From contig QAXH01006238.1 of NCBI GenBank assembly GCA_004335635.1, positions 63,965-127,964 on the forward strand: a stretch of DNA of 64,000 bases, in the 5' to 3' direction. The position numbers were made by a program, and so were the translations under genes. This document shows, one piece after another, positions 1 through 64,000 of the stretch. The first letter of the stretch is position 1; each line of letters opens with the position of its first letter. Under the pieces are notes generated by a model. The model was not told the origin of the DNA, did no database searches, and was given only the letters and a program-made list of their open reading frames with translations. The DNA is from Chloromonas sp. AAM2 (Eukaryota; Chlorophyta; Chlorophyceae; Chlamydomonadales; Chlamydomonadaceae).

Positions 1-60
1 GAGGTACTACACACCTGCTAAGGCATTGCCTTGTTGAAGCAAACCTCAACTCATGACCTC

Positions 61-165
61 TTGATGAGGCTCTGGATGCTTTAAGTTGATGAGGCTCTAA
101 ATGCTTTAATATGATGAGGCTCTAGATGCTTTGATTTGATGAGGCGCTAGATGCACTCGACGCGA
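61..165. repeat. 25-26 bp minisatellite, about 4 copies
   Basis: Four imperfect copies of a unit built on GATGAGGCTCTAGATGCTTT stand head to tail just upstream of the first visible exon of the LRRC9-like gene, so the array lies in an intron. Copies differ by point changes. No splice site is repeated here. Confidence 0.85.
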
Positions 166-202
166 ATGGGCCTTGACACACTCTGACATGCTGTGACTAC
201 AG

Positions 203-3200
203 GTGGTTCGGGCAGACAATCCGGCCGTGGGCAGGCTGATGATTGTCAAGGCGTATCTCGGGCGCACCGCCGCAGACTCGCACAACCTGGCCACGAACAG
301 GTGAAGAGAACCAACAAGGCATTGGTGGCAGCCACAAGGCGTTGTATATGTTTACCCAAGGCCACCATGGCACAGGGGTTACACGGCAGTGGTGTGAAGC
401 TGAGCGCGGCACAGGGGTCGGCGAACTGTTGTGTGCATGGGTGGTGCAGAATGCACAGCCCACGGGATTTCAACGCAGAAAGGAACGCCCAGATGTGATC
501 TTGTGCAGCCCAGCGATGTTCTAAAATACAGAAAGGAATTCAAAGAACAGGTGAAAAGGAGTGGAGAGGGAAGAGAGCAGCAAAGTGGAGTGGTCGCATA
601 AGCAAGGCTCAAACCGCTTGTCGTCTTGTGATGCTGCAGACTGACGGGTGGCGGCCCCAAGCTGTTCTCATCAGAAGGGCAGCTGATGATGGCCTCTTGT
701 CTGGAGGGGCCGCGGGTCGAGCGCAGGCAGTACGGGGTCGGGTCGGGGCCGGTGGATGCGGTGTACCGCTGCAAACCCGGGGACACCAAGCAGCGAATCT
801 GGTGAGGCCTGTCCTTTGCAACTGTTTACACTTGTTTGGTGATGAACTGTTTGAGAAGTGTCCAGGGACAAGATACTAAAGCAGTAAGGAACTGCCTCGG
901 AGAGGCATTGCATGCGAGCCCTTGTGCAGGCCTGCATGCCAACTATATTTACCCAGCTTCCTTGTAAGGTGCACCAATGTCCTGCTATTATTGGACTTGT
1001 CTGGCCAGCATCTACGCCTGGTATTGCTTGCCTCCACTACCCCTGCCGCTAGGGTTCTGAGGATACGTGGAAGAGGCGTGTCTGTGCATAGAGTAGACAT
1101 AATGTTTAGGCCACTTTCTAACATATGCCAAGGTGTTCAACTGTGTTATCCGCCCGGTGCACCCTCCGCCCCGTTTAGGCGCCTCTTTGACCCTGCCGTG
1201 GAAATGCATGATCCGCCCTGCATATCCCTCTCCTGTGCAACCTCCACGGCGCACCCTGCTGTATTCCTGCCACTGAAGTGTGTTCTTTGCTCTGCATGCT
1301 CTCCCCTGTGCAGGTACTTGTTCGACCCTGCGCTCGTGCTGCCCGAATACCTAGTGGAGTTTCAGTACACTTTAGCACCCACAAGCGCCAAGCTGAGCCC
1401 GTCAGTGGGCAGCGCGGGGCTCATGGGCTCGCAGCTCAGCCAGGAGACAATGCAGGCGGGTGCTGAAGGGCTTGTTTGTCATCCTGCTTGCTTGCTATTA
1501 CAGCCACGTGTCACGAGCGGTATCAAAGCATCCCAAACAGTTGCAAGGCGTGGTAACAGGCGTGTGTCAGAAATACTATCAACGTATCAGGCACGTGTTC
1601 ACGGCTGGTGTTAAGTGATGCTGAGTGTACCGGCCCTTGGTAGCACATCACACTAATTCGGTGAAGCAGTGTCATGCAAGTGGCAAGGTGGCGCAAGTCA
1701 CGTCATAGGCAATGCTCTCTGGCCCTGTGTTATGCAAGTGGGCAGCCACGCCCCTGCCTTGGATCACCTCACTACCTCAACGCCCAATCTCACTGTCCTG
1801 GATGCTGGGTGCTCATCTGTGCAGGCCATTGTGAACGGTTTAGATCCGGAACTCAGGTAAGACAGCAGCCGGGAACACAATGCATGGCTTTTGTTGAGGC
1901 GACTGACTTGCATGGCTTCGAAGTAGCACAGGCTTCTGCACATGCTCGTTTACGTGGCTCTTGCGTTTGTTGTTGTCATAGTTTGCCTTCCCCCATTCTT
2001 CGGCTGAGTGCTCTCGCATGCTTGTCAATCTTGCACAGTCGTCCATCACACAGTCTTACCCATGCTTCCTTGCACCACCTCACCCACGCCTGCTTGCACC
2101 CGTCACCTCACCCACTCTTGCCGCACACACAGGCTGTTGGCTCGGCCTGTGATGAATAGGTCAGCGTTCCACTTCGACTCCTTGCTTGCTTGTCCACCAT
2201 GTACCTAACCCACCCTTGCTGCGCACACAGCATGCGTTCACAAAACACATTGCTCACTCACACACCACACACCCACCTCACCCATCCGTTCTGCCACCAT
2301 CCATCCCACACATGCTTCCTTCCACCATCTACCCACAATTCTCAGCTCCACGATCCACCTCTCCCGCCCCTGCTGCATGCGCAGGCCCTTGGCTCGACCG
2401 CTGATGAACTGGCTAGCGTTCCACTTTGACTCCAGCCTGCTGCACCAGCTGGAGTGCAAGGGCGAGGGCGAGGCCAGGGTCAGTGCCCTGCTAGAGGCCG
2501 CGCCCCAGGTACAGAGGGATTGAAGCACCTGTCTGTTTGCGGTGCGTGTTGAGACTTGATTGCTCCATCCTTAGGGGGAGGAAATCTTCTGATGCAAAAC
2601 GACGCAAACACACATGCACTCGCAGGTGGTGCCCAGAGCTAAGATTTACACCATGACAATGGATATGATCAACACACACGTGCAGGTGAGGCAACGGTGT
2701 GATGTGAAACGTGCAAACAAAGTTGGCTCAGTCAAAACGTTTAATAGATTTTGTGCGGGAGTAGTCTTTTTTTGAATGTGAGACATGCAAATAGACTCCG
2801 TTAGCTACCTATGAGTAGAGCGGACGATTCATACATCATCCCCACTCCCCTGAGACGCAGGCCTCATAGCAAGTGTACCAGTTGTGCTTATAACATCTGT
2901 ATATCTGTTTGTAATGTGGTGCAAAACGTGCAACAAATACGGGGTCGACAGACAGCGGTGACTGGGTCAACAGACGCACAGCACACGCACGTCACATCTG
3001 GTCATAGCTAACTACTCATTGCGGTCCTCAAGAAGCCTGCGTTGCCACTCCAGTTGGTTACATGTAAGACAGTGGTTACCGTAAGGCAATGGATTGCCAA
3101 GCCATCCAGGTGCTCTTATGCCATGTAAGGCAGGTGTCATGTGCTGCTGTGGCTGTGTGCGTTCATGCTGTGATTGGTGCGCAGGGTCATGCTGTGATTG

Positions 3201-6136
3201 GTGCGCAGGGTCATGCTGTGATTGGTGCGCAGGGTCATGCTGTGATTGGTGCGCAGGGTCATGCTGTGATTGGTGCGCAGGGTCATGCTGTGATTGGGGC
3301 GCAGGGTCATGCTGTGATTGGTGCGCAGGGTCGCCCCCTTGACAGCCTGAGCTACCTGAATCTGCACAACTGTGCACTGCGCAAGATCGAGGGGCTGTCA
3401 ACGGCCAAGGGACTCAAGGTACGGCAAGGCAGCTCACTTCAACCCGCTGCACCCGTGCCATCTAGTGCCCGGTACAGAACACAATAGATGTGACACTGCT
3501 AGATGTGTTTTATTCCACCCCGCTTAGCCTGAGTCGTTGCCATCGTTACTCGCTGACAACCTAAAGCTGACCGTCTAACGTACCCTTGTATATGATTCGT
3601 CTCAGGTGCTAACTGTCCTTGGTTGTTTACACACACTTTGCTATGTTTTTTCATAACTGTGAATGGTTTGCCGGAGGTGCTGGTAAGCCTACAAGTGGAA
3701 CATCATCATAACAAACACACTGGCGGTTTCTGTTCCCTTGCAGACGCTTGTTTTGAGCTTCAACGACATCACTCGCATTGAGGGGCTGTCGGAAATGGCA
3801 GGGCTCACTCATTTGGACATCGCACACAACCTAGTCAGAAAAGTGAGTTGGGGCAGTGGGGAAGGGTGGGGTCTTTAAACAAATTCAAATTACAAAAGAG
3901 TGCCATAGTTTGAGGTTGGAAAGAGGCAATAAAAATTTTATCCTGGGCACCAAGACAACTGTGCAACTGATTCAGTGAATTGTTTCCTTGTCTGCGTAGG
4001 GCTCTGTGTTGCTTGCGACCGAGTGCTTGTTCGTTTTCTGCTTGTGTGCCACAGGTTGATGGGCTCAAGGGTCTCACGTCCCTGCTGCACCTGGATATGT
4101 CGTACAATCAGGTAGGCTGGCCGGCTTGTTACATTGGAACAACAACACCCTTGGGGCGAACACAAGGCCAAGTCACTGGCAGACAAGCTCACATTCAAGG
4201 CATGTTTATTCGTGGGTAGCAGCCATCAACCTTCAATCACAGTCTGATGCAATTGGAGCACGACTCTCTCCACTACCAGTTGCTTGATTTGCGTTTGCAC
4301 TGGGTTAGGGTAAGATCAGCATTGAAGTTAGGGTGGGAGTTAGGGTTACCGCCAATGGCCTCTGGTACACCCCGCAGCGCTTTTCTTGTTGTTGTCAGAT
4401 GGCCTTCAGTCCGGGGAAGACTGCTCAGCAAGGGGCAAGGGGCAAGGGACAGATCCATTCCAATGGTCATCCACTGGTCGCCACTGACTGCCCATGTCTG
4501 ACCCCTGTCTTACCCTTGTGTCGCTCAGGTTGTAAAGTTGGAGGAGATCTACGGTCTAAAGAAGTACGTCGGTCAGCTGACCTACCTCGACCTGAGCGGC
4601 AACGGCCTCTGCGAGGACAAGTCATACCGGCCCACCATGCTGCGGAAGATGACGAGCCTATCGGTGTTCGACGGGCGGCGGATCAGTCCGAGCGATGCGG
4701 CCCTGTTTGGCGGCGATAACGCGGGGGCGCTTACCATGGCTATGGTGCTTGAGCATGGCAGCGCAGGCCATAGGTTCGGGGTGGCAGGTAAGGGGGCGTT
4801 CACGCGTGGCAAATTTGGATCCAAATTTGGATTATGATTTGGGTTCCCAATAAAGGGGTGGGGGGGGTTATTTGGATTTTGATGGGGGTAGGGCCCACAC
4901 CAAAAACATGTCCGTTTGACTTGAAACTTTGACCACGTGCCTAAAATTGACCAAGAAGGTGCCCCCCACTCTCAGAATTGCTGCATACGGCCTACTACAC
5001 ACATGGTTACGCACACTCACACCAAATTTACCACTACCGCTGCCCAGGCTGCTGCTCAGGCTTTTGCTAAGGCTACTGACAGAAGAGATAGGTCTGTTGG
5101 CGACCCAGCATGGCATTTCATCATATGAGCAGACAGCAAACGCTAGATCAGTGCAATTGAGAAGCTGACCATCAACTGTCCATGCATGCTTGAAATCTGC
5201 AACCACTTCGCCAGCCGTGCACACAGGTTCCATGTACATGCATCCCCAGAGCAGTTCAACAGCCCAACACTGATTTACGTGAACATGCCAGATTACCATC
5301 CCAAATTTGCATGTCCAAATTTGGGTGCGACTCTACACTGTGACCGCGGGCAAATGTGGGTCCACATTTGGGCCTCATCTGCCGCCTTTCAATCCAAATT
5401 ATTATCCAAGTTTGGATCCAAATTATCTGCCCAGATTTACATGTGAACGCACCCTAAGTCGTTGTTGTGTACATGGCCTTCAATCCAGCGAGACGCTCAC
5501 TGTGTGATTGTTGTTGTTTTTGTGGTCGTAATAGACCTTTGTAGGCGCTTACTAGATCCTTAGTACACTCGGGGTGGCAGGGAAGGTGGTCAAGACAAGC
5601 GGGACACCGGCTGACGTGCACTGGGTTGTCCTGGTGTTGCCTAATCTGTTGTCATAGCAGACCTTCTTTGAAGACCTTTTTTCAAGACCTTTGCTTTTAG
5701 CAGATCTTGGTAGATTTTCAGCTCTAGGGCTAGTTCAGCATGCAAGGTACATCCTTTGCAACAACCAACTGAGTAGATATTGCTCGTGGCGCAGTATCTA
5801 AACCTGCTGGATGATAATCAGGCACATTGTTATAGGCGCGCCGTCTCTGACTTAAGGTTATACAACGGAGCACCTGCAGTCCATGTGCACACACCCTTAC
5901 AACAATCAGGCATCTTTGTTTCTAAACCAAAGCGCTTGCTCTCGGTGTGATACTGGTGGCGTGTGCCCCAGGTTCCTTGTCAGTGGCAGCTGTGAGCTCG
6001 GGAAACAGCCTACGCACACTGGACACATGGCCGGTCACCTCCTCACCAGCACCAGCGCCCTATCACATCACCATAACATCGTCATGTGCCAGAAGTGTAC
6101 ATATGATGATGATATGAACGCACAGACACACGCACG

Positions 6137-6172
<36 letters not shown>

Positions 6173-9100
6173 CTGATGATAATGATAATGATAATGATAA
6201 TACACACTGGTCGTTTGCATGCAGACGCCGGCCTGTCCTCCAAGGGCCTGTCCCCGGGTCTTCAGCCGGCGCACATTCAGGAGCTGGTGGTCGAGCGCCG
6301 TCACATACGCAGACTGCAGGTCGGAGCACAGATAAGAAATCAATAATGAGATACCGACAAATGTATGAATCAACAATTAAAGATAATCAGAACACACTAG
6401 TTGATTGGAAATTATAGAAAAGTGCTCGCAGCAAAACTGCTACACACACGCCTGCACACACACATCCCGCAGTAAGTTGAAAAAGCACAGCTACCATTCA
6501 AGCGGCAGCCGTTTATCACATGCAACCTCAGTGCACACACACACATGCCCCACAACACACACACACGCACACACACACACACACACACACGTGTGCACAC
6601 ACATATGCACTATGATCCACCGCATTGGTAGGTCAGGTCGGCCATGTGCCCCTCATGCAGTGCTTCAAGCGATTGCGCTGCCTCCTGGCCTTTCCCACAG
6701 GACCTGACTGGTCCCGTGAACCGTACATACCCTGCCCCACCGCCTGAAAACACATGCACATGAAAGTGGTTACAGGTCAAAGGGTCTGAACCAATGCATG
6801 CAATGTTCAAACGCAGAACCTGACCGGCCTTGTGAACCTGCGCCGCGCGTCGTTTGCCGACAACCAGATCAGCCACATCGAGGGTCTGGAGGCATGCACT
6901 GCGCTAGAGGAGCTGTGCATGGAGGACAACAGGATAGGGACCATTGAGGGGCTCACGGGACTCACGAGGTGGGCTGCATGGGGAACACAAGCTAGTGGAT
7001 ATCACATGCCACATAGATCTTAAACAGAATGCCACAAAGCAGCACAGTAGGGGCCATATCACTGGGAAACAGATCCTACATATCCCTGGGAAACATACTA
7101 GCAGCAAGATGCTTTGGCAGCATGGGAGTTGTTAGTTTTTCCAAACATAGAACATGAGGGATCTATCAGTTGCTGACTGCGGCCCGTCCTACCAAGCAGC
7201 AAGACGCATTGGCAGTGACCAGCAAAAGAGGACTGCTCGCCAGCAAAAGAGGACTGCTCGCTGCAGCTTTTGTGCCACCCATCTCTGCTTGCTCTTCCTC
7301 TGCGGGTGAGCATGCATCTGGACCATGCTTACTCAACAACACGTTGAAAACTGTGTTCGTTTCCTCAGGCTGAAGAAGCTCCAGCTGGGCAAAAACCGTC
7401 TGGGTGGCCTCGAGCTTCTGAGCGTGGTGACCAACCTGACTCAGCTTAGTGTCGAGGACAATGAGCTGAGCAGCCTGGCGGGGCTGGAGCCGCTGGTGTG
7501 CCTCATGGAGCTGTATGCAGGTAGGCAGGCACAGCAAGACTGACACACGGCTTAAGGTGATTCAAAAAGAGGGGCTTCCAGGGTACTGGTAGTCTATTTC
7601 TGCTGTACGGCGGTGGTTCACAGCCCTCTTGCTCAGGGTCGATGCGGTACCCCGCCCATCCTTCCCGCCATGTCCTGTCAGCTTGTGCGACTCAGATTTC
7701 CAATGGATAAAGTAAACGAATTGTATATCCCTGAAGACTGTGTGGCTATGCTGTTCCAGGCAACAACCGCATCCATGAGTTGCGTGAGGTGCAGCGCCTG
7801 CGGGAACTGCCCAAGATCATCATACTGGACCTCAGCGGGAACCCATGCACAGCCAGCGCTGCGGACAACTACCGGCTCTACGTCATATTCAACGTGCGAA
7901 AACTCAAGGTAAGCAAGCAATGGAATGCCGATGTCTGCCAGGCGATGTCTGGCATTGGAAGTGTTTGTCCTCTGATGGTACTCCGTATGCTGATTAAGCT
8001 AAAGCAAACACAGCAAACGAAGCTACTGTCGGTACTCTGTATGCTGGTTAAGCTAACGAAGCAACACAGTCACATGTGTGATTGGGCAGGGTCAGACAGT
8101 GCTAGCCATTTGAACGTGTTTGCCCACAGTTCAACATCTCAAACAAACTGCACGATTCACACGCAAAACGAATGCAAGATACATGCCTGGTGTGACGGAG
8201 GTGCGACATCCTGCAGAGAGGCCTTCAATGGTATTCTGCATGCTGATGAGCCAACATGCTTCAGCAGATTTGCATCGTGCACAGCTTGTGCGGCGCACAA
8301 GCAGTTCTGATGCAGGCCAAAACGCATTGCATGTACTGCTTTAAGTGCCCTTGTTGTGACGTAACGCACGCTGATGTTTGCCCAGGTGCTTGACGGCACG
8401 CCCATAGACGCTGCTGAGCAGGCCGCTGCCAAGTCCAAGTACAGCGGGAGACTCACGTTAGAATTCCTAGAGGAGAAGCTCGGCCACCGCATGTTTGATC
8501 GCATACGCGATATGGACGTGTCTGGCGTAAAAGTGAGTTCTCCTGTTTTTCTTCTTTGGAAGGGGAAAGGGAAAGCTAAACACATGCGTCTGCAAGGGAA
8601 GGGTAAACACAAGAAAGCAAGTAAGCATGGTGCGATTAAGCGACTCGTGACAATAGGGAGGGGGCTGTTTAAGGCGGGATTGGTCAGTACACCATAATGC
8701 ATCCAAAAGACTTGTGACAACAGAGAGGGGGGCCTGGTCCAGGGCAGGAATGAGTTGTGCATCCCTGTCTGGGTTCATGCACCTTGCCTATTGATTGTTC
8801 TGTTCATCAAACTTCTTGGGGATGTAGATGTTCAGATCGATGGCCTTCTACTCGGGGGACCGTTTAGTGATCTATCCGTGGATATTCTCCCCTGCTACCA
8901 GTGACCTTTCTTGGCTTAACGATTGTCAGGCGCGTAATTCTTGGGGAGATACTGTGTCTAGCTGCAGTACCGTGGGTTGAACCATGAAAAGCCATGTAAT
9001 GATGATGATGATCCATTCTACGTCAGTCAGCTGTTTGTTGGAATAGCGTGTTGCAGGTTGGTGTGGCGTGACTTGTGTTGTGTTCAGGTGCGTGATGTGG

Positions 9101-12100
9101 GCGGAGTGTTCCTGCGGGATGAGCTGGAGAGCCTTCAGGAGCTAAACCTAGATGGGAACATGCTGGTCGAGGTGTCAGGTAGGCTCGGGCAAGGTGTCAG
9201 GTAGGCTTGGGCAAGGTGTCAGGTAGGCTCGGGCAAGGTGTCAGGTAGGCTCGGGCAAGGTGTCAGGTAGGCTCGGGTAAGGTGTCAGGTAGGCTCGGGC
9301 AAGGTGTCAGGTAGGCTCGAGTAAGGTGTCAGGTAGGCTCGGGCAAGGTGTCAGGTAGGCTCGGGCAAGGTGTCAGGTAGGCTCGGGTAAGGTGTCAGGT
9401 AGGCTGCGGTCAGCACACTCAACCCTCTGTTGGGTGATGTATGCAGTGCACAGGCAGAACAGCACCGCACGTGCAACAATCGCCAAGCTTGTAGATGCTT
9501 GGCTGCCGGAGACCAGCTGAGGCTCGCATTGCAGCGTGTTTGTGCATGATGGTTGCATGTGTTAGTTGCAAAACCAGGTGCAGTGAAGGAGCGGCTGACA
9601 GTGACTTCTTGCTGCCTGTCCCGTCACAGGTCTGGCCCTGCTGCGTCAACTGGTGGTGCTCAAGCTTAACAGCAACCGGCTGGGCGAGGAGTGCACCTTC
9701 AACCCACGCCGCATGCTGGACAAGAACCCGGAACTGTAAGTCGATCAATGCATGGCGGATGTGGCTGAATGCTGGGGGCACCTGAAATCCAGCAGCATGG
9801 TCAAACCCTGGCCACTGTGGAATGCAATAGGAGGCGTGCAACGGTGTCAACTGCTCTTCTGCTTCTCTGAAGCAAGCACTGGCTAGCACAGGCATTCAGT
9901 GAAGCACGCTTGCTGTGGATGTGTTTGTCGTGCTTTTATGTACAAATCAGCCCCTGGCTGAAGGTCGAGCGTGGCAACATATCAGCAGGACCGTCCCACA
10001 CTGCACTTACACCAGCATTTATGCTTGCCCTGCCTTCAAGGGATGGCACTGGCATTGGCAAGGGCAAATAATCACCGGCGTTTGACCAATCAGTGCTTGT
10101 TATCCGCATGCTTGTGCAGTTACAAGGCATGGAGTGATCCCACACGCCAACAGAGGCTGCAGCCCGGGCAGGCCACTGCAACCCTGCAGATTGACTTGTT
10201 CCCATGCATACAGGTGACCACCAATCCTTGCTACGGCATGACGTCCATGGTTGTTTCCTGCATAAGCAGTGGTACAGTGGGAGTAGTGCAGGGGAGCTTG
10301 TTTGGTCAGTACGTATTCTCGCACAGGGAGCAGCATATGTCTGGCCCCTGCACACTGCAACCAAGCCATCGCATTCTCACGCGATCATCAAAATGTTCAA
10401 GTCTGGGTCTCCAGCTGAGCACTAGGGCACGACCAATACTTAGGCAAGGAGCATCATACGCAGCCCGACCTCCACACAAGTCACTGATAGGTAGCTGCAT
10501 AGGTAGGCTGAAAGGGACAGGCTCACATAAATGCAGACCAGCCATAAAAAGGTCGCAGCTATGGTTAGCTAGGCTTTGGCTCTGCCTGCCTCACACACAT
10601 TTCCGTGACCTCGCCCACCTTTCAGGCTCTTCAGTTGGGCAGCAATCAGATCGCCAGCATCTCTTCCCTCCAGCTGGGCTGCCTCACATCACTGCGCACG
10701 CTCTTCCTCAACAATAACGACATCACGCGCATAGACGGGCTCGAGGGACTCACCAACCTACAGGTGCGCTGGGAGGCATGAGTGCAGGGCACTTGCTTAA
10801 GATTTGTTATGTAATCATTATGAGCAGAGCACTGCAATACCACAGCGGTACCAGATCATGTACACAAACATGGATGGATGGATGCACCATGTTAACAGCA
10901 GTACAGGGCCGTAACAGAAGAACTATACCTTAAATGAATTATTGTATTACTATATAATATTATTATTATATTGCATTCAAGGTTTAGTCTTGTGTCATAC
11001 CGGCAAAACTGATCCCCTATGAGCATGAAGGCCCACAACTTGCTGGGGTTGCTCTATCATCTGTTCCTCGGCTGAGGCCAGCTGCAAATGGCCTCCAGGC
11101 AAGGGTTGCAGGTGCTGCATGCTCTTGGTCCGAACATACTGTGTGCGCTGTCCTGCGTAGGAGCTTATCTTGGATCGCAATCGCATCCGCTACATCGACC
11201 CTGAGGCGTTTGCTGGCATGGGGCGGCTAAGGGAGCTGCGGCTGGAGGACAACGGTCTGAGGTCCCTGGCTAACCTACAGCACCTCACCATGCTGCAGGT
11301 ACGAAAAAAGAAAACTGAGGCCGTACAACAAATCTGATCAGATACAGGAGGGCAGCTCTGTCAGCTTGTGCTTTAAACACCATGTGGCATAATCAGAATC
11401 ACCACGGGAGACATGAATTCCGCAGTTATGGACTTTGTGGACGATGGTACCATCAGCACAAGGCATATATTGCAAGGCAATGCACAGTCCTGGCTGTCTT
11501 AGGCAAGCAGGTGCAATGACCTGCTCCCACGTCCGTTGTTTTCAACGTTGGTTTTGCTGTTTTTGCCTGCAGTCTCTTCACCTGAGCAACAACCGCATTA
11601 GTGAGCCTCTGGAGCTGGACAGGCTGTCAGGTGGGCGGTGACACATTCTCCATCTTTGGCCACGCCCCTCTCTCTCATTTGGGCAGCCTACGTTGTGCAT
11701 GATAAGTAGACATGACATCGGACCTGGCTACCTGTAATACTTTTACGGTGCATTGAATGTCAAGTTTTACCAGTTCGTGGAGGCTTGCTGTCACTAGCCG
11801 CCACGGTATGGGATGTGTTTGTTGTCAAACGCTGTCGATCACACCGCCTCAACCTCATCCCGCTGGCTCAGGCCTGACCACGCTTGTGGAGGTTAGCCTG
11901 GTCAACAATCCCATCACTCGCAAGCAGGGCTACCGGGCGCTGCTCATATGCAAGTGCCCCAAACTGTACACAGCAGATGGCCTGGTGAGTGCTTTCACCA
12001 CCGTCTTACCAGCAGGAAGCTCACAGGTTCGGTATACTGTTACTTTGCAACAGTTGGAATGCCAAGTTATCTGCTTGTTCCGGGTGGCTAGCTGAGGCAT

Positions 12101-13900
12101 AGGCTCGTTATGTTTTCAACAGTACGGGCGATATTTCACACATGTGGTATGTTCTGTTGGCCATCACACGGGGGTACTATTTTAATTTTGCTCCCGGTCA
12201 CTTGCAAGCGTCACTTGTATGGGCCCGGTCACTTGCAACGCCCTCGTGCCGTGCATGTGTTTTCTTTTCTTGTTACTTAGGACGGTCCGATTCTTCACAA
12301 CGAATATACATCCCTAAACTGCCTGAAACTGCTTCAACGCAACTGTTGGGACTGCTGGTGCAAGTCCATCCCTTGCCTCCAATCGGGTTTGTTCGTCGCC
12401 CTCAGGTGATCACGTTTGAGGAGCGCGAGTACTCGGACAGCATGTTTGCACCCCCACAGGCCTCGCCACATGTGGTGGGGGCAGACAGCATTGGGCTGGG
12501 GCTGGCAGGAAAGCAAGGACAGGTAAGCAACACTGGCTACGACTCGGGTGTGGGACTACCGTACTGCTACAAGCGGTTTGGTGGCCCATAAGGGGCGTTG
12601 GCTTTCAGGCGGTTGGTCAAAATCACGCAAAACAGTATGGAGCATTATCATTACTACTATTATCATCATTACTATTAGTATTATCATCATCATCATTATT
12701 AGCATTACCAGCATATGTTGTCATTTACATGATGGCTGTGAATGATGCTCCCCAGCACAAGCACCATGCGGCGTGCCTGTCCCAGGCTTGTCCAACGCTG
12801 GGACTGCTTAGGTCAACAAGCCATGCAATGTTTAGTGTTGATGACAAAGCCTGTGAATTGTAGTTACGTTAGAACTGCTATATCAATGGCCTTACATGAT
12901 GGCTCTGAATGATACATCCAATGCGACAAGCCTACCAAGGCCTGCCCAACTTTGTGTAAGCCTCACCAACCCTTGCTGAATTGGTCAGATTCCCCTTTAC
13001 TAGGAGAAGTTTTTGCAATCTGCGCAATCAGTAGATGTTTGCGTTGGACGTGCTTCATGGTGTGCACTCCCTCCTTGTAAGCTAGGACTGCCTGTGTCAA
13101 TGGTCTTATCTGCCCTCCACATGCAGGCGGTGCGGCTGACCAATCTTGACTTCGCCAGCCTTGCAGCGGCCGCCAGTCAGTTTGGCCAGGTGCCTGTCGG
13201 CATGGGCCCTTCCATCCCCATCAACATGTTGATGCTGGGCGCCGGAGGTCTGGGCCTGGGGCTAGAGGGCGTCAGCTTGAGGGATGGCGTGACGGGCACA
13301 GGGGCGAGTGCAAAGGACGGCGGGATGGGCCCGACTGGTACCGGCACAGGAATACCGGTTGGAGTAGCAGATCAGGTGGGTGAAGAAACATTATAGCTTC
13401 GTTGTGGTTTCTTGCTGTCATGATGTTCACGGCAGGGAGGACCCGGGCACGGTGTGAACGGAGTGGACACGGAACGGATTTGCAGATCTAGGTGTAGTGA
13501 TGGCAGTGTGTGTACAATGGCCGGCCCAATCCTCGTGGGACACAAGCACACCGATCCATGTTGGCATGGGCAACTGTGTTCCCGTTCTTACGTTATTCCG
13601 CGAGTTTCCACAATGCAACTCAGCTGTACCGTTATGTTGTGTGCATTTGTGCAGGGTCGCGATCCGTGGGGTCGGCCCACCTCCGACAGGCGCGGGCAAA
13701 TGGTGGGTGGGGCGGCCGGTCCACAACGGACTGTCGGCCTCACGCGCTTGGGCTCAGATGCAGCGGCGGCCAGTGGCAGCCTGTTGCAGGGGTCTGGGCC
13801 GGCGGGGCAGCGCGGGCCGGGGGGCGCATCGGCCTCGCCTGCTCGCCGACAGGCTCTGCAAATGGGCCGACCACAGGGCGGTTACCGAGGGGCATACTGA
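203..13900 (+). CDS. LRRC9: LRRC9-like leucine-rich-repeat protein (5' partial)
   Basis: Long leucine-rich-repeat protein of ciliated eukaryotes; molecular role poorly known. Exons read by phase: 203-300, 640-801, 1314-1459 (end uncertain), 1825-1856, 2385-2508, 2626-2685, 3329-3418, 3744-3842, 4055-4111, 4529-4787, 6225-6319, 6817-6968, 7369-7520, 7760-7908, 8386-8532, 9088-9178, 9630-9735, 10626-10763, 11161-11298, 11573-11630, 11872-11984, 12406-12522, 13127-13375, 13655-13900 (TGA). About 1,030 residues are visible. Repeats of the LxxLxLxxNxI type appear in two blocks (3329-4787 and 6817-11984). Family-diagnostic stretches are LVLPEYLVEFQYTL (about 1340) and LDGTPID followed by SGRLTLEFLEEKLGH (8386-8500). 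The C-terminus (13127-13900) is Gly/Arg-rich and low complexity. The N-terminus is outside the window. Phase does not match between 9735 and 10626, so one LRR exon is missing from this model. Confidence 0.82.
2133..2192 (+). pseudogene. Degenerate duplicate of the LRRC9 exon at 2385
   Basis: The stretch starting GCTGTTGGCTCGGCC, preceded by an intact CACACAG acceptor, copies the start of the true exon at 2385 (GCCCTTGGCTCGACC). The translations are LARPVMNRSAFHFDS and LARPLMNWLAFHFDS. The copy is open but ends without a strong donor, so it is either a relic exon or a weak alternative exon. The flanking CACA/CCCA-rich DNA is duplicated too. Confidence 0.7.
3161..3328 (+). repeat. 24-bp minisatellite carrying seven tandem splice acceptors
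   Basis: Seven near-identical 24-base units run into the LRRC9 exon at 3329. Each ends in GATTGGTGCGCAG (one copy has GGGGCGCAG), so possible acceptors fall after 3184, 3208, 3232, 3256, 3280, 3304 and 3328. Units are open in the exon's frame and encode GHAVIGAQ. The unit starts with GGTC, as does the exon. Confidence 0.9.
4389..4455 (+). repeat. Dispersed repeat family A, copy 1
   Basis: The core is GGCCTTCAGTCCGGGGAAGA then CTGCTCAGC, preceded by TTGTTGTTG and followed by a GGGCAAGG-rich tail. The same arrangement recurs at 27700, 25594 and 5461 on this strand and at 32697 and 53095 on the other. The core contains the hairpin CAGTCC-GGGGA-GGACTG in the best copies. It lies in an LRRC9 intron. 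Confidence 0.75.
4792..5454. mobile_element. Harbinger-like MITE, TSD TAA, inserted in an LRRC9 splice donor
   Basis: The left end reads GGGGGCGTTCACGCG and the right end, reverse-complemented, reads GGGTGCGTTCACATG. Both are followed inward by AAATTTGGATCCAAA-type sequence, giving imperfect terminal inverted repeats of about 50 bases. TAA flanks both ends (4789-4791 and 5455-5457). A TAA target duplication and GGG-starting ends fit the PIF/Harbinger (Tourist) class. No transposase is encoded. The TAA lies inside the GTAAG donor of the exon ending at 4787. Confidence 0.8.
5461..5502 (+). repeat. Dispersed repeat family A, diverged copy 2
   Basis: GTTGTTGTGTACATGGCCTTC followed by AATCCAGCGAGACGCTCAC matches the family core at lower identity. 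It begins six bases after the target duplication of the MITE. Confidence 0.5.
6121..6202. repeat. CA and GATAAT microsatellites
   Basis: An (AC)n tract of about 36 bases is followed by GATAAT repeats. They end 22 bases before the LRRC9 exon at 6225. A second (AC)n tract lies at 6533-6602. Confidence 0.95.
8958..9013 (+). repeat. Dispersed repeat family C, copy 1
   Basis: GCAGTACCGTGGGTTGAACC is followed by ATGAAAAGCCATGTAATGATGATG. The same order occurs at 49129 (as a hairpin) and at 60591. It lies in an LRRC9 intron. Confidence 0.7.
9171..9406 (+). repeat. 22-bp minisatellite carrying eleven tandem splice donors
   Basis: Ten full units of the form GTAGGCTCGGGCAA then GGTGTCAG follow the exon ending at 9178. 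Each unit repeats the last eight exon bases and the donor GTAGGC, so candidate donors fall every 22 bases from 9179 to 9399. Units vary only at a few positions (CGGG/CGAG, GCAA/GTAA). Use of any but the first donor shifts the frame unless three units are added. Confidence 0.92.
12640..12715. repeat. ATT/ATC-type microsatellite
   Basis: Imperfect TTATCATCATTA trinucleotide tract in the LRRC9 intron after 12522. Confidence 0.9.
12989..13089 (+). repeat. Dispersed repeat family D, copy 1
   Basis: About 100 bases starting TTCCCCTTTACTAGG and containing TTTGCGTTGGACGTGCTTCA match 40735-40833 at high identity. The copies lie 28 kb apart, here in an LRRC9 intron and there in intergenic DNA. No coding capacity or terminal repeats were seen. 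Confidence 0.75.
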
Positions 13901-15145
13901 ACACGAATCGACTTGATGCTGCTTGCGAACTAGCGCGCCTGCTGATCGAGCCAATCTCCTTGTTGCTTTGTAGTGCGCAGCAGTTGAGCATAATGACAAG
14001 GAATCGACTCATCGACTGCTGATCACTGACTGCTGTTCAATCAACTGGCAATAGAAAGATGCACCTGCTGTTGCAGGCAACCTGCACGGCAGACAGCAAG
14101 ACGGACTTATTGCTAATTGCAAAGTAGCACGCCTGCTTGTCGTGCTCACGCCTTGTGGCTTTGCAGTGAGCAGCAGTTAGGCTTTTAGTGGCTAGCTGTC
14201 ATCATTCATTCATTGATTTCATTTGATCCTCGGACTGTGAACATGCATTCATGTCATTGGGGCTTATGATTGTGTTGCGGACCAAGCCTGTGATAACGTA
14301 TGCCGTTGTGGTACTTGAAGGCGTTTTCAAATCAGGGAGGCCGTCACACGACACAGGTCGGGATGTGTACCACCCTGACCTACTCTGAGCAGGAAAGAGC
14401 GCTTGACGCATTGTCTTTTGGGTTCAGCAAAAGCAAGAATTGCTGGCAGCGCATATTGACTCTCCTGCCAGAGAGCTTATCCCCTCTCCTATTGGTATCA
14501 ACGTGTGCAGGCTACATGATGGAACCCAAAAAGGTGCAAATGCGATCCTGTTGTACGTCCTGTTGTGAGTGGTGGTGTTTGAGAAAGGGCGGCGCCTGAT
14601 TGGTATTCTCTGTGTGCCTTGGCCTTAGGACCAGGGACGCTAACCCTGAGATTGTTCTGCGTGTGCGTGCCCGACACAAGAAGCCTTTGTGTGCAAATGT
14701 TCACGCCTCAGTTTGTCTAGAGTCGTGATCCTCGTCCGCTTTTGCCTTGCGACCCTTGGGCGGTTTTCCATGGGCGTTGCTGTCACCCAATTCAAAAAAA
14801 AGTAAAACTTGCCGAGGAATGCGGAAAAGCAACAAAGTCTAGCAGTATAATACTGTCCGTATAGAACTCGTATCCAAAAGAAAGTGATCAGCAGTTGTGA
14901 GCGCCGCAGCTTGCGCAGCCGGCAAGCACAGCACAGCAGCACAACAAGCACAGCCTGATGACGTCATACAGTCTTGTGCGTGCTGATCAAATGCAACCCT
15001 CTCTCTCCTGTACATAACACATGCCAGCATATGCTTCAAACTGGCCATACCGTTGGCACACGAACTCTCAGTATCTGTCTTATCCTGACTCTCAAACTCA
15101 CCTTTTGTACCGCGTTCGACAGCACCTCAGAGGTGGGCAACTCTG
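13901..15145. other. Spacer between LRRC9 and SEN1 genes
   Basis: No gene recognised. It holds a family B repeat copy near 14331-14400. The 3' UTR of the LRRC9-like gene and the promoter and 5' exons of the helicase gene must lie here, but I cannot place them. Confidence 0.6.
14331..14400 (+). repeat. Dispersed repeat family B, copy 1
   Basis: The consensus order is GGGAAGCCGTCAC, GGACAC, GGGATGTG, then CCCTGACCTACCCTGAGCA and AGAAAG. Other copies are at 25882, 30638, 42093 and 42847 (plus) and at 33135 and 30291 (minus). No open frame or terminal repeat was recognised. Confidence 0.75.
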
Positions 15146-15595
15146 ATGGAGACGGAAAACCTAAAGAGGAACGAAGGAGCAAAGAATCCGGCGGCGGTTA
15201 CGGCCGGTCGGTTAAAGCCTTTTCTGCCGCCCATGACTGCCATCAACTCTACACCTACAAAGAATACTCAAGACCTCTCACGTGAAACTTGGCATCGCCA
15301 GTTCTTCAGCCTACGAGCATGCGGCGTACTATACTACAGTACGAGCCATGCATCGGCATGGGTGACACTTGAGGGCTGTCCAGCCAAGAGAGGCAGCCAC
15401 AGGCGGCAAGATGGTGAGGCTAGCACGGTGCTGTCATGACGAGCAGACTGCCCACCCTTGGTCATCATCATGCATGCAACATGCACCGATGCATGGATGG
15501 ATGGTCAGCACCCATCTCCAGCCCACAGCTCAAGGCACATGGTGTCTATCAGAGGTTTCCTGCTGCTAACCAGCACGTGAGAGGTGGTTTCACAG

Positions 15596-16347
15596 GTGGA
15601 CATAGGCCAAGCAGCCACCAAGCTTCAGCGCATTATCCTGACATGGGATTACTGGGAGCTCAACCGAAAGACAGCAGAGGGCAAGGGGCCGTTTGAGACC
15701 CTAAGAGCCGTGCCTAACACTTTCACTAACATCAAGGTACGCACATCACGAGGAATCATATCCTGCACGACGATGAACGGAATCACACTTCACGTAGTCC
15801 GCTCTACATAGCAACATGGCCTGGGCAACCTGTAGTCCTTCTGCAGTTGCTCATCAATCCTACTTTAACACCAAAGGTCAGGAAGTAATGTCATCAATTG
15901 CGTGTCCTATTGCAGGATTACATGTCTGTATTTGAGCCTCTGCTTCTTGAGGAGTGCTGTTCCCAAGTGCTCAAGGGGGTGGAGGAGGGTGAGGTGCTCT
16001 CGCCGCATCCCTGCGTGTCCTCAAAGTCTGAGGCGGTGAGTCAACCGCGTCAACCAACCTCTCACGTGCCTGCCAACACCAGCAGCACCAACACTTTACC
16101 TGTTATCCTACTCACAGTTAAACCTACAATGCTTCAGCACATTCAATCAATCATCATCATAAGATTACGAGAAATGCTGTCTTATGCCGATTAATGACGT
16201 CTAAACTGTGGCCGTACCTGTGTGCCTTGCCTGTGCAGAAGGATGAGTTTCTGTACTCGAGGCTAGTATTACAGCGGGGGGAGAGCGAGTTCTACTCGGA
16301 TAACGACCTCATACTGCTCTGCAAGCAGAACCCAATGGTCAGAGGCA

Positions 16348-16386
<39 letters not shown>

Positions 16387-19300
16387 GTGGAAACACGATG
16401 ACTGCAGCCACAGCTCACATGGCATGGCACGCACGTGCATCACGTTCTGCATGCATGTGCATCACACTCTCCACTTGATCATTTGACAGTGGTACGCAAA
16501 AGCCGTTGTAGTCGTCTGGCAGGAATGAACATGTGAGGGTTGTCGTCATGGGTGGCGTGTGCCACAGCCTGCCAGCCACGACTACCAGCCTCAGCCTTTC
16601 CTTCTAGTTGCTGATGCACCTGGGGCATTCAAACCATCCTTCATGCCTTTCTAGCCCTCACAGCCTGGTTTACCTGGTGCGCTTTCTTGGTGTTTCCCCA
16701 CGTGTCTTCTCATTTGCATGTGTGTGTAGGAGGAAGAGCCAGCCAACTGTCAGAACAGCGCAGTGTGGGAGTTGCATGCTCTGGGTGTGTGCGAGGGGCG
16801 GGAGGGCGAGCAGTCGCTCCGGGTCAAGTTCTGTCTCACGGACGAGTCGCAGGCAGGCAACCCTGTGGGCCTCGCACGGTAAGGAAAAGCGACCGGACAC
16901 ATTGCAGTGGTGCATGAGATGTCATGCATGCATGGTACCTGCAGTGCCCTGCATGAATAGTGTCTAGCATGCATGATACGTGCACTAACAGCATGGCATT
17001 TCCTGCATGCACTTCAGCACTCATCATGAGCCAGAACAGGCATTGCTTCAGCTTGAGTTTGTGTGCTACCATTTCCTCCAGTGCTATTCTTAAGTCTGCG
17101 ATCTGCCATGTAATGATCTGGTACATGTGCCATGGCATGGGCGGGGCAATTATTACTTGTACCATCTTACATCTTCTCAATTCCTGCGGTCCAGCACGTT
17201 CACACCGTGAGCTGCAGCCTGGGGGGTGCAGCATGGCGGGTTATAAGCTCCCTACTCCCTGCTTGTTGCCTTGGTATTGTTGCAGTGTGCGTGCCATGCG
17301 TGCTGGCTTGGAGGCTGCTGACTCGTGCTGGTGGCTGCTCAAGCTCAGCAACATGAGCACACTCAGCCGAGAGTGGGTGGCGCTGCAACACGCTCACTGC
17401 TGTCCCTTCATCGACATACTGCTCAATTGCAAACCAAGGTGAGACAGAAACAGCCAAGTAACAAATCACGTGGTGGTTTGCATGCAGGAGCTTGGACCGT
17501 GCCGTCTTGATACATTTCGTATCTTGCACAATTGACAAATGCAAATTGAGGTACTCATTAGGACATAGATTTCAGTGATTTGCATGGACCTGTGACCACC
17601 AGTTGTCGACTTGATACATCCATATTCATGGGCTACAGACACATTAGGATTGTATCCTGCAACTCAGGAACGAACGACGGTTTTGCTGTTTGTGAAGAGC
17701 ATTGTAGCCCTCACTGCCTAGCGTATGGCATCAAAGGCATGGGCCGGAATCAAAGGTCATGGCCGTGTGCTGGCTTACTGCATGGCTGCAGGAGTGCGCA
17801 TGAGTCTCGCCACATGGACATCCCCCAGGGCATGAACACGACCATGGAGGTCACATGCAACCCATCGCAGGTCAGCGGCTTCTCTACTTGCTATCATCTT
17901 ATCAACGTTAGCTACCCTTTAGTTCTACGAACTGCGTTTTTGACTGATTATCTGCTTCAGCCATGGTCAGGAGATTTCGCGGAAGAAAGGTCACTAACTT
18001 GGTTTTTCTTAAGCTAATCATTTGGCTTCAGGCATGGTCAAGAGGATCCGCTGGAGCAAGTTGTAGCCGCATGGCATGTAAGCTGAAAACGATGTTTCCT
18101 TGCTGTCAGAAGTGATGAAATGTGCGCTTTATGTTTTTGATGGACAACGCGGAGACGCTTGCTGGGCCATTGTCAAGCTTTTGCCCTTTCAGTGCAGCTG
18201 TGTGCAAATGAATAGAAATTGCTAACCTGAACTAACGCTGGCATTTTTTGTTTGTTTGCGATGCCGTTGTTAAAGCTCTACCTCTTGAGAGCAGAACTGT
18301 GAACCAATGTGTTTGTTGGCCTTGTTGCTGCAGATGGATGCCCTGCGTGCAGGCCTAGACGGCAGCCCCCTGGTGCTGATCCAGGGCCCACCTGGGACCG
18401 GCAAGACCCGCACCATCCTGAACCTGCTGTCAGTCATCATGCATGCAGCGTCCAAGAATGGGCTTGAGGCACTCAAGGTGCGATAGGCAGGCTGAAGAGG
18501 GGGTTGGCAAACCTGGAAAACTCATCATGCATGCGGCGCAGAAGTGATCATGCCAACACAAGTGGAGGAAGGGGCAGACTGGCATGCAGACAGACAGGCA
18601 GAGAAAGCTGACAAGCACAAGAGGTAGACAGGCAGTCGTGCAAGCAAAGCAGGCAGACTTGCAAACAAATATGCAGGCAGGCAGACACAGGTGAACAGGC
18701 AACCATGCAAACAATCAGGAACAAGACAGGCATGCAGATAGACAGACAAGCAGGCAGCCAGGCAGACAGACTCAAAGATGCTATACAGGGATATTAACAG
18801 ACAGGCGGCCGGACAGCGTGACATGATCGTGCTAGGGCATTCAGAAAACAAGGCAGGCATGCAGAAAGGCGCGCAAACAAACGAGCAGGCAGACAAGCAC
18901 GCAAGCAAGCAAACAGGCAGACAAGCAGCCCTTGTTCGTTGCATGCGTGTGTGCTGCACAGGCCGCCACCGGCACATTGAGTGCGGCAGGGGGCGACACA
19001 CAGCGGCTGGGGTGGGAGGAGCGGGCGCGTCTGTGGCATGTGCAGGCACCGTGGGTGCTGGGCAAACGAAACCCCAGGTGCGGGCAGGCTTAGTGTCTGG
19101 TTCCACACCAGGGGAAGGGGTGCAACCTTCTCCAGTTTTGCGTCTGCGCGGATCTGTTCAACGAGTACAAATTCTCAGGGGGGGTCAACTACTGTTAGAG
19201 GGTCATGGACATGTGAGCAGACCATCCAAAACTCAAATGCATAAGCCTCGGCGATCACCATGATCGATCACGTCCATGACCCTCTAACAGTAGTTGACCC

Positions 19301-22300
19301 CCTCTGACAAAACCTTAAAACTGTCGAACCTGTGTCATTGGACCCTTGAAGTAAGTATTGGGACAGCTGGTGCAAGTCCACACCGGGGATTGCGTTGGTT
19401 GGGCAGGGCTTGATGCTTTGTCACATGGCACCTGTATTTTCATTCCTGCCATAGCCTGCCCACGCAGGGATGAGGTCTGTCAATCATTGATTGATTCACA
19501 GTGATGATCTCAATGACTTCCCTGCCTTTTGCTGCACAGTCATGGCGTCAACTGCCCTTTCACTCCACAGCACAAGTTTTTCTAGGGCTTTCTCCATCTG
19601 TCACTGGTATTACGATATGAGCTGCCGCACTGGCCTGATTCCCTGCCATTTGCTGCACATGCAGGGACGAGATCACTCCGTATGACGATGTGCCTGCCCA
19701 GGCCGCCAAGGACTGCTGGGGCCTGCTGAGGCACGCCGCGCCCCTCAAGCTGGGCAAGGACTCGGGGCCCAAGGCGCACGTGCTGGTGAGTGGGACAGAC
19801 TCGCACTGCTATACTGTCATGTAAACCGCACACCAGGGGGGGGGTGTGTAAAATAGGAAATGACCATATGAGGGAGTGGGTATCTCCGAACCACTTGTAC
19901 GAATGCTGACGGTATAAGGAGCTCGAATTCAAGTTTTCAGGTCATTCTGAGATGATTGACTGGGTGGTGAAAAAAGTCCTCCAAAAGGCCCGAGCTACTT
20001 TTTCGTCCTTTTTGAGTATTTCTTGTTTCACGGCTCAATAAACAACAATTTCAAGGCTGTTGAAGATGTGGCTGGTTGCAGCTCGTTAAGATGTATCCGA
20101 AACCATCTTCGTTTCCCGGATTGGCCTTGTGGGTGGTTTGTTATGGGCTGGGGAAGTATCAGAGGGTGCTGGCGCTGGCTTGGCCTGCGTCACCTGCGGC
20201 GCCAGGCAGCAGGTCACGCAAGCAGCGATCCAAATTGCAGAGCGGGACGTGCTTGCATACCTTGGAAGTGAAGTTCACCTTTGGCATGCCCCCATGGCCT
20301 GTGACATGGGTGGCGGTTAGGGTTCGGTTAGGGACGGCTGGGCTTTGATGACCCGTAAGTGAGGCAATGTTCAAGTGAACTATGCAAACAAGTTGTCCAG
20401 GGGATAGGCCTTGACGAGAGCTTTCGATTGAGCCCCTTTTCATGTAATTCTGAGCCGTTTCTGGGTGGTTTCCAAAAGTGGCCCAGTTTTCAAAAAGCCG
20501 ATGCTATTTTTTATCATAGGGTACGGATTTTCAAAAAACCTTCCCTTCTGCCGCACATCACGTTTTTACTTTGGTCAAAGGAATTGTGGCACTGCAGGAC
20601 CAGACCTTCATCACCTTATTGCTACTCCTATGCATTATTCAATTGTATCATTACATGGCCCACTGGTTGGTGGAAAATACTCTCTCACACTACAGACACT
20701 CAGACTGGGATACAAAAATCTCACACTACAGACACTCACACTACAGACTGAGATGCAAAAAGGCACTTGCGCTGAAGATCCGCCCACTGAGAGTCTGTTG
20801 TCAAGTGGGTGAGGCACACCCTCGTCACCTTTTTGTTCACACAAAGCCTCGAGCGGAGAGGAATTGGTTCAACTGCAGCACGTGTGCCCGCGTGTGTTTG
20901 GGGTGATGTTGTTTGATTTGATGTTTACTGTAGTGCTGCGGTAGAGTTGTCCTATCCGATGGTATGCTAGTTTGTCCTGTTCTTCTGTTACATTGTCAAA
21001 CCTTGAGCCAGAGGCCGATTGAAACCTCTGAGCATTTAGGGTAGCCTGCATGGCTACACCGAACATGACTTATGCCGACTGATATAATAGGGGGGAGACT
21101 TTGGACATGGAAGCCTGGATTGAACTTGCAGTATGCATGCCCTTCGCATACCTTGGCAAAGGGCAGCCATGCACACACGTGCCTCATGCCCTCTTATCGT
21201 TTTAGCCTGGAATGAGCCAACAGCACATCATGACTGGCTATACATCCATCCATCCATCCATCCATTCATCCATCCATCCATCCATCCATTCATCCATCCA
21301 TCCATCTACTTTGTGTCCATTGTTTCTGGACTTCACCAGTGCTCTGGAAAGCTCTCATGAAACTGAGCACAATGGCATCCTCATGTCTGCAATGGACCTG
21401 TAGCTTGGTGGGAGGTGTCAGACCCGAAACCCCCCTTCCCCAAACCAAAAGTGAGTTATGGGTTGCCAAAAATAATCGTGCACTTCCTTGGGTTTTAACA
21501 GTCTTATGGTCCATGTGGGCTGCAGGTGTGCGCGCCGTCAAACAGCGCTCTGGATGAGATCGTGCTGCGCATCATGAAGAGCGGCCTCATGGACAAGGAC
21601 GGCAACATGTGCGTCAAACAAAAACGGTTGAGGCAGGGCTGTGACAATTGCCTGCTGTGTGCGGAAGAGGGTCGGATCAGTTGCCTGCATAGGGTCATAT
21701 GCACATGTACGGACTCACACTGATGCCATGCTGTAATTCAAATTGTCATTCTCATGTATGTGCCTTGCTCACAGATTGCTCAGTAGGGGCAAATAAGTCA
21801 ATCGTCAGTTTGGGTTTACCTGTATGTTATAGTTATGTATGATCAGCTTTGGGCACGAGTAGCCTAGATGTCAGTTTGGGGGACTGGCAGCTTGTGCAGC
21901 AAAGAAAGGACGAGTGCGAGGTGCAAGGCCACATGGGCTGAACAAAACACATCACAACTGCTGATGCCCGCATGGCAGTGCGCCGTCTGCATCCGCTGGG
22001 CCCTTTTCGCCTCGGCCTGTACCTTCCAACTCGTGCCTCAGTAAGATCCATGGAGGCCCCGCTAGGGGTCGTCAAGGGATATGGATAACGTAATGCCATG
22101 AATAGCGGGTTGCCTTCCATGTCCTTCTGCAGGTACACCCCCAGTGTGGTGCGTGTGGGCATGAACGCACACCACAGCGTCAAGGCGGTTTCACTGGATG
22201 CCATTGTCGATGCACGGCTGGGCGATGGGGTGAGGCGCCTAGATCTCCTAGAGCCATCTAGGGTGCCGTCAAAACGTTAAGCCATAAAACCTAAATCAAA

Positions 22301-25300
22301 ACCATATTGCAATCAAATCGGTCACCTGATTTCAACTTGGGGCACCTATGTGTGTGTCGTATTCCCAGGGGAGCGCTTTTCACGCTGAAGGATGGAACAG
22401 TCAGATCTCGAAAGCGTACAGCAAACAGACATGAAGCTTGTATCCCTGGAAAAGGAAGCACTGGCGCTGCCTGGCGTACTGTCTGTAGGACGCTGGCGGT
22501 GGCACGGTCACCAACCGCATGGAGCGCGACCGCATGCGCATGGCCATTCTGGAGGAGGCCAGCGTGGTGTGCTCCACCCTCTCCTTTGCGGGCTCTTCCA
22601 TCTTCCACCGCCTCAGCAGGAAGTGGGTGGGAGCCTCCGAACTGCAAACCGTGCCATCTGATGAGTTGGGGTTGAGAGCCCAGCAGCATGTGTGTCAGCA
22701 GACAAGTTGCAGTACTAGAAGCAACGAATGAATGGACGCCTGCGATTGGCGGGCATGCCTCAAAGTTAACTTGGTGAATAGGCTGCTTCTGATTTCTTGT
22801 GCTTCCAAGTTGGGCTAAGTTGGAACACACCACCCTTGTGTGCTTTTTTTGCGTATCGACAAGTCAAGGTGAAAATAAGACAAGAGCAACCCAGTCACAG
22901 ATCTGCTCATAGCACCGTGACAGCAATGGCACCCGGGGGATGACGCCGCCCGGCGGCAGAAATATGAAGCAACCAGTCAGCAGTACTGGTACTGCACAGT
23001 GCATCACTATCAACTAGTACGCGTATTAGCGGTACTGCGTCACTGCCAAGTCTTGCAAGTACTGCACGACAGTCCCGCTTATACGTACACTTTCCTGGTG
23101 TGTGCAGGTTTGATGTGGTTGTGATAGACGAGGCTGCACAGGCAGTGGAGCCATCTACACTTGTGCCTCTCATCATGCAAGGCTGTAAACAGGTACAGTG
23201 GTCACGTGCAGCCTTGTCGTAAACCTTCATGCTGACTTGGCAATGCCACTAGTTCCGGTGCTCTCCTGTGCTCAGCGCTCTCGGCAGCTTGTTTGCACCA
23301 TGCAGCGCGAACATTACTTGCCTTGTCTTGTCCAGCCGTACCTGGTAGGACAGCTGGCCTGCTGTGTTCGATCTGCCAGCGTTGTGTGCAAACCTCATTG
23401 CAGAAGTCTTTGGCTTGGTTCGTTTGTTTGCTGTTTTTTTTGTTTCTCTGTTTATCTTTTCTTGTTTTTATGCGTGTGCCTTGATCTGTATGTAAGTCCG
23501 ATGCTCAGAACCGGCAAAATGTGCGCGCAGCAAAGCCCCCTTGTCCCTCTTCTCCTTTTTCCTGCCTTCCTTCCTTCGTTCCCTTCTTTCATATTTCTCA
23601 ATACTTTTTCAATAACTCGTCTCCTTTGTTCATTTGTTACATCTGTCCTTGAACTCCAGACCTGGTATTCGAGCCCCACTCCATGCCTGTTGCATGTGTT
23701 GTGTTGTGATCTGTGTTTCTGCGTGTTTCTCATTCGCCTAGACCTTCAGCCCAAGCGCTAGTCGGTATCCAACCCATCGTTGCATGGGTTGTGTTTCATC
23801 TCAGGTGTACCTGGTGGGCGACCCCGTGCAGCTGCCCGCCACCGTCATCTCCACGCGCGCCCTGGAGCACAACTACAACTGCTCGCTGTTCAAGCGCTTG
23901 CAGGTGCGCTGTGTGTCATGTTGCATGGGGAACGCTTGCAGGTGCGCTGTGTGTCATGTTGCATGGGGAACGCTTGCAGGTGCGCTGTGTGTCATGTTGC
24001 ATGGGGAACGCTTGCAGGTGCGCTGTGTGTCATGTTGCATTGGAAACGCTTCATCACGCTGTAGGCTGAAACAGTCATCAGCGGTGGCAGGTGCACGCAT
24101 CCATTCTAGAGCAAACCTGAGCCTGTTGTGTGTGGCTTTTTGTATGGCGAGCGCTTTATCACGCCAATCAGAGTTCAAAATCGCATAGCAAACAAGCCGG
24201 GGTTCCAGGCCCTCTGAAGCAAGCTGTGTGACCCACCCTAGTGTACAAGCATAACAGGTCAAGGGAATAGCAGGTCACGACAGGCATAACCGCAGCCGCA
24301 AGCAGGGCCTCACAGCAGGGCACCCTGGTTATCAGTACGGATTGCATTACCTAACTAATCAACAGCACGGCTGCCGGACAGGGCTTGTGTGAGGCCACGT
24401 GCTGGGCACTGCAGTCGAGCACTTGCCGTGACGCATGGGCACGGTGGTCACCGCTGCCACGCACGTCAAACATGTCACTGAAAACTCATAGATGACGGAC
24501 TGCCAGGGAAGTCCAAAAGAAGTTGTTGGCTGCGCTGCAGCACTGCAGGCGCACCCGCTACCTTCTCATTGAAAAATGGCGAAGTTTGCGAATGATTTCG
24601 AATCTGTTTCTGGCCACTACTGCGATCACATGTCTGATGGTAGTCATTTGTGTCGTGGGCACCGCAAGCCACTTGATATGATAACTCAGGTCAAATTTGT
24701 GAATGCCATGTAGCAATGATCATAATTCACGTCGTGCTCTGGTTGCTTGTGTGCGCGCCACAGGGTGGCGGGTACCCCATCAAGATGTTGGACACCCAGT
24801 ACCGTATGAACCCCGCCATATCCATGTTCCCTTCCAAGCAGTTCTATAACGGACACCTGCTGGACGGAGAGGTAACTGAACAACTGACCAACAAACAAAA
24901 AAACTGAACAACTGACTAAGTAACCAACTGGATCAAAACCAACCGAAATGCCCAGCAATTGCCTTCTCATCATCATTACACGGCTTTTATGCTTACTGTT
25001 GGCATCTTGCAGTACTCCAGCTTAGGCGCTCAGCAGCCTCCTACATCAACCCCCTAAGCAAAGCAGGAGCACGATTCCCCCAGACATTCAAGCATGCAAT
25101 GCTCTTCTTGACCAAATCCGATCCAACATGCAATGCCTCTGTTGCCACAGTAATGCCACATGTCAAAGAGGTCGTGATGTGCCCTGCTGCCACAGAGTGT
25201 AATATCGGAAACCACCAGGCCCTGGCACGCATTCAAGTGCTTCGGGCCGCTGGCCTTCTTTGACGTGTCAGGAAAGGTGAGCCAGGGCCTGGAAAAACGC

Positions 25301-28300
25301 TGAGAAAAGCGCGGTAAAACTGAGGCAGATTGTGGAGAGGGGGAAGCCAGCCAGGGCTGTACGCCACTGATGCTAGTATGCGCCAGGGCAAGAAACGTAG
25401 AACAAATGAACAAAAGGAAATACAATAATTTCCTTTTGTTGAACTCGAGGGGCATTCACCACCCAGGGCAACTGCTCGCACCCAGAGCCCGCCACTCTCT
25501 TTACAGTTTCGTGTGTAGATGAAGCATAGGTTTTGTGCATATGCGTGTGTGCAAGTGGCTGCTCAGTGATGGCAGTGATGGTTCTTTTTCCATCGCCTTG
25601 AGTCTGGGGAGGACTGCTCACGCCGGCAAGGGATGGCCTAGGCGGCTCGTTTTGTGTTCTGCCTGTCTTTGGCCTGTCCTGCCTGCTGTCTTCGCTGCGC
25701 TCATTTTGCTTTGTTGTTCAGAGTAGGTTATACCAGTGCTCACCTTGTTCCGTGTCCTGTGACTGCTGCCTGAGGCTTCTTCATGTAAACCAGTTCACAG
25801 TGATGTCTTGTGGATGGCTTTTGTGCCTGGCATTACTCGGGCTGTGTATGTTCCGTGCAAGTGGCTGTGATGGCGTTGCATCAGGGAAGCCGCCAAATGA
25901 GATGTGCATTACCCTGACCTACCCTGAGCAAGAGAGAAGTAAGGCAGAGAGGCAAACAGAGAGGCAATCATGGTGTGTTTTTGTGCAGGAGTCTGCCCCG
26001 GCCAACAACGCCTCCATTCAGAACGTGTCAGAGGCCAACATGGTGCTGTGCCTGTACAGGGAGCTGGTGCACAGGTAGGGGCAACACTCACTGCTATCTA
26101 ACCCTGACACCCACCGTATTCATAACCATGTGTGGGTCGAGTTGCCCCACGATTTGCCCACGTGCTGCTGCTAGCACTGTGTGTGGGGGGTGGGGGAGTG
26201 TTGAGGAGAGGGGGGGGGCGGCGGAGGCTATGACACTCCCTGGCCCTGCCTGCACTCTGCCTAGGTCCTGTCATTGGTGACCCTGACAGCCATCACATCG
26301 CCTCAATGATACTTTAAATACTGACCCAATCTGTTGATATAAGCGATCTCTTAAGCTAATCTGCGTATGCTAAGTAATGATGATGTGACCAATGAAGCCA
26401 ATACGCTGCTGACCTGCTTGCTCCTTTGTGTTGTGCTTTGCTTGGTGACAGATTTCCTGCTCTGCGTCAGACAGCCAGTGTGGCAGTTATCTCCCCTTAC
26501 TCAGCTCAGGTACTGTCATGTGGGCACGCACTTTGTCCGTTTCTGCACGTTACACAACACAACATATGATGCATTCACAACGTATCATTGCCACAGCACC
26601 TGGGTAGTGAGTTAATTGTTGTTAACAATTGTGCTTGTGTGTTGTAGCATGGTCAACATTGTCATTCAATTGAATTTTATTTTGTTTATCCCTGAGGTGT
26701 GTGGCACATCCCTCATGTGTATGGCATGCAATGACATGGATGTAGCAAAGACAACAACAACAGGACCAGGTCATGGCTATGAAGATGTTTCGTCCTCTGC
26801 AGCAAGCCCTTGCATAATACTCATCACCATCAAGCAGCCAGCCATGAGGACTCATATTATTCCAAAAGTGGGAAAAAATATTTAGAGGCTGTTGGCGTGT
26901 AGGTTAAACTGATTCGGGACTCCTTTAAAACGTTTCTGGGCGAGGAGGCAGCGCGGCTCATTGACGTCAACACCATTGACGGTTTCCAGGGCAGGGAAAA
27001 GGACATATGCATCTTCTCATGTGTGAGGTAAGCGTCGGACTTTGGTGTGAGATCAGTTGCCTATTTCGGTTTCATTTCGAGCTTCAGGGGTTTTCGGATA
27101 GCAAATGCTTGATGACAGAGCCATTGTGAAACTATTTCTGAGTTCGGTTTCTTTTCATACTTTCGTCTGTTTCATGTGTAGACTTGCAATGGTACTCGAA
27201 CCATTGTAGAAATCGGCATACGAGAGTGGAGTGCTGTTCGTTTGCTGGTCACTGTCATGTTGTAAACTGAATCGGTTGTTCCCTGCCCTCTCTGATCACT
27301 TGGCGCCCGCCACAAAGTGCTTGCTTGCCCGTATCTTTGAATGGGTTTGGCCTGCCCTGTGTCCACCCGGCCGCAGGATAGATACGTATGTAGTATGCTG
27401 TTGTAAGTTGTATGCCGAATGGGTTGTCACTGCCCTTACTGATCGTCGGGCCGCAGGGGCTTGCGCAAGGGCCGCAAGAGCATCGGGTTCGTTGCCGACG
27501 AGCGGCGCATCAACGTGGGCTTGACCCGCGCGCGCTGCTCGCTGATGGTGGTGGGCAACGCCAGGGCCCTGCAGGCCAGCAAGCACTGGGCGTCGCTCAT
27601 ACATGACTGCATGACGAGGGAGTGAGTGGAAGGGTCAGGGGTGTGTTCACAGGGAACAGAAGATAGCATAAGCAGTGACTATTGCAACTGAGCGAGTGTC
27701 TTGTTGTTGTTGTTGTTGTTTACATGGCCTTCAGTCCGGGGAGGACTGCTCAGCGGGGGCAAGGGGGAAGGGGAATTGTCGGTAACCTACTGGTCACCAC
27801 TGCACCCTTTTCAATAACAGTCAAGTCAACATGAACAGTTTTAAGCGCAATAGGCTGTGTTACCTCCCAGTACTCAACCCTACAGCAACTAACGGCAGAC
27901 ATGCAGCTCCTTGCCAGAAGGCTAACGCAGCACAATCTGGCCTTCCCGTGGGCGTGGGGCAAACCATGGGGTGTTGCCATGGAGGGGTTTGGCAAACAGT
28001 AACTATGGCGGGGTCGGGGGCCGAGAGGAGCTGCATACTATCCAAAGTCAACTGTAAAGCCTTGTACCATTCAACAACACAAATCAATTGCCAACGGTCT
28101 CAGAAGTTTGAAGTCACGCATGAACGCAGCGTGCCACTTCACTAGGGTCCTGCAAACAAAACTCGTGCACACTTGGAATCTGAATCTGGAACAAGTGTTT
28201 AAATCAATGTCCTTGCCTCACACCCAAAGTGCTCACACATTCAAAAAGAAGGTGGTATTCATTATCAATGAGCTTGTTGCTGTTGTCAACCGCCTCACAT

Positions 28301-31117
28301 CTCGTGCCAAATCTCCTGTTGTAAGGCTCATCAGGAGAAACGTGCCTGCCTTTTTCCACTCTCAAACCGTGCGTGGCCAGTCTAAAGTTGCTGAGGCTAT
28401 TCCGGGCCTTGGCACTCATGGTATTAGCCAGAGACAGGTGACCAGGAAGACTTTTGAAGCTTTTAATTTCCTCATATGAGGTAGCACTTGACTTGAAAGT
28501 TGCTTTCTTCCTGTTGTCAGTACCGGTCATCGTGAACAGGCCAAACATAGCTCAAGTAAGCATCTGTCCACTTAGAAATCACCACACTTTCAGAAACTGG
28601 GCTAGGAATGAGCCGTTGCACAACTTTGGATTCAACACCTGTAGCCCGGAGAGCCTTGTCAACCTGTGCACACCAGCAGCCACCAAAGGACGAGCTTCAG
28701 TACTATAAACCACAGAGTTCGGCACCCTATTCTTTCAACAAATATGGGGCTGGAGTGGGTCGGGGTAAATGACATATTTTAAGAACAAATGCATACTCGG
28801 TTTGGCCTGGAGACACGACCATTAGCATTCAGTAGCCACGGGCGGTGCATGCAGGGGCAGGTCTATGCATTGTTCATGGACATGCATGCAGGAACGAGCT
28901 CATGCCTGCACTGACGGGTAATGCACTGGCCCTGCTGAAATCATGCATGCAAACCGAGTTTTGGCAGTGGCAGGCCCATGCATTCAAATACGGGCCCATC
29001 ATGCAGTGACAGGCCCATGCATTGAAATACGGGCCCAGCATGCAGTGGCAGGCCCATGCATGTATCTTTGCATTCACTCACGGGCCATGCATGCACCGAG
29101 CCACCCCTACAGATGTTGGCCTGTCATGCATGCAAGCATGGGCTACACCAAGGCAGGCCTCAGCATGCAGGCCACGAACAATGCATGCGGCAGCAAGCCC
29201 GCGCACAGGCCCATGCATTCAGATGCAGACCCGTGCATGTCAGCATGCCACCCTGTAGCGACGCATTGGCCAGCATTGTCACGGGCTCTGTTCGTCTTAT
29301 TGTCACGGGTTTAACACGGGCTATTGCACTAGAGCATGCATGCAAGAACACACACATGCGCCCATCACAATCACTGGCGGGCCCATGCATGCAGATCAAC
29401 AACAATGCATGCAGCAGCAGGTACATGCACAAGCCCATGCACAAGCCCAACATGCATGTCAGCATAGCACTCAGTATCGTCCCATTGGCCAGCATTTGCC
29501 ACCTTTTTCTGTCCTATTTTGAATCGCCATGGGCGAAGCACGGGACTACTGCACTAGTAAAACTGCATCAGAATTGCACACTTGCTGCATGAAAGGGGTA
29601 TCCGTGGCATGTTTTGCTGGCCATGCCTTGAATGCCTTCCAAAGGAGGTGGCTTCATGAGCGGCCACGCTGTGGCGCCAGAGTAAAAATGTCACAACTGT
29701 TTTCTGTCTTTATCAGACCTGGAACAACGTGGACGTTATTCATAGTGTGGTAACTTCAACCATTGTTGTTGTCAAGGATTGCTGAGGAATCGTGTTGTTG
29801 AGGAACTGAGCTGACGCAGAAGGATGCCAGCTTTTTCACTCACGCTTGTGCACGTTTCATTCACGGTTGTGCACTTTGCATGTGCAGCTGTTTCTTTCGA
29901 CCCAAGGCACCTTTTGCTGATTGGATGGCGGACGCTACTGCCGGCAAGGTCCAGACAGTGACGCCCACTCCCGCGGAACTGGCAGTGTTGGATAAGGTGG
30001 GCGTGGGTGTGATCTGTTGATGCATGTGCTTCTATCACTGTACGTTGGCAGCGCTTTTTCGCTGCTGGGTAAGGCAATCAAGTCTCACAGCGCATAGCAA
30101 GCAGACAGGGTTTTTAAGCCCTCTGTAGCAAGCTCTTGCGTGCAGCCTTAATGACAAAGCATGCCACCGCAAGTAAGTGGGTTGATGTGTGTGGATGTGT
30201 GGGTTGTGTGGCACAGTGCGCTGTGTGTGCCTTCCAAAAGGGGGTGGTGAGCGCGAACACTGAAGTTTTCAAGAAATGCCAAAAACAATGCCCCTTGTGC
30301 GTCCGGTGACAGCGTCCCTGATGCGACCAAATATGTGTGAATAGAGCGGATACCGCAGGGTAAGGGATGCCAGAGCAAAGCCCATCACTGCAAGGCCCTC
30401 ACCTCATCCGTGTATGTGTGTAATATGATGTGTATGTGTGCCTGCAGGCCCGCCAGGTCCTGGCCAGTTCGGGGGCTGCGGAGGACGCACCAGGCGATGT
30501 CGCGAGCTCCGAGGCACTTGCGCAAGAATTGCACGAAGAGGATTTAGGAGCAGAGGATGAGGTGAGGGCCTTGCAGTGATGGGCTTTGCTCTGGCACCCC
30601 TTAGCCTGCGGTATCCGCTCTATTCACACATATTTGGTCGCATCAGGGAAGCCGTCACCGGACACATAAGGGGATGGGCCACGCTCTGACCTACCCTGAG
30701 CAAGAACGAAAACGAGCGCAGCCCTGAGTCGATGGATACCTATAACAGCACTGGGTTGCTGCGCATTTGCAGCGCCTTTTGAATGAGTCATTCATATATC
30801 ATGCAGCGCAGCGAACGAACGAACGAAGGAATCACAGGCCAAAGGAAGGCAGTCCACACCACGAGCCGCCTAGGCTAACGTCAAAGACCAGAGACAATGT
30901 CATCTGACTGTGTTCACATGCATATGTTGCGAACTAATATCACTCACGTGCAAAGCGGTTTCTTGGGCTGCAGGGCGACGTGGCCGCTGTGCAGAAGAAA
31001 CGAGAGGATGCGAAGGCGGCGGCGGCGGCTGCGGAGCCCACACCGGCCGGCGGCAGCAGACGCAAGGCCGGGGCTCCCGCGGCAAATGAGCCAGGCAGCA
31101 AGAGGCAACGCAAGTGA
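15596..31117 (+). CDS. SEN1: SEN1/MAA3 (senataxin)-type SF1B helicase
   Basis: RNA/DNA helicase family that resolves R-loops and aids transcription termination in the nucleus. Exons: 15596-15736, 15916-16035, 16239-16337, 16730-16878, 17286-17438, 17792-17870, 18334-18477, 18962-19077, 19665-19785, 21526-21608, 22133-22229, 22489-22622, 23108-23192, 23805-23903, 24764-24871, 25196-25276, 25989-26074, 26452-26509, 26903-27027, 27457-27621, 29888-29996, 30448-30561, 30974-31117 (TGA). Their lengths sum to 870 codons with all phases matching. Helicase motifs in order: GPPGTGKT (Walker A, about residue 260), [23 protein letters not shown] (motif II), [37 protein letters not shown]. The tail after 29996 is acidic, then Ala/Arg/Lys-rich, ending SKRQRK, a possible nuclear signal. 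The length is close to plant MAA3. The first coding exon upstream of 15596 is unresolved; an ATG frame opens at 15146 and a donor lies at 15413. Confidence 0.92.
16351..16384. repeat. (CA)n microsatellite
   Basis: A run of about 17 CA units in a SEN1 intron, just after the donor at 16338. Confidence 0.95.
18570..18945. repeat. CAGGCAGACAGG-type degenerate satellite
   Basis: Irregular tetranucleotide-based repeats of CAGG, CAGA and AAGC fill most of the SEN1 intron 18478-18961. They create long spurious Cys/Leu-rich open frames on the minus strand. Confidence 0.85.
19179..19303. repeat. Perfect inverted repeat (hairpin) in a SEN1 intron
   Basis: Left arm 19179-19212 (GGGGGTCAACTACTGTTAGA then GGGTCATGGAC) pairs with right arm 19270-19303. 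The arms are about 31-34 bases, essentially perfect, with a spacer of about 57 bases. It lies within the intron 19078-19664. Confidence 0.9.
21237..21307. repeat. (ATCC)n microsatellite
   Basis: About 70 bases of CATC repeats, with CATTCATC interruptions twice, in the 1.74-kb SEN1 intron 19786-21525. Confidence 0.95.
23895..24050 (+). repeat. 38-bp minisatellite carrying four tandem splice donors
   Basis: The SEN1 exon ends CGCTTGCAG at 23903. That end, with the donor GTGCGC and the next bases through TGCATGGGGAA, is repeated at 38-base spacing. Candidate donors lie at 23904, 23942, 23980 and 24018. The spacing is not a multiple of three. Confidence 0.92.
25594..25638 (+). repeat. Dispersed repeat family A, diverged copy 3
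   Basis: CGCCTTGAGTCTGGGGAGGA then CTGCTCACGCCGGCAAGGG matches the family core. It lies in a SEN1 intron, about 250 bases before a family B copy. Confidence 0.6.
25882..25943 (+). repeat. Dispersed repeat family B, copy 2
   Basis: CATCAGGGAAGCCGCC through CCCTGACCTACCCTGAGCA and AGAGAGAAG. It lies in the SEN1 intron before the exon at 25989. Confidence 0.75.
27700..27779 (+). repeat. Dispersed repeat family A, copy 4
   Basis: (TTG)n, TTTACATGGCCTTCAGTCCG, GGGAGGACTGCTCAGC, then a GGGGCAAGGGGGAAGGGG tail. This is the best match to the inverted copy at 32697-32766; about 65 bases are shared. Confidence 0.85.
28820..29470. repeat. TGCATGCA-rich degenerate satellite
   Basis: GGCCCATGCAT and CATGCATGCA blocks recur. 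At 28965-29060 a unit of about 37 bases (GCAGTGGCAGGCCCATGCAT, then TCAAATACGGGCCCA) repeats two to three times. The palindromic TGCATGCA core occurs many times. Confidence 0.8.
30291..30674. repeat. 119-bp inverted repeats flanking a SEN1 exon
   Basis: Left arm 30291-30409 and right arm 30556-30674 are reverse complements at roughly 95 percent identity by eye. The spacer of about 146 bases contains most of the SEN1 exon 30448-30561. The right arm starts inside that exon and includes its GAG|GTGAGG donor. The outer end of each arm is family B sequence. Confidence 0.92.
30638..30712 (+). repeat. Dispersed repeat family B, copy 3
   Basis: CATCAGGGAAGCCGTCACCG through CTGACCTACCCTGAGCAAGA. Its 5' half is the outer part of the right arm of the inverted repeat around the SEN1 exon. 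Confidence 0.75.
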
Positions 31118-32696
31118 TGGCGAGATTGTAGACGTACCCGCTGTGGCGTGTCTGTTTGAGCCGATCTTCACCTGCCTTGCACTCTGGTGTCTGTCTTGTC
31201 TTCCTTGGTAAATCCACATGAATTGCAAACATTCCGTCCTTGGTAGACAGTCCACATGGATCACATCTTGCGTTTACTGGAATTCCTGGAATTCATTGAG
31301 GTTGCTTCTCTGGGACGTGCCTGGCTATTACCACAATCGCTAGATTGCCTGCACATCCCAGAGGTTGACTGGATTACATGTAGGTCAACTGGGAACCTGC
31401 TGGCGGAAGGAACGGCAGACATTTCAGACGAAATTGTGGGGCTCTTGCTAGTCTGCAACCTTACATTTTCCGTCTGTAACCTTACCACCATACAACCTGC
31501 CACACGCGGCGTCCGCTATTTCCACACCCTCTCCAGGAAATGCCGGCCAATTCTCGTTTGTGATGTGCGAGGAGCCAGGCAGGATGCAGCACGACAAACA
31601 GTCTTTGCGCTGTTTGATAGTTTGCATACTCGTATGTCACCCACTATCTGAGTATTGTTCAGGCAGGTAGTGGGTCCAGGTAGCAGCGCGAGCCATCACT
31701 GGAACCAAACGGCAGCCCACAGAAGTTGCACCAACCACGAAGAAAGAAGGGGGTCGTCATTAAGATAGCGACACAGTCGCTGCGCCAACCAATGTGTGAG
31801 AAGGTATCAGACTGGTCGACTTGGATGTGGCAGTCAACTGTGCATCATGTAACCGACAATGTTGTGGAGTTGATCAAGAAGGCTCGAGTCAAGCTCAGCT
31901 CCCAGCTGTTCTCTGATCGGGCGCCGTCGGTTATGATAAATTCTGGTGGTGCTACTACCACTCACTCTTAACACTATGCTCAAAAGGGTGCTGCACCTTG
32001 AATCTAAGCTCGACAGTATCCATGTGACCTCCGACACCAACCGCTTGGAGGTCAAGGTGAACGTGCTGACGCAAGCGATGATCGAGGCACGCAACCTTGG
32101 CACAGGTGTGGTCAGGTCAGGCTTGTAATAACCATTTGAATGAATTCAGCATCTAACTCATTCAACTCGAGCATCAGACCGAGTGCAACTGTGTCACTGC
32201 CAACATTTCCAGTCATGTCACTGCCATTGCACATCAGATTGAGTACAACTGTATTACTACAAAGAAAACATACAGACATTGCCACGCCCATCACACGCGT
32301 TCAATTTCAAACGTGAGCATCGACATGCTTGCTATCTATCCAACTACATTTAGCTCATCCACACGCGACTCCCTGAAGTTGTACAAGGTGTACTCAATGC
32401 CACTAACGGACAGCCCCTGTGCCTCGCGTGCAGTGCAGTGTGCGTTGCAGCAGCTTGTGCCTGACCAGCTCATCACCTACCCAGTAGCACGTTCTGTTAT
32501 CACTCATGCCTCTCGTGCTTCCAGTAGGCTGTGATGTGTACATAACTGTCGCTTGCAAGCGGCTGGGCAGCAGCAACAGCAGGCTGGGCCGTAGGCGGCT
32601 TGGCAGATTGCTGATGCAGAGTGGAGTGTGCTGGCTCGCACATCGCTGCTCATGAGCAACGCACTACCACACACATAGGCAGCCAATAGGTCACCT

Positions 32697-32766
32697 ATTT
32701 TCCTTCCCCTCTTGCCCCTGCTGAGCAGTCCTCCCCAGACTGAAGGCCTTGTAAACAACAACAACA
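32697..32766 (-). repeat. Dispersed repeat family A, copy 5 (inverted)
   Basis: The reverse complement reads TTGTTGTTTACAAGGCCTTC, AGTCTGGGGAGGACTGCTCA, then GCAGGGGCAAGAGGGGAAGG. It is near-identical in layout to the plus-strand copy at 27700. Confidence 0.85.
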
Positions 32767-33134
32767 CAGGCAGGCTGAGTGCCGTCAACCAAACTCTTTG
32801 TACGAGCGCTTGCATTCGACTCCTGGCACACAAACACATCTGGGGCATGGAGTTTGTGTTGCATGGCTATGGGTCATCCACACCGCATACCATTCAGGTT
32901 CGGGTCCATCAGCTTTGATATTTCATCACATGATTTCCTTTGCCTTGTTCGTGGACATGTATGAGACATCATTCCAGATTGGCATGCGTAATGATCGAGC
33001 ATGCTACGCATGTCAGCAGCACTGCATGTGTGTTGCAGGCGTGCTCGCTTGGGCATCACTGTACTGTATTGCGTATCTCAGTTCAACCTCGTCGTTGGGT
33101 TGGCCTGCCTTGTTCCCTGCTTTCGTTTTGCTTT

Positions 33135-33203
33135 CTTGCTCAAGGTATGCCAGGGCGGTGCCCATCCCATTCCGTGTCCTCTGACGGCTTCCCTGGTGTA
33201 AGT

Positions 33204-33205
<2 letters not shown>
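33135..33205 (-). repeat. Dispersed repeat family B, copy 4 (inverted)
   Basis: The reverse complement reads CCAGGGAAGCCGTCAGAGGA, CACGGAATGGGATGGGCACC, then GAGCAAGAAAGCAA. It is followed by the CA/TA microsatellite. Confidence 0.75.

Positions 33206-33239
<34 letters not shown>
33200..33239. repeat. (CA)n(TA)n microsatellite
   Basis: About ten CA units run directly into about ten TA units. Confidence 0.95.
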
Positions 33240-35445
33240 GATTCAACAGAAAATCGTTGGTCGCACATTGTGCGGTATATTGCAGTGGTGTAGATATGTG
33301 TGCCAAGCGCACATGTGGAAGCAATCAAAGGGGTTCTGAAGCCTGGTCTGCGTTATAATGTGAACTGTATTCCAACGCTTCATGCACACGTGTTGAACAC
33401 ATGGTAGTGAAGCTCTTTGCTGCAGAGCAGCTGCGGCTCGTGCAAAAAAGATGTTTGCCAGTTCTGGGACAGGTTACAGGAATAGCACTGGAACCAGTGT
33501 CGCTGGCTGTCGTTTTGTCTGCAATTGCAGAACGTGCGGTCTGTGATGAAGACTTTGTTGCCATCGTGCAGCAGACAGCCACACACATGCTGAAGTATTA
33601 CAGTACCGGCACCGGCACAGGATTCGCATGCACTTCCATGCATGCCAGGGGTACTGCCATCCGCCCCTGCTGCCCTTGCTCCTTAGCACTGGTTCCCAGA
33701 GAACCCTAGTGCCAGGCAACACGGCTTATCCAAAAGGTGTCGCACGAGCCCACACAAGTAGATTAGGAATACCACATCACAAGGCATCAAGCGCCAGAAT
33801 TGAAGATCGGCATACGCCAACAGATTAGGTGGTTTCATCAAAACACGCACGCAGCTTCCCTATCAGCCAAACAGGCACATACCAAGTTCAGTTTTCTGTC
33901 CACTGCTCTTCAAAACACTAAACCCTGGCTGCATGATAGCCTAATGACCCTGCGTAAGAGAAATTCTAGGATGCACACATATATGGCTTCCGCGGCTGGC
34001 ACCCCCACGCCACCCGCTTCGTCGTTTCACAGCTTTAGCATGATGCAGGAAACCGCAGTGTCTAGCAAGTCGGGCAACAATTTTGAGCCAAAGCATCCAA
34101 ACAGTTGCCGTATGCCATACCCAAGACCTGCCGCTTTCATGCATTTGAGCGGCATGCCCACTCAATTAATTTCAGTTCTCCCCCTTGCACAACTTTGATG
34201 CCAACATGGGAAGAGGAGAACCACAGAAGGTTCTGCGCTCCTCATGCCAATCTCCTTGCGACTGGTGAGGGTAAGTTGGCCCCCACTTCAGAATTTGGCC
34301 CCTGTTTAGGAACCCACCAAGTGTAATCCGTGCAAAATCCTCCTGGACATGGAAAGCAGGCCAAATGTCAACGCGACATGGCCAGCACACGCCGGCCATA
34401 CACTCACCTGGCTACACCAACCGGGCAATCCATCAGCCTGTACAAAAACGACCCCAGCACACAGCACCATGCATGCACAGTTGCATGCCTGGGCGCACCG
34501 TCATTGCGCTGCACTGGCATTACGATTAGGTTCAAGGCAACGTGTTCCAAGCAGCTGCAGGACGTGGCATAAAGTAAGATGATTCATGCCTGACCCGCAG
34601 CCGGTGCACCAACAGATGTCAAAGCACAATGCTATGGCAAACGACACACATTCTGCGCTGGAGTGGCCAGCTGAATTGCTTGTGGGCCACAGCGCACATC
34701 TCCAGACAATGCACACACAAGGAACAACGGCAAGGGACACGTGAGTACTTGTGGCAAAGTTCCACGTAACAATAGGCTGAGGGCTGCAGCACGGCACCCC
34801 TGGCAGCCCAGTACAACACAAGCCAAAAAAATGCAGCTTGACAGCATGTATCAGAGCTACAGCTGGCAGCCGCCTCCAATGGCCTGGTGCATTTGAACCA
34901 TAGAAATGGTGGCCTGCCATGCTATACTCCCCATGTGACGATTTGCATACCAGTGTGTATGCAAGTCCGGACAACTATGGCCGACCGTACGAACAACACA
35001 CCAACACGGAAGCATGACATGAGAAGTCATGCGTGCATGGCACATGCCCTGACGGCATGCGCATGCCGTAATTGGCGTGCCTGCTTTAATCCTCTGACAC
35101 CATCAGCATACCGCTGTCTTCATTCACCACAGGCGATGCTCTGTCAGCCACAGCTGCGATCGCACGCGCACTTTGGCAGGCATGCACATTTGACTTGGCA
35201 CGGTGCATGATAACTAGACATAAAAGTGAGTAAAGAAATCTGCATATTGGACTGTTGGCCTGCCCTTGTCCGCAAGCCCATGTTCCTGGTGCTAGCTGCA
35301 CTTCAGACTGGTATAACTATAATTTAAGCATGCCTGCAGCTTCGAGTTGACTTCCATCACGATTGTGTTTGCAGAGCAGTGCATTGGCTCTGTGACCCTT
35401 GGCATCAGGAGCTGACATCTACTATCCCTACAGGTAGAGCCGAGT

Positions 35446-38400
35446 CTACTCAGCATCCCTATCCACATCCCCACCAAGGTGCACAGCTTCTAAGGCAACT
35501 CCAACTGATTCGACGTCAGATGCCAGACCAGCAACTGCTGCCGGTGCTAGGTCAGCGCTCACAGGTGGCAGGGGCAGCAGCATTGCGCCTCCGCTCACAA
35601 TCGCACGCACATCTGCGCTGCCGGTTGCCTGAAGAGCAACGCCCAGCAAATCACTGCCAAGGTCGGCAGCAGCCTTGCCATCCGCATCAATGGCGCTTGC
35701 AGCTGCTAGCTGCTGAGAAGCTGCTGGGTCCGAGCTGTCTAGGTCCAAGTTATCCGGTACTTGGAAGACCAAGCCGCCCGGTGCATCAAGGTTCAAATTG
35801 TCAGGCACGTGAAGGGTAGAGCTGTCGTTAGATGCCTCACCCAGGCCGTCAGGTGCAGCAGAAAACACCTGTTCAGTCAGGCCCAGCGCGTCAGCTGAAG
35901 CCCTGGTAGCCAGAGGCTGTGATGTTGCGCCGCTGCTGAGGCCGGTTCCCTCCCGCTCCCTGTCGCGCGCTTTGTCCTTGTCGCGGTGCTTTGCGCTGCC
36001 GCCGCGGTGCCCGCGGGTGTCTGAGCGGATGGGCGTCTTGGATGGCGACACACGCACAGGCAGGGAGCCTGCAGGCATAGACACACATAAACAGAAAGAT
36101 AGGCATCGCACCCAGCTTAGTCTGCACTGGTTGTACACTGGGTTTGGCCTGGCCACTGGGTAGGTCAGTAGCATTGATGAAGATCCAGCCGCCACTTGTC
36201 ACTACCAGCACCATCAGCTGCTAGACATGCTGAATTGCACGGCTGAGTCGGACAAACTGTGCAGCTTACCCAGCAGGGCTCCAGAGCAGTTGAGAGCTGC
36301 CAGAGCTCCCTCCGCGCTCACAAACTCGACAAATGCAATGCGTGTGTTGTGAGTGGCGTCCCCAAGCAGTCGCAGTTTGGCCACAGGACCTGCATACAAA
36401 CATGCACACATTGACCTGGATCAGTGCATCAGCAATAACGAGCATTGGAGAGCATGACAACACCAGCTTGTGCCGTGCCAGTCAGCTGCACTGCATGCAG
36501 CCAGGCCGTGCGCTTGTCATTCAGGCATGATCAGGAGAGCACGATAACACTTGCTGTTGCATCCCATACACCGGCAAAACGCTTTGAGCAAGTCGGTTGA
36601 CGCTGCAGGCTGGGAGCGTTTCCCCTTTCAGACAGCCCATGCTGATGTGCGTATCCGGATGTATCTGCGTACCACATCAGCTGCGAGCACTTGCTCATGA
36701 CTGAAGTAGGGGCTGCCAAGAAGGCTGCAGGCCATACAACCTGTATGTAAATCCACGCACCGCAAAGTCCTTCAAAGAAAGCACTCAAGTCCATCTTCTC
36801 CACGCGCTTGTCAATGCTCGCCACGTAAACAGTGCGAGAGCATCGTACCAACTGCATGGGAAGACAGACAGGCAAGTCAGCCACACTAATGACTTCAGAA
36901 GCATCTGGTGTTAACTAATCAGCCTGCTCACTTCAGTATGTCATGGCTCTAACAGTGTGACATGCACATAAGTCTGCCAAGTGACAACTCAATCCGTGGC
37001 CAGTCCTGCACTCACCTCGTCATGCGAACGGGGCATTAAATCCTTGCTGACTGGCACAATGGCTGTCTTGCTGGGTTGCACACGCAGTGGCCACCCGCCA
37101 AGGATGGTGCCACTCATGGACAATGCCTGCATGCACCAAACTTACATGCCAGAGTGTGACGTGTTGTGCACATGTGCTGGCGAAGCAATGAACAACATGC
37201 TGACCATGCCCAGACGTGCTCCCATGCGCCCGGCATAGAACCAGACATACTGGCATTTGCGGGAGGTGCTTGCACACCTTCTGCGCTGAAGCGATGTCTG
37301 AAAACTCCAAAAATGCGAAGCGCATGGCTGAGTTGGGATCCGCACATATCCGGCAGTCGACTACTGGGCCGCAGGCGCTGAAGAAGTTGGCGAGCTGCTC
37401 CTCTGACACCTGCAAACAGAGTATGGTCATGTGAAGCATTCGTGTCAATGTGACATGCAATGTCAGGCATGATGACGCATAGCTCATGCGGAGCTGAACG
37501 TTGAAAGCGCTTGGCATGCCCAGAGTGCTCACCATCACATCGATGTAGCTGACGTAGATTGTCCGTTTCACATTCTCCTCCATGCCACGCTGTACTTTTT
37601 TCTTGCCTGAATCCGGCTGCTGGAGCTGCTGTTGCTGCTGCTGCTGGTGCTGCCCTGCCTGGTTGGACGACTGGCCAAATTGTCCCCGAGGTTGCAGGAC
37701 AGACTGCATTTTGGGCTGGCTGCCTGGATGCATTGCCATAGGCATGAATCCAGGCTGTACCAGGCTACTGCCAGTTGCGTGCATCACAACCTGGCTACCT
37801 GGAAGGTGCTGGGCCGCTGGCAAACTGCTTCGTGAGTGTGTTGACATGCGGGCCATGCTCATGTGGTCAGGTTGGGCATTGGCCTGCATGCACACGTCAA
37901 ATTGTAGGCAATCAGCAGAAATGATCTGGGCCCTGCTCACTAACAACGCACTGCTGCGCTCTGCCCGCACCATCATGTTCATCGGTACCACAGTTTGCAT
38001 CATATTCATCGGCTGGGGGATGTAATACATCTCGTTGCTGCCTGGATGCACTGCCAACATCATCTGAGACTGCGCTGGTTGTGCCGATGGTCCGGCCGCC
38101 ATCATTCGTGGCGCGTTGACGCGTGCTCCGTAATGATCCACCATGTCTGCACAATGGCATCAAGAGAGGAACGATCGAGCAGGAGGCTGTGATTACGGCC
38201 CAAAAACCTCTGTGTGATTACAGGGCTTAGGATTGATGCAAGGCATGGTTGACATTGGCAAAGGCCCTTGCATCCTGACCCACGGCTTTCATCGAATAAA
38301 CCATCGCCTAGTTACTCGGGGAGGGGTTTTTCAGATGAGCTCAGATCAACAGCTGCGTGCCTTGCCTCACGTACCTGGCAAACCATAGGTGCGAAGCATC

Positions 38401-38662
38401 ACTGGAAGCTGGTTGTAACCTGCACCTGCGCGCATTGCCATGCAGGAGAGAGTCACTAATCGTTCCTGCAGCGCACGAAGTCACTGCCGCGAAGCAGAGC
38501 GTGGGCCAGCCAGCACAAAGCAAGCACTCGGCATTGCCTACCATAGCCTGGCTGCACAGCCTGCAGAGGCTGCAGGGATTGCTGGTGAGCCTGCAAGGGC
38601 TGCTGAACCCATTGCAACTGGTTCCCTGCGTCCCCGCCCCGGTGGAATGATCCTTCATGCAT
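35446..38662 (-). CDS. CID-type RNA-binding protein with two RRMs
   Basis: Relative of plant CTC-interacting-domain proteins (CID8-13), which bind RNA and, in plants, poly(A)-binding protein. Exons in coding order: 38662-38542, 38425-38375, 38146-37941, 37883-37533, 37409-37278, 37126-37016, 36851-36761, 36389-36270, 36068-35446. They sum to 602 codons (601 residues) with all phases matching. The ATG at 38662 is preceded by an in-frame TGA. Residues 1-245 are Gln/Met-rich with a polyglutamine tract and a basic GKKKVQRG. RRM1 runs from about 250 (RTIYVSYIDV; RFAFLEFSD) and RRM2 from about 340 (RTVYVASIDK; RIAFVEFVSA). Each RRM is followed by the family signature RVQPSKTAI or RVSPSKTPI. The C-terminal 190 residues are Ala/Asp-rich and unlike typical CID tails. 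I see no PAM2 motif. A 57-base in-frame intron at 37940-37884 may be retained. Confidence 0.88.
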
Positions 38663-38703
38663 GCTTCCCTGACTCCAGTGCTTCCGCTGTCAGGCGCGTG
38701 GAG

Positions 38704-39069
38704 TCAAGCCCTGGTGCTGCCCCGTGCCATCGTGCAGTGGAACCACCCCTCCTTTCTAATCACAGGGCTGCCCTCCACATCAGCCAGCGCTAACGCGCTG
38801 TCAGTGTCTGGGCGGAACGGTGAGCGCCCTCGAAAAATAGTGAAAACCGTCGCAAACAACCGCCCTCTCTTTATCCGGTTATTGACTGCCTCTTGCCCCA
38901 TCACATCCTGCGGCCGTACATACCCAGGACGACCTCGTGCTTTCGTGCACGTTGGTCTCCCCAACCTGTTGGTTACCAGCCTTTTTGAATCTCCTGGCCG
39001 GAGTAAGTCTCCCGTGTCAGGCCATTCTGGGCTTGTGAGGCAACGTTCCTTCATCGGCATGCATGGCAT
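38704..39069 (-). CDS. Hypothetical 121-residue open frame
   Basis: The frame starts MPCMPMKERC just inside a TTTCTTTCTTAG splice-acceptor-like site and ends at a TGA 42 bases upstream of the CID start codon on the same strand. It is rich in Arg, Gly and Pro (RLGRPTCTKARGRPGYVRP). I recognise no family. It could be an unrelated small gene, an exon of a longer upstream gene, or chance. The opposite strand is also open over much of it. Confidence 0.22.
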   Translation of the reverse strand: MPCMPMKERCLTSPEWPDTGDLLRPGDSKRLVTNRLGRPTCTKARGRPGYVRPQDVMGQEAVNNRIKRGRLFATVFTIFRGRSPFRPDTDSALALADVEGSPVIRKEGWFHCTMARGSTRA

Positions 39070-39374
39070 CAGATGACCTAAGAAAGAAATGGACAACATT
39101 GTTAATACAAGGAGTCCATACGACTGTCGACCGGCTCTGTTGTCAGCTGTCATGCGCATAGGGACAGATGACCCTAGATCCATGCAGCGCTGATGATATA
39201 ATGATATGTCTGTCTGGGAAAGTGAAGTCTGTCTGGGAAAGTGGCACCTCATAAAGTCTGAGGTGTCACTTGTGTATTGTAATACTCGTGAATGTATTTT
39301 TTTTATAAGGAAGCGACACAACCCCAAGATTCCAGACCTGGTGCATGTGATCGCTCTGCCAGAATCCGTTCCAC

Positions 39375-39758
39375 ATGTCGTCGAAATCAGCCTTGGGAGT
39401 GTCGCAGCCTGCGCAGCCAGCCTTCGCGGGTCATCCGCAGCAAGCGCATCTAAACCAAATGCAGCTCGAGACCATCATTTTATCCGACTCCAGCAGCGAC
39501 GAGCAGGAGACTCGCCAGGTGCGCAACAAGATAGTCACACACGATGTGACAGGCACCAAACCTGTCGGTCTCACAGGTCAAACCTATGCTGATATAGGTC
39601 AAATCCTATGCTGATATCACACATCAGACATTACTCTCAGTCAACATAAGTTAGGTTAGTCCAGACAGGCGTGCTGCATACAGGCCATGATGGTCATTGA
39701 GAAAGCCAAGAAGACATGGGACGATGGAGAGGAAGAGGAAGGGCGGCATGCCATCAAG
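39375..39758 (+). CDS. Start of an unrecognised gene with a possible SUMO-interacting motif
   Basis: Two exons can be read: 39375-39518 from an ATG to a CAG|GTGCGC donor, and 39684-39758 between a TACAG acceptor and AAG|GTGACG. They join in phase to 73 residues. The first exon ends with ETIILSDSSSDEQET: a hydrophobic core followed by Ser and acidic residues is the pattern of a SUMO-interacting motif. The second is MMVIEKAKKTWDDGEEEEG, charged and probably helical. Further exons could not be placed; an open stretch at about 40119-40215 (VLEGLESLPQACWKYIHH) is out of phase with the donor. The gene diverges from the CID gene, so 38663-39374 may hold a shared promoter. The function is unknown. 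Confidence 0.45.
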
Positions 39759-40734
39759 GTGACGACTGCCACCTGTCCCGACTATGACCTTCTACACAGT
39801 CACAAAACAGAGCATAATGAGCACTGTGCTTCAGCTGTCCTTTTGTTGCATGTTGGTATGTCTGCCTGTCCCAAGTCATCAGGCTGCCCACTTGAATTAT
39901 TTGAATAAAGTGAGCTAAGAGCAGAGCACCTTCTTGGGCAGCTCTGGCCGCCCAAGGACATCCAGACAAGGCGAAGGAAATCCACGTTGGCCATTCAGAG
40001 CCTATACTTATGTTGATGAGCGGGGCCATGGTGTGTGTACTGGCAGTGAGCGGTGCGTCATAATCCCCTTCACATGTGTGCCTCACCTTCACCGGTGTGT
40101 GATAATCCCCTTCACAGTGTTGGAGGGGTTGGAGTCCCTCCCACAAGCCTGTTGGAAGTACATACACCATAACCCTGTAACTCGGGCAACTTGCTTCATG
40201 TTCAACATGTTGCCAGCTACTGAGGCGCCTGATGGGATACACTACAGCAACCTTGAACAGCTGCTAATCTGGGTGCAGCCGGTAGAGCAGGATAAGGAAA
40301 GTCGTACGTTTGCTTTGATCAGCCTTTGTAACGTTGACACGGCAGCGTCTACATATACAAGACCATTAACAATAACAGAAAGTTCTGGGACAATTCTTGA
40401 GAGCCTGAGACTGACATGGTTGCAGGGCGCTTGCCTACAAGAGGCGTCACTACTGAAAATACCAATTGGTCAACGCCAACAGACTTGTGCACAAGCCATT
40501 GATTGATGGTGTTCCCTCAAGCTCGTCACTCCCCTGATTCCAGCCCACTAGCGACGTGCACGTCCGTGCATGTTGGGTCGTTGCTTTTCAGCCTTGGACC
40601 TTAAACATCCAGCTGTTCTGATCAGAAAGCTGTCTTTGCTATCTGTCTTCCACTTCCAAAGCGATCCAGCCTCGTGCATGAGCCTTGCCCGTCCTCTTAC
40701 GTAATGCCGACAAGTCGCTTGCTGACACGGCCAC

Positions 40735-40833
40735 ATTCCCCTTTACTAGGGGGAGTTTTTAAATTTTGCGCAAGTGGTTGAGATTTGCGTTGGACGTGCT
40801 TCATGGTGTGCACACCCTCCTGGTAAGCTACAG
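40735..40833 (+). repeat. Dispersed repeat family D, copy 2
   Basis: Starts ATTCCCCTTTACTAGGGGG and contains TTTGCGTTGGACGTGCTTCA. It is the partner of 12989-13089. Confidence 0.75.
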
Positions 40834-42092
40834 CCGAGGCCACTAAGTGCAGCTGGGCCCATAGTTCACAGCTTGCCGTGGTTTGCTTAGTTCATGGACA
40901 ACAGAAGATGGGCACGCAACGCCGCTTGACAAAGCAACGAAATCCACTGTCCACTCATCTTCAGGTCACTGGTGTACTCCTTCACTGCTGTACAATCCAG
41001 CTCTTCTGCCAGAAAGCATACGTGCCCAGCAGCTGACAGCATGTGCTCAAAAACAGCGCTAAACATGCAATTGTGCGTATTTGCCGCCACCTACATAGAG
41101 GCTGTACGCAGTCTACGCCATTTCATCTGTCAGCCCCAGCCAAACATGTGCTTGCAAACAACTCGACCTGGCAGCAAAAATGAGCTTGTGCACCTGGCTC
41201 TTGTTCACTTGCCATCACACCTGGACATTGTCACCTTAATTCAAGCTATTGAAGTCGTATGCACATAATGTAAAACAGTTCTTAATGCTTGAGCATTGCC
41301 CGTCTGCCGTTTGCAAACGCACAGCAAACGAAATGCCTTCGAAATCATTGCACCTTGATCATGCTTCCATAACATCAGAATAGTGTGGTGTGCTAGGGTT
41401 AGCCGGTACAGGTAGCACCAGGGGTGCTACCAGTGGACGGTACCATTAGCACCCCTCAGCACCCCCCTTCTAGAACATGCTGATTAATCATAACAATTAC
41501 AATGGCTGTTGTCTCAGTCACGTCACCTTGACGGCACCAGGTGCCTTAAGGTGCCCACCATCAAGCATTGCTGTCACAGACTTGCGCCGAAAACATCGTT
41601 GACGGCTGTGGCCAGTCACGATACCTGAGCGGCACCAAATGGTTTGGATGTCCTGGTGAATAAGCTGCTGTTCTAAGGTCCCAGTAGTTCGTCCCGATGT
41701 GCAGCATCAGGCAGGACTTTCTGACCAAACTCAGGCCTGTCCCGGAACTCAATGCATTTAGAACTGATTACCTTTACTCTGTGATGCTGACGCGCAGAAA
41801 AAAATTGTTGCCCCAACAGTAATCGTATTGTTTGTAAAGGATTCATTCGCATTTCTGCACATCGCCGCTGACACTGACAGTACCCCAGTGCCGCAGCAAT
41901 CGTCTGCAGCGGCGATATGTTGTGCGGCCAGTTGGCTACATTTGCATAGCTTCATAATCTTTTCCAGCCAAACCACTCAACGTGTTACACTCGACGTGTT
42001 ACACACCAGTTGTTGTATTATGCGCACAGAGTGACTCACTGAGTGAGTCGTATGAGCTGCTTTGCAGAACACAGATTGAGTGATTGATTTCT

Positions 42093-42170
42093 TACATCGG
42101 GGAAGCCGCCAACGGACATGGGGCGGGATGTGTACAGCCCTGACCTACCCTGAGCAAGAAAGCAAAACGA
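42093..42170 (+). repeat. Dispersed repeat family B, copy 5
   Basis: CATCGGGGAAGCCGCCAACG, GACATGGGGCGGGATGTG, then CCCTGACCTACCCTGAGCA and AGAAAGCAAAACG. This is the clearest copy. Confidence 0.8.
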
Positions 42171-42846
42171 AAAGAGAAAGAAGAAGAGGAAGGCAGGAGC
42201 AAAGGCAGCGAAACAACAAGCACGGCTCCTGCCAACAGCCAGCATGGGTTACCAAACATTGACAAGCGTTGCAAGCTGACTTTTAGTTGCATGCTGTTGG
42301 CGTTTCTAACATCCATCGGCATTGATGACAAAACATATTGCGTCCGGAAGAAATGCATGCTCGGGATTGCACCAGCCGCGTTGTGCAAAATGACTGCACA
42401 CAATGTGTGCACTGCGTGTTCCATCCAAGCGAATAATTCACCCGAGCAATAGAGCTGGAGCGAGATGCCTAGGCAGCTGCATAAATAAGAAATGGCAAGC
42501 ATGCAGAGGTCGCAAAATGAGTCCGTGGATGTATGATTTAGTCATCCAACACTGCATATTCGATTCAAAACGCTCGCACTGCCCCCATCAATTTGTTGGT
42601 CAATGAATCCCCAATAACTGAACCTAATAATCAATGAATTTCCCCCCAAAACAGAACCCGTTAGCCAACGAATCTTTCCCCAATAACGGAACTCCAGTAC
42701 TCCAGTGCCCTCTTATCCTCTAATGGGCGGCTACTGGTCGGGAAAGGGATCTTCAAAGTAAACGATGTACCTGAAGCACAGAAGGGCAACAGTAGGGGCA
42801 GCATGTTGTTGTGTACAATCAATACGTTGTAATCTATCATACACCA

Positions 42847-42920
42847 GCAAAGCCGTCACAGGTGCCACCGGACATGCAATGGGATGGACGATGCATCAAC
42901 CTGCCCAAAGCAGGTGTTGA
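42847..42920 (+). repeat. Dispersed repeat family B, diverged copy 6
   Basis: CAGCAAAGCCGTCACAGG, CACCGGACATGCAATGGGAT, then CAACCTGCCCAAAGCAGG. It keeps the order of the family at lower identity. Confidence 0.5.
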
Positions 42921-43293
42921 AAAGGCAGCAAGGGCTGAAACTGGAGTTTGAGCACGTAGAGAGAGCAGGCAGGTTTAGGCTGATCGACAAATTGTAGTCC
43001 ATCCCTTACATATAGCAAGCGATGAATCCAGATCAGAGCCGGTGGCTATAACTACCTAACTAACTGCGACTTTGCAACTGCTGCCATAGAACATCCGCCT
43101 TACCTGGCCGTGAAGAGATGCCAATGCGCGGACAGGTGGCAGATGCAAAGGTTTAGCAGCATCTGCGCTGTTGGCATGACCTGTACATTGCCTGCACATT
43201 GCCTGTACACTGCCTGTGGAAGCCACAAAGTGCTGGCTGCGAGCAGAAGTGTGGACCAATAACAGGCACACAGGTGACGACCTGCGCACTCAC

Positions 43294-46200
43294 TCTGGAA
43301 TTGCAGCGGCGTCATGAAACACGGCGTACTGCCAGGTTGCCTCATGCCACTGCACAGCAACACAAACATTTCAATCAATATGCAAGAGACCGTTTCGCAG
43401 CACCAGGTGTCAGCATGGCAGAGGTAATCAATGGCACGCAGCAGGCCGGGGATGTGCGGCAAGTAAGCCCTTGATAAGCGAGCTGTTCAAGTTTCAGACA
43501 GAAGGGATTCACTAACCGTTGCGGCTCCCATGCTGTGATATCCATCGGGAGGCCGCGGGCCCTCGTCTTCGTTTTTTACCTCCACCCGCCCCAGCAGCAC
43601 GCGAGCAAGGACCATGGCCAGCTGGCAGGGCTGCTGCGACACTGTTGAGTCCCAGGCCAGACTGGGCTCGTGCGCTGTTGCTCTGAGGCGCTTGCGAAGG
43701 CGTCGCTCGGCAGCCTCCAGAACGCCTCCGGCACCCGGATCCTTCTTGCAATCTGAAACCACACAACGTACATGTTTCGCCGCTTGCGGCAGATGTACAT
43801 GACGCGCCAAAATTTGCGACCGCTAAGTGTCAAAGGCGCTGCATGCGACAACGCGTGTCTTAAAACCGCCGGCGCTGACACCATGTGAACCCGCCTGCCC
43901 CTACATGACAATCGACCTTACACTTACAGGCAAGGGAGTAGGCGGCGCTTTGCGCGAAGTAGATCCCGGGACCAAGCGAAGCTCTGATATTCGCGCAATT
44001 CCTCAAAAAGCCTTCGCTTCGGATTTTGTGGACTGTGCTGATCGGGCTGCCGTGCCACAACATACGCTCGTTCAAACGCTCGCTGCCGATCTCTTCGACA
44101 AGCTTCCTGCGAATCGTTCATAACGATCAACATCAATGGCAAGGTGGAGACGCGAGTGCGGCAGGGAGCCGCAGGCCTGTATTTGATGACCTACACTACC
44201 TAATCCAAGGCTCACTCACTCTCTTCTGCAGTTGTACGCGTCCACAAAATGCCTGCAGTCATCACGCCGGCCATACACATGAGCGTCTGCAAGCCGTTGT
44301 GCATTCACTTCTGTAAGCCGTTGTGCAGTCTTGGGCTCCTGCAAATCATGGCGTTCACAGCTGGGCAATAGGTTGATGCCTTGCTGCTTACCTGTTGAAC
44401 AGTGCTACGATCTTAGTCACGTATGACCGGTCCAGGCCATGTGCCCCTTCGAACATTTTCAAAACCAACTCGGCTTCAGCTTCTGCTCCAGTGTGCTCCA
44501 AGCAGCATTCGGTGGTGTAAATGGTATGCGCCTCTGCACAGACAGGCGATAGCATGTGGAAGAGAGAGTAAGAGAGCGCAACGCGTCAAAGTGAGGACGC
44601 GTGCTGCGACCGGCCACGCGTGCCAGAAACGCACCTGTGCCCCTGCCTTCAAATTTGCGTCGACGTTGGCGCAAAAGTGCTGCAACCCCGCCAGCATTTA
44701 GACCACGCAGCGCGACGCACGCATGCTGCTGTACGTTTCTGCTCAGGGGGTGCGGAGGACGCATCGGCATTTGCGGCGGGCACTGCAGCGGCAGCGGTGT
44801 GCAGCAAGCATCTCCGAGGCCATTGTCGCGCTTCACCGTGCAACTACCGCAAGTGAAGATCACGCGTATTCGCGTCCGATGATGGCGGACATCATCCCTG
44901 TCAAAGTCTGTCCAGCTCTCAGGACCAATGACAATGTTGTAGCTTGCGCCTCTCTGAACTCGCCTGCATCACGATCGAGTAGTGTCAAGGGCAAGCTGTT
45001 TGAAGTGTGCACACAAACGCGCTATGGTCTGAGAGGTAACAGCAGAACGACAAAAGTACCCTATCTTGCAATGTGTGCTACCCTGTGCTGCACTGTGCGC
45101 TACAAACACCGCGGTATGAACCACCTCCTTTGGACGCCAAACCGCAGACAGTTCAGTGATCAGGCTGTGAAATGTGCCCAAACTGCAACTGCTGATAGTT
45201 TGTATTCAAGCTTGTGTATTTGCTGTGCCAGAATGCCGATTACGGTAAACAGGCCATTGATTTTCCTGATAAGTCATGCCCAGCCACCCAAGCCAACAAG
45301 CGGCTGTGGCAGCACCTGTTTGCCAGAGTCAGTATAACAAGGAGCCGTAAGCAAGGATGCGTAACCGCCCCAATGCAATGTACCCACAATGCACCTGCTA
45401 GAACGCTGTGTACGGCATACCTGCGTGCCCGGCAGCAGACGCATGTCCTGTCCCTGAGGTTGAGCATGTCAGGCGTCACAGGGTGCCAGCTGAACAGCGG
45501 GTGGTCGCGTGAAAACCGAGTCAAAAAGCCCTTCTGAGACATCTGTGCCAGCAAGCCTAGGTCCAGAGCCCTGCGGCATGCACACGCATGGATTGAGTTT
45601 TCAATGAACTTGGACGTCCAACCCAGTAGTTGTAAGCCCCAGCGCTAAACGCATGGCTCCAACGCTACATGCATGAATACACAAACGTGCGTGTCAGGCC
45701 ATGCCCAGATAGCAAGGCGTGAGACCACCTGATAACAGATCAGAAGGTTGTGCAGGCAGCGCGGCACCACATGCACAGAACAAAGTTTGCACTCTAAACA
45801 CTATCAAGTTGCAGCCGATGACTGAAATGCAGCGAGATCCTTGCTTCTTTTGTTGTATTAGCACAGGTGCACCCCTCAGCATGGCACACAGCAGCAGAAC
45901 CATGCAACATACGCTTTGAATGGCATAAGTAGCTCTCATATATACGGACCCAGCAATACGGACACGGTGCGTCCAGTCACTCACATTCCTAGAGTGACCA
46001 TATCAGGATCATCAACCGGTGGGCCCTGGCTCAAGACAGGATGATCATCGCGCGCTGCCTGCTGCTGCTGGCGCCCACCACCTGATTTGACGCACCGCTC
46101 TAATGTAGGCAGGAGCCGAGGCGAGGCAGGGGCAGTGCGGTACTGAAGACAAAAACACGACAAATCAATGTTCTATGCCTGACCACATGGACGCAAGTGG

Positions 46201-46781
46201 TTTGTCATACATGCTGGCTAGAATCTGTTATGTTGTCATGCACGCTGATCTTGTGCAAGTATTGTTTTGCAAAGCTGCGGTGCAGAGGTTGTTGTGCAAA
46301 GAAAAGGCCACTGAATTCATGAGCCGTGAGCCATGTGCAGTCTAACGTAATCTAATGCAGTCTGCTACCCCATGCGCACAAGGGGTGCTCTTACCTGCAT
46401 GTCCGTATGCAAGCCCATGTCAAACTGGGATTGCTCTGCATGTTCACCAGTCTCGGAGGCGTGCGGGTTGCCTGCACTAATTGGGCTTGGCTCAGGGCTG
46501 GCAGTCGGCAAGTCTTTGGCAGGGCAAGGTGTGCCTGGGCCGTCGTCCAAGAGCTCTTCTAGCACGGAAAAGAGTCTAGGACCGCGGCCGGTGGGCTGCT
46601 TGCGCTGGGCGACAGTTTGCTGGGGCATCGTGCGCTGGCACGCTGATGAGGCGAGCCGCGTGCGAGTTGGCACTGGTGTCGACGGCTCATCGATGTCCGC
46701 AACCAGCCAGTCAGCTAACATAGAGTACAGTCCTGGCATGCAGCCTGCCTTCAGATCGCTCGTCCTGCGCACGGTGCTGCC
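43294..46781 (-). CDS. PARP-family ADP-ribosyltransferase (both ends unresolved)
   Basis: Transfers ADP-ribose from NAD+ to proteins or nucleic acids. Exons in coding order: 46781-46395, 46142-45985, 45570-45421, (a gap that must hold one or more exons), 44782-44635, 44533-44392, 44360-44220, 44106-43928, 43752-43517, 43349-43294. The last six are joined by matching phases. Catalytic landmarks: NERMLWHGSP (His of the triad, exon at 44106), LGPGIYFAQSAAYS (Tyr), VLARVLLGR, PPDGYHSMGA, then TWQYAVFHDAAAIPE, which matches the EYVIYxxxxxxPEYL element but has Gln at the catalytic Glu position. About 40 residues rich in Lys/Arg (43752-43640) are inserted before VLARVLLGR. The three N-terminal exons (46781-45421) are assigned only by strand and phase: Ser/Pro-rich with a (Gln)4 tract, then DHPLFSWHPVTPDMLNLRDR; they may belong to another gene. 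The last exon after 43294 is not found. Confidence 0.72.
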
Positions 46782-47141
46782 CTGTCGGTGTGCACGTTCA
46801 CGCCCGGAGGTGCCGGAATAGCACGTGGCCTTGTGATCACGCAATTGTTAACGGCCTTTTCAGCTGGGACAAGCTGGGACAGGACAAGCTGGGATAGGAA
46901 AAGCTGGGACAAGACAAGCTGGGACTGAGCGTGGGGCACGTGCTGCATGAGTCACACAAAACCGACCCTGCTGTGTTCTGTGTGCTGTGGAACCGAGCCT
47001 GCTGTGGTCTTCCTCCATCCCTATCATTGTCCGATCAGGGCACTGTTCGGTGACGTGTAGCTTCCCTGGTGTAAAACGCCAGGTAAGGGGCGCAATAAAC
47101 GTCCTGGTCAAGGGCGGCATGCTGACGGCATGCCGAGGAAG

Positions 47142-47250
47142 CTACCAACCGGAGCACAAGCATCCGGTAGCTGGCTGAGCGTGAGCATCGCGTCCACCTC
47201 CTTCTTGAGCGTGAGCATCGCGTCCACGGTTCTTGGCCGTGTCGCTGTAT
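47142..47250. repeat. Two-copy 30-bp duplication
   Basis: On the minus strand the stretch GTGGACGCGATGCTCACGCT is present twice, 30 bases apart (47185-47230). It gives the peptide repeat VDAMLTLKKEVDAMLTLSQL in an open frame that may be, but cannot be shown to be, an upstream exon of the PARP gene. Confidence 0.6.
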
Positions 47251-47449
47251 GAGGAAACCTGGGCAGGCCAGGAGCACTTGTTCCTCCCGTGACACGCCCA
47301 AGGACCGCGCCTTGCTGGGGAGGAGGACGCAATGCTGGGCACAACCCCGGGTGCCCGTGCTCTGGTCGGCATGTCGTCAGTGTCAGTGCCGGAGCAAACG
47401 GCACACACGAGTAGCATGTAGTAGCAGATACACCTCTACTGCTCATCAC

Positions 47450-48419
47450 AACATGGAGGACAGGGTTTGAAAGCCCAGGACCTGAGTCTTGACGTCCTGC
47501 ACCAAACGGTGGCGACGAGCTTTAACAAGCCTTTAATCTTAATCAGTAGGAATGCCTACACTTAAGAGCAGCTGGAGCAGGTCAGGACGTCGTGACTCGG
47601 CCAATCAAGCAGTTAAAGATTACCCTTGGCCTGGTCTTCGGTTTAATGCAGCACACCAGGATAGAGGTTTCCTGGGCTGATAGTCGGTCCAGACAGAGGC
47701 TTCAGTGCATGTAGGCGTAATGGAGCCTGGGCTGGCCTTTCGAGCTGCGTGTTGCACTGCACCATGCGCGACTGAATTACCTTGGATACACAATGGAAAC
47801 CTGAGTTGTATCGAAAGCGTTCCTTGCATGCAAGTGTACAACGTTGCCTAGAACACAAGTCGTGTCCAGTTTCAGAACCGGGAGCACCATTGACAGTTGT
47901 GCAGCATATACAAAATAGCCTGTGGCCGTTGCTCAGAAATATCCTTGTCCAAACCAGTGAAAAATCTTTATACGGCTCAACAACTGGATAAGCTCAAAGG
48001 CAATCGCTGGCACAAACGCTGGTTGAGAGATCGGCATACGAAGTCTGCAAACAAGCGGCCTGACAAGCTAGCGTCACACTAGAGCCAACCTGGCCTGCAG
48101 CCTGCAGAGTCCCAGACAACAGTAGAGGCTAGGTTCAGGAACGCCCACGCAGAAGGCTTGCCATCGGCTGGAAAGTGGTGGCACCGTTAGGCATACAAAG
48201 TCTGTTAAATCTGGTAAGTCTTATATTCAGTCACAACACCACTGTGGGTTCAACACCATCAGCAGTCCAACAGTCACTGGCGTAGTGATGCCCAGTGCAG
48301 AGACCAATCGGACTGTATGCATTCAGACGTGCAGCACAGGAAGTGTAGAATGATAGCATGACTGTCGTGAAGCCCGTGAAGCACGTGAAGGGCATGCTTT
48401 TGTCACAACATCACTGGGT
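47450..48419. other. Spacer between the CLT 3' end and the PARP 5' region
   Basis: No gene recognised on either strand. Short open frames overlap in all directions without matching splice signals. The 3' UTR of the CLT gene and the promoter of the PARP gene probably lie here. Confidence 0.55.
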
Positions 48420-51400
48420 TCAAGGTCCCGGTAGGTCGACCGAGTCCGAGGGGGTGAGGGTGGCTAGCAGGGGACCCACGACCATGTTCCAGTTGAACAC
48501 CAGCAGCCCGAGGCAGAGCACGCCCGAGCCCAGGGCAAAGCCAGGCCCAATGACACTGGTGGGCTGCGGCGCAAGGCAGGGGCAGGGGCAAGACACATAG
48601 AGCTGGGAAGGGCTGTGCAGGGCCAAGGTACGCGGGCGTGAAGGGCGCAGACAGATGCAACCTGTGCGTGTGCATGTATGTGTGCGGCGCAAGAGCAGGG
48701 GCAGGGTATGTACACCTGAGCCCGTTACAATCTAAGGCACTGCAGTGGTATGTCACAGACGTAACAAAACACGTGACTGCCTACTGCTGCACGGCTAAGG
48801 CACACCACAGTACAGACAGCTGGGCTGCAGGGCAAAGGCATAATGTATGGGCGTGAAGGATGCATGCACGCGTGTGTGATGCGTGCGCATGTCATGATCA
48901 TCATTACATGGCTGCGCATGTCATCATCATCATCATCACTTGCAATGCAAGGCCGATGCCAGAGGGCAATGACTGGGCTTTGCCTACCCAGCAACCGTTT
49001 TTTTCCTTTCTGGCTCTGAAACAGAGGACCCTGAACCTTGCATGTGCTTGATTTTTGGGGGCATCATGCCCATGCTTTGTTTGGGATGGTGATGTTGGCT
49101 GCTGCTGAGCGCCTGGCTGGTTGGTCCTGCGGTACCGTGGGTTGAACCATGATAAGCTATGCAATGATGATGACGATGATGATGACATGGCTTATCATGG
49201 TTGAACCCACAGTACTGCAGCTAGACACAATACACGCGCACGCGGCAAAGGTATATGGGCGTAAAAGCAGGCAGGCATGTTTGTGTGCTGCGAGTGCCAT
49301 GCATGGCATGACGAGTTGGCTTACCAGTCCCGGCAGTGGCAGTGTAATGAAGGCCAGAATGGTGAGGGGCACCAGGCAGCTTCCCACCAGGGTGGTGCTC
49401 ACAGTGCCCACACTCCTGCGCCGCAGGGCACATCGCAAGCTGTGTTTGTGTCTGTGCGGCACAACCCACTGGGATTCAGCAGCAAAAGCACAACAGCACA
49501 ACTACCTGCCATGTCAACAATCACCACCTACCATGTATCACATTATCAGCATAATGCATGTATCGTCAACTTAGTGCTCTCAGCCAGTTGAAGTGAAACT
49601 CGGCACAGGCGAACGACCTATGGAAAATGGGCGCAGGCTGTGTACCCATTCAGACACACTGTCAGTGGTTTGCTTCAACTGGGCGCCGCAACTGCCTCAG
49701 TCCGGCAAGAAGCTGGACAGGCACCAACCCATTCAGGCGCAGTGCCGGAAGTTTGCTCTGCACCTGAGGAGCACCAGTATGGCGATATTGAACGCGAGGT
49801 TGGCCGCGACATAGGACACCACCAGCAGCGGCGCGCCTGAGTGAGTGAGCGAGCGAGCGAGCGAGTGAGTGAGTGAGAACATACATGCGTGTTCAGTTAT
49901 AGACTTTCACTTATCGTTCCACATACATATATACATCTCTCATTTGACAGATATATTACCTTGACATATTTATTCACATATTTACCTGTGCAGTCCGCTC
50001 CGCACGCTGGCGTTAGCCCCTGGAAGCATTTCGCCCCCTCCGCGAGGTACGAGGGCAGGTCGCGCGGGGCGACGTTCACCAGCGCCAGGTTCACGGGCAG
50101 GAGCAACAGCACGAAGACCGACTGCAAAACCACACACAGCATTGCCACCATGTTTGATGAGCAACGCAAACACGGCTCAGTAGTTGTTTGCTTCAAGGCT
50201 TTGAGATCTGACTTCTTTAGATCTTTTAGATCTGACCTTTTTTGATCTTTGTTCCTCAAACCCACAGGGTGTGTTTGGCAAGGGTAAGCGACCGCAAAAG
50301 CTGCGCCAGTGTGCTTACCTGGAATAGGGATCCAAAGGAGTTGATCTGCAAAACATGCACAAACAAACAGCGCTTGTTTCAACCTGAACAGCAGCCAACA
50401 GGCCCTTCAAGGCTACACATAGTAACAAGCAAACGACGTGTTCGGTCTCATGTACAGGGCCTCCCACACAACATGGGTTTCGGCCCCAAAACAGCGACTG
50501 AACTTGTAGGTATCTGAGGATCCTTCAAACCTAGCTATCTGTGTTGCAGCTATGTGCGCCATCCCACGCCCTCCCAAACATTACGCCACCTCTCCCAATG
50601 CCACCTCACCATGAAAATGTCCAGAGGCATCCCAAGGCGCTCTTTCTCTTTCCGGAAGACAATGTCCTGTCAATAGCAAGGTGCACAGGCATTTTTTGAC
50701 ATGATCCAAGAGAAATCACATCAGTGTTGTGGTTTGCTCACCACCTGCCATGCAACACTCTTGACAAGTATGACAGAAAGTTCATCCTCGCCATGGCTTG
50801 CTGGCCACCTGCCATGGCACACTCTATGACAGTCAGGCGACAACCAGCACTCGCGACATGAGCAGCAGCCATGTGAACACGCCTGACAAGTGACGAGTGT
50901 GCTGCTAGCATCGTTTCAGGTCAAGTGCAAGCAAGCTTCGTCGACACCCGGCAGACCTGAAACTGACGCAAAGCCTGGCCGATCCACAGAATGCAAGGAC
51001 CTGCAGAAACTGAATTCAATCAATTTGATTACCGAGCGAAGGAAACACTGCTCTTGGCCCGGTGGCCCAACTGAGGTAACGCATTGCATGGCAGTGCTAT
51101 GCCCCATTTACCATTTTAACATACCTTAATAATGGATGCCAATGCCTGCAGTCATGCACGCACCAAGCGCAGCCATTAGATTTGAACCCAGCAACTCAAC
51201 TTGTTGAAATCTGATCGGGGTCTCTATTGTGAAAGTTAACCGTAACCTAACTGCGTAAAACTTGGTGAGCGGGTGGCGAGCAACGCGCACAAAGCGCTTT
51301 CAAAATCACACACATGACCCATGAATTTTTTTTGCATAGAATTAACAAACCAACAGAAAGGCAAAGCACTGCAGGTTTTGCGTATGATTAAACCCACGGG

Positions 51401-53966
51401 ACGTCATGTTGACAAAGCACTGAAATCCTGCATAGAAACAAAACTCACGGGGAAGGCGAAGCACAGCACGGCGATTGCCACAAAGGTGGGCTGCACCGAC
51501 ATTGACCCGCCCAGAGCCCCTAGCCCAAGTGACGGAGGGGAGGCCGCCAGCACCACACCCAGCGTTATGAGTGCTGCCCCGGCTAACTGGGAGCGAGTGA
51601 ACCTGCAGCAGGCGGCATGGAGTCAAGCAGGAGCCAAGCAATAACCCTATATAGTGAGGTGTAAGATAGGCATAGGCTGATAGAGGGCGCTTGGTTGGTT
51701 GATAGGAAGGGATAGAGGCCAAAACTGGGGTCTCCTGTGTGAAAAGAAGTCTCCTCCAATTGTTTGTCCAGTCAGGTTTGCCGCTCGCTCCAAAGGAGTT
51801 CTAGCGATGTAAGGATACCATTGGATGCGCCTTGACGAGATCCGTCCCTCTTTGTCCAGTTCGGGTATGTTATTGGGCAGCTGGGGGCTCTGTAAGGTTC
51901 TGGCGGGGCGGTGCCCGCGACAACAGCGACGGCAGTGCGGCAGCTGTGTTTCGAGTGCTTCAGCTGTGCGGACCTGGGCGCGAGTTCTCTAGTCGTTTGT
52001 CGCAGCGTTTTACCCGATATCAGGGATTCAGTGCAAGGTATTGCCATTGTCAGTCGGTTGCTGTCAGTTGCAGCCGTTATATGGCAACTTGCAGGCCAGC
52101 GACTGCATGTCACCTGATCAGAATGTGGAAGTTAGCTGAGGCGTTGTGATTCCCTCATTAAGAGCTGTCGAATGGACCCCTCATTGACCCCATTAGGACC
52201 TGCTTAGGGAGCGGGAGCGGGAGCGGGGGTCCCCCAGCCGGAGGCTTGAAAGAAAAAGCCGGCGTGTTCAGCCTTCTGTTTTATACTACCCTCCTGAGCC
52301 AAGCCTTTGTATGCAATCCTTAAAATCAAGGATAGATAAGCAGCAACATCAAGCGGCAGGAGGTTGGCCAATCAACCCCGAACATTGGGTAAACTTGACC
52401 CCCAAGAGACCAGGTGAAATTCGACCGAGCTTACACGCCTAGCGGAATCGGTGAAATTTGCTTGTCTAGTTCAACGTGCATTGAACAGACTGAACATGCA
52501 GCATCTACAGAGCCGAAGTGCTTCCAGGCCAACATGTTTGCAAGCTCCTGACCACATGCCACACATCATTGACCAAACCTACTGTGAAAGAACCCTTTCT
52601 GTGCTCCTCATTGACCTAACCCATACTGTGACTGACCCTTACCGAAGCAACCCGTATATATTTCCACATCGCATTGACCCAGCTCGCATTGTGGCCAATC
52701 CAATACATGCCCTGTGCGTATGCTGTTCATGGCGTGGCCAGGCTCACCCACCGTGTGCGCATGAATATAGCGGCAAACAGCAGGTTCCAGCACAGGTAGG
52801 ACTGATTGAGGATTGGGAGCAAGGGCCCTGCAACGCACATAGGAACGGAGTTGTGGCATGTCTGGAGCACACCCACATGGCAGTGTCGACCTTTACTCTG
52901 GCACGTGTTACATGTCACAAACGTTATCTGTTCAGCGCGTGAATGGTTTGTTGATGTACAATTCAATACCGTGCATCAGTACCGTGAACTATCATGACCA
53001 TGTATTTAGCACTTCTCTGTGAAATGCTGGAAACTCACTACAACGGAAAACTTAATAAGAATCCACCCAAAACCTGAACAGGAAATGTCTTGCCCCTGCT
53101 AAAAAGTCCTGCTTGGACTGAAAGCCATGCAACCACAACAGCGAAACAGCTGCCTAGTACTTCTGCTACCGTTCGCCCCCCTCCCTCCCTTTCATTGCTC
53201 ACCGGGTAGGTTTGACGCGCTGATCATGAACAGCAGCTGCGCCACCGCCTCACACGCGCCTATGGCCCACAGCGGCCGCTTGTCGATGGCAAGCATGGCG
53301 TCTGTCACCTTGCCGGCCCGGTACCTCAGCGCTAGAGTGCTGAAGTAAATCAGCAAATAACCTACGGCGCAAGCAACAGCACACAGCTGGCAAGTGTGAG
53401 GGATAGCTAGTGCCTATTACGAGAACTGAGAGCACATCTTGAAACAATAGCAAGCGTGTGAGCGCTCTCTGTGTGCACCTGGGTCGATGGATTTGCAGCC
53501 AGGTCAGATTCCGGCGGGGCCCATTGAGTGGAGTGGAGTGGTTTGACGCTGCTTAACATATAGTGCACCTGGGTTGACCGGGACAACGCTGATTTGCTCG
53601 GTTGTGTCGATTAGGTTAGCCTGATCTGTCCGATGCCCTGATGGCCGCAACGCCCAACATGCAGTTCGCCATACCTATACTTTGGAACTGCGCTAGGCAG
53701 AACATGCAGTTCGCCATACCTATACTTTGGAACTGCGCTAGGAAGAACACGCAGTTAGCCATACCTATGTTTTGGAACTGCGCTAGGAAGAACAAGTAGT
53801 TGGCCATACCTATATTCTGGAACTGTGCTAGGAAGAACACGCAGTTGGCCATACCTATGTTTTGGAACTGCGCTAGGAAGAACACGTAGTTGGCCATGGG
53901 CACCAGGGCCACCCGGTACAGCACCCGGTTGGCTACCCCCAACAGCAGCACCAGGAGTATGAAGGC
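48420..53966 (-). CDS. CLT: CRT-like (CLT) plastid thiol transporter, N-terminus unresolved
   Basis: Member of the chloroquine-resistance-transporter-like family; the plant CLTs move glutathione and gamma-glutamylcysteine across the plastid envelope. Exons in coding order: 53966-53855, 53361-53203, 52827-52752, 51602-51449, 50666-50610, 50345-50319 (27-base micro-exon), 50121-49986, 49836-49764, 49415-49325, 48563-48420 (TGA). They sum to 343 codons in continuous phase. Family landmarks: GVANRVLYRVALVPM, YLLIYFSTLALRYR, LPGPLLPILNQSYL, LDIFMINSFGSLFQ, LPSYLAEGAKCF, GAPLLVVSYVAANLAFNI, ITLPLPGL. About nine to ten hydrophobic segments are visible. The segment expected between FAFP and DIVFRKEKE is shorter than in relatives, so a small exon between 51449 and 50666 may be missed. 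The transit-peptide exon upstream of 53966 was not found. The first visible exon ends in an array of tandem donors. Confidence 0.9.
49129..49221. repeat. Family C hairpin
   Basis: GCGGTACCGTGGGTTGAACC, ATGATAAGC at 49129-49165 is followed, after a GATGAT-rich loop, by its reverse complement at 49185-49221. The left arm matches the family C copies at 8958 and 60591. It lies in the CLT intron between 49324 and 48564. Confidence 0.85.
49843..49878. repeat. (GAGT/GAGC)n tract at a CLT acceptor
   Basis: GAGTGAGCGAGCGAGTGAGT repeats lie immediately upstream, in the minus sense, of the CLT exon starting at 49836. They read CTCACTCACT..CAG and form the pyrimidine-rich tract of its acceptor. Confidence 0.85.
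53095..53141 (-). repeat. Dispersed repeat family A, diverged copy 6 (inverted)
   Basis: The reverse complement reads TGTTGTGGTTGCATGGCTTT, CAGTCCAAGCAGGACTTTTT, AGCAGG. It keeps the family order and the CAGTCC/GGACT hairpin. It lies in a CLT intron. Confidence 0.5.
53640..53899 (-). repeat. 45-bp minisatellite carrying five tandem splice donors
   Basis: The end of the CLT exon (encoding MANYVFFLAQFQNIG and its donor ATAG|GTATGG) is repeated at 45-base spacing. Donors in coding order are at 53854, 53809, 53764, 53719 and 53674. Every unit stays open and adds 15 hydrophobic residues; copies vary (NYV/NCV/NYL/NCM). The repeat unit is exon sequence plus donor. Confidence 0.93.
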
Positions 53967-54035
53967 CTGCAGGGCAGCCACACGCATGAACGGTACAATG
54001 CACGATACCACAGCAGCAGTGAAGTAAATCATCAC

Positions 54036-55742
54036 CCAGCAGTCCAGTACGAGAGGAAGTCAGGCTGAGTAGCAATCTGGAAGCGAGTGCCATGCTGAGC
54101 GCACCCGCATAGCTGGCCAAGTGAAACACAATTCCACGCCAAACATCGCAGTTGCTACCAGCCACTGAGACAGCACCGTGCACCAACCTTTCCCAGCCCT
54201 ACCCAGCCCTGCCCAGCCCTGTACATCCCTGACCTCAATCCCTCACCATCAGTTTTGGCTGGTACTGTCTGCTGTTGCCATCTCCAGAAGGCACAGCACT
54301 GCTCGCAGCAGCGCTTGCCTTCACTTGAAGTCGTCTATTTACATGATGTCTATGCTGAAGCAGGGGGGCTGGGATGTGCACTGTTAAGCGGCCAGCATGC
54401 CAATGGTCGTGAGCCAGCATGTGCTGGGGATGGACTGGTAGAAACGTGGTGGTTGCGTGAAGCCTGCCATTGTTGAGACTGTGGCAGCCTCTCATATCCG
54501 TCAGATGCCTCCTGTCCTGCTGCTTGCTACTAAGCTGGGCCCAGGGGCCTGATGAGTGCATCCATGGTGAAGAAGCCATGGCTGGGTGTTCCTGCTGAAA
54601 GGTAGCACCTGCCCGACGGCTCAAATTACGTTACCACACCCTGGGGTTACATAGTGCGAGCGATGGCAAGGAGCCACTCGTCAAGACTTTGCTGGTAATC
54701 ATCGTGCTCGGCTCTCACGCCCATGGCAGGCGATTCGCTTTTCCTGACATTTGCACGTGAAACAACAACCAACCAACGCTTGAAAACGTCTTCATGCAAA
54801 CAACCCGGCATAAGACCGAATTCCACGCCCGACGGCGATGAGACACCAGCTGTGTCGATCAGCATCCCGTATATGAAGAGCGCAAAACGTGGCAGCGTAA
54901 CTACAGCAAAAAATTCCCGCAATTTCGTGTGAGATGTGCTTGTGTGCATATGCCTGGGACGTTGCACATGACTGGGTTGATGGAAATGCTCAAGTAGGCA
55001 CCCTGCACGAGTTTTAAATACTCAGTAGAAGTTTTGAGTACTCGTTGCTGTTCGATTCTGTTGAAGGCTGGGAGCATGCGGCAGCATGGGATTGACTGTG
55101 TTTGGGAGCGGGATATTCTGCACCATTAAACACCTTTCGACTGGCAAACATCTTTTTGTTTCTGGGTGTAAGACCGCCGGGGTAACAGATATATTTTTGC
55201 CTAACAGATTTGCCTCCAGATTTTGTTGTGATACCAGCTATGATGGATGCTAAGCACTAAGCCACGAGACAAGTACTAAGCCACAAGCTAGAACTTCGTC
55301 TTCGTACTGGCTGCATGACGCTTACTTGCACAGTGGTCCAAAACTATCCCTGGGCTGTCCTTGGGCTGTCCCTGGACCGCTTCAAACACGTGCCGTAACT
55401 TGCCATGGCTGGCGCCCAGGGGTCACAATGGCTATAAAACTATCTCTACGTCAGGTTCTGTCGATGTGTTTCTATGGGTAGATGCTCTGACATAAGTCTA
55501 AGTGGCGTGTTCTTAGCAAACAAAACTACGCTTCCAGCGCAACACTGGAGATTTGGAATCTGTGCATCACGCGCAACAGTACATACTGCAGTTCGGACAT
55601 TGGGTGGAAATTTAGGTACAGAAACGCCGCACCCCCAAAACATGTACAATTGTAACAGTCATTTTGCAACATACTGTTGGCTCAAATCTATCTCTAGGTT
55701 CTACGTCTCTGCAGGTAGCAACTCTAAATCTGCAAACACTAG
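54036..55742. other. Spacer between POLQ 3' end and CLT
   Basis: The CLT promoter, 5' UTR and transit-peptide exon should lie here but could not be assigned. A minus-strand open frame at 54967-54650 is described separately. Nothing else was recognised. Confidence 0.5.
54650..54967 (-). CDS. Hypothetical 106-residue open frame
   Basis: The frame has balanced composition and regular charged and hydrophobic spacing (GCLHEDVFKRWLVVVSRANV; EHDDYQQSLDEWLLAIAR), so it could be a genuine exon or small gene. No family was recognised and no convincing donor or acceptor borders it. It lies upstream of, and on the same strand as, the CLT gene, but does not look like a transit peptide. Confidence 0.25.
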
Positions 55743-58700
55743 TCAAGGATCACAGTCCTGGACAGTCTGGATGTGCACACACTGGCCAGGGTCGCACGTG
55801 TCGCCCCACGACAGTCTCACACACAAGGGGTGCCTCAGCGACAGCTGCCGCTGCAGTCCCCCAGTCAACGCCTGGTGCACACGTGCCACCACCTGCATTT
55901 CCGGTGCACCCAATTTCCCCGAGCATGCCGCGCCGTGCATGGCTGGTGCAAGCCAGCTTGATGCCTCCTGGGCAGGCTGATGTCCTGCAGTGCATTGGTC
56001 ACCGTCTAACACCAGTTCGGCCATTTCGCGAGGTGCTTCCCACGAGTAGAGTTGCTGGGTGTGACCAGCGGTACATCGGCCACTAGTGGGCGCCTGGGGA
56101 AGGTCACCAGCCGCAGACCCCTTTGATTGCCTTGCCTTAGGAAGCAGCAGCAGCAGCCGGCCGCAGGGCAGTGACGGCCCAAGCAGGACCTGTGGTGCCT
56201 CCCCTGGCCTCAGCCCCGCTGCAAACGCCAGGCCGGCGGCGCAGCGAGTGACCTCGGCCGCCGACCACGCGAGGGTTTCCCGCACAAGGGTGCGTTGGAC
56301 TGCGGCCCGCACGCCGGCGTGCAGCTCCTGACGCGGGTCGCGTTGACGGGAGAGCATCTCCGCCACGCCCGACATGCGCACCTGCCGCCCAGCCAGCGTC
56401 CGGATGCACCTGCACGCCACGGCAAGCACAGTGCCAGCTGTTAGAACCCGCAAGTGCGCTTTCCAGCCTAGTGATCGTAATTCATAGATGCAGAACAAAT
56501 GGCACCCACTGCAGTGTGCACAGTTTCAACACAAACTGCTGCTCACTGGCATTGTGGAAAAGTGTGCTCTTGCTACACACTCTGGTGCATTCCACGTGCC
56601 CGACGGACCACCACCCATCACACTGCAAGTTGCGAGAAAACGACCTGGGCATAAGAGAAAAGAAAGCAAATGATTGAGGTGGCATGATTGATCATGACAA
56701 CAGCCTCGCCCATGATTCTCACCCTGCGGTGGTCCGGGCCAGCTTGAGCAGCTCAGTCTGCCAAGCCATCAGCCCAGGCATGCAGCCCAGGAAACTGACC
56801 AGCAACTCCTTTGCAACCGACTTGGATACCTGCACATTTCCTAGCACGGCAGGCTGCACCCTGCAGCTTGATTGGCGTCCGTTGTCAAACTGCTGCTGCA
56901 AGCGCAGCAGCAGCTGCTGTGGCTTATCCCCCATCAGGAAACTAACTAGCAGCTGGCCTGCCGCCCAGCGAATGCGGTTTTCCTCAGGCACGTGACTGCA
57001 GCAGCTGAGTAACACCCGCAGCTTCATGGACGTGACACTAGTAACGTGTACGTGCTCTGCTGCTGTGCCTATCTGGCTGTGTGCCTCCTGTTGCATGCTG
57101 TTACTATGGCCGATTTCGCCCTGGTTAGCAGCAGTGGTAGAGACGAAAGCGGCCCATGCAGTAGCTAATGCTGCCAACGGGTCAGGCTGCGTCACAGCAT
57201 GTGATAACACTGGCTCCACACAGAGTGTAGCCAGTACTGTGAGCGCTACATGCTGCATGTGAACGTGCAGCATGCCCCAGCGAGCCGGGCAGCTAGGCAC
57301 AGCCCATGCGGAGGGGGATGAGAGGCTTGCCTGCACCGGGAACAGCGTGCTGAAGCGCCCGTTTGCCACTGCTGCTTCCTCGGCTCCTATCCAGCTCGTG
57401 TGTTGATGCAGCCAGACTCGATCACAAGGCACCGCTTGGATAACCATGGGACAGTTGGGGCTGCATGACTGACAGCCTATCAGGGCAATAGCGGGACGTG
57501 ATGACTCAGCCGGGTCTCTCCATGCCTGAAACGATGCTGGAGTGCCAGTGTTGTTGCATGGTACAGCGGTTGAAGCGGTGGTAGGCAGGACAGCCAGAAG
57601 CACACCACATGCCAGATGTGCATCCTGCTCTGTAGATGCAATCTCAGCACCATGCGACGGCTGGGTGGTGTGTTGGGAGATGGTAGTGTGTGTGCAATTG
57701 TGAAGCAAACCTGTCGTCTGCAGCTGCTCCGCTGTTGGCATGATGGCTTCACCAGCATCATAAAGCACAACCTGGCCAGCAAGGCTACGCAACCAGCCTT
57801 GTAACCGATCATACGTTTCTGAAACCGTCCTTGCCTGCTGCTGCTGCTGCTGCTGGTATGAGCCGTCTTGCTGGAGCTGCTGAAGCTGCTGGTCTATCTG
57901 TTGCTGCAAGCTCATGATGTCATCGGTGAGATCTGTCATGTCGGTCGCACTGCACTGCATACCAGCATGCAGCATGGAAGCAGCGGCTGGAGGTGCAGAG
58001 AGAAAGCCATGTGTGCCCTCTAGCCTAGGCATGAGCTCATGTCTGGCATGGCTGTCACCGCTCTGGCTGCTCCAAGCTGCGTGACATGACTGCCAGTGCA
58101 TCAGTTGACTGACCTGAGTCAGCAGCCACGTGGCACTGTGCCGGGCGTTGTTAAAAGTCAAATTGCCTGAGGGTGGTTGCTGCATCACATACATCACTTC
58201 AGGCACAGGTGCACGCGGTAGGCCGCCTTGCTTAGCCTGGCACCCAATGGCTGACATGTCCACATCCGCCGCCAGGAAGGTTTCTAAGAAGCCAGGCGCT
58301 TCTGCCTGTTCAGATGAAGGGCACCCTGCAGCTTTTGACACTGCACTGGTTTGTAGCGCCTGTATCTGCTCTCTCAATCGGTCAGCTTGTTGTGTTGGTG
58401 CCAGCCGCATGTATGCCATGACCTGTTGTGGCAAGCCTGAGCGTTGCAGCCGAGGCGCATTGGGAGGGATAAGGTAGTCAAGGGCCCGAATGAGCTCACA
58501 GATACGTTGCTCGACCTGAGCCATTGCATGGCTCAGAGCACCTGTAGCCGGCACCACACATGCCATCTGCATGGACTCGCTTGTTGTAGTTGTGTCAACA
58601 CACGGTGTACTGCATGCTGTCGAATGCCGGTCGCCAGCATGTGCAGAAGCCGAGCTTGTCTGATGCAGCCATGCAGCTCTAGCCAGTGCCCTTCCAACCA

Positions 58701-61700
58701 GCAATGGCAGCTCGACTGCACGATAGTGGCCCAGCAGTGTTGCCGATGCCATGGCTTCCAGCGCAGCTGCACAGCTGTATGTACGTAGGCATGTGTCTAT
58801 GGCCCCATGCACAGCCATGCCACATGCATTAGGCGGTATGTGGAGCTTGTAATTAGGCAGCAATCGAGCACTTAGCTCCTGAGCTGTCCCACACTGGCCG
58901 CTGCCTGGGCTCAGCAGCCATTGCAAGAGTTGCGGATCAACGAATGCAGTAGCATTGCCTGCTGCATCATGCTCTGCTGCTGGCTGGGGTTGTGAGGCTG
59001 GTGGTGTGGCAGGGTGAACGCTGGCCCAGGTGTGTATGGGCACGCCTAGGGCTGCTAAGGTGGTAAGGTGGTGCAGTGAATTGAAGCAGCACTTGGTGAT
59101 GAGGGGGTTGGTGAGGGCGGCGGAGAGGGCAGGCCACAGGGGGTGCCTGCGAGCACACGCCGGGAGGCGGGATACTCGGAGCGGGGCAAGGGGGGGCGAG
59201 TTCTAAAGACATCGACCAGCGAAAGGAGTGATTACCACTAGTTATAATCATGCTGATACGTGCAGATTCAATTTAAGGCAGACAGGGTAAGCAGAAGGTG
59301 TGTGTGCGGTTTGGCTGCCTAGTTATGCGCTTCATGCCTGTGGAGCACATTGGGTGTTTAAAAACCGAACGAAGGTTGCTTTTCGTTTCAAGAGGGACGA
59401 CACCTCCAACCAAGAGGACAGCAAATGCTCAATGCTGTAGACAGCAGGAGCTGCTCCTTCCTTCCAGCCGTCCTCACCTGAGCAGCGGCGCGAAGTGATT
59501 GCAATCCTCGCCCTTAGGTGTAGCCCCTGCCGCCCTTGCAGCGCTGCAGCCCTTGGCATCAGCCACAAGCTTGCCCACAGCAGGCTTACTCGCACTTCCC
59601 GTGCACTGCAACCAAATCACGTCCCTGTCGCTCCACACCACCACCATGCCCAATAGCACACGGGGCGCATCTTTGGTACAATCCATTCCCGGCTTTCCTT
59701 CCTGAGTGCTCACGGCTGCAGACCCGCTCACAGCTGGGAGCGCATGTGCCGCTGCCGGTTCCTGTTTATCTGGTGAAGTTTCAGGAGCCCATAAAAGAGT
59801 GAATGCGAGACGTAGGGTGCTGTTGCACTGCTCCGCGGCACAACGAATGGTATCCTCTGACGCGTCGTCGGTGAGGACTTGCAACCGCGCCCAGCCCTGC
59901 ACCTGCCGCCGCAGCTGGTTTGCCTGTGCCTGTTTGAGCGCCTGATGAACAGCTTGTAAGCTAGGCTGTGCTGCAGCGGTACTGTCTATGTCCCCTGTCC
60001 CGCCAGTCCCCTGTGCACCTTCCTGTGCCGATCCACTGACTTGTTCCAGCACACTGATTGCGGTGTGCAGCACCTGAACACGCACGACGAGGCAACATAT
60101 CATGTCGCTAGCCTCAACTGACCTACATCTTGTGAATCTGCAGCCACTCTCGACAAACCGTCGGGCTTTTTTTGCACTTAGGTTGGCAGTGAAGTGGAAT
60201 TTCTTGCTTGTTCACAGCGGTTTCTGAAAAGTTGCCTACGTCACCAATGTTGTGCTGTGCAGCAGGCCTGTTTGTCTGATCAGTCAATGTGCCTCAGTTC
60301 GCCTGTCCCACCAGTTGCTTGGCCTCCAGTATGAGAGCTGCCGCCATTCTGTTGGCCAGTGCGAGGCGCGGCAGAGCAGAGTCCTGGAACAAATCAGCAC
60401 TGCCCCTGCAAGTAAACACACCGAATAAGTTACGTTGTTCCAGAACAAGTCACAGGCACACACAGGGTCTCTTGTAGGCAGGCAGGCCACAAACAATCAC
60501 CGTAGTTCAGTAACTAAAGCAATGTGCAGAGAACAATTAAATCAATTAACCTCAGCTACATGTGAGCCGTGCCCTGGTTGTATGTGCCTAGCTGCGGTAC
60601 CGTGGGCTAGACCTTGATCAGCCATGTAGTGATGATGATTGATGATGATACGCGCAGCATGCACTACCCCAGCTGTGAAAACCATGTAACACAACCCTGC
60701 ACACACGTACGCTTCGCACCCCATGCCGCTCACTTTGCCGCTGGCTTGCTGCTCCCCTGTGCCCGCATGCCCCGGGGCAGTGCCGCCAGCATGGCCTGCT
60801 GCACCAGGCTGTCGGGGGCGGCCGCCAGGTCACAGGGCTCGTGAATGCCGCGAGCGTACAGCGCTCCAGCGTAGCCAGGTGACTTTCTTAGAGTGGGCAA
60901 CTGGAGGGCAACACACATGAAACACATGAGCCGTACTTGCTAAAAGCTACCAATGATATGACATTTCATTACTCTACCTCAGAGGGCTTGAAGGAAATAG
61001 AACGTTGACAATGGAGGCATGCTCATAAGGCATGCTCATAAGGAATGCCGAGCTAGTGAGCGCGTGATTGCACACATGCCCCACTTCATGCCCGTTGCAT
61101 TGTTAAATATCACAAGCCGAGTCAGCCCCAGGGGCAGTTCTAATAACGCAAGCTGTCTATCTCGACGCTAAGTACCTGCAGCAGCCTGAACAGCTCAGGC
61201 CTTGCCCCGACGCTGGCCTGCGCCGCCAGCGCCCCGCACCACACCTCCAGCTGCCACCACTGGGCGCAGGCGCACAGCTGGCCGGCCATGCCCGCAGTCT
61301 GGCTCAGCTGCTTCTGGAGAGACTGAAGCGTGCCCTTGGTCAGACCTGGTGGGGCAGGCACAGGGGCAATGTTTGTCAGGCAATGTAAGCTGGCCCGCCG
61401 CTGAACAGGCGTTTTGGAAACTGAGACTGGAACTGGAACTGGAAGTGGAACTGGGACTGGGACTGGGAATGGCACTGGCACTGGGACTGGGATTGGGACT
61501 GGAACTGGGGGGCCACACTATCAACAGGTGTGCTGGCAAGCCCGGCGCGAGCTACCCACTAGTTGCATTGAGCAACTGTAATACAATAGCTGGACAGCCT
61601 TGACAGCGATCATGGTTGAGAACTGACAGCTGCAAGCATCCAAGGGAGAAATTGCTGTAGTTTGTAGGCTACACCAAAACTGTCCAGATGAGGTCAATTG

Positions 61701-63671
61701 GTTGCAGTGTCTCCGTTGTACATCCAACTGCTTTTCATATGGTGTTTGCAAGACGTGCTCTTCACAGTGTGTATGACCCCTTACCCTTCTTGAGCATAGG
61801 TCCCCACATTTCCACGAGCTCTCCATAGTCCCCCTCGCACACTAAGCGTGAGAGGCACAAACCAGCGGCCACACGTGCATGCCTGCTGGCCGTTTCTGCG
61901 GGGGGCGCCTGGCGCCTGAAGTGGATACGCTCCGCCTCGTCAGCAGTAACACCCATCAGCTGAGCCACCTGATCATCCATAGGCAAAGAAACGGCCATGG
62001 GTCGTCAGGCAAAGGATGCCACTGAGCTTGCTGGTGCAGCGATGATCTGAACACAGTTGTGCTGGCTGTGCTTTCTTCGCCAGTAGCACCAGAAAATCAT
62101 GGTAAAACTCAAACATGAAACACATCAGGCACCTGTGTTAATGCCGCTAGACCCAATCAGTACCCCTGGTCATCTAGCCCAGAGACCCAGAGTGTATGGC
62201 CAGCCAGCTAATCCTACGCTAAGGCTAGAGCACCATCGTCCCAAGCCTATTGCCAGTGAATGTGAAGGCCGCTAAGTCAATCAGTACTGGCCAGCAAGCT
62301 AATCCTAACGTGCTGTGCTCACCTTTCTCTCTGCGTCCGTCAGCCCCCTGAGCAGCTTGGCCCAGTCCATCCACTCGCACACGGCAAACACCTCGGGCTC
62401 TGTTGTCATGACCACACATATGCCGTGCAGCGGGCCGGTCTCCAGCACCAGTCCCGCGCTCTGTGTGTCGTGCAACCTGGGCACATCACCATGCACATCA
62501 CCATGCACATCCTTAGCATGACAAGGTACACCCTGGCATACCGTGGTGCAAGACACTGTGCATGTGTCGGGGTGCTGCGAGCGGCGACAACAGCATGCTC
62601 AACGAGCATCTGCATACTGTCATCATGGCGGATGTGATTTGGATACTGTCATCATAACGGATATGATCTGGATACTGTGATCATAACGGATGTGATCTGG
62701 ATACTGTGATCATAACGGATGTGATCTGGATACTGTGAACGCAAACACCACCATAGACAGCTCTTGTTGAGCATTTGAGGGGGCTATCAAGGTTGGCTGA
62801 CACTTGATTCTGAACGCTGGAGCACTGACCCCTGGATACTCTGACTTGCAACAGCATCACGCTGGACAGCTCAGGGGGCCACCAGGGTTGGACCATAATA
62901 GAGTTTGTTCGTTACTGTAGCACTAATGATGCATGTTGCTAGGTATTCTGCACAATTGCGGGTATATCAAGTGCTACCACGTTTCCCACCGTCTGTACAG
63001 AGGCAGCCCCAGGTGCAGCGGCAGACTGCTGCTGAACACTGCCAAGCCCTGCGCCGTGGGCTCGCTGCGCTTTGGCAGAAGCACGCTAAGGCTCGCGAAG
63101 CCGCCAGGGCAGTCCCGCCCGCCTCTAAGCACCGCGGGCATGCGCACCCCCTCTCCCTGCCAGCTGGCTGCAGGGTACACACAGCATACAGCACACATTC
63201 ACTTGAACACGACTGAGTACACTAAAACTATGTGATGAGTACACTTGTGTAGCGCAAAATTGACCAGGGATTGGATCATCAGAGCGCACACAGCAAGCAC
63301 ATCGTGCCGAAATCGTGCTGAGTGACGATTAAAACCACATATCGGATGGCGGCAAAGGTCTCCAAGGACCAAATTGAAACACGACCTGGCCAGGAGCATC
63401 AACAACCAGCTGTTCTCTTTCCTGCCCTAGTACACACACCATGGGGCCCACGGCTGCCTTGCCCGCTTACATCTGGTAACTTTAAACGCAAACCTAATCC
63501 TAAACCCAACCCAACCCAACCCGCTTACCTGCATCCGCTTGTGTGAGCGAGACCTCTGCTGTCTGTGGCCTGAGTATGCGAATGAGGCCCGCGGCCTGCA
63601 GGTTGGCCAGGGCAGTGAACAGGGCCTGGCGCAACCTTGGCCAAGGCTCCTGCTGGTAGACTAGCGTGCTC
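55743..63671 (-). CDS. POLQ: DNA polymerase theta (POLQ/TEBICHI) C-terminal part, polymerase degenerate
   Basis: POLQ joins a Hel308-type helicase to an A-family polymerase and drives end joining at DNA breaks in the nucleus. Exons in coding order: 63671-63529, 63167-62990, 62476-62323, 61968-61785, 61345-61176, 60900-60734, 60405-60312, 60073-59478, 59146-56723, 56409-55743. Phases match throughout (about 1,592 residues). The helicase motor proper is outside the window. Visible here: helicase C-terminal helices (residues 1-276; GLTKGTLQSLQKQL), helix-hairpin-helix (LRKSPGYAGALYARGI; AAALILEAKQL), a short linker, inactive exonuclease-like fold (LLGMVVVWSDRDVIWL; TKCCFNSLHHLTTLA; DPQLLQWLLSPG), thumb start (VELPLLVGRALA), fingers/palm remnants (SFLGCMPGLMAWQTELL; GCIRTLAGRQVRMS) and the end (VHQALTGGLQRQL; RLSWGD). 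Motif A (57000-57050) and motif C (about 56138) lack the expected acidic residues. Exon nine is 2,424 bases, far longer than any other here. Confidence 0.83.
60591..60650 (+). repeat. Dispersed repeat family C, copy 3
   Basis: GCTGCGGTACCGTGGGCTAG, ACCTTGATCAGCCATGTAGT then GATGATGATT. It lies in a POLQ intron. Confidence 0.65.
61425..61512 (-). repeat. (CCAGTC)n-type six-base satellite in a POLQ intron
   Basis: On the coding strand this reads as CCAGTTCCAGTCCCAATCCC and variants for about 90 bases, starting about 80 bases upstream of the exon at 61345. It is pyrimidine-rich and repeats CAG, so it forms many acceptor-like sites. Confidence 0.85.
62614..62742. repeat. 29-bp minisatellite, about 4 copies
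   Basis: GGATACTGTGATCATAACGG then ATGTGATCT repeats about four times in the POLQ intron 62477-62989. No splice site is included. A shorter 12-base repeat (GCACATCACCAT) lies at 62488-62514, beside the acceptor of the exon at 62476. Confidence 0.9.
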
Positions 63672-63774
63672 CTGGGCAGGACAAGGGACATAAACCGAGT
63701 CTAAAGAATGGCAGTCAGCAGGGCAAAGGGGCATCATGTCCTCATCATCAAAGGAGTTTTAAGGTGGTGCAGGG

Positions 63775-64000
63775 GTTAGTGACTTGCAACGACGAGGTGC
63801 ACCGACTAGGTGTCACGACAAGATGCGCCACATAGGTGCGCCGACGAGCTGCACCGACGAGGCACTGACGAGGTGCAACGACGAGGCACAACTACGAGGT
63901 GCACCAACGAGGTGCTGACGGGTTGCCGACAAGGTGAAACGACGAGGCACTACAACGAGGTGCAACGACGAGGCGCGCCGACGAGGTGCAACGACGAGGT
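63775..64000. repeat. GACGAGGTGCA-type degenerate satellite at the window edge
   Basis: Units of about 11-16 bases (ACGAGGTGCAACG, ACGAGGCAC) repeat irregularly up to the end of the window, inside or beside the POLQ gene. A (CCCAA)n tract at 63508-63521 lies near the donor at 63528. Confidence 0.85.

Follow-up and report, generated by a model that had tools for sequence, protein, structure and literature searches.

Four minisatellites cross exon-intron borders in the stretch of Chloromonas sp. AAM2 DNA analysed here (the window; 64,000 nucleotides), and every one of their units carries a consensus-like splice site, which raises the question of whether this green alga possesses a process that duplicates splice junctions or whether tandem repeats arise without regard to junctions and are tolerated where they happen to cross one. 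A sequence-only reading had placed seven acceptors at 3184-3328, eleven donors at 9179-9399, four donors at 23904-24018, and five donors at 53854-53674 (minus strand) in three unrelated genes. TRF recovered all four arrays (A1 to A4, Table 1) at these positions, and the site counts proved correct; the genes encode a leucine-rich repeat (LRR) protein (A1 and A2), a SEN1-like helicase (A3), and a CRT-like transporter (A4). The repeat unit does not begin or finish at the exon border, as that reading had it, since the exon edge lies 4 (A1), 9 (A2), 9 (A3), and 43 (A4) bases within the array. All four consist of head-to-tail units in the 10-100 bp range, of high identity and at a single locus, and are thus minisatellites by definition. 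Within any one array the copies score equally or nearly equally as splice sites (6.6-7.1 for the seven A1 acceptors, 6.6 at each of the eleven A2 donors, 7.6 at each of the four A3 donors, and 3.0 at each of the five A4 donors). Units differ among the arrays, and a whole-genome DNA search, by a method that passes over simple repeats and words of very high frequency, found each array with its flanks at one place only. Thus, the units are local and no spreading element is seen, as had been claimed; nor do the arrays resemble introner-like elements, which have many dispersed copies. These observations support A1 to A4 as independent events, and junctions have been duplicated repeatedly in this genome.

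Table 1. Junction arrays and adjoining exons in the window and in the two sampled stretches beyond it. The slash in splice-site motifs stands at the exon border.
Feature	Position	Strand	Description
Array A1	3163..3332	+	24-bp unit TCATGCTGTGATTGGTGCGCAGGG x 7.1, 98% (TRF); seven acceptors CAG/GG
LRR-gene exon start	3329..3418	+	GRPLDSLSYLNLHNC...; last of seven A1 acceptors; homologue-indicated
LRR-gene exon before A1	2626..2685	+	VVPRAKIYTMTMDMINTHVQ; gene-finder score low, homologues support
Array A2	9170..9405	+	22-bp unit AGGTGTCAGGTAGGCTCGGGCA x 10.7, 95% (TRF); eleven donors CAG/GTAGGC
LRR-gene exon, end = first A2 donor	9088..9178	+	next exon 9630-9735
Array A3	23895..24051	+	38-bp unit x 4.1, 98% (TRF); four donors CAG/GTGCGC
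SEN1-like helicase exon, end = first A3 donor	23805..23903	+	next exon 24764-24871
Array A4	53656..53897	-	45-bp unit x 5.4, 91% (TRF); five donors TAG/GTATGG
CRT-like transporter exon, end = first A4 donor	53855..53966	-	next exon 53203-53361
L024 array	L024:5869-6055		47 bp x 4; acceptor region, diaminopimelate decarboxylase gene
L015 array	L015:2353-2421		34 bp x 2; exon end plus GTGC, pyruvate decarboxylase gene

Exons were predicted with a two-strand exon-chain gene finder, self-trained on the window plus 24 stretches, each of 10 kb, 22 of which held sequence (264,490 non-N bases in total); row L001, which is part of the window, and rows L011 and L020, which are all N, were left out before counting. 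The splice sites that it started from had been picked by eye in the window, some of them from A1 to A4 themselves. The gene finder returned 389 exons, one per 680 bp, with 125 of them low-scoring and with predicted median exon and intron lengths of 109 and 365 bp, and it learned CAG/GTGAG-like donors and TGCAG/G acceptors.

For each array, the exon-proximal site was taken and homologues were compared for whether they run on through the junction. The A1/A2 gene product contains leucine-rich repeats (Pfam), and its two junctions were checked by BLAST with the best targets, at most 12, per query. When the last A1 acceptor is used, five of the seven junction-crossing homologues among the matches listed are gap-free (P0055, P0063, P0080, P0069, and P0065), with P0063 and P0080 identical across this part, while P0057 lacks one residue and P0058 has an extra six. 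If the inner copies are included in the query, the alignment begins at the last copy in nearly all matches listed, among which P0059 alone extends, weakly, into the insert. On raw sequence the gene finder selected the first A1 acceptor (3185), as the 24-bp unit maintains an open frame, which warns annotators that a gene finder may settle on the wrong copy. At A2, A3, and A4 it terminated the exon at the first donor. With the first A2 donor, 11 of the 12 homologues listed are gap-free at the junction and P0071 has six residues fewer; some of the homologues at this junction are SDS22-like LRR proteins. The A3 gene product has AAA_11 and AAA_12 helicase domains (Pfam), and its top PDB match, yeast SEN1 (5mzn), runs through the first-donor junction, a gap of one residue following a few positions later (best 1 of 30 matches). 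The A4 product is CRT-like (PF08627, Pfam) and 45-47% identical to named relatives from Dunaliella, Chlamydomonas, Gonium, and Scenedesmus; the sequence closest to it is a metagenome protein with 66% identity across 47% of the query. These relatives mark the host as a chlorophyte, and none of the proteins seen came from its own species. In an alignment of 14 of the 54 proteins found for A4, no insert at the first-donor junction occurs in any of the 13 homologues that cover the place.

Two more junction arrays lie beyond the window, within 200 kb of the same genome (L024 and L015, Table 1), the second L015 donor being weaker (CAA/GTGCGA). The exon-proximal site agrees with homologues at L024 (best 2 of 8 matches) and at L015 (best 1 of 22 matches). 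Homologues thereby match the exon-proximal site in six of six cases, with the extra copies intronic in all six, and a few single homologues have an indel at A1 or A2. These alignments indicate that the exon-proximal site, i.e., the first donor or the last acceptor, would give the ancestral protein in every one of the six. We infer that junction arrays are not rare in this genome and perhaps number a few hundred in all.

Other repeats and genes were seen in the same sequence. About sixteen 26-bp units with CAG/GTACAG-like donors lie immediately upstream of a ClpB-like exon (L012:2165-2579) and may form a further donor array, which was left out of the confirmed cases because a stretch of N interrupts it. 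L003:847-924 was considered as an acceptor array and dropped, the likely acceptor lying about 50 bp downstream, and L012:7157-7384, a Q-rich repeat within coding sequence, scored as a junction match in some collapsed runs only (see below). The diaminopimelate decarboxylase gene has repeats at two of its borders, the 47-bp acceptor array and a 12-bp GT-rich repeat that begins at a donor (L024:6631-6694); the latter is microsatellite-like and was included only in the 94-array test described below. Two arrays about 80 bp apart share the same 20-bp unit CAGCAGTGGTGTGACCTCGT at 98-100% (L021:8174-8251 and 8334-8403). Within the window, a 39-bp unit of GGCCCATGCATTCAAATACG type is repeated 2.5 times in a predicted intron (28964-29061), with related pieces nearby, predicted minus-strand exons at 35446-38146 resemble, by eye, the RRM motifs and Q-rich region of an RNA-binding protein, and the contig ends within a degenerate 13/39-bp tandem repeat (63785-64000) that probably halted assembly.

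The inner splice sites differ in their predicted effect on the reading frame. All six inner A1 acceptors leave the frame open and add eight residues per copy, and all four inner A4 donors leave it open and add 15, the A4 unit being nearly all exon plus GT and in frame. In contrast, all ten inner A2 donors yield a stop, as do two of the three inner A3 donors (the last one is open and adds 38 residues); the first two inner L024 acceptors lead to a stop and the third, 46 bp upstream, to a frame shift, and a frame shift also follows from the single inner L015 donor. Thus, the suggestion that such arrays serve exon growth or isoform diversity suits at most A1 and A4. One could nevertheless regard the arrays as used ladders of splice sites that generate length isoforms, as in human IFI6. 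This would agree with the open inner frames at A1 and A4, with the equal or nearly equal scores throughout each array, and with the human precedent as described in PMC4526556; we judge it improbable, given the frame-breaking inner sites at A2, L024, L015, and two-thirds of A3, the 13 A4 homologues without an insert, the A1 junction free of indels in five of seven homologues (P0058 does have six extra residues), and the changes between A4 copies, of which five are synonymous and five not (counted by eye), with no clear sign of constraint. Equal-strength, in-frame sites at multiple-of-three spacing suggest a bolder version, in which A1 and A4 would be ladders tunable by copy number that add 8n or 15n residues at one fixed position in the LRR protein and in the transporter, repeat number would set the isoform mix, and many such ladders could exist genome-wide; that, too, we hold to be quite doubtful. 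Were the inner copies used, variation in repeat number would be tied directly to protein length.

Whether arrays fall on junctions more often than by chance, a comparison of the kind that the sequence-only reading had proposed, was assessed by collapsing the arrays to one copy, re-predicting exons, and setting the overlap against that of random intronic intervals of equal length. The main test comprised 94 TRF arrays (period at least 12, copies at least 1.8), 7-8 of which lie on junctions versus 4.9 expected. Among strict arrays (at least 3 copies, period at least 18), four of the eight in the window contain a predicted junction versus 0.44-0.47 expected (P = 5e-4 to 6e-4, post hoc), while beyond the window the count is one of 15 versus 0.97-0.99 expected; for all arrays beyond the window it is 3-4 of 65 versus 3.7. 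Arrays with at least 3 copies, window included, lie on junctions in 6 of 32 cases versus 1.7 expected (P = 0.005), and arrays of 1.8-2.5 copies display no junction bias (1-2 of 42 versus 2.0 expected). An earlier pooled test used 40 TRF arrays (period at least 15, copies at least 2.5), of which 20 formed the strict subset; window included, 5-6 of these 20 lie on junctions versus 1.1-1.8 expected, with P = 0.0004-0.027 under the intronic null and 0.0025-0.063 for any place, and beyond the window 1-2 of 13 versus 0.7-1.3 expected. The pooled excess stems from the window, which was itself reported for its four arrays, and the window P values are therefore not an independent test. A gene-model-free test of the units drew on 76 of the 94 arrays (period 14-100): among the 28 beyond the window with at least 2.5 copies, none has a donor scoring at least 6 (1.26 expected), and two have an acceptor scoring at least 6.5 (1.13 expected). 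The comparison hence yields a post hoc excess within the window and none in the sample beyond it. Of the claim that a recurrent process duplicates junctions, the repeated, independent duplication stands and extends to L024 and L015, but a junction-centred habit of the genome is not supported, the rate in the sample beyond the window being the expected one.

A genome-wide test counted three motif copies spaced 8-38 bp. The exact donor CAGGTGAG gave 7851 singles, 31 triple matches, and 20 arrays, and its permuted control GCAGTGAG gave 4564, 15, and 8 (complete lists, arrays counted by hand); the backward controls gave 1707 singles and 2 matches for CAGGTGAG and 1691 singles and 8 matches for GCAGTGAG. 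Per thousand singles, the triple matches amount to 3.95 for the donor versus 3.29 for GCAGTGAG, 1.17 for backward CAGGTGAG, and 4.73 for backward GCAGTGAG; pooling the three controls gives 3.14 (P = 0.24). Stated as counts, there are 31 donor matches versus 24.7 expected from the pooled controls (P = 0.24) and 20 arrays versus 13.8 expected (P = 0.24), where about 4 would be expected were donors avoided; the exact test's point estimates lie at 1.3-1.5 and so lean above 1. Thus, arrays do occur on donors, and their rate there cannot be clearly told from a blind one. Of the unmasked CAGGTGAG sites in the sample, 17 of 25 coincide with predicted donors, as do 23 of 96 unmasked TTGCAGG sites with predicted acceptors. 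For the looser donor CAGGTRNG, 52 distinct arrays were counted by hand among the matches listed on contigs C1-C1151 (46, 23, and 28 for the three controls) versus 45 expected, the individual controls giving expectations of 33, 38, and 63. Raw CAGGTRNG matches across the whole genome number 412 versus 273 expected (213, 253, and 352 by control), in counts that enter one long array many times; about 309 of the 412 are on contigs outside those in the matches listed. The whole match counts for donor and three controls are 412, 257, 128, and 213, and backwards 203, 137, 65, and 36. The raw excess leans against a blind reading, and arrays may have a modest preference for donors.

On a rival reading, tandem duplication would be seeded or promoted by splice-site sequences themselves (e.g., through R-loops, stalling, or CAG/GT-like direct repeats), so that arrays prefer borders. 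The four of eight strict window arrays on junctions, the P values of 0.0004-0.027 for the pooled strict set, and the 412 raw CAGGTRNG triplets versus 273 all lean this way, but no excess appears beyond the window, whether by gene models or by unit scores, the exact CAGGTGAG test gives no significant one, and two-copy arrays, which are closest to the initiating event, are without junction bias; we therefore regard targeting of junctions as unlikely. PMC3887541 reports that two green algae have more repeats towards the ends of introns, which a blind process alone would not predict. The arrays, or the number of their copies, could also be products of mis-assembly. With 2324 contigs the assembly is fragmented, the window terminates within a repeat at a contig end, and some stretches contain N; set against this, distinct variants are interspersed among the copies of A2, A4, and L024, and arrays recur with unrelated units, which makes an artefact very improbable indeed.

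We consider it likely that the junction arrays were born as minisatellites without regard to junctions and are tolerated where the outer site remains functional. A short tandem duplication would by chance have spanned an exon-intron border, copying the splice signal with a few bases of exon and part of the intron; short direct repeats probably mediated this first duplication, through slippage or repair. The 5-bp direct repeat CGCTT flanks A3 at both ends of its first unit, a classic pattern of minisatellite birth for which a Haber-Louis type model would be the frame. Subsequent expansion in copy number would have multiplied units on the intron side, while the first donor or last acceptor, being outermost, would keep giving the ancestral protein, so that the copies would mostly be tolerated as intron. 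With a predicted exon every ~680 bp and many arrays, junction-spanning arrays would be expected by numbers alone. We infer the slippage origin, the neutrality, and the preferential use of the outer site. The cases illustrate how, in genomes rich in introns, splice signals are multiplied by one apparently blind process, the birth of minisatellites, and the arrays offer natural test pieces for the choice among identical competing splice sites 22-45 bp apart.

NAGNAG and GYNGYN tandem splice sites consist of two sites a few bases apart, and A1 to A4, with 4-11 sites spaced 22-45 bp, are not of this kind. Tandem duplications that bear AGGT can create introns, with cases in potato RdRp, in 24-bp exonic repeats of fission yeast, and in Drosophila (PMC4974935, PMC2891723). 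As in that model, splice signals were copied here by tandem duplication, and the A2 unit includes AGGT; the duplication at A1 to A4 does not, however, furnish the two splice sites that a new intron needs, the intron's other end lies far outside each array, and thus no new intron is seen to have been made. According to PMC3887541, the density of tandem repeats rises near intron-exon junctions, above all in Chlamydomonas reinhardtii and Volvox carteri. These belong to the same broad algal group, and their repeats are likewise intronic and located towards intron ends; what that study reports on this point is positional density rather than units that contain and multiply a splice site. In our searches of the open-licence literature, we found no green-algal arrays described as multiplying the splice site.

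Two of the closest parallels are human. Arrays like these were unknown to the sequence-only reading, yet the literature has had a minisatellite with multiple donors since 1995 and minisatellites at exon-intron boundaries in human paralogues since 2009. Human genes in segmental duplications carry internal tandem repeats (~30 bp x 4), some at exon-intron boundaries and with altered splicing in some, as PMC2812944 describes them. The algal arrays resemble these as minisatellites at exon-intron borders; the human repeats, in that account, vary between recent paralogues and have partial transcript support, whereas the algal ones are known from the genome sequence alone. The minisatellite of human IFI6, with multiple splice donors, is the 1995 case (cited in PMC4526556 and PMC2572611), and its repeat units serve as donors and give three mRNA species, as related in PMC4526556. 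Like IFI6, the donor arrays of this alga are tandem arrays whose units carry predicted splice donors; unlike IFI6, where units are used as donors, the algal inner sites are predicted only, and most of those in A2 and A3 are frame-breaking. Arrays of this kind are already known, and the algal cases are additional members.
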